Source: a virus. Taken from it: a DNA stretch of 31,170 nt. The notes under the pieces are model-generated. The model ran no database searches, was not told the origin of the DNA, and saw only the letters and a program-made list of their open reading frames with translations. This document shows, piece by piece, positions 1-31,170 of this stretch. The stretch lies in the IMG/VR virus record IMGVR_UViG_3300030329_002211, positions 1 through 31,170 of that record; one strand, 5' to 3'. Positions within the stretch are counted from its first letter, which is position 1, and every line of letters starts with the position of its first letter. The position numbers and the translations under genes were made by a program.

Positions 1-206
1 CAAATCGGCTTCTGCATCCAATAATTCCCATGCTGTTAATGGGCAATCATTCTCAACAAGTGCAAAGATTGCATTCCTTAGTTCATCGCTCCTCTACAAA
101 GCTCGCCACCCGATTATTTAGTTTTTAAAAACTCCTTTTCTTAATTCGATATGTATACAATACATGACTACTTTACAGTTGTCAATACCCTATATCATGT
201 ATTTTG
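1..206. repeat. Terminal repeat, left copy (variant)
   Basis: Bases 1-87 are identical to 30869-30955 and 130-206 to 31094-31170. Between them a 42-base block (88-129) replaces 138 bases of the right copy. The left copy therefore carries only the tail of the gene at 30791-31087, with its N-terminal half lost and a TAG in the residual frame, plus a full copy of the promoter. Shared ends show that the sequence is circular, circularly permuted or terminally redundant. The replaced block is either real strain variation or an assembly-end artefact. Confidence 0.9.
157..185 (-). promoter_or_regulatory. Promoter, left copy of P1
   Basis: On the minus strand the -35 TTGACA is at 185-180 and the -10 TATTGT at 162-157, spaced 17. 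It is identical to the promoter at 31121-31149 because it lies in the terminal repeat. In this copy the gene downstream is broken. Confidence 0.7.
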
Positions 207-273
207 GTGGCAATCGCAAATACATAGAGAATTGGAACAATCTGAATGCAATCCATAGACGCAGACTAATGTT

Positions 274-387
274 TTAGACTTGGTTGCGGTGTTTACATCT
301 GGTACAGACAATGACAGTCCCTTTTGTGGCCTTTTCTGCTAGCTTCTTATTACAAACCCGACAGCGTAGAGCCTTAATAGTCACCAT
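274..387 (-). CDS. Com-like small zinc-finger protein
   Basis: This is a 37-residue protein with two CxxC pairs: LRCRVCNKKL near residues 7-16 and VCTRCKHRN near 27-35. The spacing and the CNKxL and CxRCKxxN contexts match the Com zinc-ribbon family (phage Mu Com, a translational activator of mom, is the named member), shortened to the finger alone. The start ATG (387-385) lies inside the last codons of terminase, whose TGA is at 383-381, behind a GAGGGAG ribosome site, so the two are translationally coupled. Metal binding is well supported. A role as a nucleic-acid-binding regulator of late genes is inference. Confidence 0.7.
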   Translation of the reverse strand: MVTIKALRCRVCNKKLAEKATKGTVIVCTRCKHRNQV

Positions 388-1712
388 ACTCCCTCACCTG
401 CGAAATCCACAAATGTCATAGATAGAGCATCGGCTTCATCTGGAGAATTAGCCATCTTCTGCTTGCTTTCTAATATAACACTTTTATCTGACCTGATTTC
501 GTATCTTCTGCCAATCAACTGGCCTATTAGTGATTCCTCATCTGGGATACTGCCGCCCGATTCCAACCAATCCTTCATGGCAAACCATGCCTCTGTACTC
601 TGGTTGCCAAATTCTGACTTTCTAAAAGCCGCCGCACCTGCTTTAAACGGAACTATGTATTTGTCTGGGATAGTTTCTTTTAGCCTGTCAGTAACGCCGC
701 CCCCTAGCCCAGTATCATCAATAACTACAGTATCAACTGGATTATCAGAGCAATACCTTCCAATCCATCCTGCAACAGTCATCAAGTCTCTTCCCTGAGT
801 CTGCCAGACTATTTCCGAATGATTGCCCTGCCTTTTAAAAATTACAGTTTTATCTTTCCCGAATCTGGCGATGTCACAGCCCAGAACAACATCTCCTTCT
901 GGTTCTGCTGTCCTCTGGGCCGCTATTTTGACTGTATTGAAGTTGATTACAGTATCATCCAAGTCCTCGACAAATTCGCCTAAAACAGAGCCTTTATATA
1001 ATGCAGAATCTTCTCCCCATTCCTGCCGCCTTTCCTCAACATCTTCCATTGACATCATGCCGCTGATAACAGTCTTATTCTGCTGTATATTCGGCAGGTC
1101 ATATGCAGATATTGATATAGGTTTCCAGATGTCTCTTCTGCTGTGGTGGGAATCGTAGAACTCCCCAGAGGAAACAAAGGCGTTGCCTGTCATAATTATG
1201 CACTTGGGATTAAGTCGCCTCATGGAATTAATATCTGACCTAGAAACAGCATGAGCCTCTGTAATCACAACAAGCAGATTTGGAGAGTGAAACCCCTGCA
1301 AATTAAATTCATCATCAGACGAGAAGCCCAAAGCAAAATGCTGTTCATCAAACTGGTATCTGGGAGTTCTAAAGACACGCCCTTTAAATGGAACTCTGGA
1401 GTTCTTATAGGCGTTCCTGATTTCATTAAATACTATTTCATCAACTTGCCTGTATGTTGGGCCTGTAACAATAGCTTTTGCAGGGTATCTGGTACACATC
1501 CACCAGAGGACTATTCTGGCAGTTGTCCAATCTTTCCCAGAGCCATTACAGCCAACAACTGAAACCCTGCGATTGTCCCTGACAGCTTCCATCATTTCTA
1601 TCTGTTTATCGTAAGGTGTTGCCCCCAACACCTCTTTCATGAAAAATCTGGGGTCAAGTAGCTTCTGGTAAGCTGTTAGCTCCACCGAGTTCTGTATTGT
1701 ATCCGTTGTCAT
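381..1712 (-). CDS. terL: Terminase large subunit (packaging ATPase/nuclease)
   Basis: At 443 aa it has the usual size of the DNA-packaging motor subunit, which docks on the portal, pumps DNA using ATP and cuts the concatemer. A Walker A-like loop GCNGSGKDWTTAR lies at about residues 54-66. The Walker B strand is LLVVITEAHA at about 145-154, with Thr where Asp is usual, followed by the catalytic Glu. The C-terminal RNase H-like nuclease shows GCDIARFGKDKT (about 278-289), VVIDDTGLGGG (about 330-340) and DEADALSM (about 425-432), each with acidic residues for metal binding. It overlaps the small subunit gene by 59 bases. The start is not certain, because an in-frame GTG ten codons later is also possible. 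Confidence 0.95.
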   Translation of the reverse strand: MTTDTIQNSVELTAYQKLLDPRFFMKEVLGATPYDKQIEMMEAVRDNRRVSVVGCNGSGKDWTTARIVLWWMCTRYPAKAIVTGPTYRQVDEIVFNEIRNAYKNSRVPFKGRVFRTPRYQFDEQHFALGFSSDDEFNLQGFHSPNLLVVITEAHAVSRSDINSMRRLNPKCIIMTGNAFVSSGEFYDSHHSRRDIWKPISISAYDLPNIQQNKTVISGMMSMEDVEERRQEWGEDSALYKGSVLGEFVEDLDDTVINFNTVKIAAQRTAEPEGDVVLGCDIARFGKDKTVIFKRQGNHSEIVWQTQGRDLMTVAGWIGRYCSDNPVDTVVIDDTGLGGGVTDRLKETIPDKYIVPFKAGAAAFRKSEFGNQSTEAWFAMKDWLESGGSIPDEESLIGQLIGRRYEIRSDKSVILESKQKMANSPDEADALSMTFVDFAGEGVW

Positions 1713-2109
1713 GGGCTATCTTTGCCAACTCATCAATACTAATCCTTACTGGGCCGCCGTCTGCTCCTGTTATCTGCGTTGGAGCGTCTAACCCTGATAT
1801 TGCTCTCTGCCCATTAATTATAGACAAACATAATTCTGTAGCTTTCGGGTCTCCATTCAATGCGTTGGGCCAATGTGCTAATAATAACCTCTCATACCTT
1901 GCCATTGTCAAAGTTCTTAACTCGTCTGCTTGTGGAGAAAAAGAATCTGCCAACTCTCCCAGAACTTTCCTGATGTCTTTATGAATCTGGACATTAGATA
2001 CCCCCAGAGCCTTTGCAATGCTTCTCTCCGTCCCCCCTGCCATCTTCATATCTAATGCCTTGTATCTTCTCATCTGGCGGACTATTTCACGTTCATTCTT
2101 TTTGGGCAT
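1654..2109 (-). CDS. terS: Terminase small subunit (DNA recognition)
   Basis: This 151-aa protein has a basic N-terminus and a helix-turn-helix at about residues 25-50 (GGTERSIAKALGVSNVQIHK), then helices suited to ring oligomerisation. It lies directly upstream of the large subunit, as in most tailed phages, and would bind the packaging site and load the motor. The ribosome site is AGAGG about 9 bases before the ATG and lacks the AAGGAGTTAG leader of the early genes. Assignment rests on size, the HTH and position. Confidence 0.85.
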   Translation of the reverse strand: MPKKNEREIVRQMRRYKALDMKMAGGTERSIAKALGVSNVQIHKDIRKVLGELADSFSPQADELRTLTMARYERLLLAHWPNALNGDPKATELCLSIINGQRAISGLDAPTQITGADGGPVRISIDELAKIAHDNGYNTELGGANSLPEAT

Positions 2110-2207
2110 ATCTTATACCTCTATTTTTTATGAGCAGTTTTAAGTCATATTACATTTGATATTTTCATTGCTAACCCCTTTGGATGGTGGGAATTACCCC
2201 ACCATCC
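2110..2207 (-). promoter_or_regulatory. Hairpin across a stop codon and tiny leader ORF
   Basis: A perfect 10-bp inverted repeat (2182-2191 with 2198-2207) closes a 6-base loop that contains the TAA of the DUF2958 gene. No U-tract follows, so it looks more like an RNA stability or processing element than a terminator. Below it, AAGGGGTTAGCA precedes a seven-codon frame (MKISNVI, stop near 2149) that could be a leader peptide for the small terminase. The hairpin is clear; the leader is weak. Confidence 0.55.
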
Positions 2208-2493
2208 TGATTTCTTCCGTTGTGATGTTATCGTCCCAGTTCTTGTCTCTTTCCATTCCCAAGCCGCCTATCTTGATGCTTTCTAATTCGGCTAATGTGA
2301 AGTATCCCATCTCCATCTCATGCCCATCAACTAACCCAAAAAATACCCCTTTGCTCGCATCGTACTCAACTGCATACCATGTCCAATTACTGAATGGGTG
2401 AAAAAACTTTGCATAAACCCTGTGTTCAGTAGCTCCATCTGTTTCGTATAGAGCAGGCATCTTGGCTTCAATTGCTTTAGTCATTAATTTCAT
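2194..2493 (-). CDS. DUF2958 domain protein
   Basis: This 99-aa protein has the features of DUF2958, a small domain common in phages and plasmids: start MKLMTKAIEAKMPALY, central VYAKFFHPFSNWTWYAVEYD, then FFGLVDGHEMEMGYFTLAEL and an MERDKNW segment. Its biochemical role is not established to my knowledge. It is led by AAAAGGGAGTTAG and sits between a small zinc protein and the terminase genes. Its position suggests an accessory, host-directed role, but nothing in the sequence proves this. Confidence 0.85.
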   Translation of the reverse strand: MKLMTKAIEAKMPALYETDGATEHRVYAKFFHPFSNWTWYAVEYDASKGVFFGLVDGHEMEMGYFTLAELESIKIGGLGMERDKNWDDNITTEEIRMVG

Positions 2494-2520
2494 TTGTTCT
2501 AACTCCCTTTTCTCTAATAG

Positions 2521-2670
2521 TTATTTAATTCTTTTTTCCATACATCCGACACAATGCCAACCCTGACAATATGACGGAATATTTTTGTGTCCGTCACATT
2601 CATCAATCCACTCAACAAATTGACTTCCACATTTTGAACATTCCTTCAGCCATTGTTGTCTGTTATCCAT
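2521..2670 (-). CDS. Small Cys-rich (zinc-ribbon-like) protein
   Basis: A 49-aa product with CSKCG at residues 11-15, a lone Cys at 25, and CQGWHCVGC at about 36-44, enough ligands for one or two zinc sites. ATG at 2670 follows the standard CAGGAGTTAG leader at 7-base spacing, and a promoter (2710-2738) lies directly upstream, which together support a real gene despite its size. It opens the unit leading to DUF2958 and terminase. Function unknown; a small nucleic-acid-binding or protein-binding adaptor is possible. Confidence 0.7.
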   Translation of the reverse strand: MDNRQQWLKECSKCGSQFVEWIDECDGHKNIPSYCQGWHCVGCMEKRIK

Positions 2671-2709
2671 TGCTAACTCCTGTTTTCACTTTCGATATTT
2701 GATGTATAT

Positions 2710-2738
2710 AAGATACAGCATCTATTTACGGTTGTCAA
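2710..2738 (-). promoter_or_regulatory. Promoter P2 (TTGACA dyad family)
   Basis: The -35 TTGACA is at 2738-2733 and the -10 TATCTT at 2715-2710, spaced 17. The dyad is degenerate in its second half (TTGACAACCGTAAA). It drives the 2670 gene and probably DUF2958 and terminase. Confidence 0.75.
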
Positions 2739-2745
2739 GGGGTTA

Positions 2746-3048
2746 TTATTTTATTGCATTATATGCCTCTTTTGTCATCTCGGCAGAGAGCCTAACAGTC
2801 TTGAGATATTCAGCCTTAATAGTCTCCACCTGCCCATAATCTAACCCACCTTTCCTAAAGCTCCTGACCAGACTATCAGACTGTTCCATGAGCTTCTCCC
2901 ATGTGGCTGTATAGCGGCGTTTCTGCTCCTCTTCTTTCGCCGCTAGTATTTGGACAGACATTGACCTGATAGCCATTTGAACCCCAAAATACTTAACCTT
3001 AAACTCTCTTTTTAAATGATAATTATCAATAGTTAATTCAACTGTCAT
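2746..3048 (-). CDS. Hypothetical helical phage protein
   Basis: This 100-aa charged protein begins with a beta-like segment (TVELTIDNYHLKREFKV) and continues mostly as helix (AKEEEQKRRYTATWEKLMEQ, then AEYLKTVRLSAEMTKEAY). I do not recognise the family. Its ATG overlaps the TAA of the 58-aa gene upstream by one base (TAATG), so it is probably translated by coupling and may act with that protein. It is the last gene before promoter P2. Confidence 0.75.
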   Translation of the reverse strand: MTVELTIDNYHLKREFKVKYFGVQMAIRSMSVQILAAKEEEQKRRYTATWEKLMEQSDSLVRSFRKGGLDYGQVETIKAEYLKTVRLSAEMTKEAYNAIK

Positions 3049-3224
3049 TAAATCACTTCTCCCCCTGTTGCTAGAATCTTTCCAGTATTGACCCCATTGG
3101 CCTTCAACTGGAGAGATATTTTTTCGTATATATCAGCACTTGCATCCCTGCTGTCTGGCAGGCATCTCCACCGTATTAAATCCAGAATCCTGAGAGCATC
3201 ATGAGAATCAATTGTTATCTCCAT
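3048..3224 (-). CDS. Small hypothetical protein, 58 aa
   Basis: Starts MEITIDSHDALRILDLIRWR, continues with PDSRDASADIYEKISLQLK, and ends GKILATGGEVI. The start is supported by CTAAAGGAGTTAG seven bases before the ATG, and the end by the TAATG junction with the next gene. A short beta strand followed by helices suggests a compact dimerising or regulatory protein, but no family is recognised. A strong hairpin (3239-3258) sits between this gene and the one upstream. Confidence 0.7.
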   Translation of the reverse strand: MEITIDSHDALRILDLIRWRCLPDSRDASADIYEKISLQLKANGVNTGKILATGGEVI

Positions 3225-3238
3225 TTTCTAACTCCTTT

Positions 3239-3258
3239 AGGGGGGCAAAAGCCCCCCT
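3239..3258 (-). promoter_or_regulatory. GC-rich intercistronic hairpin
   Basis: A perfect 8-bp stem, AGGGGGGC with GCCCCCCT around a four-base loop, lies between the stop at 3273 and the ribosome site of the 3224 gene. No U-tract follows, so full termination is unlikely. It could block ribosome read-through, set mRNA ends or attenuate. Confidence 0.7.
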
Positions 3259-3272
3259 CTCCTTTGTTTTGC

Positions 3273-3530
3273 TTATCCTATTGGTATCTCTTTAGGTGAA
3301 TCGATATCGTAATTAAACAATTTACTGATTCTGAACATTTGCCCTTTCATCGCTTCAAAGACTTCATCCCTCTCTTTCTTTGTGAGGTCATGGCATATAC
3401 ATGGCCCTGCTTCATCCTCATCCACAGTTCCTACTTCATCCGTGCAATTCTCAAACACATATCCGACTGTGTCGGATAATCTATTAAAAAGAATGTCTTG
3501 AGCCTTGTATTTCATTTCTGTCTTAGTCAT
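3273..3530 (-). CDS. Small acidic hypothetical protein
   Basis: An 85-aa acidic protein with a helical N-terminus (MTKTEMKYKAQDILFNRL), an acidic middle (CTDEVGTVDEDEAGPCIC) with three Cys, and a charged helical end. Acidity and small size are common in phage proteins that mimic DNA or inhibit host enzymes, but there is no motif to assign one. ATG at 3530 follows a CAGGAGTTAG leader, and promoter P3 lies just upstream of this gene. Confidence 0.75.
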   Translation of the reverse strand: MTKTEMKYKAQDILFNRLSDTVGYVFENCTDEVGTVDEDEAGPCICHDLTKKERDEVFEAMKGQMFRISKLFNYDIDSPKEIPIG

Positions 3531-3563
3531 TTTCTAACTCCTGTTTTTACTTTCGATACAGGT

Positions 3564-3592
3564 AGTATATATGACTATTTGACAGTTGTCAA
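3564..3592 (-). promoter_or_regulatory. Promoter P3 (perfect dyad)
   Basis: -35 TTGACA at 3592-3587 and -10 TATACT at 3569-3564, spaced 17, with the full TTGACAACTGTCAA dyad over the -35. It drives the gene at 3273-3530 and what follows. Confidence 0.85.
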
Positions 3593-3597
3593 CCCCC

Positions 3598-3891
3598 CTA
3601 TTCTATATACCCTTCAACAACTGCTCCAACTTCAATCCTAGTAGGAACCGTTGGTTTTTTACAGCATTTAGAACGAAAAGCCACATACTCATTTTTTTCA
3701 TTTACAAACCACATAACCTTTAACAACTCAGGCCACCGCCAATCACCTGTGTATGTTACTTCAGAGAATAGCTTATGCCTGCGATTGTTCACCATCCACC
3801 TGCTACCACAACCCAGACATTTAACCCTGCGGACATCCCTTCTGGCCTTATGATAATCCTGATAAATAAATTGTTCCTTCTCTAGCTCCAT
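3598..3891 (-). CDS. Zinc-ribbon hypothetical protein
   Basis: A 97-aa protein with CLGCGSRW at about residues 25-32 and KCCKKP at about 74-79, forming a probable four-Cys zinc ribbon. Trp-rich segments lie between them (TGDWRWPELLKVMWFV), with a hydrophobic C-terminal strand. The start follows AAAAAAGGAGTTGGC, a one-base variant of the leader, and lies within the last codons of the previous gene (10-base overlap). No family recognised. A nucleic-acid-associated role is plausible from the ribbon. Confidence 0.75.
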   Translation of the reverse strand: MELEKEQFIYQDYHKARRDVRRVKCLGCGSRWMVNNRRHKLFSEVTYTGDWRWPELLKVMWFVNEKNEYVAFRSKCCKKPTVPTRIEVGAVVEGYIE

Positions 3892-4265
3892 CTGCCAACT
3901 CCTTTTTTATATTTCTTGGTTTTAGTTGTTCCCCATCCTTCTGGAACATTGGGGATTTCATTTTGTAGCCTTCCCTTAACAGCCAATTCATCAGGAATAT
4001 CAATGTCAATGTACTCCTCATCATCAACTGGTGGAATCGTCTGGGGGTCAGGCTCACTAGAACTCCTTTTTTGATTCGCCAGTTCCATTGAATACCTTAA
4101 TGACCCTAAATCATTTACTGTCTCCATATTGGCTTCTGCAACCTCTATTTGCGTACTAATAGACTTCCTGAGTCTGTTCAGTTGCGTATCCAGTTCATTA
4201 GCCACTTTCATCAATGGCCTTATATGCTCTGGAGCCTTTCGGATTGTTTTACTTCTATATTTCAT
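3882..4265 (-). CDS. Hypothetical coiled-coil protein with acidic linker
   Basis: This 127-aa protein has a basic helical N-terminal half (VANELDTQLNRLRKSISTQI is heptad-like), then a proline/acid-rich linker (PPVDDEEYIDIDIPDEL), then a basic C-terminal tail (TTKTKKYKKGVGRWS). The charge layout suggests a small scaffold or DNA-associated factor, but no family is recognised. It is the first gene after promoter P4, led by TAAGGAGTTAGC, and follows the RusA-unit terminator. Confidence 0.75.
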   Translation of the reverse strand: MKYRSKTIRKAPEHIRPLMKVANELDTQLNRLRKSISTQIEVAEANMETVNDLGSLRYSMELANQKRSSSEPDPQTIPPVDDEEYIDIDIPDELAVKGRLQNEIPNVPEGWGTTKTKKYKKGVGRWS

Positions 4266-4295
4266 ACGGCTAACTCCTTATATTGCTAACTTACT

Positions 4296-4324
4296 AAGTT
4301 ATCACAATTCTTTACAGTTGTCAA
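4296..4324 (-). promoter_or_regulatory. Promoter P4 (TTGACA dyad family)
   Basis: -35 TTGACA at 4324-4319 and -10 TAACTT at 4301-4296, spaced 17, with a half-degenerate dyad (TTGACAACTGTAAA). It starts directly after the intrinsic terminator at 4335-4382, so a new unit begins here. Confidence 0.75.
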
Positions 4325-4334
4325 GCACCTTACC

Positions 4335-4382
4335 TAAAAAAGAAGGATGGCTCTCAAGTACATCACCACTCAAAAGCCATCC
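4335..4382 (-). terminator. Intrinsic terminator after the RusA-like gene
   Basis: GGATGGCT (4382-4375) pairs perfectly with AGCCATCC (4352-4345), followed on the minus strand by TTCTTTTTT. This is a standard Rho-independent terminator that ends the unit containing the resolvase and the anti-leader hairpin. Confidence 0.85.
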
Positions 4383-4435
4383 CCGATGCCATGCAAGGAG
4401 AAAGGAGTTAGCTAAAACCCTGCATGGCAATTTTA
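4335..4435 (-). ncRNA. Candidate sRNA: hairpin with anti-leader loop plus terminator
   Basis: Right after the RusA-like stop codon, 4421-4429 pairs perfectly with 4387-4395 (9 bp, extendable by a wobble and two G-C pairs). The 19-base loop (4399-4417) reads TTTTAGCTAACTCCTTTCT. It is complementary over 11-12 bases to the AAAGGAGTTAGC leader of this phage's early genes, and its CTCCTTTCT end resembles the 3' tail of bacterial 16S rRNA. A terminator follows within a few bases. Seed in a loop followed by a terminator is the usual build of a trans-acting sRNA. The pairing is seen; the function is inferred. Confidence 0.55.
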
Positions 4436-4819
4436 CACCTTTGAAACTGTTATTTCCACTCTTCTCATATGACGGTGGGGAACTTTAGTGACTTCTAATG
4501 AATAGTCCAGAATCACATTCGGGTTATCATCCTTCATAATTCCTGCATCAACCATTCCATCAACAATGGGAGCTATCATAGCCGCAAGCCCATCATAATC
4601 TGGTGGAATATTAGAGTAAAAATACTTTGCCTTTAATTTGCATTTTTCCAGTTCCTTCCATTTACCATCTATTTTCATGAGTTCATTTCTGGACAGGACA
4701 AATGCCTCTTCTCGTGAGCCTTTAATCAGCTTGGCCTCGACATTGTGATTCAGACTCCTACGAGCGTTCTTACTTAACTTTGGTTCTGGTACTGCTGTTA
4801 CTGTTATTGCCTTCTTCAT
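4433..4819 (-). CDS. rusA: RusA-like Holliday junction resolvase
   Basis: The 128-aa length matches RusA-type resolvases, small homodimeric nucleases that cut four-way DNA junctions symmetrically with a metal ion. The central segment PPDYDGLAAMIAPIVDGMVD, followed by AGIMKDDN (about residues 73-100), matches the family's signature, with the paired aspartates of DYD and KDD in the positions of the catalytic acids. It would debranch replication intermediates before packaging. The start follows AACTGGAGTTAG, and a 12-bp inverted repeat (4831-4862) lies immediately upstream of the ribosome site. Confidence 0.85.
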   Translation of the reverse strand: MKKAITVTAVPEPKLSKNARRSLNHNVEAKLIKGSREEAFVLSRNELMKIDGKWKELEKCKLKAKYFYSNIPPDYDGLAAMIAPIVDGMVDAGIMKDDNPNVILDYSLEVTKVPHRHMRRVEITVSKV

Positions 4820-4830
4820 TTCTAACTCCA

Positions 4831-4972
4831 GTTAACAAAATTTTTTTCTGAATTTTGTTAACTTTATTCTTTAGTATTTTCTTTCTTTTATTCTTTCTTT
4901 CTTTGCTACTTTCTTTCTTTCTTTTTTACCCTGTTAACATTTTCTTTTCTCTATATATGTAATGTTAACGCT
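4831..4972 (-). promoter_or_regulatory. AAAG-repeat leader with a 12-bp inverted repeat and GTTAAC sites
   Basis: The gap upstream of the resolvase gene holds a long purine tract on the transcribed-sense strand, made of repeated AAAG tetramers (about 4862-4928). A perfect 12-bp inverted repeat, GTTAACAAAATT with its complement (4831-4842, 4851-4862), abuts the ribosome site. GTTAAC also occurs at 4933-4938 and 4964-4969, so the tract is flanked by the same hexamer on both sides. It has no U-tract and is AT-rich, so it looks more like an operator or slippage-prone leader than a terminator. Confidence 0.5.
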
Positions 4973-5344
4973 CTATAGAAACCGTAGCTGTTTAGCTTGC
5001 TGATAATCAGCAACTTCAGAAAGTGTCGGTGGTTGTCTGTTAACGCCATTGATAAACCAGTTATTGATAGTAACTGCCCATTGCTTATTAAAGCCTCTGG
5101 AAACCTCTATTTTGTTTGCTAGGAAGTCCTCTAGTGGTATGGAATAGGTGGCTTCCGTATCGCTTGCCTTTACAACTATATTCTCAACCTTCTTTTCAAT
5201 GGCTTCCTCGATAATACAAATATCAAAAGCCCAAGATTCTGGCTTTCTCAACTTGTGTTTCGATTCGACCACCTTCTTAACAAGATTCCTGCCCTCTATC
5301 TGGGCCACTATCCTTCCATCTGCTGTTCTTACTGGTATCGGCAT
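4973..5344 (-). CDS. Hypothetical protein in the replication unit
   Basis: This 123-aa protein starts MPIPVRTADGRIVAQIEGRN. I chose ATG 5344 because AAGGAGTTAGAT lies directly before it; an upstream in-frame GTG at 5380 would put this ribosome site inside the gene. It has a Lys-rich helix (LVKKVVESKHKLRKPESW), an alternating strand/helix core (IVVKASDTEATYSIPLEDFL) and NQ-rich C-terminal helices. No family recognised. It lies between the RepA-like ATPase unit and the resolvase, so a part in DNA replication or recombination is likely but unproven. Confidence 0.75.
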   Translation of the reverse strand: MPIPVRTADGRIVAQIEGRNLVKKVVESKHKLRKPESWAFDICIIEEAIEKKVENIVVKASDTEATYSIPLEDFLANKIEVSRGFNKQWAVTINNWFINGVNRQPPTLSEVADYQQAKQLRFL

Positions 5345-5366
5345 ATCTAACTCCTTAAATCTTAAA

Positions 5367-5588
5367 TTACTCGTTCCCACCCTTTATACCTGCGGAATCA
5401 TTCGGCACTATTTGCAACATTTCTTGCACCATCTGTACAAGTTCAATTATTTCTTTAGTTCTGAATTCTGGATTATCTGCCAATCTATCAGACATCTGCC
5501 AATATAATTCTTCCAGTATGTCTTCATATCTTTCTCTTCTTAATGTTGCACCAATGTGCATAGCTTGAGCCGTCTTATTCTCACTCAA
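5367..5588 (-). CDS. Small hypothetical protein (TTG start)
   Basis: A 73-aa protein, helical (GATLRRERYEDILEELYWQM, then KEIIELVQMVQEMLQIV). The likely start is TTG at 5588, about 10 bases after AAAGGGG; there is no in-frame ATG near a ribosome site. It lies 12 bases after the ATPase gene and just before the 5344 start, so it is part of the same unit. Possibly an ATPase loader or partner by position only. Confidence 0.65.
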   Translation of the reverse strand: MSENKTAQAMHIGATLRRERYEDILEELYWQMSDRLADNPEFRTKEIIELVQMVQEMLQIVPNDSAGIKGGNE

Positions 5589-5600
5589 ATCATTACCCCT

Positions 5601-6908
5601 TTAAAATGAAGGAAACCATAACGGTACTCCAGATAAATCCCTGTCACAGTACCCACAACTTCTATTATCTATACTGGGTGTGGAGTATACGGCATCCATT
5701 CTGGATAACGTAGTTTTCAAGGCATTCTCATTATCATGCTCCAACTCGTGGGCTATCTCATGAGTTGATAACCCCTTTTCAGAAAATCTCTCATCCTCAA
5801 AAAGTAATGTCACTCTTTTGGGAACTGACAGAGTACCTTTTAACTGGCTGTTTTTAATATCAATTCCCTCAATATTAATTGCCCTGTCCGCCCATGTAAC
5901 TCTAAAAGCAACCGTATCTCTCAGCTTCCCAACATTGGTCTTCCTGTGGTGTAAGGCCACTTCCATATAATTCGACTCTTTTTCCTGATGCTTCTGCAAT
6001 TCAAATGTATTTCTGGGCATATTAACCCAGTAAACAGAGCCAAATGGATTCCTGTTGCTGACCTGCATTGCATTCTTGGTAACGTGTGCCAGAGTCAGAG
6101 TTGTTAAGGGCTTTTCACTATCAGTTAAAGCCCTGAGAGCAGAAAAGAATTTGAGTGTCGCATTGGCGTTCTCTGGTTCTCCACCACAGGCTGGCCCTGC
6201 TGAATCTATCAACAAAAACCTGATATCGTATTCCGCAATCCTGTTTCTAAGTTGCTCCACATCCTGATAGAGAGGCTGAGAGCAGTACCTGTAGTAAATA
6301 TGCCTTGTAGCCCCTTCCAATCCATTGATAATGTCCCTGCTTCTCCTGTAAGTCTCTTCCCATGATGTCTCATAATCGAGAATCATGGCATTCCCACCTT
6401 TAACATCAAAACTGTTGTTAATTCCTATGTTGTTATGGATGGCAGTTGCTATGGATAAACCAAGCATTGATTTCCCAATTCCACCTTCACCATAGAGGAC
6501 TGTCGGAGTTCCCTCATAACATATTCCAGTTACCATCTCAGGCGGTATCTCTGGGGAAGTTCTTTCATTAAGGTCAATGATTGGCTCACCCCTGCGGTGT
6601 TCCCTTAAAACCATCATAGAAACCTGCATCAATCTCTGTTGCCAATCTTCCCTGTTGGATGTTCCGTTCAACTGGGTGATAAGCCCTCTGGGAGAGCGTG
6701 TAAGCGTGTACCTCTGGGGCTGTAATATGTAAGAGCCACCAAGCTCCCCGAAATCCTGTATGAGAATTTCCGCAGTTACGTGACGGTCTCTTTCAGTTTC
6801 GGGAGTATCAATGGTAACTCGCACACCATCGTCCCAATCAATCTGGTACTTTGTGCCGATTTTCTCTAGGTTAGGGGTGGCAAGACCCTCATCTTCATAC
6901 TCATTCAA
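5601..6908 (-). CDS. RepA-like RecA-fold ATPase (probable replicative helicase)
   Basis: At 435 aa it has a RecA-type core of the RepA/AAA_25 kind. Walker A GEGGIGKSML lies at about residues 141-150, a strand with acidic end AMILDYE at about 172-178, and Walker B RFLLIDSAG at about 229-237. TLTLAHVTKN (about 269-278) is followed by FGSVYWVNMPR (about 289-299), like the sensor region of hexameric SF4 ATPases. The C-terminal ~80 residues hold a winged-helix-like segment (GLSTHEIAHELEHDNENALK) and a CGYC pair. It most likely unwinds or loads at the phage origin. Its ATG overlaps the previous stop (ATGA). Confidence 0.8.
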   Translation of the reverse strand: MNEYEDEGLATPNLEKIGTKYQIDWDDGVRVTIDTPETERDRHVTAEILIQDFGELGGSYILQPQRYTLTRSPRGLITQLNGTSNREDWQQRLMQVSMMVLREHRRGEPIIDLNERTSPEIPPEMVTGICYEGTPTVLYGEGGIGKSMLGLSIATAIHNNIGINNSFDVKGGNAMILDYETSWEETYRRSRDIINGLEGATRHIYYRYCSQPLYQDVEQLRNRIAEYDIRFLLIDSAGPACGGEPENANATLKFFSALRALTDSEKPLTTLTLAHVTKNAMQVSNRNPFGSVYWVNMPRNTFELQKHQEKESNYMEVALHHRKTNVGKLRDTVAFRVTWADRAINIEGIDIKNSQLKGTLSVPKRVTLLFEDERFSEKGLSTHEIAHELEHDNENALKTTLSRMDAVYSTPSIDNRSCGYCDRDLSGVPLWFPSF

Positions 6909-7194
6909 TGTTAACTCCTTTTTTAGTTGTCTTCTTTAGACTCTGGGAATTTTGTTGTGGCTGATTATTATAACCATTTTCGGCCTGCTGTTTATCCATC
7001 ACAAGCTCAACCATTTTTTCAAGAGCAGAGAGAAACTCACCCAGAGAAATATCCACTTGCATTTCTCTCATGGTAGCCCATATTTTTGCATTATCTCTAA
7101 GAGTTGCGTGATGAGCGTCCCTCTCCTCTATATACCGTTCTTTCCAGAATCCATCCCAGTTATAGTTGCTCACACTCGACAATCCATCTGGCAA
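6901..7194 (-). CDS. Hypothetical protein upstream of the ATPase
   Basis: A 97-aa (or shorter) helical, Asn/Gln-rich protein: WDGFWKERYIEERDAHHATL, then LGEFLSALEKMVELVMDKQQ. The start is unsure. The TTG at 7194 overlaps the previous gene by 35 bases; an in-frame GTG at 7173 is an alternative. Its end carries the AAAGGAGTTAAC ribosome site of the ATPase and overlaps that start, so the two are coupled. Position suggests a helicase-associated factor; no family recognised. Confidence 0.65.
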   Translation of the reverse strand: MPDGLSSVSNYNWDGFWKERYIEERDAHHATLRDNAKIWATMREMQVDISLGEFLSALEKMVELVMDKQQAENGYNNQPQQNSQSLKKTTKKGVNIE

Positions 7195-7999
7195 AACCTT
7201 CTATTGTTTCATCTGGAAAACGGTCTTCCCATTCCGCCAGAGTGGACAGGCCAATGCCCTTCAGATGTTGCTTCACTCGCTCCTGAGAAATGTCATTGTC
7301 AATTAACCATTCATCAAGTTTCGGACGGTTAATCACTTTACTGGTTGGCGTAAACACTTTGTCAGATTTGTTCCTGACCTGTGTTAACACAGCACCGTCA
7401 ACTGTTAACGCTGACACTAAATCATTGAAGTAAGCAACTGTTCTCTGGTTTAACCAAGTGGCTATTCCTTCAGCAGTTTCTTCCCACCCTTCTTCACATC
7501 CTGCCTGTATGATGGCAGTCCTGTCATTAGAGATTAATTCCCTCCTGAGTTGGGCCATATCCCCAAAGTCCATCCTTGCCAGTTGAGAGGACTTATCAGG
7601 GCTTTCGGGGCTTGCAGTTGGGGCAACAGGCTCTAAATCCCATATATTGCCTGTTTCGGTCTGGTAGAGCGTTTCCGAATGTTCACCAGTAACACCGCTT
7701 ATAGATACTCTGACTATACTCCACCTGTAATTGTAGTTTTGCTCTGGAGTCTTCCCCTGCTTCAATTCACCCCTTTTCAAGGTGACTTTGGCATTCAAAG
7801 TTCCACAGCTTCCATCACAATTGGCCTTCCAATCATCCAACTTGGGACAATGTCCCAGAAGACCTATAGCATTGTATTCTTTCGGGGCAATTGCATCCTC
7901 TATAGGATAGCTCTCCACATACTGGCTCAATGACGGTGCATTAAGCCAGATTCTTTTTCCATCGCTCGCCACAGCGTGGATTACAGCATTAAAATCCAT
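7160..7999 (-). CDS. Hypothetical replication-region protein
   Basis: About 279 aa, beginning MDFNAVIHAVASDGKRIWLN. An N-terminal beta-rich part (GKRIWLNAPSLSQYV, then GTLNAKVTLKRGELKQGK, then WSIVRVSISGVTGE) could be an OB-like or similar nucleic-acid-binding fold with CPKLDDWKANCDGSC as a possible zinc site. It is followed by an acidic/proline linker and a helical C-terminus. I chose ATG 7999, seven bases after AAGGA; TTG 8005 is an alternative. It lies between the HTH gene and the RepA-like ATPase, a common place for single-strand-binding or primase-like partners, but no catalytic motif is seen. Confidence 0.65.
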   Translation of the reverse strand: MDFNAVIHAVASDGKRIWLNAPSLSQYVESYPIEDAIAPKEYNAIGLLGHCPKLDDWKANCDGSCGTLNAKVTLKRGELKQGKTPEQNYNYRWSIVRVSISGVTGEHSETLYQTETGNIWDLEPVAPTASPESPDKSSQLARMDFGDMAQLRRELISNDRTAIIQAGCEEGWEETAEGIATWLNQRTVAYFNDLVSALTVDGAVLTQVRNKSDKVFTPTSKVINRPKLDEWLIDNDISQERVKQHLKGIGLSTLAEWEDRFPDETIEGFARWIVECEQL

Positions 8000-8009
8000 T
8001 TCCAATTCC

Positions 8010-8225
8010 TTAACTCCTTCTAAATGGTTTCGGTATCATCCATATCCCACCACCATTGTGCATGGCAGGCATCAAAACTTTTTCACAGTCTCCAAGCTTG
8101 TCCTTCAGAATCAACTGGTGAACTCTCTGTCTGGAAATGCCGAAATGTTCAGCACACTCCTTCATAGTTCCCCATTGGTCTGGGTCAAACTCTTGGCCTG
8201 TGTTACTAATTATTTTTGAGACCAA
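8010..8225 (-). CDS. Small helix-turn-helix protein
   Basis: A 71-aa protein with a clear HTH at about residues 21-45: TMKECAEHFGISRQRVHQLI, then LKDKLGDCEKVL, as in MerR/Xis-like or plasmid-type DNA-binding domains that use a first-helix ECAEHFGIS. The start is TTG 8225, ten bases after a strong GGAGGTG. It is the first gene of the promoter P5 unit that includes the replication genes. It is the best visible candidate for the regulator of the shared TTGACA dyad promoters, which is inference. Confidence 0.75.
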   Translation of the reverse strand: MVSKIISNTGQEFDPDQWGTMKECAEHFGISRQRVHQLILKDKLGDCEKVLMPAMHNGGGIWMIPKPFRRS

Positions 8226-8276
8226 TTCATAATCACCTCCAAATTATTTAACTCCTTTTTATATCACCTGCAACCT

Positions 8277-8305
8277 ATTTTACTTGGTATATTGACAGTT
8301 GTCAA
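8277..8305 (-). promoter_or_regulatory. Promoter P5 (perfect dyad) abutting the pentamer array
   Basis: -35 TTGACA at 8305-8300 and -10 TAAAAT at 8282-8277, spaced 17, with the full dyad TTGACAACTGTCAA. The last TGNNN pentamer of the array ends at 8306, so the array runs without a gap into the -35 box. The leader 8226-8276 holds a spare AAAAAGGAGTTA and a ten-codon TTG frame (LEVIMNWSQK) before the HTH gene. Confidence 0.85.
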
Positions 8306-8860
8306 TTACACCTCAACTCACATCACCTCACTCCTCGACTCCACCGCAACTCAATTTCAACTCACCTCATCACTCGGCTCCAAACCAAACCACAACAACA
8401 CACCCCATTACTCGCATTCATTTCACATCACCTCACCACTCGACATCAATCTAGTTCATGCCATACCACTTCACCCCTCGACATCTGCTCACGTCACAAC
8501 ATCCCACATCTCGACTTCATTTCAAGCCAGTTCATTGCATACCACGGCACCCCTCGACATCAGTCCACCGCACTCCACTCCTCGACTCCATTCCACTTCA
8601 TTTCAACTCACATCTCGACATCAGTTCACCTCATTCCACAACATCCGACTTCATCCCTCGACTGCAAATCATTACAATTTCACTCCATCTCTCGTCTTCA
8701 ATTCACACCATCTAATTACATTACTCGGCTTCACTCCATATCAGCCCAGAGCAATCCTCGGCTCCATTACAAGTAATATCAAATCTCGGCTTCAAGGCAT
8801 GACCTATCAGACCAATTCTCGGCTCCAAGCCAAGTCACAACAACACACCCCTCGTCTACA
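8306..8860 (-). repeat. Pentamer (TGNNN)n array punctuated by 16 TGRWGYCGAG-like cores
   Basis: Read on the minus strand, this gap is almost wholly TGNNN pentamers, grouped between 16 cores ending in CGAG (plus-strand CTCG at 8334, 8373, 8411, 8439, 8477, 8510, 8553, 8581, 8614, 8657, 8691, 8724, 8757, 8785, 8818, 8851). Core-to-core distances are 39, 38, 28, 38, 33, 43, 28, 33, 43, 34, 33, 33, 28, 33, 33: all 5n+3, with two having one extra base. Each unit is CGAG, three linker bases without C, then 3-6 TGNNN and a TGRWGYCGAG-like core. By my count 78 of 84 pentamers keep TG, while the NNN vary freely. The 5' end overlaps the stop codon of the RAMP-like gene. This is not a CRISPR, iteron or microsatellite of any kind I know. 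Confidence 0.93.
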
Positions 8861-9554
8861 CTTCCACAAACTGCTTTATCTCGTAGCGACCCCAACCCTG
8901 TGACCGTTCAGCACCCATGCCATGTACAGAGCCATATTCCAGTATGCTCTCAATATGACTCATATTTATGATGCCGTCATTCAACAGTTTTATTGTCACT
9001 TCAAAATACGGATTTATCACGTAATCAATGTGCTTGATGGCAGAGCGTGGCCCTTGCCTAGTCATCACCTGTATATACCGCACTTCTGTGTCCACAACCT
9101 CTTTATAAGGCTCCCCATCCTCTTTATATAGAGGAATAAGGTCATCCATCACATAAAGCCTGTTTACAACCTTAGAACGGAAGTTTTTAACATCCTTATG
9201 AAAGTTCTGGACTTGCAAAGCACAGTCCTTTAAATGCCCCCTGACAGAGCGGCCTTCATAGACCAGAGTGTTAGTCACGTTGTGCTTAAAAGTAGACCAA
9301 CTGGGGATGTAGTCCTCATCATCCTCATCCTGTACATCCACCTGACTTACCACCTTGTCCACCAGTTCCTCTACTGGGATTGCGTCCTCTGGTTTCTTGG
9401 TGGGCATTCGATGCTCTAACATCGCCCTGATTTCTGTTTCACTTCTGGGCAACTGCCCACCGAAAAGGCCGTCAATCTGAAACCCTAGCTTGTAGATTTT
9501 CCAGATTGCTTCCTTCTTTTTGCTCTTCACTTCAACCTTAATTTCTTTAGCCAT
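8856..9554 (-). CDS. RAMP (Cas7/Cas6-like)-fold protein, array-associated
   Basis: This 232-aa protein begins with a basic segment and a strand-helix region (WKIYKLGFQIDGLFGGQL). An acidic linker follows (about residues 60-82), then YIPSWSTFKHN and TLVYEGRSVRGHLKDCALQV, recalling the SxKGxLR loop of Cas7-type proteins. The C-terminus has FEVTIKLLNDGIINMSHIES followed by GSVHGMGAERSQGWGRYEI (about 208-226), a GxGxxRxxGxGR motif typical of RAMP RNA-binding proteins. RAMPs bind or cleave RNA, often as filaments. The gene is led by AAAAAGGAGTATTA, preceded by a structured RNA, and its stop codon lies inside the first core of the pentamer array. The fold call rests on motifs only; the family is not named here. 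Confidence 0.6.
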   Translation of the reverse strand: MAKEIKVEVKSKKKEAIWKIYKLGFQIDGLFGGQLPRSETEIRAMLEHRMPTKKPEDAIPVEELVDKVVSQVDVQDEDDEDYIPSWSTFKHNVTNTLVYEGRSVRGHLKDCALQVQNFHKDVKNFRSKVVNRLYVMDDLIPLYKEDGEPYKEVVDTEVRYIQVMTRQGPRSAIKHIDYVINPYFEVTIKLLNDGIINMSHIESILEYGSVHGMGAERSQGWGRYEIKQFVEV

Positions 9555-9599
9555 TAATACTCCTTTTTGTTATTTATTTTGGCTTCCTGATTCTTCTAT

Positions 9600-9775
9600 A
9601 TATCAAGTAGTCTTAGTTAACTTGGTAAGACTACCTGTTATAAGGTGTGGAGACTGGAACTGCCCTGTTCATCGGGTTGCCTTTCCTTCCATGTCTCCAC
9701 TTGCCGATTTCTTTATTCCTTTATCCTTTAGGGGCAGTCCAGTTCGGCTTCTCCCCTGACTCCCTAAAGGGCTAG
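9600..9775 (-). ncRNA. Structured RNA region with alternative pairing
   Basis: Between the 9793-10077 gene and the RAMP-like gene, three stems lie in a row. 9725-9733 pairs with 9762-9770 (extended by 9736-9739/9758-9761). 9647-9654 pairs with 9693-9700 (extended by 9655-9659/9687-9691). 9607-9615 pairs with 9626-9634. In addition 9653-9665 can pair with 9732-9744 (12 bp, one bulge), joining halves of the first two stems, so the first two stems and this pairing exclude each other. No U-tract follows. It could be a riboswitch-like 5' UTR or a free structured RNA. The stems are seen; the role is unknown. Confidence 0.65.
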
Positions 9776-9792
9776 TTGATTACATCGGGCGA

Positions 9793-10077
9793 TTATTCAT
9801 AGGCTTCTCCTTCTAAATATGCAAAGCTGTATACAGTCTTGCGAACTTTGGTCAGAAGATTGTTTATTAATTGCCAATCTTCTCTTTGGTGAGCCAAAGG
9901 TAATTCATCAAAATTGTCCTGTATGGTTGCAAGGTCAGATGCTATTAGACGGAAAGCATTTCTGGCATTTCTTGTGGCATCTTCCACATCCTGTATCGAC
10001 TGTGTGATACTCAATGAAATATCCTTTAGCTCATCCCTCATGGCATCGATAATTGCATCATTTCCTTCATGGCTCAT
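9793..10077 (-). CDS. Hypothetical all-helical protein
   Basis: 94 aa, predicted wholly helical: MSHEGNDAIIDAMRDELKDI, SITQSIQDVEDATRNARNAF, then a short amphipathic C-terminus. It is the first gene after promoter P6, with an AAAAAGGAGTTAG leader, and lies upstream of the structured RNA and RAMP-like gene in the same unit. Coiled-coil-like heptads suggest an oligomer. A small-subunit-like helical partner of the RAMP protein is a possibility from position only. Confidence 0.7.
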   Translation of the reverse strand: MSHEGNDAIIDAMRDELKDISLSITQSIQDVEDATRNARNAFRLIASDLATIQDNFDELPLAHQREDWQLINNLLTKVRKTVYSFAYLEGEAYE

Positions 10078-10116
10078 AACTAACTCCTTTTTGTTAATTT
10101 CTATCTTGATGTAAAG

Positions 10117-10145
10117 AGTGTATATGGTCTATTGACGGTTGTCAA
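10117..10145 (-). promoter_or_regulatory. Promoter P6 (TTGACA dyad family)
   Basis: -35 TTGACA at 10145-10140 and -10 TACACT at 10122-10117, spaced 17, dyad TTGACAACCGTCAA. It drives the helical gene, the structured RNA, the RAMP-like gene and, by read-through, the pentamer array. Confidence 0.75.
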
Positions 10146-10221
10146 GTAGTTATATACATCAATTTAGTTGCTCTATTTGCTCCGTAAATTAATCAAGGTA
10201 TGCTCTGGTACTGGGTTACTG

Positions 10222-10596
10222 CTATAAATCGCTCTCTGCGGCTGTGGACTTACGCTTTTTCAGCCCAAACACCCTGCCGAGTTGCAATTTGGTCTTTAAC
10301 TTGGCTTTTGGAGTAGCGGCATTGTTATAATTCCATTCACCGCCAAAATTTCCAAAAACATCAACGCATCCTTTCTTTTTGCATATTGCAATCGACCAAG
10401 AACCTCTAGGGCTTGCTACTGTCCAGATGTGGCGGCAGTCTTTATCGATTCTCTGTTTATCATCGAGTTCCAGTAACTTCATCCAACCATTGAGAACTTT
10501 TCTGGTGACTCTAAATTTCTTCATTACCTCTTCTTCTGAACTGCCATTAACCAGATAATTCATGGCCTCTACTTTTCTCTGTATCGCTGTTAGCAT
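10222..10596 (-). CDS. HTH and zinc-site hypothetical protein
   Basis: 124 aa. Residues 1-40 form a homeodomain-like HTH (NGSSEEEVMKKFRVTRKVLN, then GWMKLLEL), as in transposase-type or TerS-type DNA-binding domains. The middle has DCRHIWTVASPRG and AICKKKGCVDVFGNFGG, a possible three-Cys/His metal site, and the C-terminus is basic (KAKLKTKLQLGRVFGLKKRK). It is probably DNA-binding; specific role unknown. Led by AAAAGGAGTATTA after a nested hairpin. Confidence 0.7.
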   Translation of the reverse strand: MLTAIQRKVEAMNYLVNGSSEEEVMKKFRVTRKVLNGWMKLLELDDKQRIDKDCRHIWTVASPRGSWSIAICKKKGCVDVFGNFGGEWNYNNAATPKAKLKTKLQLGRVFGLKKRKSTAAESDL

Positions 10597-10620
10597 TAAT
10601 ACTCCTTTTAATCAGCACGA

Positions 10621-10660
10621 GATAGGGAGCAGGTTACTACCTGTATTTGTTCTCCCTATC
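10621..10660 (-). promoter_or_regulatory. Nested intercistronic hairpin
   Basis: GATAGGGAG (10621-10629) pairs with CTCCCTATC (10652-10660), and inside it CAGGT (10630-10634) pairs with ACCTG (10639-10643). It sits between the stop at 10678 and the ribosome site of the 10596 gene. No U-tract, so probably an mRNA processing or stability element. Confidence 0.7.
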
Positions 10661-10677
10661 CCCATGCCGTCTTTAAT

Positions 10678-11595
10678 TTATGCCCTGCCGTTGACTATCA
10701 ACCGCTCAACGTATCTTTCTTTTGTCCATTGGTACACCCCACCTTCATACTTAGATGGGTCAACTTCAAAATGAGTGTTCTGACACCACTTATGAGATTC
10801 CCACTCATAGCCTGTTTCTTTCCCCTCAGATGTATACTGGGTAACCGTAGAAGGTTTGCAGTTGGCTCCGACCTTTGCGTGTCCATGTCTGATGATATGA
10901 GTACACGCCTCACATTGCATGGTTCCCTGCCGATATGTTCTGCCAGTTCTTGGATTTGTAACTCTTCTCTCGGCCTCTGTGTTATGAGTGGGGAAAAACT
11001 CAAAGTCTACGCCTTCCGCTTTCGGAGCATCCGATGGAATATCTAGTTCATCAAAATCCTCAACAAACTCTCTGGCACTACGCCTTGCCCATCCTGCTCC
11101 CCCACCTTGCGTCCTAGCCCAAACGTCATGGTTAGCCTCATCACCCATAGAAGATAGCCAGAAGGCTATCTGTTGGGCTATGTCCCACTTAACCTTGAAA
11201 ACGGTTTTGGTAGGGCTATGCCTGTAAAGATAATTTACATACTGTCCGATTGAACAAAACTCCGAAACGTCATTAGCTCTAGCATTCACCTTGAAACGCC
11301 TATCAGATTCACCCAGATACTCTTCATGAAGTCTGGCTTTTTCTGCATCTAAATCTGTATTCTCATCCGCTGATTCAATCACGGCATCAAACGCTTGCCA
11401 GAACTTTTCGTTCTGTTGCTCTCTGTACTTCCAACCCCTATTAAGAACCTGTATGGCTCTCCTAGACATACAAGAGGGCGTGGGTGGCTCTTCCGTAATG
11501 TTCTGGGTGAACCCAAATTGAGAGGTAGATATTGCAACCATTTGGGTCTTCTCGTCCCACCAACATTTTTTTGCTCTTCCTCGATAATTGCTCAT
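10678..11595 (-). CDS. Hypothetical protein, 305 aa
   Basis: Begins MSNYRGRAKKCWWDEKTQMV. I prefer ATG 11595 to GTG 11604, because the AAGGAGTTA site is too close to the GTG. The N-terminal half is largely helical (RAIQVLNRGWKYREQQNEKF, then SADENTDLDAEKARLHEEY). The C-terminal part is Cys/His-rich (TMQCEACTHIIRHGHAKVG, then HKWCQNTHFEV), a probable zinc site. No catalytic motif or family recognised. It lies alone behind promoter P7, with a hairpin after it. Confidence 0.7.
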   Translation of the reverse strand: MSNYRGRAKKCWWDEKTQMVAISTSQFGFTQNITEEPPTPSCMSRRAIQVLNRGWKYREQQNEKFWQAFDAVIESADENTDLDAEKARLHEEYLGESDRRFKVNARANDVSEFCSIGQYVNYLYRHSPTKTVFKVKWDIAQQIAFWLSSMGDEANHDVWARTQGGGAGWARRSAREFVEDFDELDIPSDAPKAEGVDFEFFPTHNTEAERRVTNPRTGRTYRQGTMQCEACTHIIRHGHAKVGANCKPSTVTQYTSEGKETGYEWESHKWCQNTHFEVDPSKYEGGVYQWTKERYVERLIVNGRA

Positions 11596-11630
11596 TGTTT
11601 TCACTAACTCCTTATTAACTTAATGTAAGC

Positions 11631-11659
11631 ATAGTATCAATATACTTGACAGTTGTCAA
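11631..11659 (-). promoter_or_regulatory. Promoter P7 (perfect dyad)
   Basis: -35 TTGACA at 11659-11654 and -10 TACTAT at 11636-11631, spaced 17, full TTGACAACTGTCAA dyad. It drives the 305-aa gene and the HTH gene after it. Confidence 0.85.
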
Positions 11660-11683
11660 GCGGTTAATTACCGCTATCGTATT

Positions 11684-12910
11684 TCAAGCCAACGCCACTC
11701 TATTTACTATTGTTTGGGCTATCCCATTGAACGTATCATGTTTCTTAACTGTAGCCTTTACTCTGATAATTTCTCCCTCATTTGCCTCTAGTTTTTTAGA
11801 GCCAAACCAGACTATCTGGTTGCCATTCATATTGAACTTATGAAGAACTGATACACCAAATTGGCTCTCGATGTATTTCACCTCAGTTAGAACTACGTTA
11901 TCAAAAACCTCACGCTTTCCAATCTCACCCATGTGAACAGAGGTGTCTACCTGCTCTTTTCGGGCTTCTTCCCTTGCTTTTGTATTTATCATGTTCTGGT
12001 AAGCGATAACACCGCTAACTGCTATTCCTATAGTCCTGCTTGTAGCAAAGCCTTTCTCAGCAATAATTCCAAGATTGTTGAGGTAATCTGTATCAGACCC
12101 TTTTAAAGTTAGCATCCAATCCTTAACTACTTGTGCCTCTGGGCTAAGAGTAGCTTTTGATGTGTTCTTTAATCCTATAAGCACTTTCTGCTTGGTGGTG
12201 TCCTCATCTGTGTAAGAGGTAGTCCAATCATTTGCCATGCCTACTGAAACCCATCCATTGGTTTCCACTTCCCTGTGAGCCAATTCTAAAACGGTGTCTA
12301 AATCAAAAGTTTCTACTGCTTGCCCATAAATGCTGTGAGTGGTTTCAAAATCTGCATCGTTTATAAACGTATGTAAACTTGTCATGTAAGATGCAATTTT
12401 GTTAGGGGAATCCCATCCAAGAAAGTCCTTAATACAAGTTGTGCCAATAACTTTATGGCTACCATCAAGATGCTCTACTATAAAAGCCCCTTTCCTATTC
12501 CTCTTGAGTCCACAATGGTCACATTCTCCATTTTCTACCCTTGCCCTCTCATCATCAGATGCGTTAGCGTGTCCACCAAATTCCATGCCATCTCTGGTTA
12601 CATATACTGTAATAGACCATCCTTTTAGGCTTGGCCCCTGTCCTAAGACTTTAACGTCTACGAACTCAATATTCCTTAGTTTTAAAAACTTTTGATGAGT
12701 AGTGGGCTGACACCCACAGTTGTTATCATGGTGGTGGTCTAGATTCCCATATTCATCAACAACATAGGTTTTAGAATATGTCTCAGAAACTATTTCCATA
12801 GTAGGTAAGTCACATCCTAGTTTTTCTGCTCTTTTTGCAAGTTTTTCAATCTTGCGTTCTAGGGCAAACTTGTTTGCTGTAGGGATACTGAAAATTTCCT
12901 TACCTGTCAT
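11684..12910 (-). CDS. Zinc and OB-like hypothetical phage protein
   Basis: 408 aa. An N-terminal helical region precedes a His/Cys-rich stretch (HHHDNNCGCQ near residue 60). CDHCGLKRNRKGAFIVEH (about 134-151) is followed by VIGTTCIKDFLGW, giving four cysteines of a zinc-binding module that I associate with large uncharacterised phage and plasmid proteins. The C-terminus (GNQIVWFGSKKLEANEGEII, then RVKATVKKHDTFNGIAQTI) looks like an OB-fold, suggesting nucleic-acid binding. Led by AAAAAGGAGTTAGC behind promoter P8. Function unknown. Confidence 0.75.
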   Translation of the reverse strand: MTGKEIFSIPTANKFALERKIEKLAKRAEKLGCDLPTMEIVSETYSKTYVVDEYGNLDHHHDNNCGCQPTTHQKFLKLRNIEFVDVKVLGQGPSLKGWSITVYVTRDGMEFGGHANASDDERARVENGECDHCGLKRNRKGAFIVEHLDGSHKVIGTTCIKDFLGWDSPNKIASYMTSLHTFINDADFETTHSIYGQAVETFDLDTVLELAHREVETNGWVSVGMANDWTTSYTDEDTTKQKVLIGLKNTSKATLSPEAQVVKDWMLTLKGSDTDYLNNLGIIAEKGFATSRTIGIAVSGVIAYQNMINTKAREEARKEQVDTSVHMGEIGKREVFDNVVLTEVKYIESQFGVSVLHKFNMNGNQIVWFGSKKLEANEGEIIRVKATVKKHDTFNGIAQTIVNRVALA

Positions 12911-12951
12911 TTTGCTAACTCCTTTTTACTAATTACTAACTCGATATAGGT

Positions 12952-12980
12952 ATAGTATCAGTAAACTTGACAGTTGTCAA
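12952..12980 (-). promoter_or_regulatory. Promoter P8 (perfect dyad)
   Basis: -35 TTGACA at 12980-12975 and -10 TACTAT at 12957-12952, spaced 17, full dyad. It drives the 408-aa gene. The region around it differs from P7 at only a few bases. Confidence 0.85.
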
Positions 12981-12999
12981 GTGGTTACTTATTCCTTTT

Positions 13000-13356
13000 C
13001 TAACTTTTTAACCTTTGTTCGCCAGTTCTTTCTTCTTCAAATGCTATTGTGGTTGCCGCTATCATATTTCTCCATGTGTTATAGCAATTAACATGGTAGA
13101 CGGTTTTGATGTTCCGCTCGCCAGAAAACATATCCTCATGCTCAACATGAAATATGACGTTCTCCCCTGTTTTAACACCGTCACACATAACCTCTTTGAG
13201 CATTGGTTCTATGTCTTCTACATCGCCGTACTCACAGGCTGATTCAAACTTTGCAGTTATAGCCCTGTAGATGTTTCTTTTGGCATCCAATCTATCTAAA
13301 TTGGTGACTATATCCTGCATTTCACCTTCTGCATTTATGTACTGGGCTTTTTTCAT
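13000..13356 (-). CDS. Hypothetical protein, 118 aa
   Basis: Begins MKKAQYINAEGEMQDIVTNL, with a helical start and a mixed middle (FESACEYGDVEDIEPMLKEV). A strand-rich part, VIFHVEHEDMFSGERNIKTV then YHVNCYNTWRN, carries His and Cys that could bind a metal. No family recognised. It is the first early gene after the late block and has its own promoter P9 and the AAAAAGGAGTTAG leader. Confidence 0.7.
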   Translation of the reverse strand: MKKAQYINAEGEMQDIVTNLDRLDAKRNIYRAITAKFESACEYGDVEDIEPMLKEVMCDGVKTGENVIFHVEHEDMFSGERNIKTVYHVNCYNTWRNMIAATTIAFEEERTGEQRLKS

Positions 13357-13389
13357 TTAACTAACTCCTTTTTGATTTACTATGAGGAT

Positions 13390-13418
13390 AGTATATATAG
13401 CTACTTGATAGTTGTCAA
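13390..13418 (-). promoter_or_regulatory. Promoter P9 (TTGACA dyad family)
   Basis: -35 TTGACA at 13418-13413 and -10 TATACT at 13395-13390, spaced 17, dyad TTGACAACTATCAA with one change. It separates the end of the late block (13455) from the early block. I see no clear terminator between them. Confidence 0.8.
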
Positions 13419-13454
13419 GAGGGTATTTACTTAATTTATATTAATTTTGAAAAA

Positions 13455-13628
13455 TCATGTATCGCTAGTAATTACATCCTTTGCCAGAGCTATTATTCCT
13501 GCTCCTGCAACACCTGCAATTTCACTCAGCCCCTCATATATAGAAACAATCGCAATTATTCCTAGTATGAAAATTGCTGAAAGTACCTGTGGCCTAAAAT
13601 GTATAATTTCCCACCATTTCTTAGGCAT
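13455..13628 (-). CDS. Small membrane protein, candidate holin
   Basis: 57 aa: a short basic/Trp head (MPKKWWEIIHFRP), a hydrophobic helix (VLSAIFILGIIAIVSIY, about residues 15-31), and a second Gly/Ala-rich apolar segment (IAGVAGAGIIALAK, about 37-50). ATG 13628 follows AAAAGGGG and lies inside the end of the preceding 56-aa gene. Size, hydrophobicity and position at the end of the late block fit a holin, the inner-membrane pore that times lysis, but no endolysin is seen nearby to confirm it. Confidence 0.6.
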   Translation of the reverse strand: MPKKWWEIIHFRPQVLSAIFILGIIAIVSIYEGLSEIAGVAGAGIIALAKDVITSDT

Positions 13629-13791
13629 TTGCTTTCCCCTTTTTTACTTTGACTGTAGTGGAATAATGGAACTTATGCCAATGCTCAATTTCCATTCTTA
13701 TTACTTCTAAAGCCTGAGAGCTTGGATTCTCTCTATGCCCTTCAAGTTGCTTATTAAACCATATACATGTAATGCAATTATCAGAAGTCAT
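13621..13791 (-). CDS. Small hypothetical protein coupled at both ends
   Basis: 56 aa, beginning MTSDNCITCIWFNKQLEGHR, with an NCITC Cys pair, a helical middle and His-rich EHWHKFHY, ending in a basic VKVKKGKANA. Its ATG overlaps the upstream stop (ATGA), and its end overlaps the next start by 8 bases, so it is a tightly coupled member of the late unit. The Cys/His content suggests a metal site. No function assigned. Confidence 0.65.
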   Translation of the reverse strand: MTSDNCITCIWFNKQLEGHRENPSSQALEVIRMEIEHWHKFHYSTTVKVKKGKANA

Positions 13792-14642
13792 CGGATGAAT
13801 ACTGGCTCCTCTTGGACTCCATCATTAATCGTATTAGAGTTTACCGATGAGTTGATAACCAAATCAGCAGAGTTGATATCACCGTCATCACCAATACGGA
13901 CGTTCTCAAGAGTAAGAGTACCCACCTCAAAATAATCCGCATCGAAACCACCTGTCCAAGCCTTTACTCCATCGAGTATTAACTTGCCTATGATTACGTC
14001 ACCACCAGTTGTACTTTGTCTAATAATGATTCGGTCAACAATCATGTCTTCTGCTATGTAACTGGTAGCACCACGACCAGAGCCTATGACTACATCGTTT
14101 GTGGTGCTGCTCATAGTTGGCGAGAAAGTATGCCCTGCGGCTATTACAGAGCTTGTAGCGTTAATTAGGTATATATCCCCATTAGCCCAATCCATTGAAG
14201 GAAATTCGCTGTTTTTAATTACTAACTCATCAATAGTTAAAACATCAGATGTACTTGTTCCAGTAAGTTCAAAGCTATCTGTTAATCCAAACTTTCCGAG
14301 ACTGATATTTTTAAGTGTAATCTCATCTAGCCTAGTTTGAGCAGGAATATTAATCTGCAAAGTTTGTGACCTGTCAGCAGGGAACTCTCTATCTACTATA
14401 GGGTTACCTACCATGTTGGGTGCGGTGTACTCAGCACCAAGCATGGGGAAAGTAATCTGTTGTTCTCCAGTATTTACCAGAGTAAAAATACCAAGAACAA
14501 ACCCAATTACAACAATTGAAACGCTACCAAGCAACAGTTTCCCACCACCAAGATATACACCACCACCGAGAGACATACGAAACGCCCAGAACTTAGGCAT
14601 CCTGATGTTTATATGAGGTAGTTTAAACTTTTTTTCATTCAT
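13788..14642 (-). CDS. Membrane-anchored beta-helix-like protein
   Basis: 284 aa. A basic N-terminal segment is followed by one transmembrane helix (KLLLGSVSIVVIGFVLGIF, about residues 35-53). The rest is a long strand-rich domain with repeated short strands (DEITLKNISLGKFGL, DVLTIDELVIKNSEF, DMIVDRIIIRQS, DVIIGKLILDGV, VGTLTLENVRIGDDG) that looks like a beta-helix. It would sit in the membrane with the helix domain outside the cytoplasm. It could act in host-surface modification, exclusion or lysis. No family recognised. ATG overlaps the previous stop. Confidence 0.65.
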   Translation of the reverse strand: MNEKKFKLPHINIRMPKFWAFRMSLGGGVYLGGGKLLLGSVSIVVIGFVLGIFTLVNTGEQQITFPMLGAEYTAPNMVGNPIVDREFPADRSQTLQINIPAQTRLDEITLKNISLGKFGLTDSFELTGTSTSDVLTIDELVIKNSEFPSMDWANGDIYLINATSSVIAAGHTFSPTMSSTTNDVVIGSGRGATSYIAEDMIVDRIIIRQSTTGGDVIIGKLILDGVKAWTGGFDADYFEVGTLTLENVRIGDDGDINSADLVINSSVNSNTINDGVQEEPVFIR

Positions 14643-14991
14643 CTCTCCCCCCTGCTATTTTTGCTTTAATTTCATCCGACATAAGAGCGACTATGGTGGA
14701 AGCGGCGGCTGTTACAGGGGCCGAAAACAGGGCCATAGCTAACAGCATCGGTTCCAGATGTGGGGCCACTTCCGCAGGTTTCGATACTGTGCGATACACA
14801 ATTAATATACCTAATGCACAGAAGCTAAGAAACAGAGGAGAAAGCATAATCAAGCAGAGAAACTGCCCACCTGATAAAGATGTCTTAGAAGCGGCCTCAA
14901 GTTCAATAATTCTCCTGTGGGCTTCCAAGAGTTTCTCATCAGGAGTCATGTCCTCATCAAGATTTCTCTGTGACAAGTTCTCCAACCCCAT
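14635..14991 (-). CDS. Two-helix membrane protein (holin-like)
   Basis: 118 aa, with a charged helical N-terminus (DEKLLEAHRRIIELEAA), transmembrane helix FLCLIMLSPLFLSFCALGIL (about residues 44-63), a loop, and a second apolar stretch (MLLAMALFSAPVTAAASTIV, about 83-102), then a charged tail. This topology is common in class II holins and small phage membrane proteins. The 5' end overlaps the preceding gene by 35 bases, so the start could be later. Confidence 0.6.
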   Translation of the reverse strand: MGLENLSQRNLDEDMTPDEKLLEAHRRIIELEAASKTSLSGGQFLCLIMLSPLFLSFCALGILIVYRTVSKPAEVAPHLEPMLLAMALFSAPVTAAASTIVALMSDEIKAKIAGGRDE

Positions 14992-15202
14992 TCAATTCAG
15001 CTAGGTCATTTTCCTTCTTTAACTCCTCAATCTGTTCAGTTAATTCGGCAATTGTTTTATTGGCTCTCTTAGTAATTGCCGCAATATCTACCTCTAATTG
15101 AGTAACACGATTTTCTTTCATGCTTAACGCTGTTCTCATCGTGTCAATCGTGTCCTCTAATTCTTCCCTGCTTGCCTCTTGGACTTCATTTTGTTGGGTC
15201 AT
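14957..15202 (-). CDS. Coiled-coil protein
   Basis: 81 aa, nearly all heptad-repeat helix: REELEDTIDTMRTALSMKEN, VTQLEVDIAAITKRANKTIA, ELTEQIEELKKENDL. It probably forms a dimer or trimer. It follows the tail fibre and an 80-aa protein and precedes the holin-like membrane proteins, so it may be a fibre-associated or lysis accessory protein. ATG 15202 with AGGAGAAAGC is clear. Confidence 0.7.
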   Translation of the reverse strand: MTQQNEVQEASREELEDTIDTMRTALSMKENRVTQLEVDIAAITKRANKTIAELTEQIEELKKENDLAELNGVGELVTEKS

Positions 15203-15210
15203 GCTTTCTC

Positions 15211-15450
15211 CTATTCTGAAACGCTAGATGCCGTTCCATCCCATGTCTTTGCGGTTGCGAGTGCTGTTGCTACACCGTCCGAATCCATATCCGTAACGAG
15301 TGCCAACTTTGCGGCTTTTGCCGATGCCGTGAAATCGTTTCCGTTGTTATCTCGTTGCCAATCCCTGACAGTCTGGATTGCACCGTTGATAATGTTCCTA
15401 GCATTATCTAGTGCTTCCAATGTTGCCTCGTTACTCTTTGCATCTGCCAT
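15211..15450 (-). CDS. Small tail-region protein
   Basis: 79 aa, Ala/Asp-rich: EATLEALDNARNIINGAIQT then VRDWQRDNNGNDFTASAKAA, then short strands near the end (ATAKTWDGTASSV). It lies 13 bases after the tail fibre stop, with AAAAGGAGG as ribosome site. Probably a virion or fibre-assembly accessory from position; no family recognised. Confidence 0.7.
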   Translation of the reverse strand: MADAKSNEATLEALDNARNIINGAIQTVRDWQRDNNGNDFTASAKAAKLALVTDMDSDGVATALATAKTWDGTASSVSE

Positions 15451-15463
15451 ATCTAGCCTCCTT

Positions 15464-18061
15464 TTAAGACTCTAAGGTTTTTACTCTTTCTGATAATTCT
15501 TGAATTGATTTGATAAGCATGGGAATCATCATCGTTGTTGACATGGTTTTAATGTCATCAACTAAGACACCGCCAATATTTTCGCTGACTTCTTTGACGT
15601 ACTGAGGTGCTATCTCTTGAACTTCATCAGCAAGGAATCCATAGTGAACAGACCCATCGTCAGGGGTCATAGATGTAGAGCCGTTGTATTGAAACTCTAC
15701 TGGTCGTAATTTTTCGATAATCGAAAGCCCATCATTTAATGCGTAGACTTCTTTTTTAAGTCGTGAATCTGAGAGGCTGTGAACTGTTCCGTCATTGGTG
15801 TAAGTGTCTCCAGAGGTATCAATCCTAAATCTTTCTGTATTTCCTGTCTTTAACTTGACGTAATCATCAGAACCATTGACTTCAATATATGTCGCTCCGC
15901 TTTGGAATCCCCCATGCTTAACCGCCCAAACTGGATAGCTTCCCCCATTGTCTGCACCCATGTCGTAATAGACATCTGTTCCCACAGTCCTTCCAAATCT
16001 TATGAAGGCATCAGAAGAAGAATCCGTGCCGTTGTAATACATCGAAAGTTGAGTATGGCAATTAGCCCCTGTCCCACCATTTCTAAAATAAATCTCTTGC
16101 GTTCCACTTGTTCCATAGTGGTAAAGAGTTGTCCCACTCCAGTAGTTATGAGCATTTCCTACATCGTCAAGCAACGTGCCATTTAGAGATACTTTATCGC
16201 TCTTGAGATATAACCTAGAACTTCCAGAACCATTAACCGTAAAGTACATTCCATTGTCAGAGTGCGAATAGAGAATAGTCCCTGCGGGCATATCTGAAGT
16301 GTGAGCTACATCAGAAAAAGCGATTCCGCCATAACTGGACGTATCTCCTGACATGAGAGTTATACCCACATGTTCATTAGTTGTGCCGCTTGCCTTTAAT
16401 ACTAAATCGTCATAAGTTGTGTGGACTGTCTCAGGCTGAATACCACCTATTCCGAGCCGTCCGTCCGCAATCATTCTTAGACGTTCTGTGCCTCTAGCTG
16501 ATATATAAAAGATTCCAGAGGTTTGGGCGTAGTAGTTCGCATTTATTGCAACAACTCCACCATTCCTACCGTCTGCCGCTCCTGATGTTGCGTTTCCATA
16601 AACTGTAAAATGCGATGCTGTAGTTCCTCCAACTGGAGTAATCTTGAAAGCGTCTGCCCCTGCCTCACCGACACTTAGAAGGTCATCTGCTGAAGCATTA
16701 CCGCCAATCGTGAACTCGCTTCCGCCGTTGGCATTTGTATCGATATTGATTCTTACATCGCCTTGAGAATCAACGGCTAATATTCCTGTGGCGTTATCTC
16801 GGCGGATATATGTGCCATCGGTAAGAACAGTTGTGCCAGAACCACCTAAGAATTTAATGTCTCCGCCAGTTGTGAACTCAAACTTATCCGCTCCATTCAT
16901 GTGCAATCTTATTGGAGTATATGAACCAGAAAAATAACTGGTTTTAATTCTCCCTGCCGTTCCGTCATTATCGAATTGGATTGTTTCAGTACCATCGGCA
17001 GAAGCCCATATAGTCCCAACAGCTTTTATCCCTGCACTTGTCCATTCATTCCAAGCGTTTCCTACGTCATAGAGATTATTATTACTAAGAAACATGTCTT
17101 GACTAGAATTTACATAGAAAGCCGCTGTGCCGTTACCGTTTGTCCCGAAATACATCGTATTGTCAGAATGTAAGTAGGTGATATACCCTGCGTGTTTTTC
17201 CGCATCTGATGCCGTTCCATCAGACATATAAATAGTTCCTCTGCCAGAACTCTGGTTATTAGTTGCTAGAGTTATTCCAGTATTCCCAGTTGAATAAACA
17301 ACAAGGTCATCAGCATTAGCGTGCCAATTTTGTGGGGTACTCGTTCTTATGCCAACCCCAGTTCCAGCAGGGTCAAGATTTATATTCCCTGTAGACCCAA
17401 TATAGACAGGAGTCACATACGAACTGGTAGGAATAGACCCATACATCGAACCCTTCAGGTTTCCGCTACCGTCATACCATCTAATCCCAGAACCACCCGA
17501 ACCGTCATTCGCTTCTGTAAATCCTATGCTCTCATTTCTATTACTACCATCTACAGTTCCTGAACCAGTAAGAAGAGCAAAATCCCCTGCTCCATCCACA
17601 ACTAGTCCAGAGTTAGCAGTAACAACACCAGAACTTGTTAAAGCCGTAAGAGTTCCGACAGAGGTTATATTTGTTTGGGCGGCTGTGCTAAGAGTCCCTG
17701 CGATTGACCCACCAGAGACGTTAATCCCTGCGGAAAATACAGGAATCTGGTTCATGGTCACAACGCCATTAGACGCTATCGCTATGGCATCAGTATCTGA
17801 AGTGTGACCGATGTTCGTTCCGTTAATTATTATGTTGTCTACGGTTAAAGTTGTGAGTGTTCCAACTGAGGTCAAAGAAGAGGCGACAACAGTTGATGCC
17901 AAGGTTGTTCCCTGTAGGTCATTTGAATTAATCTTGACCCCATTATCGGAAGCCCCTGTATGGGTATGGCTCGCACTATTAGAAAGAACGTCAGCACGCA
18001 GATTGTTATAATTTGCCGCTGTTGCTATATCGCCTGTTGTAACTGTACTAGAAGCCGCCAT
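15464..18061 (-). CDS. Tail fibre/spike with S74 intramolecular chaperone
   Basis: 865 aa. The N-terminal ~130 residues are Ser/Thr/Gly-rich strands. Two related ~150-residue modules follow (see findings), then a C-terminal peptidase S74 domain at about residues 765-865 (SDSRLKKEVYALNDGLSIIE, then PVEFQYN, YGFLADEVQEIAPQYV). S74 domains trimerise the fibre and cut themselves off with a Ser-Lys pair; the Ser and Lys of SDSRLK fit. The final helix ends LSERVKTLES. It would bind the host surface at the tail tip. The start follows TGGAGTTAATAT, overlapping the end of the previous gene. Confidence 0.9.
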   Translation of the reverse strand: MAASSTVTTGDIATAANYNNLRADVLSNSASHTHTGASDNGVKINSNDLQGTTLASTVVASSLTSVGTLTTLTVDNIIINGTNIGHTSDTDAIAIASNGVVTMNQIPVFSAGINVSGGSIAGTLSTAAQTNITSVGTLTALTSSGVVTANSGLVVDGAGDFALLTGSGTVDGSNRNESIGFTEANDGSGGSGIRWYDGSGNLKGSMYGSIPTSSYVTPVYIGSTGNINLDPAGTGVGIRTSTPQNWHANADDLVVYSTGNTGITLATNNQSSGRGTIYMSDGTASDAEKHAGYITYLHSDNTMYFGTNGNGTAAFYVNSSQDMFLSNNNLYDVGNAWNEWTSAGIKAVGTIWASADGTETIQFDNDGTAGRIKTSYFSGSYTPIRLHMNGADKFEFTTGGDIKFLGGSGTTVLTDGTYIRRDNATGILAVDSQGDVRINIDTNANGGSEFTIGGNASADDLLSVGEAGADAFKITPVGGTTASHFTVYGNATSGAADGRNGGVVAINANYYAQTSGIFYISARGTERLRMIADGRLGIGGIQPETVHTTYDDLVLKASGTTNEHVGITLMSGDTSSYGGIAFSDVAHTSDMPAGTILYSHSDNGMYFTVNGSGSSRLYLKSDKVSLNGTLLDDVGNAHNYWSGTTLYHYGTSGTQEIYFRNGGTGANCHTQLSMYYNGTDSSSDAFIRFGRTVGTDVYYDMGADNGGSYPVWAVKHGGFQSGATYIEVNGSDDYVKLKTGNTERFRIDTSGDTYTNDGTVHSLSDSRLKKEVYALNDGLSIIEKLRPVEFQYNGSTSMTPDDGSVHYGFLADEVQEIAPQYVKEVSENIGGVLVDDIKTMSTTMMIPMLIKSIQELSERVKTLES

Positions 18062-18064
18062 ATA

Positions 18065-20206
18065 TTAACTCCATTTGTTCATTCCCCATCTCATGTATCC
18101 CCATCGACCCCCTGCCGCTCCTGTCCCTGCCATTGTAACGTGAACAGTCTGATTGACTACTGTATTACCTTGACTGAACTTAAAAGAAAATCCATCTACA
18201 TAAGCAGAGAAACTCATCTGCATACCTGATTCTATAACATGTACTCTATCACTCAACCTTCTATGCACTATCTGCATTAAAGTTGCCTTATCGTGGTTAA
18301 TTAAATCTAACCTCATTCTGACGATGGGGTCTTTTACCCTGTCTAACCTGTGTTGAGCCGCTACCCCTGCCGCCGTTACATTGTCAAAAAAGGTATCCTC
18401 TCTGGTTAGCCTTCTTTCGCCATAAGTTGTAATTGAAGTTGAATCTGAAACATCTGAAACCCCATTAAAAACATTGTCTACAGTTCCCATGAGATTAAAC
18501 TGAATTTTTTTAATATAACCAGTAGAACTTCCGTCATTCCGCAAGGTTGCCAACCCATATATTCCACCGTATTTCTGAAGGCTTCCATCGGTGGAAGTCC
18601 AGTTTAAAAGACTTCCCGACCCATCAGCGGCTGTATTAATCTGGACTAAATCCGAACCAGTTGGAGAGGTTCGAGATTGGGCAGACCCTGCAATTCTATG
18701 CAACACCGTTCTCTGGGTATTGGAATCAGTATTACTCTTAGCAATAAAGGTTTTTGTTTCCCCTGCGGCTATCTCAATACCTTCATCTACGGCATCTTGA
18801 GATTCCCAAGTTTTCGTGCCTGACGTTATGCTATTGGTGAAATTTTGTATTGCTGTGCCTCTCGTATATCCAAATTGGATTTCGTTATAGACACCATCAA
18901 CGCCATCATCAAAAGCAAATCCCATGTACCCTGCATTGGTTCCGTCATACTCATCGTTATAAACAGTTGCTGTATCTTGGTGAGTGTCTGATTCCCTGTG
19001 AGTATGAGACTCAAAATGCACCATCCCATGACCGTCACCATATACAAAACCGTCTTCAGTATCTTGCAGTATGTACATACACTCAAGAAAGTTCTTGCCC
19101 TGTAAAAATCTTATTCCTTTTTGACCTGACGCCGAACCAGTAACCAGATAATAATCAGCCGCATCATCCTCTATGCTTCTGGTCTGGTCTGCATCTGATT
19201 CGCTGTCCTGCAATCCTGCCCCCATCATTAACCTTCTGAAAGCATTGTTTGACCGCAAACTACTATTCCCATTCACATAGGAGAAATTCTGAGTCAATTT
19301 CAATTCTTCAAATAAATCAAAGGCTTTCAAATAAGCGTACTGCATCCCCGATGCAGGGCGTGGTCGGACTTCTTTGAGGGTTCCCTTGAATAAAGGACGA
19401 AAGCCCCCGAAATGATGGAACTTGGCATCTGTTGCACTACTGTATGCATAAAGCCCATGCTTACCAGATTTTTGCATAGCAAGAGTAGTTGAGCCAGTAG
19501 CCAATCTAAAAACTTTTACATCATCCACAAAAACAGAAATCCTATCGCCATGACAGCGAGCCATTAAAGTCCTTTTTGTACTGGCCCCCCAAGTGAATGA
19601 AGCATATCCAACAGAAGAATCTGTGCCGCTAAGAACCTTTCTTAACTCAATCTGATTTGATGCAAGAACAATCCGAACATAAAGATAATTATTGGCATCT
19701 TCATATCTCAATACTAATCCAACGTCAGCCGTTGATGTCGCTGATGTTGTAATTTCAGAGGATAATTCAATGTCATATTCACCCATGTCTATTGTGCCAA
19801 TAGAGGTAGCCGCTGTTGTTAATTCAGCATATCCATCAGAGTGACATTTAAATGCCCCAGTTGGCACACTCCAAGAAAATCCAGAGTCGTAGGGAATGGC
19901 GTGGCTTGTCAGATTAGTGCCATTTGTATCGGTAAAATTATCATATGGATACCACATACGAACCGCACAGGGCTTTCCTGATGTCAGCTTCCCGTAAAGT
20001 GGTCCTGCTTCTCTTGGCGGGCTGTACTTATTGTCATTATTGTTTAACTGAACATTCAGAACTCCACCATTCATATAATCGGTAGATTCTTGACGAGTAT
20101 GAGTGAAGGACATTGTCCTTGTATCATCGGTCAAGTCATCATAAGTTCCTGAGAAATTACCGTTATTGTCCCAATCTACAAATACTCGAACATAAGGAAC
20201 AGGCAT
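18065..20206 (-). CDS. Tail-tip/baseplate protein with lectin-like domain
   Basis: 713 aa. N-terminal PYVRVFVDWDNNGNFSGTYD is a typical opening of phage tail proteins with metal-like loops. A beta-sandwich insertion (about residues 100-265, with YDIELSSEIT, VGLVLRYEDANNYLYVRIV and DRISVFVDDVKVF) resembles LamG/concanavalin-type domains. Then FKGTLKEVRPRP and AYLKAFDLFEELKLTQNFSY continue a baseplate hub-like region. It is likely a distal or tail-tip structural protein that links tube and fibre and may bind glycans. Led by AGGGAGG, directly after the tape measure gene. Confidence 0.75.
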   Translation of the reverse strand: MPVPYVRVFVDWDNNGNFSGTYDDLTDDTRTMSFTHTRQESTDYMNGGVLNVQLNNNDNKYSPPREAGPLYGKLTSGKPCAVRMWYPYDNFTDTNGTNLTSHAIPYDSGFSWSVPTGAFKCHSDGYAELTTAATSIGTIDMGEYDIELSSEITTSATSTADVGLVLRYEDANNYLYVRIVLASNQIELRKVLSGTDSSVGYASFTWGASTKRTLMARCHGDRISVFVDDVKVFRLATGSTTLAMQKSGKHGLYAYSSATDAKFHHFGGFRPLFKGTLKEVRPRPASGMQYAYLKAFDLFEELKLTQNFSYVNGNSSLRSNNAFRRLMMGAGLQDSESDADQTRSIEDDAADYYLVTGSASGQKGIRFLQGKNFLECMYILQDTEDGFVYGDGHGMVHFESHTHRESDTHQDTATVYNDEYDGTNAGYMGFAFDDGVDGVYNEIQFGYTRGTAIQNFTNSITSGTKTWESQDAVDEGIEIAAGETKTFIAKSNTDSNTQRTVLHRIAGSAQSRTSPTGSDLVQINTAADGSGSLLNWTSTDGSLQKYGGIYGLATLRNDGSSTGYIKKIQFNLMGTVDNVFNGVSDVSDSTSITTYGERRLTREDTFFDNVTAAGVAAQHRLDRVKDPIVRMRLDLINHDKATLMQIVHRRLSDRVHVIESGMQMSFSAYVDGFSFKFSQGNTVVNQTVHVTMAGTGAAGGRWGYMRWGMNKWS

Positions 20207-22159
20207 TTAAAAACCTCCCTGAGTTCTAAGAACTTGTCTAATCTCCCTTGTAATGAAATCAGAAAATCTTTGCATAGTAGATTCATCATCCATAATGACG
20301 GTTCCACCTTCTGGCATCATTACATTTACAGTAACACCGCCACCAAGCCCCCCAGAAGCCCCATTTAGAGGAACTACAGCCTCTGGCCCTGCTTCACCTA
20401 TCATTGCAAGTGTAGGGCTGTTTACAATGCCACCTTTCGCCAGTTTTGGGATTTCACTAAAATTAAATCCAAATTCTTTACCACCTAACCAATCAGGCAT
20501 TGTAATTTGAATTTCATTGACTGCCCTGATAACCCCATTAAACATTTCAATAATACCGTTTACGATACTTTTAAATCCTTCTTTGATTTTGTCTGTGTCA
20601 CCTGAAAATATTCCAACTATTATTTGCCAAGCACCTTGAATGGCTTCAACTAAACCGTTGAAAAATCCCTTCATCATTTCTATATTTGCTGACACAAGAG
20701 ATTTGGCAGTTTCCCACGCTCCACCAAATTTATTTGTCATAAAGTCATCAAACGGCTCCCAGATACCCTTGATGAAATTATCAAATGCATCCTTTAAAAA
20801 CCCTAGTGCATTAGACATGTGTTCTTTGAAGCCATCAATATCCCCTGAAAATAAAGCCATTAATCCGCTGAACACTTCTTTGATTGCATCAACAACATTG
20901 ACTATTGTGTTTCTAATGTATATCCAAGTTGTGCCGAACTTACCAGTTAAAAACTCATCTAACTTTTGAAGAGTCGCCGTAACTGTTTCCATGATGGCGT
21001 CCCAATTTTTCCAAATCAAAATTGCCGCCCCGATTGCTACAACTATTCCGAGGATGATTAGACTGATGGGACTGAGTGCTAGATTTAGGGCCGTCATTGC
21101 CGCAGTCTGTAACCATGTGACCGCAGTTTGAACTGCTTGAATACCTGCCAATGCCCCTATTCCTGCAAACAATGAAGGCAAAATAATTACAATTGGCCCT
21201 ATACCTGCCATAAGTTCAGCAAGTGGGCCAACTGCTAATTTCATTTTATTTGTCCATATTTCCCACCGCTCTCCTGCTGTGAGCGTCCCATCATTCATCT
21301 CTTCTACAGTTCCAGTAGCATTACCCAATGTTGTTGCAAGCTCTTCAATGTTTACAGTTCCATCTCTGATAGCAACACTCATTCTCTGAGCGCCCTCTGC
21401 CCCGAATAAATCGGTTGCAAGGTTCAACGCCTCTGTATCAGTCGTTGCCCCTTTAATAGCCCTCATAGCCGTTTCTAACCCCTCACCTAAATCCTGAGTC
21501 CCTGACTGAGCCATTCTACGCATGGACGCATTTAAAGCAGGCATGACTCGTGATGCTGATATTCCTGCACCCTCTAACTGACCCATTAATGCAATGGTTT
21601 CATTCATCCCCAATCCCAGATTTCTTAAAACTGGGCCAAATTCAGTAACTCGGCTTGTTAGCTGAGAAATGGGAACGCCTGTTAATTGGGATGCCTTTGC
21701 AAAAGAATCCATTGATGAGCCTGCTTGAGATGCGTCAAGACCAAACAAATCCATTGCGTCAGAAACTTGCTTAATTAAGGGGCCAACCTCTGTCCCTGTA
21801 ATGCGGCTTAAATCAAGGAATTGTTTAGTTGTTTTTTCTAACTGGTTGCCAGTTAACCCCAGTTCTGTGTGAACACTTCCAATAGATTTGGAAACAGTAT
21901 CGAAATCTTGGGGAACTGCTGATGCTACGTCTTTAAACTCTTTCTTTAGAGCTTCCAGCTCTCGCCCTGATGCCCCTGTTGTGGCTTGAATATTTCTGCC
22001 TGCTTTGGTTATATCGTCCCCGATTTTTACAAGAGCGGCGGCCGCACCTGCGGCGGCTAGTGACACACCTACTACAGCTTTCCTCACCTTATCAAAAGAA
22101 GATTCAGCTTTTGAGCTATCTGCCTTGACTAATATATTAACTAGGTTTTGACTCGTCAC
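20207..22159 (-). CDS. Tail tape measure protein
   Basis: 650 aa. The N-terminal coiled part (LVNILVKADSSKAESSFDKV) runs into the TP901-type tape measure domain (GREL, FLDLSRITGTEV, ISASRVMPALNASMRRMAQ, TLTAGERWEIWTNKMKLAV). Apolar segments follow (AELMAGIGPIVIILPSLFAG; LILGIVVAIGAAILIWKNWD), then amphipathic repeats (VDAIKEVFSGLMALFSGDID; FNGLVEAIQGAWQIIVGIFS) and GGIVNSPTLAMIGEAGPEAV near the end. It sets tail length and reaches the host membrane at DNA entry. GTG start at 22159 overlaps the chaperone stop (GTGA). Confidence 0.95.
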   Translation of the reverse strand: MTSQNLVNILVKADSSKAESSFDKVRKAVVGVSLAAAGAAAALVKIGDDITKAGRNIQATTGASGRELEALKKEFKDVASAVPQDFDTVSKSIGSVHTELGLTGNQLEKTTKQFLDLSRITGTEVGPLIKQVSDAMDLFGLDASQAGSSMDSFAKASQLTGVPISQLTSRVTEFGPVLRNLGLGMNETIALMGQLEGAGISASRVMPALNASMRRMAQSGTQDLGEGLETAMRAIKGATTDTEALNLATDLFGAEGAQRMSVAIRDGTVNIEELATTLGNATGTVEEMNDGTLTAGERWEIWTNKMKLAVGPLAELMAGIGPIVIILPSLFAGIGALAGIQAVQTAVTWLQTAAMTALNLALSPISLIILGIVVAIGAAILIWKNWDAIMETVTATLQKLDEFLTGKFGTTWIYIRNTIVNVVDAIKEVFSGLMALFSGDIDGFKEHMSNALGFLKDAFDNFIKGIWEPFDDFMTNKFGGAWETAKSLVSANIEMMKGFFNGLVEAIQGAWQIIVGIFSGDTDKIKEGFKSIVNGIIEMFNGVIRAVNEIQITMPDWLGGKEFGFNFSEIPKLAKGGIVNSPTLAMIGEAGPEAVVPLNGASGGLGGGVTVNVMMPEGGTVIMDDESTMQRFSDFITREIRQVLRTQGGF

Positions 22160-22721
22160 GTTTTGTCCTTAGTTCCCAGAGTAACTATCTGCAACATTTT
22201 TAACAGGCTGACATCTTCCTTCATTAGCTCAGATGGCAGACAACTATATCTCTGGCATATACTGTCTATCAGTTCCGCATTAGCTAATTCTGGCGGTTTC
22301 ACTATCGGGTTTCCGTCCCTGTCTGTTCCACCCCCTACAGATACCCATTTGATAATGTCAGCCTCTAGGCTTCCCCCACAGCACTAACATTTTCTGCCCA
22401 TGCACCAATCATTGCTATACAAATAGAAGGTGGCAATGACATAAAACCATCTGCATCAGGTGGTACTGGCCTTGCATCCTCATCGTGTAAGTTCCATTCA
22501 ACAATAATGTCAGTTCCGAACTTCTCAAAGAGGTACTGGCTTTCATCTGCATCTGGTTCTGAGCCAAGACGCTGAAATTGAATGAATGTCTTCATGTCAA
22601 CGTCTAATTTAGCTCGGACTTCAAGACCGTAATAATCAGAATCCTCTGGAAACTTCAGCAATGCCTCTCGTCTGGTTAGGACGAAAGGCGAATGCTTGGT
22701 AACTTTTACTTTTTCAACCAT
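22156..22721 (-). CDS. Frameshifted tail assembly chaperone (gpGT-like)
   Basis: Just before the stop of the G-like gene, minus-strand GGGGGAA (22377-22371) allows a -1 slip. The -1 frame then stays open for about 70 codons (EADIIKWVSVGGGTDRDGN, PIVKPPELANAELIDSICQR, LMKEDVSLLKMLQIV) and ends at TGA 22158-22156 on the tape measure start. It has no credible start of its own. Location between tail tube and tape measure and this layout match the lambda G/GT chaperone pair, which coats the tape measure during tail assembly. The slip sequence is not the best-known one, so rate is unknown. Confidence 0.75.
22365..22721 (-). CDS. Tail assembly chaperone, short form (gpG-like)
   Basis: 118 aa from ATG 22721: MVEKVKVTKHSPFVLTRREA, then FQRLGSEPDADESQYLFEKF and a C-terminus AMIGAWAENVSAVGEA. 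An upstream in-frame GTG (22763) would overlap the tail-tube gene, so the ATG ten bases after that stop is preferred, probably translated by coupling. The short form is needed in excess over the frameshifted form in lambda-type tail assembly. Assignment is by position, size and the frameshift. Confidence 0.75.
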   Translation of the reverse strand: MVEKVKVTKHSPFVLTRREALLKFPEDSDYYGLEVRAKLDVDMKTFIQFQRLGSEPDADESQYLFEKFGTDIIVEWNLHDEDARPVPPDADGFMSLPPSICIAMIGAWAENVSAVGEA

Positions 22722-22731
22722 ATTTTCACTA

Positions 22732-23148
22732 TTAGACAGTTGACCAAGTTGGAACTGTACCACTCTGTAGATTCAAAGTTGCCGCCCAAGTTAATGAACC
22801 GTCATTTCCTCTGGAGACATTATAATCAGCAACTAAACATTCAGCCTCAAGTTTAGGGTTGGAACTAGTGTTGCCTCCAACCGCTAATGTGACTGTCCTT
22901 GTTCCTGACTTTGTCTTGAAAACGTCATGCGATTTATTACTTGCCGCATCAAATATACCCGATAGAGAGATGGACAAGTCACCTAATCCAATTAACCTCT
23001 CCATAGCAGACTTTGAAATAGTTGTTGAGTCAAGAAGCCCTTGAGTATTCCCTATTTCATATCCTGTTATATTGTCAGAAATATCCCTAGCAGTTCCGCC
23101 ACTATCGTCTACCGCTATGTAATCTCCGAGTCCTGATTGCTTTGCCAT
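22732..23148 (-). CDS. Tail tube protein-like, copy B
   Basis: 138 aa, strand-rich: MAKQSGLGDYIAVDDSGGTA, TISKSAMERLIGLGDLSISL, FDAASNKSHDVFKTKSGTRT, ADYNVSRGNDGSLTWAATLN. The ending VADYNVSRG and the ASNK motif recur in the gene just upstream, so the two are paralogs. Located before the chaperone pair, where the major tail tube protein is normally found. Which of the two copies forms the bulk of the tube cannot be told from sequence. Confidence 0.8.
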   Translation of the reverse strand: MAKQSGLGDYIAVDDSGGTARDISDNITGYEIGNTQGLLDSTTISKSAMERLIGLGDLSISLSGIFDAASNKSHDVFKTKSGTRTVTLAVGGNTSSNPKLEAECLVADYNVSRGNDGSLTWAATLNLQSGTVPTWSTV

Positions 23149-23158
23149 ATATTCCCCC

Positions 23159-23884
23159 TTAGAATCTTGAAAATCCGACTGCTATTTTTGCGTTTGAGAA
23201 TGTACCTGTTGAGGCAACCCTTAAATATCTATTAACTGTACCTGTAACCTCAGTCCGTACAGCAGTTGGGACTCCGCTTGTTCCCAACGATGAGTAAGTT
23301 ATTAAATCCGCCCATGATGAATTATCAGCAGAATGCTGAATTTTTATTACTACACTCCCACTAGCAAGAGAAATTCCTTGCAAATACCCTGCTCCGCCAC
23401 TTGCTGAAGAAGCCGAATTATCAACGGCTGTGCCATTGGTAGCCGATGAATGCGTGTCATCAAATGCGGTAAGCATCACGCCAAATTCTCCACCTACCCC
23501 ATTACCAGTAAATGTACTGGTGACAGTCATTGCACTACCTGTCCCCCTGCTTACATTGTAATCAGCCTCTTTTGCCGAAATCCCACACATGGGACTACCA
23601 ACCGCTGACCCCATAGGAGCAAGCACAACTTGGTCTGCTGATGGTAGCTTTCCAGAGTTACTGGTGAGAGTGGCATGGATTTTATTTGATGCATTATCAA
23701 AATAACCATTCACACTTAATGAACCATCAACCAATCCTGTAATCCTAGAAGCCGCCGCACTTTCTAACGCTGTTGTCTCTAATGTCTCCTGTGTGTATCC
23801 TGCTCCATCAAGGGCGTTAGCATCACCAGACAGGTCATTACCCATCACAAAGAGTCTTACATTTAATCCGCTTACTTTTGCCAT
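23159..23884 (-). CDS. Tail tube protein-like, copy A (with extension)
   Basis: 241 aa. Residues 1-115 align with copy B (MAKVSGLNVRLFVMGNDLSG, LVDGSLSVNGYFDNASNKIH, KEADYNVSRGTGSAMTVTST). A C-terminal extension (about 125-241: NSASSASGGAGYLQGISLAS, VVIKIQHSADNSSWADLITY, VTGTVNRYLRVASTGTFSNA) looks like an added beta-sandwich, such as the Ig-like or carbohydrate-binding domains often put on tail tubes. Start follows AGGAGTAGTTT. Likely the tube or a decorated minor tube subunit. Confidence 0.75.
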   Translation of the reverse strand: MAKVSGLNVRLFVMGNDLSGDANALDGAGYTQETLETTALESAAASRITGLVDGSLSVNGYFDNASNKIHATLTSNSGKLPSADQVVLAPMGSAVGSPMCGISAKEADYNVSRGTGSAMTVTSTFTGNGVGGEFGVMLTAFDDTHSSATNGTAVDNSASSASGGAGYLQGISLASGSVVIKIQHSADNSSWADLITYSSLGTSGVPTAVRTEVTGTVNRYLRVASTGTFSNAKIAVGFSRF

Positions 23885-23893
23885 AAACTACTC

Positions 23894-24328
23894 CTATGGA
23901 GTTATTGCTACATCGCCCATTAATATCAATGTCAAAGGAACATCCAGAGTTCTATAAGCCACACCACCCATATCCGTATACGCTGTTGACATATCACCTA
24001 TCTCTATATCAGTTACATTTCCTGCTAAATCTGAATCTCCCCTCAATGCTGTATCTATATTTACAGCGGCATCCCATAAGTCGAGTTCAACAGATTCTCT
24101 AACATCCTGAGAAACCTGCATTCTAAAATATGCCCTGATGGTCATATCTACCCTGCTCGATTCATCCGCCAATGTAAGAAAATCAACAGAACGCCCATTA
24201 ATCCAGAAAGCCAGAACAGGTGTCTGGCTGATAGACATTGGTTCTCCTCTTATAACAGCAGAAAAAGCAGGGTCTGTGACAGTCCCTAATAGTGCATCTA
24301 TTCTGTCTAATGCTCCTGACCTGCTCAA
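23894..24328 (-). CDS. Tail terminator/head-tail joining protein
   Basis: 144 aa, beginning MSRSGALDRIDALLGTVTDP, with strand segments (VLAFWINGRSVDFLTL; RVDMTIRAYFRMQV) and VAYRTLDVPLTLILMGDV. Position between the HK97 gp10-like protein and tail tube genes and the mixed fold match tail terminator proteins that cap the tail tube at the neck. It starts with TTG 24328 that overlaps the upstream TGA (TTGA), behind AAGGA. Confidence 0.7.
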   Translation of the reverse strand: MSRSGALDRIDALLGTVTDPAFSAVIRGEPMSISQTPVLAFWINGRSVDFLTLADESSRVDMTIRAYFRMQVSQDVRESVELDLWDAAVNIDTALRGDSDLAGNVTDIEIGDMSTAYTDMGGVAYRTLDVPLTLILMGDVAITP

Positions 24329-24720
24329 TTCAATTCATTCCTTATGTTGTATTCCATAATGTCTTTAACTTCTTTAGGTTGTTTCTTCAACTTATTAAAG
24401 ACATTCTTAAACATGAAGTAGCCTTTAAATCTACTTCTTTTATTTCTTTTTGAAACACCCTCAACCCATGCCGCATATACCAAATTCCTACCCTTGTGTA
24501 ATTCTCCTGCATCAATCTGGGCATGTAAGTTTTTTACCAGACCACCACCAACAGAACCTTTCAAATATCCAGTTCTAAAACCATGCCCTTTCACTAATTG
24601 GTCTTTGACCCACCCAGACCCTAAAACAGCAATATCAAGCAATGATGTATTCAATGCTTTGGCAAGCCTCTTATTTGGGCTACTGAATATTGGGCCTGAT
24701 AGCTTTACCTCATTTGCCAT
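24325..24720 (-). CDS. HK97 gp10-like head-tail protein
   Basis: 131 aa, basic: IFSSPNKRLAKALNTSLLDI, VKDQLVKGHGFRTGYLKGSV, GRNLVYAAWVEGVSKRNKRS. The RTGxLKGSV and YAxxVEGG-like pattern is typical of gp10-type neck proteins, which join the connector to the tail. The ATG overlaps the previous TAA (TAATG). Good by position and pattern. Confidence 0.75.
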   Translation of the reverse strand: MANEVKLSGPIFSSPNKRLAKALNTSLLDIAVLGSGWVKDQLVKGHGFRTGYLKGSVGGGLVKNLHAQIDAGELHKGRNLVYAAWVEGVSKRNKRSRFKGYFMFKNVFNKLKKQPKEVKDIMEYNIRNELN

Positions 24721-25640
24721 TAGAAAAACACCAGACTGTCTACTGTAGCCGCCCTGTATTCATCTAATGCCCTGAGTGTGTTTAATGCTTCCAAATCACT
24801 ACGAGTAACGCCCATATCACCACTTCCAAAAGTATTAACCACGCCCATATCTCTATCTCTGAAAAAGATTTTGCTTAAATCCAGACAAACTTGAACAACA
24901 AGTTCTGGATATAGGAATTTACTGGCATTAGCTCCACCAGAATGAGTAGCGGCGGTTGTTCCATTTACACCACGTTCACAGGTGAGAGTGTTGCCACTAA
25001 TTGCGGTGATATACAACTGTTCGCTGTCAATTTTAATTGTCTGTGCAGAACCAAAATTGCTGGCGTTGGCTACACTAATGCTGTTCGTGGAGGAGCTACT
25101 GATAGCGTCAGCCGTAGTGACAACACTCGTGTCATTAGTATATCCCCATTCGCCTGTAATCAAAAGGGTTTGTTGACCCCCATGAAATCCTTTTGCTGTG
25201 TCCTCATTTAAACGCAGAACTTTTTTAGGTGAGGAGTTATATGGCAGTAGCCAGTAATCATTATCATAGCCCTCTGTGAGAGTCTCTGATGTAGTTCTGG
25301 CAGTCTGCTTATATGAAGTTACAGTTGTTGCTGAGATTAACCAATCATCAAGGGGCAAAGAATTAAAATATGCCACCTGTGTCCCAATAGTGGATTGACC
25401 TGTGACATCTCTTAAATTCTGTCTGGTTGAACGCAACGCCCCAGAGCCAATATCAAAATAATGGCTCTCGATTCTGGGGCCAAAACTAGACATGCCAACA
25501 TAGTTATCAATCCGCCTTGAAGAGGCTTCAACTATTCGCTCAATTATTCCACTATCACTAGTCCAGTTTGAAGCATAGGAAGTACCTGCAAGATATTCCC
25601 TCAAATCATCTGTACTGGCATAGGTGTGTCTAGTGACCAC
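24720..25640 (-). CDS. Head-tail connector with inserted beta module
   Basis: 306 aa, beginning VTRHTYASTDDLREYLAGTS as in phage connector/adaptor proteins, with helices RIVEASSRRIDNYVG and late helices (LYPELVVQVCLDLSKIFF; LNTLRALDEYRA). Between them an extra module of about 50 residues (NSISVANASNFGSAQTIKID, QLYITAISGNTLTCERGVNG, TTAATHSGGAN) resembles a small all-beta insert common in phage structural proteins. It would form the ring that links portal and tail. GTG 25640 start overlaps the previous TAG by one base. Confidence 0.75.
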   Translation of the reverse strand: MVTRHTYASTDDLREYLAGTSYASNWTSDSGIIERIVEASSRRIDNYVGMSSFGPRIESHYFDIGSGALRSTRQNLRDVTGQSTIGTQVAYFNSLPLDDWLISATTVTSYKQTARTTSETLTEGYDNDYWLLPYNSSPKKVLRLNEDTAKGFHGGQQTLLITGEWGYTNDTSVVTTADAISSSSTNSISVANASNFGSAQTIKIDSEQLYITAISGNTLTCERGVNGTTAATHSGGANASKFLYPELVVQVCLDLSKIFFRDRDMGVVNTFGSGDMGVTRSDLEALNTLRALDEYRAATVDSLVFF

Positions 25641-25816
25641 TACTTATTCTCCGTTGTCTTCTTTGCCTTATTTTTTGGCTCAGTTTCCATCTTTTCAAAA
25701 TACTCTGAATAATCTTTTGCCTGTTTTGCAGGCATTTCATATTCATTACCTTCTAAATATGCAATGTTGACGGAACTGATAGTAACGTCCTTTATGCACT
25801 TAACTTTTACAGCCAT
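25640..25816 (-). CDS. Small basic capsid-region protein
   Basis: 58 aa: MAVKVKCIKDVTISSVNIAY, LEGNEYEMPAKQAKDYSEYF, then Lys-rich KNKAKKTTENK. A small strand-rich N-terminus and a Lys-rich C-terminal tail. It lies between the capsid gene and the connector, with AGGAG nine bases from the ATG. Small proteins here are often head-decoration or neck proteins; no firm call. Confidence 0.65.
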   Translation of the reverse strand: MAVKVKCIKDVTISSVNIAYLEGNEYEMPAKQAKDYSEYFEKMETEPKNKAKKTTENK

Positions 25817-25833
25817 TTTATTTCTCCTGTAAT

Positions 25834-25876
25834 GGGACTAGGTGGGGAGAAGTCCATATAACTCCCACCTAGCCCC
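25834..25876 (-). promoter_or_regulatory. Strong hairpin after the capsid gene
   Basis: A 13-bp stem (25834-25846 with 25864-25876, one G-T pair) lies just below the capsid stop, before the next ribosome site. No U-tract follows. A stem here may protect the abundant capsid mRNA or partly attenuate the genes downstream. Confidence 0.75.
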
Positions 25877-25891
25877 GATTGTCTACGCCTC

Positions 25892-27205
25892 TTATGAAGC
25901 GGCGGCTTTTAGAATCTTAAAGGCGGCGGCAAGTCCTACTTGTCCATCACCTCTACGAGTTCCAAAAAATCCAACTTGGTCATTCTCCATATACAGGCTG
26001 TCATTACGCCTGATTGTGAAGCCAATTCTGTCAAACAGATAATACTGTCGGAAGTCGCCAAGTATGGCAATTTCATTGTTAGCGGCAACTGTTGTTGCAA
26101 ACCCATTTCCGCTTACATCGTTATTAATTACTGGTCGACCCAGTAAGAAAGATGCAGGGGCAGATGTGAGGTCGGCAATACCAGTAACACCTGCGGCTGT
26201 TGACTGTATGCTGTTAACAGTTTTGGAAATCAAGGAAGGCATTACCCATGTGGCATTAGCTCGATGCTGTGCCTCTAATGTGTAATAAATTCCGAGAAGG
26301 TCAGCAGTTGTTAGTGCTGTAGCAGATGCCATTACATAGTCCGCTGATGAACCAGTAAGAATACCTGCATAGTTTGTTGTGTTGTTTCCATTAAGGATTC
26401 CAACATCTTCAAACCTTCCAGAAGCCTCTTGAAATATCTGTGTCAACAGAGAAGGCAAGTTAATGGCTGAGTCATCAAGAAGTTCTCTAGTAACTTTTAC
26501 CAATCCACCACTTTTCTCTATTGCAAAGGCTACCTGTCCGACTGTAGGAGTCTGGTCAGAATATGCGGCTTCTTCAGCGATAGCCGCCCAACTTGCAGAA
26601 GCCAGAGTCGGGATATATCCATCTTTGCTCGCTACTCGAATTGTGGTAGCGGCGGCCCTGAGGCTTCCTGATGGCAATCCAGTATCATGGATTACCTGAT
26701 TTATAAATTCTTCGGGTACGAAATATCCACCTTCTGCATCAGTATCTTCCTGCATGGCTTTAACTTCGTCAGGGGTAGCATTCTTAAAAAACACTTCCTG
26801 TGATGGGGCAGACATCCACTTTACAAAAGTATCTCTCTGAAAGTCTGCATCTTCCTTTTCCCTGATTCCCATTTTTTCCTGTACCCAGATTGGCTGTGCT
26901 ACAGCAGGAAGACCCTTTACCCATGATGCAGGCTTATAACTGGCCTTCAAATTGGCTCCATTATCATTGGGGTCATATGTCTCCAAATCTTTGCTTGCTA
27001 CAGGGACTTTCTGGACGGATTCCGAATAGTCCTTGTGCAATGCGTCAATCTGGGCCTGTGTGGCATCCTGTTGGTCAGCTTTTGCCATCTCCTGAGTAGA
27101 CTCTTCAACCATTCTCTGAGCCTCTTCTATTTTCCCTTCTGCAAGAGATTCCTCTGCTTTTTTGAGCAGATAACCTGCATGCTCTCTCATCTCGCTTGTT
27201 CCCAT
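25892..27205 (-). CDS. Major capsid protein (HK97 fold)
   Basis: 437 aa. Residues 1-105 are charged helix (LLKKAEESLAEGKIEEAQRM, VEESTQEMAKADQQDATQAQ), a delta-domain scaffold normally cut off by the protease. The body has DAEGGYFVPEEFINQVIHDT (about 152-171), VTRELLDDSAINLPSLLTQI, FEDVGILNGN and WVMPSLISKTVNSIQS, then FLLGRPVINNDVSG and FDRIGFTIRRNDSLYMENDQ, all usual for HK97-fold shells. Next to protease and portal. The ribosome site AAAAGGAGTATTTAA is strong, as expected for the most abundant product. Confidence 0.95.
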   Translation of the reverse strand: MGTSEMREHAGYLLKKAEESLAEGKIEEAQRMVEESTQEMAKADQQDATQAQIDALHKDYSESVQKVPVASKDLETYDPNDNGANLKASYKPASWVKGLPAVAQPIWVQEKMGIREKEDADFQRDTFVKWMSAPSQEVFFKNATPDEVKAMQEDTDAEGGYFVPEEFINQVIHDTGLPSGSLRAAATTIRVASKDGYIPTLASASWAAIAEEAAYSDQTPTVGQVAFAIEKSGGLVKVTRELLDDSAINLPSLLTQIFQEASGRFEDVGILNGNNTTNYAGILTGSSADYVMASATALTTADLLGIYYTLEAQHRANATWVMPSLISKTVNSIQSTAAGVTGIADLTSAPASFLLGRPVINNDVSGNGFATTVAANNEIAILGDFRQYYLFDRIGFTIRRNDSLYMENDQVGFFGTRRGDGQVGLAAAFKILKAAAS

Positions 27206-27218
27206 TTAAATACTCCTT

Positions 27219-27251
27219 TTAGTATTTCTTAGGTTTTTTTCTTTTAGGCAT
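27219..27251 (-). CDS. Possible 10-aa basic peptide (MPKRKKPKKY)
   Basis: Between the protease and capsid genes, ATG 27251 overlaps the protease TAA (TAATG) five bases after AGGGGG, and reads ten codons to TAA 27219. Seven of ten residues are Lys or Arg. The coupling and ribosome site argue for translation, but it is too short to exclude chance. Confidence 0.3.
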   Translation of the reverse strand: MPKRKKPKKY

Positions 27252-27862
27252 TATCGCCCCCTGTACTGAAGTTTTAATTTAGCAATCTCCAGTTTGACCC
27301 GAACATTTGTAGCGTCTAAGGCAGTTTCTTCAACCGTGTCAGAGGCTTTAAGTTCGGATTCGTCAACTAATATGTTGTTATCAGATTTGGCAGAAATGGT
27401 TTGAGTCTGCGGACTAGCTCCACGAATAACGGTACTAACTTCAACCCAATCCAAATCTTTAATTCTACGTGTTTGATTTTTGCCTTCACCTTCATATTCC
27501 CATCCTTCTTCTGGGACATTGAAGCCAACAGACCATTCACGAACAAATCCACCCTTAATATTACTGAAGGCTTCTCGTCCTGATTGTGTCTCTAAATTCA
27601 TTTGCATTAACGTATGCAACCTGTACTCATCATCTGCTATATGAACAGGTCGGGCTGACAATACTTTTCCTACTATTGCCTGACTGTCATGACCTGCTAG
27701 TACAGGAATGGGTAGATTCTTGGCAATCGAACCGTTGAAGGCTACTGGGTCGATAACATCGCCATCTGAATCCACAACACCCATAGAATTAGTAAATGCC
27801 TCTATTAATCCCTGAGTGGAATCCACTTCTTTAATATCTGTGGTTATAGTTTTCTTTATCAC
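27251..27862 (-). CDS. Prohead protease (HK97 gp4/U35-like)
   Basis: 203 aa. The herpes-type/HK97 protease core is seen as FTNSMGVVDSDGDVIDPVAF (about 27-46), AGHDSQAIVGKVLSARPVHI with the likely catalytic His (about 58), and FVREWSVGFNVPEE with the likely Ser (about 110). WVEVSTVIRGASPQT closes the core, and a charged helical tail ends near residue 203. It cuts the scaffold part of the capsid protein during head maturation. GTG 27862 overlaps the portal stop (GTGA) after AGAAGGAGTATTA. Confidence 0.9.
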   Translation of the reverse strand: MIKKTITTDIKEVDSTQGLIEAFTNSMGVVDSDGDVIDPVAFNGSIAKNLPIPVLAGHDSQAIVGKVLSARPVHIADDEYRLHTLMQMNLETQSGREAFSNIKGGFVREWSVGFNVPEEGWEYEGEGKNQTRRIKDLDWVEVSTVIRGASPQTQTISAKSDNNILVDESELKASDTVEETALDATNVRVKLEIAKLKLQYRGR

Positions 27863-29919
27863 GCTAATACTCCTTCTGGCTTATATCCTCTGGGCATAGG
27901 TATCCAACTTAATGTGCCGTTTGGATGGTCTATTATGTTGAATGCATCGTTGGCCCTGTAAACTTGTCCATCTCTCTCAATACATGTTCTGCCATATGGG
28001 TCTCCTGATGGCACATATGTGTCATTCGGGTCACCATCTACATCGTATGCCCTGACATACTCAAAGCCCTGATTTCTGAAAAGATTAATACTGGTTAAAT
28101 TCTGGCTTCTCATCACTTCCGTTCTTGCAATTAATTTCGCCCTTTTCTTGGACTCATTCATAAGAGAGCGAATACCTGCAAAATTATCAGCAGGCACTCC
28201 TCTAGCCAGTTGGTCGATACTGTAACCACGCTCAAACGCCATCTGTATTAGCTTCTGCACGTTTTTCTTGGTCGTGTTGTGGATTAATGTTGCCCTGACA
28301 GGTGATTCAGTTAACACGCCTGCCACAATAGGAGATGCCTCAGACCATGCAACATCACCTGCAACACCACTAGCATTAATTATTCCAAAGGTATTCTTGG
28401 AGACATCAAGAAACATCCTGTAGAGAATTTCACTTAAATTACCAATGTCTGCATCTGGAACTAAATCAGCGGCTGAAAAGGGGTATCCTTTTGCCTTGTC
28501 TATATCAATATCTCTGGATAAATTCCGCCCGATTATTCCATCAGCCCTGTTCTGCAACTTTGTAAAGTAGCCCTCAAGGATAGGTGTCCATTTATCCGAT
28601 AACTCATCCCTGTTATTGTTTAAAGTTTCCCCCATTTTGATTCCTCTGGGAGCTACTGGGGCTTTTGCTTTATCGGCTGATAATAATGATTGGAATCCTG
28701 TAGGTAATGCAGTTTCTAAACTGGGATTCATGGACTCTATAATGTTAGAGGGGAGCCTTCTTACTTCCCCTTCATCTATTGCCTCTTGTCCTACCATTTT
28801 TCTGGCTTCATTCAGAGTAATTATTCCTGCATCGAATAAGGCTGTTGCCCTTGCATCTGTGCTTTGCTTATCATCCAAGAAACTACGGATTTCAGACAAA
28901 TCAACAGCAATTTTTTCGTTAGTTCCTGTATCAATGCAGTAATTAAGAAATCTAACCACCCTGTTAATTAATGGCTCTAGGGTCTCGCTATGGAATGAAA
29001 ATCTGGCCTCTCTGTAATTAGAGAAGGTACTTCTCTGAAGCCCTACATTCGCCGATATTAAAATAGGCGGAACTCCAAGAACAGAACAGATGCGAGATTC
29101 TGTATGGTTGTGCAGTTCTGTTAATGCCATATCAGCAGGAGCAGATGCCATCTGTTGGTACTCAGCGTCATCATCTAAAACAGCTACTTTATGGAAGTTT
29201 CCTGTTCCCCCGAAACTACTCCGCCATCTTGCCCTGATTCTGTTGGCATCTTCCTGATTGGTTAACCTTCTTTTAACTTTAAGTAATCCAGATGGCACAC
29301 CTGCATTTTCAAAATATACTTTGGCAAAATCTGTCATGCTCATATCCAGATTAATAGTCTTTGCCAGTACATGTAATGGACTCAGGCCATACAAGTCCCC
29401 TGATGGGTTCGGAAATGCCATATGCCCAACATCTTCTTTGTCTAGGAAATATTCTTTGCCATCAATGGTATAGCTGTATCCCTTTACACCTTCCCCAGAG
29501 GGCAAAATAGCGACTCTATCAGGCCGCAGTAGGTGAATGTATACAATTTGATTGCTACGGCTTCTTTCCTTCCACACATAAGCATTTCCAGATACATAGA
29601 GATATGTGACAAGCCTTTCAATCCAAGTGTAGAAATCCTGTCTCTCATTTGGGTATTTCAACAGGTTGGCTAATGGAGAATTTTCAACCTCAACCATTCC
29701 ATCTACTGAATCAGCCTGAGAATAGTATCTGGCTGTTGCAACACCTGTAGCAATTTCCTTTATACAGGCATTAACTACAGCAGATTTCCCATAGCCCTGA
29801 GATGAGTAATTAGCATAGTTGTCCTCTGGATACATAACAGAGGATAAATCATTGACTAGCGGAACAGTAGACGCTATATCTACTTCTGCTTTTTGAAACA
29901 TTGATAACCAGTTAGGCAT
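27859..29919 (-). CDS. Portal protein fused to a MuF-like head protein
   Basis: 686 aa. Portal core: YGKSAVVNACIKEIATGVAT near residue 44, FYTWIERLVTYLYVSGNAYV, YGLSPLHVLAKTINLDMSMT, GVPSGLLKVKRRLT, LGVPPILISANVGLQRSTFS (about 287-306). From about 430 a second domain ends in the MuF/SPP1 gp7 type: AKLIARTEVMRSQNLTSINL, CIERDGQVYRANDAFN, DHPNGTLSWIPM. The portal is the ring through which DNA is pumped; the MuF part acts in head assembly or early infection. Usually two genes, here one. The ribosome site GGGGG lies in a small hairpin. Confidence 0.9.
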   Translation of the reverse strand: MPNWLSMFQKAEVDIASTVPLVNDLSSVMYPEDNYANYSSQGYGKSAVVNACIKEIATGVATARYYSQADSVDGMVEVENSPLANLLKYPNERQDFYTWIERLVTYLYVSGNAYVWKERSRSNQIVYIHLLRPDRVAILPSGEGVKGYSYTIDGKEYFLDKEDVGHMAFPNPSGDLYGLSPLHVLAKTINLDMSMTDFAKVYFENAGVPSGLLKVKRRLTNQEDANRIRARWRSSFGGTGNFHKVAVLDDDAEYQQMASAPADMALTELHNHTESRICSVLGVPPILISANVGLQRSTFSNYREARFSFHSETLEPLINRVVRFLNYCIDTGTNEKIAVDLSEIRSFLDDKQSTDARATALFDAGIITLNEARKMVGQEAIDEGEVRRLPSNIIESMNPSLETALPTGFQSLLSADKAKAPVAPRGIKMGETLNNNRDELSDKWTPILEGYFTKLQNRADGIIGRNLSRDIDIDKAKGYPFSAADLVPDADIGNLSEILYRMFLDVSKNTFGIINASGVAGDVAWSEASPIVAGVLTESPVRATLIHNTTKKNVQKLIQMAFERGYSIDQLARGVPADNFAGIRSLMNESKKRAKLIARTEVMRSQNLTSINLFRNQGFEYVRAYDVDGDPNDTYVPSGDPYGRTCIERDGQVYRANDAFNIIDHPNGTLSWIPMPRGYKPEGVLA

Positions 29920-29921
29920 GT

Positions 29922-29940
29922 AACCCCCATGACTTGGGGT
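29922..29940 (-). promoter_or_regulatory. Hairpin over the portal ribosome site
   Basis: CCCC (29939-29936 on the minus strand) can pair with the GGGGG that precedes the portal ATG by about 5 bases, with a seven-base loop. The short stem would hide the only ribosome site of this gene. Weak by itself, but it follows two strong hairpins. Confidence 0.4.
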
Positions 29941-29970
29941 ACTTGCCTAGACCACTATTGCAAATATATC

Positions 29971-30043
29971 AAAGAAAAACCACCCTAGCAACCTAAGAGA
30001 ATCATCGATTAGGTTTGTATTAGTAAGAAGGCTACTAGGGTGG
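29971..30043 (-). terminator. Intrinsic terminator upstream of the late block
   Basis: CCACCCTAG (29980-29988 on the plus strand) pairs perfectly with CTAGGGTGG (30035-30043), with an inner 7-bp stem (29990-29996 with 30009-30015), followed on the minus strand by TTTTTCTTT. It ends the three-gene unit and lies in front of the portal. No promoter of the phage family follows it, so expression of late genes may depend on read-through or an unseen late promoter. Confidence 0.8.
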
Positions 30044-30044
30044 C

Positions 30045-30075
30045 CCCTGCTCACGGAGTCAGACGATGAGCAGGG
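30045..30075 (-). promoter_or_regulatory. Hairpin directly after the 30079 gene
   Basis: CCCTGCTCA (30045-30053) and TGAGCAGGG (30067-30075) form a perfect 9-bp stem with a 13-base loop, two bases before the terminator stem. It may be a part of an anti-termination or processing structure. Confidence 0.7.
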
Positions 30076-30078
30076 ATA

Positions 30079-30288
30079 TTATCTCTTTGAATACTGGTTT
30101 GCCAATCTATTTACTTTGGTCAAAACCGCTTTAAGATTTCGCCCCCTCATTCGGACTGGCTCTGCGTAAATTGTTGGGTCGTATACAGCGAATGCCGCAT
30201 TCCTGAGGATGTCTATGTCTAATGTCTCAAATCCAATTAATTGTTCCATATCGCTGAATTTCTCTAGTTCGCTATCTGTAAAACTCAT
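30079..30288 (-). CDS. Small hypothetical protein, paralog of 30791-31087
   Basis: 69 aa: MSFTDSELEKFSDMEQLIGF, then ETLDIDILRNAAFAVYDPT and a basic tail (RMRGRNLKAVLTKVNRLANQ). It shares MSFT at the start and the pattern LxGxxxxxxxxLRNAxFA with the 98-aa protein at 30791-31087, so the two are paralogs. Helical; no family. AAGGAGTTAG leader. Last gene before the terminator. Confidence 0.7.
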   Translation of the reverse strand: MSFTDSELEKFSDMEQLIGFETLDIDILRNAAFAVYDPTIYAEPVRMRGRNLKAVLTKVNRLANQYSKR

Positions 30289-30300
30289 TTTACTAACTCC

Positions 30301-30705
30301 TTATCCACTATCCCAATTTCTAAAAGTCTTTTTCTCTGAAATAATTGTTTTAGAAGAATCCAAATTCACTCGTATTCTTTTCAGCGTCCCTCTTACTTTA
30401 TTCCCATCTTTCCATTCTGCATAATCAGAAAAGTCTTCATTGTAATCTGCATACCAATCCACAAATTCTCTAGCTCCTTTTGGGCCTAATTCTCCAGTAT
30501 GTGTTATCTCCCATCCCTTCTTTATTAATCTTTCAAGTTCAGCTTTTGCACTTCCCAATAATGACAATTCTGATTGAATCCCATCTAGCTTTACAGCGTT
30601 AGTATTTATGGTCTCATTCGGCCCATATGCTACTGTATGATGTAGGGTTTCTGTCTGCATAGGGTTAACCGCTATAAACATTACTGTGACTTGGATTTTA
30701 TCCAT
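30301..30705 (-). CDS. Hypothetical protein, 134 aa
   Basis: Begins MDKIQVTVMFIAVNPMQTET, with a strand-rich first half, then a helix (ELSLLGSAKAELERLIKKGW), and a charged C-terminal half (FVDWYADYNEDFSDYAEWKD, then RGTLKRIRVNL). No family recognised. In the early-type unit between promoter P1 and the late-block terminator, with AAAAAGGAGTTAG leader. Confidence 0.7.
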   Translation of the reverse strand: MDKIQVTVMFIAVNPMQTETLHHTVAYGPNETINTNAVKLDGIQSELSLLGSAKAELERLIKKGWEITHTGELGPKGAREFVDWYADYNEDFSDYAEWKDGNKVRGTLKRIRVNLDSSKTIISEKKTFRNWDSG

Positions 30706-30746
30706 TTCACTAACTCCTTTTTACTATGGTTATCTGCCATCATCAG

Positions 30747-30785
30747 AGCGAGTAGATAAAGTCTCGCTGACCCTTACGAGAGGGT
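30747..30785 (-). promoter_or_regulatory. Two tandem intercistronic hairpins
   Basis: ACCCT/AGGGT (30770-30774, 30781-30785) and AGCGAG/CTCGCT (30747-30752, 30763-30768) follow the stop at 30791 and precede the ribosome site of the 30705 gene. No U-tract. They match the habit of this genome of putting a compact stem in intergenic gaps. Confidence 0.6.
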
Positions 30786-30790
30786 TTCGG

Positions 30791-31087
30791 CTAGTTCTGC
30801 CTTACACCTCCTATATGCATGTGAATCCCTCTCCTGACTTCATATTCTCTCGCCATGACTTCTGTCATCAAATCGGCTTCTGCATCCAATAATTCCCATG
30901 CTGTTAATGGGCAATCATTCTCAACAAGTGCAAAGATTGCATTCCTTAGTTCATCCCTTGATGGATATGTCCCAACCAATTCTTCAACCTGATTGAAGTG
31001 GTTGGTCATTTGGTCATCAAAAAGCGGCTGTAATGCGTATGGACTGCTATGCTGTAACCATCTTATGTTTGCTTCTGTAAAACTCAT
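30791..31087 (-). CDS. Small hypothetical protein in the terminal repeat
   Basis: 98 aa from ATG 31087, nine bases after AAAAGGAG; a longer frame from 31129 would include that ribosome site. Residues: MSFTEANIRWLQHSSPYALQ, VEELVGTYPSRDELRNAIFA, then LTAWELLDAEADLMTEVMAR. Helical, paralogous to the 30079-30288 protein. It is the first gene after promoter P1. In the left copy of the terminal repeat only its C-terminal part remains. No function assigned. Confidence 0.75.
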   Translation of the reverse strand: MSFTEANIRWLQHSSPYALQPLFDDQMTNHFNQVEELVGTYPSRDELRNAIFALVENDCPLTAWELLDAEADLMTEVMAREYEVRRGIHMHIGGVRQN

Positions 31088-31170
31088 TTCACTAACTCCT
31101 TTTCTTAATTCGATATGTATACAATACATGACTACTTTACAGTTGTCAATACCCTATATCATGTATTTTG
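30869..31170. repeat. Terminal repeat, right copy (intact)
   Basis: This is the intact partner of 1-206. It holds most of the gene at 30791-31087, its ribosome binding site and its promoter. On a closed circle the sequence continues into 207 onward, so the Com-like gene and terminase lie just upstream, in transcription order, of this promoter. Confidence 0.9.
31121..31149 (-). promoter_or_regulatory. Promoter P1 (TTGACA dyad family)
   Basis: -35 TTGACA at 31149-31144 and -10 TATTGT at 31126-31121, spaced 17, dyad TTGACAACTGTAAA. It drives the three small genes up to the terminator at 29971-30043. Confidence 0.8.

Follow-up and report, generated by a model that had tools for sequence, protein, structure and literature searches.

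Nine promoters spread over a viral DNA of 31,170 nucleotides (the whole stretch analysed, here called the window; IMG/VR record IMGVR_UViG_3300030329_002211) are probably strong sigma-70-like promoters with a 14-bp operator built onto the -35 box, through which one protein would shut off all the non-structural units. All nine are distinct, lie on the minus strand and consist of TTGACA, a spacer of exactly 17 bases and a TAnnnT -10 hexamer one to three mismatches away from TATAAT (Table 1), confirming at every site the -35 box and spacing claimed in an earlier note on this DNA. TTGACA is at the same time the first arm of an inverted repeat, TTGACA-NN-TGTMAA. The four sites carrying exact TTGACAACTGTCAA had been described as perfect dyads; they are indeed identical and their arms, TTGACA and TGTCAA, are perfect, but the central bases, AC, are not palindromic. 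Four further sites and the copy at 185 differ from TTGACAACTGTCAA by one change and the site at 2738 by two, a range of one to two changes where one to three had been reported.

Table 1. Promoters with the dyad and associated genes in the window; the -35 box of each minus-strand promoter begins at the higher coordinate.
Feature	Coordinates	Strand	Context
Promoter, dyad TTGACAACTGTAAA, 17 nt, TATTGT	31121..31149	-	Heads unit 30791-31129, then type II hammerhead, 30301-30705 and 30079-30288
Second copy of the 31149 promoter, opposite contig end	157..185	-	Probably one physical site with 31149
Promoter, dyad TTGACAACTATCAA, TATACT	13390..13418	-	Upstream of 118-aa gene 13000-13356
Promoter, exact TTGACAACTGTCAA, TACTAT	12952..12980	-	Upstream of 408-aa gene 11684-12910 (phrog_2319)
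Promoter, exact TTGACAACTGTCAA, TACTAT	11631..11659	-	Upstream of 305-308-aa gene 10678-11604
Promoter, dyad TTGACAACCGTCAA, TACACT	10117..10145	-	Upstream of 94-aa gene 9793-10077
Promoter, exact TTGACAACTGTCAA, TAAAAT	8277..8305	-	Upstream of HTH gene and replication module
Promoter, dyad TTGACAACTGTAAA, TAACTT	4296..4324	-	Upstream of 127-aa gene 3882-4265
Promoter, exact TTGACAACTGTCAA, TATACT	3564..3592	-	Upstream of 85-aa gene 3273-3530
Promoter, dyad TTGACAACCGTAAA, TATCTT	2710..2738	-	Upstream of 49-aa ORF and DUF2958 gene, followed by genes for the small and large terminase subunits
71-aa winged-HTH protein, candidate binder of the operator	8010..8225	-	
435-aa AAA_25 helicase-like gene	5601..6908	-	In the HTH gene's unit; served to find relatives

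Searching both strands of the window for TTGACAACTGTCAA with at most three mismatches gave 21 matches against 4.31 expected, a number that none of 100 shuffles reached. A de novo 10-mer search of upstream regions, too weak for most of the relatives, placed the dyad at the head of the list for the window, with 11 of 20 regions compared with at most 8 in shuffles. The dyads of the TTGACA-NN-TGTMAA type all fall outside real genes, with the start codon 59-80 nt further on (the one at 4324 overlaps only a 42-codon mechanical ORF), and the late, structural block from 13.8 to 29.9 kb contains none. The shared promoter-dyad observation is thereby confirmed: one phage genome has nine almost identical sites, each overlapping a promoter in the same fixed register. 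Two other uses of the symmetry were rejected. An RNA hairpin was discarded by reasoning: two nucleotides are too few for a loop to close, and the transcript driven by each site starts only downstream of it. Divergent promoters sharing the symmetric -35 box were discarded because a start-codon promoter scan gave no plus-strand promoter in the window and reading the sequence gave no fitting -10 box. In the unrelated contigs L017, L032 and L040 such a divergent pair on one symmetric -35 box seems to be present.

The promoter at 31149 appears a second time at the opposite contig end. Positions 1-90 match 30869-30958 and 123-206 match 31087-31170, with 32 and 128 bases, respectively, between the matching blocks. 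The terminal repeat proposed earlier is hence not a clean one; the ends look as if the contig had wrapped around and taken in a strain variant, suggesting that 185 and 31149 are probably one site.

Relatives were gathered with an alignment of the helicase, and promoters were picked with the second arm ignored (TTGAC, a -10 box at 17/18, start codon 50-110 nt on); the arm was scored as present when at least 4 of the 5 bases of GTCAA matched at spacer offset 3, and the 185 copy was left out. The arm was found in 25 of the 28 promoters picked in this way from five lineages (window 9/9, G001 4/4, G010 3/4, G011 4/5, G034 5/6; the exceptions are G010 25790, G011 28472 and G034 2215), compared with a mean of 0.54 and a maximum of 5 in 20,000 spacer shuffles. 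Near relatives of G001 (G002, G005, G009, G035) carry it in 10 of 10 blind-picked promoters. Looking for the dyad in related phages thus lends good support to the earlier claim of a regulon-wide operator built into the promoters. The centre and the second arm are genome-specific across lineages, and orthologous genes (408-aa, DUF2958, HTH and 118-aa) bear the dyad in different lineages, each with its own genome's version. An extra copy near the start site occurs only in G001, G002 and G035; in the window all nine are at promoters. The exact 14-mer is present in 20 unrelated viral records, as one site in 18 and two sites in 2. An exact-arm dyad search gave no alternative shared operator in G033, G017, G020, G019, G018 and G040, the 232-aa neighbour proved to have no relatives when these were searched for, and GenBank phages gave no DNA match to the window and no match to the HTH protein, with terminases at most ~33% identical.

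Since the second arm keeps a fixed distance from the -35 box and is present at almost every promoter recognised in the dyad genomes, it might also belong to an extended promoter contacted by RNA polymerase or a phage-altered sigma factor. This we consider improbable, as host-integrated relatives do not use the dyad element and their TTGACA-17-TAnnnT promoters lack the arm, only 1 of 18 promoter-like sites of the other relatives has it (17 do not), and it is an inverted copy of the first arm around a centre that varies between lineages, a variation for which polymerase contact gives no need. We give even less credit to a copying artefact, in which a single promoter cassette would have spread through the genome by duplication and the inverted arm would do nothing, although flanks are 60-80% alike at several sites of the window (D3-D5) and three copies in G010 are nearly identical. 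Spacer positions 15-23, outside the dyad, are likewise more alike within than between genomes (0.527 vs 0.717 for orthologues), so that the resemblance between sites is partly due to promoters having been duplicated within genomes. This comparison used hand-picked sites (9, 7, 6, 6 and 6 for the window, G001, G010, G011 and G034, including the degenerate G010 5798, G011 28472 and G011 30165, plus one site each of G009 and G005). Against a mere artefact, the inverted arm persists in separate lineages at an unchanged register but spelt with different bases, and orthologous promoters have preserved the 14-mer as their spacers and flanks diverged, in a set of sites chosen by the motif and biased to that extent.

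All 16 terminase relatives in cellular genomes belong to Chloroflexota/Dehalococcoidia, and the virus probably infects Chloroflexota bacteria. TTGACANNTGTNAA was found in only one of ten of those host genomes, as one palindromic site; its absence from the other nine indicates that the dyad is not a general host promoter element, the genomes compared being Dehalococcoidia/Chloroflexota that may not represent the true low-GC host. The phage could nevertheless follow a host signal through a host-encoded repressor reading the dyad, such as LexA or another palindrome binder. Of the 8 lexA loci examined in Dehalococcoidia, 7 have LexA-type boxes GAAC-N4-GTNC close to the gene, and boxes of this type overlap promoters exactly in two host-integrated relatives, L121 and L122, so the wider phage group does draw on host LexA; moreover, the format AC-N4-GT is common to the LexA box and the dyad. 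We judge a host repressor unlikely, though less so than the promoter-element reading, because the arms TTGAC/GTNAA differ from GAAC/GTTC and the window contains no box of the Dehalococcoidia LexA (SOS) type, GAAC-N4-GTTC/GTAC.

In the mechanism that we propose, TTGACA would serve as one half-site and TGTMAA, two bases on, as the second, in inverted orientation. A single trans-acting protein, binding as a symmetric pair, would cover the -35 box and exclude RNA polymerase, and all non-structural transcription units, probably early ones, would be silenced together. RNA polymerase would fix the first half-site, while the centre and the second half-site may drift between lineages. Protein binding, repression and timing are what we infer from this arrangement. 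The earlier note had left open a repressor or an activator: the former fits better, as every promoter has a consensus -35 box and the optimal 17-nt spacer and would normally need no activator. Class II activators can overlap the -35 box and activator sites may have the same anatomy, but a phage protein at the dyad that recruits polymerase appears very improbable to us. The extension to all early units is more tentative, as the unit from 2738 runs into the terminase genes.

Which protein may bind the dyad is a more tentative matter, the likeliest candidate being the 71-aa winged-HTH protein made from the 8305 promoter, to which we would give somewhat less than an even chance; the alternatives are a protein of the host and a phage protein not recognised as such. 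The earlier note had named this protein, and it stands as the best phage candidate: it is the only non-terminase HTH found in all five dyad lineages (other HTH genes of G001, G010 and G011 were sought by eye in protein lists), and outside structural, packaging and lysis genes only it and the helicase are common to all five. Its gene is usually directly behind a dyad promoter, and in G001 and G002 it has a pair of dyads suggestive of autoregulation, TTGACATAGGTAAA on the -35 box and TTTACATACGTAAA near the start site. The protein would then act like lambda Cro, as a self-limiting shut-off. Counted against it are relatives that carry the HTH gene without any dyad promoter (the long G017, G020 and G033 and the 18.5-kb G019; G018 and G040 have a single one) and the lack of correlation between operator distance (positions 7-14, same hand-picked sites without those of G009 and G005) and HTH divergence over 10 lineage pairs (Spearman 0.05, p 0.88). 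Its fold, possibly of the Xis/BldC/MerR type, a class whose members often bind direct repeats, counts against it as well. Its model best matches lambda Xis (Z 6.0) and BldC (Z 5.8), with rmsd 1.3 and 2.1 over 47-48 residues, and matches elsewhere are weak (Foldseek best E 0.16; Pfam HTH_17 E 0.037, below cut-off; PHROG excisionase E 0.0049). Lambda Xis binds direct repeats head to tail. BldC does the same according to PMC5859096, whereas the window element is an inverted repeat. Among the proteins scanned no integrase or classical repressor was recognised, so that the switch may serve either lysogeny or lytic shut-off, and the 124-aa ORF 10222–10596 was rejected as a shared regulator, having a weak transposase-type HTH match and no relative in the genomes compared. 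The best Pfam match of the 71-aa protein is Sigma70_r4 (E 0.0015, below its cut-off), with a weak rpoD row (E 0.86), and its helix SRQRVHQL is similar to the one with which sigma-70 reads the -35 box. It is conceivable, if rather unlikely, that the repressor reads the -35 hexamer by mimicking sigma region 4; host polymerase would then lock one half-site and only the second could evolve.

The principle of a switch with many operators is known from other phages. In phiC31, one repressor uses conserved inverted repeats as many operators. Coliphages P1 and P7 and Bacillus phage phi105 are also alike in having one repressor and many operators, but their operators are asymmetric (PMC1934351). The cluster A mycobacteriophages (L5, Bxb1) resemble the window in their many near-identical repressor sites over each genome, genome-specific among relatives (PMC6550527); the L5 operator, GGTGGCTGTCAAG, overlaps the early promoter Pleft (PMC1934351), and by direct reading its reverse complement contains TTGACA. 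The L5 stoperators, however, are asymmetric 13-bp sites, lie mostly outside promoters and also stop elongation, whereas the window sites are inverted repeats with a 2-bp centre, all at promoters. The repressor solved from the cluster A phages is monomeric and has two DNA-binding domains (PMC9283540), and no immunity repressor of this kind was recognised in the window. CvkR, a MerR-type winged-HTH dimer of CRISPR-associated transposons, represses via a palindrome in promoters, AnnACATnATGTnnT (PMC9938897), which resembles in form the dyad core of G001, ACATATGT; its sites lie in the spacer or over the -10 box and start, and it has its own dimerisation domain, while the 71-aa protein has no obvious one.

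A switch family with the dyad on the -35 box seems undescribed, and a literature search found no account of such a regulon in the Chloroflexota-related phage group. The consensus -35 boxes of the promoters make the proposal accessible to testing in a standard laboratory host. Should the HTH protein prove to be the binder, it would make a shut-off switch of very small size, and sigma mimicry, if true, would define a repressor class anchored on the core promoter, with Xis-like monomers bound as an inverted pair. For phages with Chloroflexota terminase relatives, the dyad would provide a genome-wide regulatory code readable from sequence alone, and the five lineages, with their differing centres and second arms, a natural experiment in the evolution of an operator of which one half is fixed by RNA polymerase.

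Nine distinct promoters, at 31149, 13418, 12980, 11659, 10145, 8305, 4324, 3592 and 2738 (start of the -35 box), head the transcription units of the window (a virus record of 31,170 bases) outside the structural block, all on the minus strand, which according to gene calls and protein lists holds all plausible genes. At all nine sites a 17-base spacer separates TTGACA from a TAnnnT -10 box, and a second, inverted arm, TGTCAA or a near form, starts 2 bases past TTGACA. The start codon lies 59–80 nt downstream of the dyad sites, with a ribosome site of AGGAGTTA type at most of these genes. The nine promoters with TTGACA, 17-base spacer and dyad described in the earlier note were thereby confirmed. 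No dyad promoter was found in the structural block, from the portal gene (27859–29919) down to genes near 13.5–14.6 kb, and the final one, both in the window and in its relative G001, lies between the large terminase and portal genes.

The simple dyad pattern was counted 21 times in the window versus 4.31 expected, a number already beyond that of shuffled sequences. Stronger evidence against chance comes from a blind test in five lineages (the window and its viral relatives G001, G010, G011 and G034), in which promoters were chosen by -35, -10 and start codon alone and the second arm was scored afterwards. The arm was present at offset 3 in 25 of 28 promoters, and no other offset between −3 and 15 gave more than 3, offset −4 being set aside as trivial because it is TTGACA itself; in 20,000 spacer shuffles the maximum was 5. 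The search for the dyad in related phages, proposed in the earlier note, thus finds it there; of 18 blind-picked promoters in relatives further removed, a single one carried the second arm.

Relatives were gathered from IMG/VR by terminase searches and a helicase search, and full or long records were examined. The majority operator is TTGACAACTGTCAA in the window, TTGACATATGTAAA in G001 (whose group also includes G002, G005, G009, G035, L012, L044, L045 and L046), TTGACATANGTTAA in G010, TTGACAANGGTTAA in G011 and TTGACAANNNTAAA in G034. Orthologous genes retain the dyad, each in the version of its own genome, such as the DUF2958 gene (window, G009, G010), the 408-aa gene (window, G001) and the gene of a small winged-HTH protein, which directly follows a dyad promoter in the window, G001, G002, G035 and G034. 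The mean difference at operator positions 7–14 is 0.219 within genomes versus 0.409 between orthologues; spacer positions 15–23 show the same trend more weakly (0.527 versus 0.717), so part of the within-genome likeness of operators reflects common ancestry of promoters inside a genome. Nine copies are peculiar to this phage group: an IMG/VR scan found the exact 14-mer with a -10 box in 29 stretches, and 18 of 20 exact-14-mer records searched whole had one site, the other 2 having two. Single copies of TTGACAACTGTCAA in three unrelated contigs (Table) seemingly form the -35 of two divergent promoters.

Table. Features of the window and of other retrieved stretches (L-numbers).
Feature	Location	Strand	Remark
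Winged-HTH protein, 71 aa	window 8010–8225	minus	
232-aa ORF	window 8856–9554	minus	adjoins period-5 array
Period-5 array	window 8299–8880	minus	~580 nt, from 232-aa gene to 8305 promoter
Type II hammerhead ribozyme	window 30728–30792	minus	in 31149-promoter transcript
Contig ends	window 1–206 and 30869–31170		imperfect overlap, two matched blocks
Group I intron	L101 19455–19688		98 bits; beside split major-capsid ORF of G002
tRNA gene	L104 15180–15252		directly ahead of G010 small terminase gene
Single TTGACAACTGTCAA	L017 1217–1245; L032 near 383–396; L040 near 2025–2038		unrelated contigs
LexA-type boxes (GAAC-N4-GTAC type)	L121 3055–3083; L122 9777–9806		exact; over promoter spacer and -10

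The period-5 array is strict: TG keeps to a single phase of the five (67 of 90), CGAG interrupts it at intervals of 28, 33, 38 or 43 nt (5n+3; a few of 34 or 39), and its plus strand is strongly C-rich; it was absent from all 20 relatives tested and had no match in phages or Rfam. The 232-aa ORF, with no relative found in viral contigs, has a glycine-rich loop at its end, where it faintly matches the C-terminal part of Cas6 (Pfam E 0.08). The hammerhead (RF02276) scored 34.1 bits, slightly below the gathering score of 37 (E 1.1e-5, short search); relative G033 (L183) has two of type II, at 40.9 and 31.2 bits, with differing stem sequences. Between the matched blocks of the contig ends the gap is 32 versus 128 bases, the left copy losing part of a 112-aa gene, which probably reflects strain variation where the contig end wraps around.

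A consensus -35 with a 17-nt spacer would require no activator, and a symmetric site covering the -35 would most naturally exclude RNA polymerase, that is, act in repression. A single protein would then govern all nine units, whose non-structural content suggests early genes, later shut off. The 2738 unit also runs into terminase genes, so "early" may fail for some units. The earlier proposal of one repressor or activator for all early units is supported in part, with a repressor favoured and the timing uncertain.

The regulator suggested previously, the 71-aa HTH protein, is a tentative candidate for the dyad binder. It is the sole non-terminase HTH found in all five lineages (by comparison and protein lists read by eye), with relatives at 38–62% in G001, G002, G018, G017, G020, G019, G010 and G011 and further ones in G033, G034, G035 and G040. 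Recognition-helix residues R32-Q33-R34 are invariant in nine sequences, and if this protein is the binder, an unchanging recognition helix would go with the unchanging outer arms, though this is a weak argument. The HTH promoter of G001, G002 and G035 has an additional dyad close to the start site; in G011 the site ahead of the gene is degenerate, and in G010 the gene is fourth after a dyad promoter. Against this role, four dyad-less relatives nonetheless encode the protein, and operator distance did not correlate with HTH divergence across the five lineages. Its structure model (mean pLDDT 81.8) resembles lambda Xis (Z 6.0) and BldC (Z 5.8), and the direct-repeat binding of BldC (PMC5859096) also speaks against it. 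An AT-hook-like tail (GRPK/GRPR/GRPS) occurs in the homologues of G010, G011, G017, G019, G020 and G034 and is absent from those of the window and G001.

The general plan is already known: PMC1934351 describes one repressor with many operators in P1, P7, phi105, L5 and Bxb1, and an L5 operator overlapping Pleft, and PMC6550527 describes the same plan in the other Cluster A phages, with motif distance correlating with repressor distance. The L5 operator contains the complement of TTGACA. In the present system the site is a dyad, the -35 box is an obligatory half-site at every copy in the window, and the host group differs. A search of mostly open-access literature found no report of such a regulon in Chloroflexota phages.

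Cellular genomes yielded 16 terminase relatives, every one under a Chloroflexi, Chloroflexota or Dehalococcoidia title, so the host most likely belongs to this group. Seven of the 16 come from one Dehalococcoidia chromosome (OY282355.1; L127–L133), spread across 2.5 Mb and each 38% identical to the window terminase. The window's GC is 42% versus 56–70% in these relatives, and the host is therefore placed no finer; that such phages may infect the marine SAR202 clade is a guess. Among ten host-group genomes, TTGACANNTGTNAA occurred in one, at one palindromic site. In host-integrated relatives the promoters combine TTGACA with TAnnnT and lack the second arm. Two of these relatives (L121, L122) carry the LexA-type box in a form also present close to the lexA gene at 7 of the 8 Dehalococcoidia loci examined; weaker forms occur in L120, L123 and L134. 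The match of the L121 and L122 boxes to those near host lexA suggests that some phages of the wider group may be under the control of host LexA, through these boxes and not through the dyad.

What the first reader, a model, noticed from the sequence alone, without database searches (positions are those of the whole stretch)
8306..8860. A ~550 bp array of TGNNN pentamers punctuated by CGAG cores, unlike any repeat class I know
On the transcribed-sense strand, by my count 78 of 84 pentamers between the cores start with TG while the other three positions vary freely. Sixteen cores (consensus TGRWGYCGAG) divide it. Most of the six exceptions differ from TG by one base, as expected from mutation of a selected pattern. 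TG is held while NNN is free, so this is neither a microsatellite nor a copied spacer-repeat array.
Basis: seen in the sequence. Interest (0 to 1): 0.97.

Follow-up and report, generated by a model that had tools for sequence, protein, structure and literature searches.

The report
Phage-encoded guide-RNA array with five-base rhythm
This stretch of a bacterial virus is an array of tiny guide RNAs written in a broken, every-five-bases code next to the gene of a CRISPR-like (Cas7-fold) protein, and related viruses use the same code to aim at genes of rival viruses, including the rival's copy of this very system.

Summary
On the minus strand 8855-8306 the window carries 55 TG pairs spaced exactly 5 nt apart, against 16.7±3.5 (maximum 30) in 2000 dinucleotide shuffles. 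Units have the form AGNNN(TGNNN)n-TGRWG-YCG. The array starts at the stop codon of a 232-aa gene that folds as a Cas7/Csm3-type RAMP protein (AlphaFold2 pLDDT 93; VIA-align Z 12.7 to Csm3). Of 68 loci found by that protein alone, 62 carry a same-strand TGNNN array, nearly all within about 1 kb. Literature search then gave the class: VIPR (PMC13142463, 2026 preprint), phage RAMP proteins guided by pentamer-repeat RNAs that read DNA non-contiguously. The published scaffold is GGY/NN; this one is TG/NNN with short tandem guides and CGAG junctions. Decoding tests on relatives support the VIPR rule: the two bases after (A/T)G are read, one is skipped, and one pentamer equals one codon with the skip at the wobble base. 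Guides in relatives match rival vipr genes (20/20), DNA methyltransferases (16/16) and a primase-helicase Walker A (20/20 over 10 pentamers, in a prospective scan). The window's own guides found no target, so the rule is inferred for the window itself. Verdict: a new variant of a very recently described kind.

The parts
8856..9554 (-). vipr-like gene: 232-aa single RAMP (Cas7/Csm3 fold, G-loop HGMGAERSQGWGRY); proposed guide-RNA-binding effector
   Evidence: AF2 pLDDT 93; Foldseek top hits all type VII/III-A Cas7/Csm3, E 8e-8; VIA-align Z 12.7; weak Pfam Cas6_C, below cutoff
8306..8855 (-). guide-RNA array: 15 core-bounded units AGNNN(TGNNN)n TGRWG YCG plus one terminal unit, separated by 16 CG|AG junctions
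8616..8658 (-). one of the two longest units: AGGGA TGAAG TCGGA TGTTG TGGAA TGAGG TGAAC TGATG TCG
   Evidence: no target found
8512..8554 (-). one of the two longest units: AGGGG TGCCG TGGTA TGCAA TGAAC TGGCT TGAAA TGAAG TCG
   Evidence: 65 exact 14-base pattern matches in viral contigs, none in close kin of this phage
8277..8305 (-). palindrome TTGACAACTGTCAA (8305-8292) ending the array; with TAAAAT (8282-8277) a TTGACA-N17-TAAAAT promoter-like site for the next operon
   Evidence: sequence; 10 copies of the palindrome motif on the minus strand of the window
8010..8225 (-). small HTH protein, first gene after the array; followed by 7160-8005 and AAA_25 helicase 5601-6908 (probably not part of the system)
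   Evidence: kept next to the 11684-12910 gene in kin phage L036, which lacks the vipr gene

Best explanation
The array is a set of tandem guide RNAs of a VIPR-type RNA-guided DNA-recognition system, in a TG-type variant. The 232-aa RAMP protein is proposed to polymerise along the RNA with one subunit per pentamer. The fixed (A/T)G and the base before it are held by protein and not read; the two bases after the G pair with target DNA. Five guide nucleotides therefore advance three target nucleotides, i.e. one codon, with the skipped base at the wobble position. Units are probably released at the CG|AG junctions and used to silence or block genes of competing phages. Shown here: the array, its phase, its linkage to a Cas7-fold protein, its wide conservation, and in relatives a period-3 match of guides to rival phage genes. 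Inferred: transcription, processing, protein binding, repression, and use of the same reading rule in the window's own subclade.
For: 1) Linkage: 68 loci found by the protein alone (65 viral; 3 genomic); 62 have at least 8 lag-5 TG pairs per 200 nt (shuffles at most 7), all on the vipr strand. 2) Fold: Cas7/Csm3 RAMP. 3) Reading rule: of 13 rules tested with 136 units, only 'read a,b of TGabc, target period 3' gave perfect matches for units of 8 or more pentamers: 7 against 0 in each of 6 pentamer-order shuffles; the other 12 rules gave 0. These 7 come from only two units. 4) Targets: L096:3992 spells HGYAGERRDG and matches vipr genes of 5 other phages 20/20 (E 2e-6), while its own vipr matches only 17/20 because Arg/Ser use AGA/TCC codons. 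L100:4045 matches the methyltransferase motif VTDPPYG 16/16 in L078, L108, L140. L021:12510 was decoded as LLGGREGIGK before scanning; the scan returned one contig, in frame in a primase-helicase Walker A. Scaling from the 65 hits of a 14-base pattern, about 0.02 hits were expected. 5) Skipped base at codon wobble on both strands, as VIPR reports (PMC13142463).
Against: No target was found for the window's own guides in 1.3 Mb of phage DNA or in kin genomes, and the reading rule was not significant in the window's subclade alone (ab,3 real 52 against shuffles 30-64). A second prospective scan found nothing. Window units read only 4-7 dinucleotides each, which is low specificity for one guide. 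The published GGY/NN scaffold and structured 3' tail are absent. Profile similarity to SUSP1 Vipr is weak (hhalign probability 26%, E 7e-4). No expression data.
Confidence: 0.9

Rival explanations
1. DNA-level binding array (iterons, centromere or replication origin) for a phage DNA-binding protein next to the replication operon, with TG at every half helical turn.
For: Intergenic, beside HTH and helicase genes and a promoter.
Against: Always on the vipr strand; linked to an RNA-binding RAMP fold rather than to a shared DNA-binding neighbour; free bases match foreign genes at period 3. A DNA iteron has no reason for that.
Confidence: 0.04
2. Structural or decoy RNA: a scaffold or sponge coated by the RAMP filament with a 5-nt footprint, where NNN carries no information.
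For: Five-base rhythm; the RNA is no more structured than shuffles, z -0.64; no target for the window's own units.
Against: NNN sequences in relatives decode to conserved phage protein motifs and match rival genes beyond shuffles.
Confidence: 0.04
3. A true CRISPR array or derivative.
For: Cas7-like protein; unit-wise architecture; unit gain or loss between L010 and L015.
Against: No repeat longer than about 8-10 nt, no contiguous spacers; spacer bases interrupted every 3 nt; no Rfam match.
Confidence: 0.01
4. Protein-coding repeat (the 203-aa plus-strand ORF 8292-8903).
For: The frame is open.
Against: Unit lengths 28/33/38/43 shift the codon frame; the constraint is 5-periodic, not 3-periodic; in relatives the pentamer phase is kept with unit lengths that are not multiples of 3.
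Confidence: 0.005

Closest known systems
VIPR (Viral Interference Programmable Repeat): Vipr protein + vrRNA, phage SUSP1 / P. fulva prophage (PMC13142463, preprint 2026)
   Same: Phage-encoded single RAMP beside a non-coding array of 5-nt repeats with fixed and free positions; targets read at period 3 with one skipped base at the codon wobble, both strands; targets are competing phages and other VIPR systems.
   Different: Scaffold (A/T)G+NNN instead of GGY+NN; 4-12 pentamers per guide instead of 9-16; many tandem guides joined by an 8-nt TGRWGYCG/AG junction instead of a long structured 3' tail; protein only distantly similar to SUSP1 Vipr; no vap recognised in the window, though a ~70-126 aa companion follows vipr in 32 of 56 relatives.
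Class 1 CRISPR Cas7 backbone proteins (Csm3, type VII Cas7)
   Same: RAMP fold with glycine-rich loop; best solved-structure matches.
   Different: No cas operon, no CRISPR repeats; guide step 5 nt with a 3-nt target step, rather than 6 nt with one flipped base (the 6-nt step is from general knowledge).
TIGR-Tas and other tandem guide arrays (from memory)
   Same: Phage-linked tandem guide arrays.
   Different: Different protein folds and repeat logic; a recalled lead, not tested here.

Membership tests
VIPR | RAMP-fold effector with single RRM-like core and G-loop | tested here: met
   AF2 model and structure comparison to Csm3/Cas7
VIPR | Array of tandem pentanucleotides with fixed and hypervariable positions next to vipr | tested here: met
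VIPR | Fixed motif GGY with NN, or 'a related consensus' (fig. S17 not held) | tested here: inconclusive
   Strict GGY/NN is not met: here (A/T)G NN N. The preprint allows related consensuses that I could not read.
VIPR | Target read with 1-nt skip (period 3), skip at codon wobble | tested here: met
   Met in relatives; not shown for the window's own guides
VIPR | 9-16 repeats followed by an invariable structured 3' tail (characterised type II only) | tested here: not met
   4-12 pentamers and an 8-nt junction; array RNA not structured. The preprint says architectures vary between types, so this excludes type II, not VIPR as a whole.
VIPR | vap accessory gene | tested here: inconclusive
   None recognised in the window; a small companion gene in 32 of 56 loci
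VIPR | Sequence homology to SUSP1-type Vipr | tested here: inconclusive
   hhalign A1 vs A2 E 7e-4, probability 26%, aligned through the G-loop
VIPR | vrRNA transcribed and co-purifies with Vipr; represses target | not testable with these tools
   needs experiment
CRISPR-Cas | Near-identical direct repeats separating contiguous unique spacers | tested here: not met
   No such repeats; Tandem Repeats Finder silent on the region
CRISPR-Cas | cas operon | tested here: not met
   No other cas-like gene among the window proteins tested

The most novel reading that the evidence does not exclude
An undescribed VIPR type in which short UG-paced guides are released from long tandem arrays at CG|AG by the RAMP protein itself (its family has invariant H107, K109, K174, H211; the histidines are missing in SUSP1-type Viprs), with guides aimed at conserved codons of rival vipr, replication and capsid genes, and with the owner's own vipr recoded at six-fold-degenerate codons to escape its guide.
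Probability: 0.45. Interest if true: 0.88.

Novelty: new variant of a known kind. Interest (0 to 1): 0.78.

Why it matters
It shows, from sequence alone, that the non-contiguous guide code reported for one VIPR clade extends to a distant clade with a different scaffold, so the code '5 guide bases per codon, wobble ignored' looks general. It offers a minimal (232 aa plus ~30-40 nt guides) RNA-guided DNA-binding candidate, about 60 further loci, and a map of phage-on-phage warfare in which guides aim at catalytic motifs that cannot easily mutate and synonymous wobble changes do not help the target. It also bears on where Cas7 proteins come from.

Tried and rejected
Rfam: nothing. Close DNA or protein relatives in phage and plasmid collections: none, or one weak hit. 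Single-sequence search for the 232-aa protein in viral contigs failed; the alignment-based one succeeded. Rules with target period 2, 4, 5, 6 or reading bc/ac: no excess of perfect matches. The one 21/21 'abc, period 5' match (L102 to L107) was array-to-array similarity, not a target. Coding-frame openness and TA depletion of guide triplets: not discriminating. Second prospective guide scan (L091): no hit. Window unit 8512 scanned over viral contigs: 65 matches, none in close kin of the phage; GPVQNAK-type matches look like chance. Window-subclade guides against kin phages: no excess. Substitution rates by position between homologous units: too few pairs. Whether the last pentamer (TGRWG) is read: mixed. 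Whether the c base is read: about half of c bases agree in hits chosen on a,b (my count), so probably not read but not settled. A single-sequence comparison with SUSP1 Vipr was weak; the profile was better.

Full report
WHAT IS THERE. The window is a 31-kb tailed-phage contig with its genes on the minus strand: terminase, head, tail, a RusA-like resolvase and an AAA_25 helicase. Between a 232-aa gene (8856-9554) and a small HTH gene (8010-8225) lies the reported array. Read on the minus strand it starts at the stop codon of the 232-aa gene and ends at a TTGACAACTGTCAA palindrome that is also the -35 region of a TTGACA-N17-TAAAAT promoter-like site. The pentamer rhythm is far beyond chance: 55 lag-5 TG pairs against 16.7±3.5 in dinucleotide shuffles, maximum 30 of 2000. 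Parsing shows that the three 'linker' bases belong to an in-phase pentamer AGNNN (the AG of CGAG), so each unit is AGNNN(TGNNN)n TGRWG YCG and has length 3+5n.

IT IS WIDESPREAD AND TIED TO ONE PROTEIN. A degenerate pattern found 34 stretches in viral contigs, most with several units in the same architecture. 29 of these 34 loci encode a homologue of the 232-aa protein near the array. The reverse test is the stronger one. Using the protein alignment only, 65 viral loci and 3 bacterial genome loci (Dehalococcoidia, Phycisphaerales, Elusimicrobia assemblies) were found. Of the 68, 62 have a dense TGNNN array (at least 8 lag-5 pairs per 200 nt; shuffles at most 7), always on the strand of the gene and nearly all within about 1 kb; two of the six others are cut off by the contig end. 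Eleven kin records of the window's phage, found by portal or helicase, lack the gene. In kin L036 the genes flanking the module (11684-12910 and 8010-8225) are adjacent, so gene plus array behave as an inserted cassette.

THE PROTEIN. AlphaFold2 gives pLDDT 93. The best solved-structure matches are all Cas7-family RAMPs: type VII Cas7 and type III-A Csm3, Foldseek E 8e-8, VIA-align Z 12.7 over 162 residues. The second-best BFVD match is annotated 'Cas system-associated RAMP superfamily protein' of a siphovirus. Invariant residues include H107, K109, K174 and H211 and the loop YGxxHGxxxxR...G.Y.

THE CLASS. [quoted passage not shown]). It describes VIPR: a phage RAMP protein with guide RNAs of tandem YNNGG pentamers, whose NN dinucleotides read double-stranded DNA with one skipped base per step, usually the codon wobble base. 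It repressed genes and acted against phages. The preprint lists seven types using GGY/NN 'or a related consensus' and mentions staggered arrays; those figures were not available to me. The SUSP1 locus shows the published pentamers directly. Profile comparison of the window's family with SUSP1-type Viprs gives E 7e-4 with probability 26% through the G-loop, so homology is likely but not proven by sequence alone. Loci of other Vipr proteins show yet other pentamer scaffolds.

DOES THIS ARRAY USE THE SAME CODE? I cut 310 distinct units from 72 non-redundant loci and matched the longer ones to array-masked viral DNA under 13 reading rules, with pentamer-order shuffles as control. Only one rule gave an excess: read the two bases after (A/T)G, skip the third, advance three target bases per pentamer. 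For units of 8 or more pentamers it gave 7 perfect matches against 0 in each of six shuffles, and every other rule gave 0. The seven matches come from two units, so I looked at each. Unit L096:3992 concatenates to CAT GGG TAC GCG GGT GAG CGG AGA GAC GGA = HGYAGERRDG, the G-loop of the RAMP protein itself. It matches the vipr genes of five other phages 20/20 at codon positions 1-2, and ten more at 19/20. Its own vipr encodes HGYAGERSDG but matches only 17/20, because Arg and Ser are written AGA and TCC. Unit L100:4045, read on the other strand, is VTDPPYG, motif IV of DNA methyltransferases, and matches three methyltransferase genes 16/16.

A PROSPECTIVE TEST. Unit L021:12510 was decoded as (antisense) FVLLGGREGIG, a helicase Walker A, before any target was known. 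A scan of all viral contigs with 20 of its read bases returned one contig, and the match lies in frame in a primase-helicase ...LALLGGREGIGKST... with the skipped bases at wobble positions. Scaling from the 65 matches of a 14-base pattern, about 0.02 were expected by chance. A second such scan (L091) returned nothing. Weaker matches at 16-17 of 18-20 fall in head-protease and major-capsid genes, again in wobble phase.

LIMITS. The window's own guides read only 4-7 dinucleotides each. No significant target was found in 1.3 Mb of phage DNA, in kin phages, or among contigs hit by unit 8512-8554. The reading rule is thus shown for the sister subclade of longer units and inferred for the window. 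Whether the third base is ever read, whether the last pentamer is read, and where the RNA is cut are open. The array RNA has no special structure (z -0.64), so the VIPR type II structured tail is missing.

MECHANISM. Most likely the array is transcribed with or after the RAMP gene and cut at the CG|AG junctions. The invariant histidines, absent in SUSP1-type Viprs, make self-processing a fair guess. Each RNA is then coated by RAMP subunits, one per pentamer, and used to bind and silence genes of competing phages. Steps shown: array, phase, linkage, fold, coding logic of targets in relatives. Steps inferred: transcription, cutting, coating, silencing.

VERDICT. A real, conserved, functional-looking guide array. 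It belongs with VIPR by logic and probably by descent, with a different scaffold (TG/NNN), short tandem guides and a CGAG junction: a new variant of a very recently described kind.

Noticed in passing
window 172, 2725, 3579, 4311, 8292, 10132, 11646, 12967, 13405, 31136 (minus strand): Ten copies of TTGACAACTGTMAA (at most 1 mismatch; 0.06 expected), all on the minus strand: a phage-wide promoter/operator element with a built-in palindrome over the -35 box.
   Followed up: partly
L096 3897-3926 and 3992: A phage carries a guide against the vipr G-loop while its own vipr encodes nearly the same peptide with AGA/TCC codons that mismatch the guide: apparent self-avoidance by synonymous recoding.
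   Followed up: partly
L041 6654-6890: Phycisphaerales array with TGNNN pentamers but junction TGATCGGCG instead of CGAG: the core is not invariant across the family.
   Followed up: no
L048 (MT835477, human gut phage) upstream of its RAMP gene: Intergenic array that seems to hold only one G per five bases next to a RAMP homologue: possibly another scaffold.
   Followed up: no
32 of 56 vipr loci, e.g. L011 6177, L024 8674: A 70-126 aa companion gene overlaps or follows vipr; absent in the window; no Pfam match for one representative. Candidate vap.
   Followed up: partly
L099, L022/L084, L031/L102: Nearly the same guide (CAC TTG TCG GCG AAG TYT TCG) occurs in several distinct phages, with scaffold T/G changes but mostly kept read bases.
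   Followed up: no
L010 versus L015/L052: Otherwise near-identical arrays differ by one whole unit, so units are gained or lost as modules.
   Followed up: no
window 4867-4924: Short TTTC-rich tandem repeat.
   Followed up: no
L034 upstream of its vipr: Long GGANNC hexamer-periodic stretch, possibly coding glycine-rich protein.
   Followed up: no
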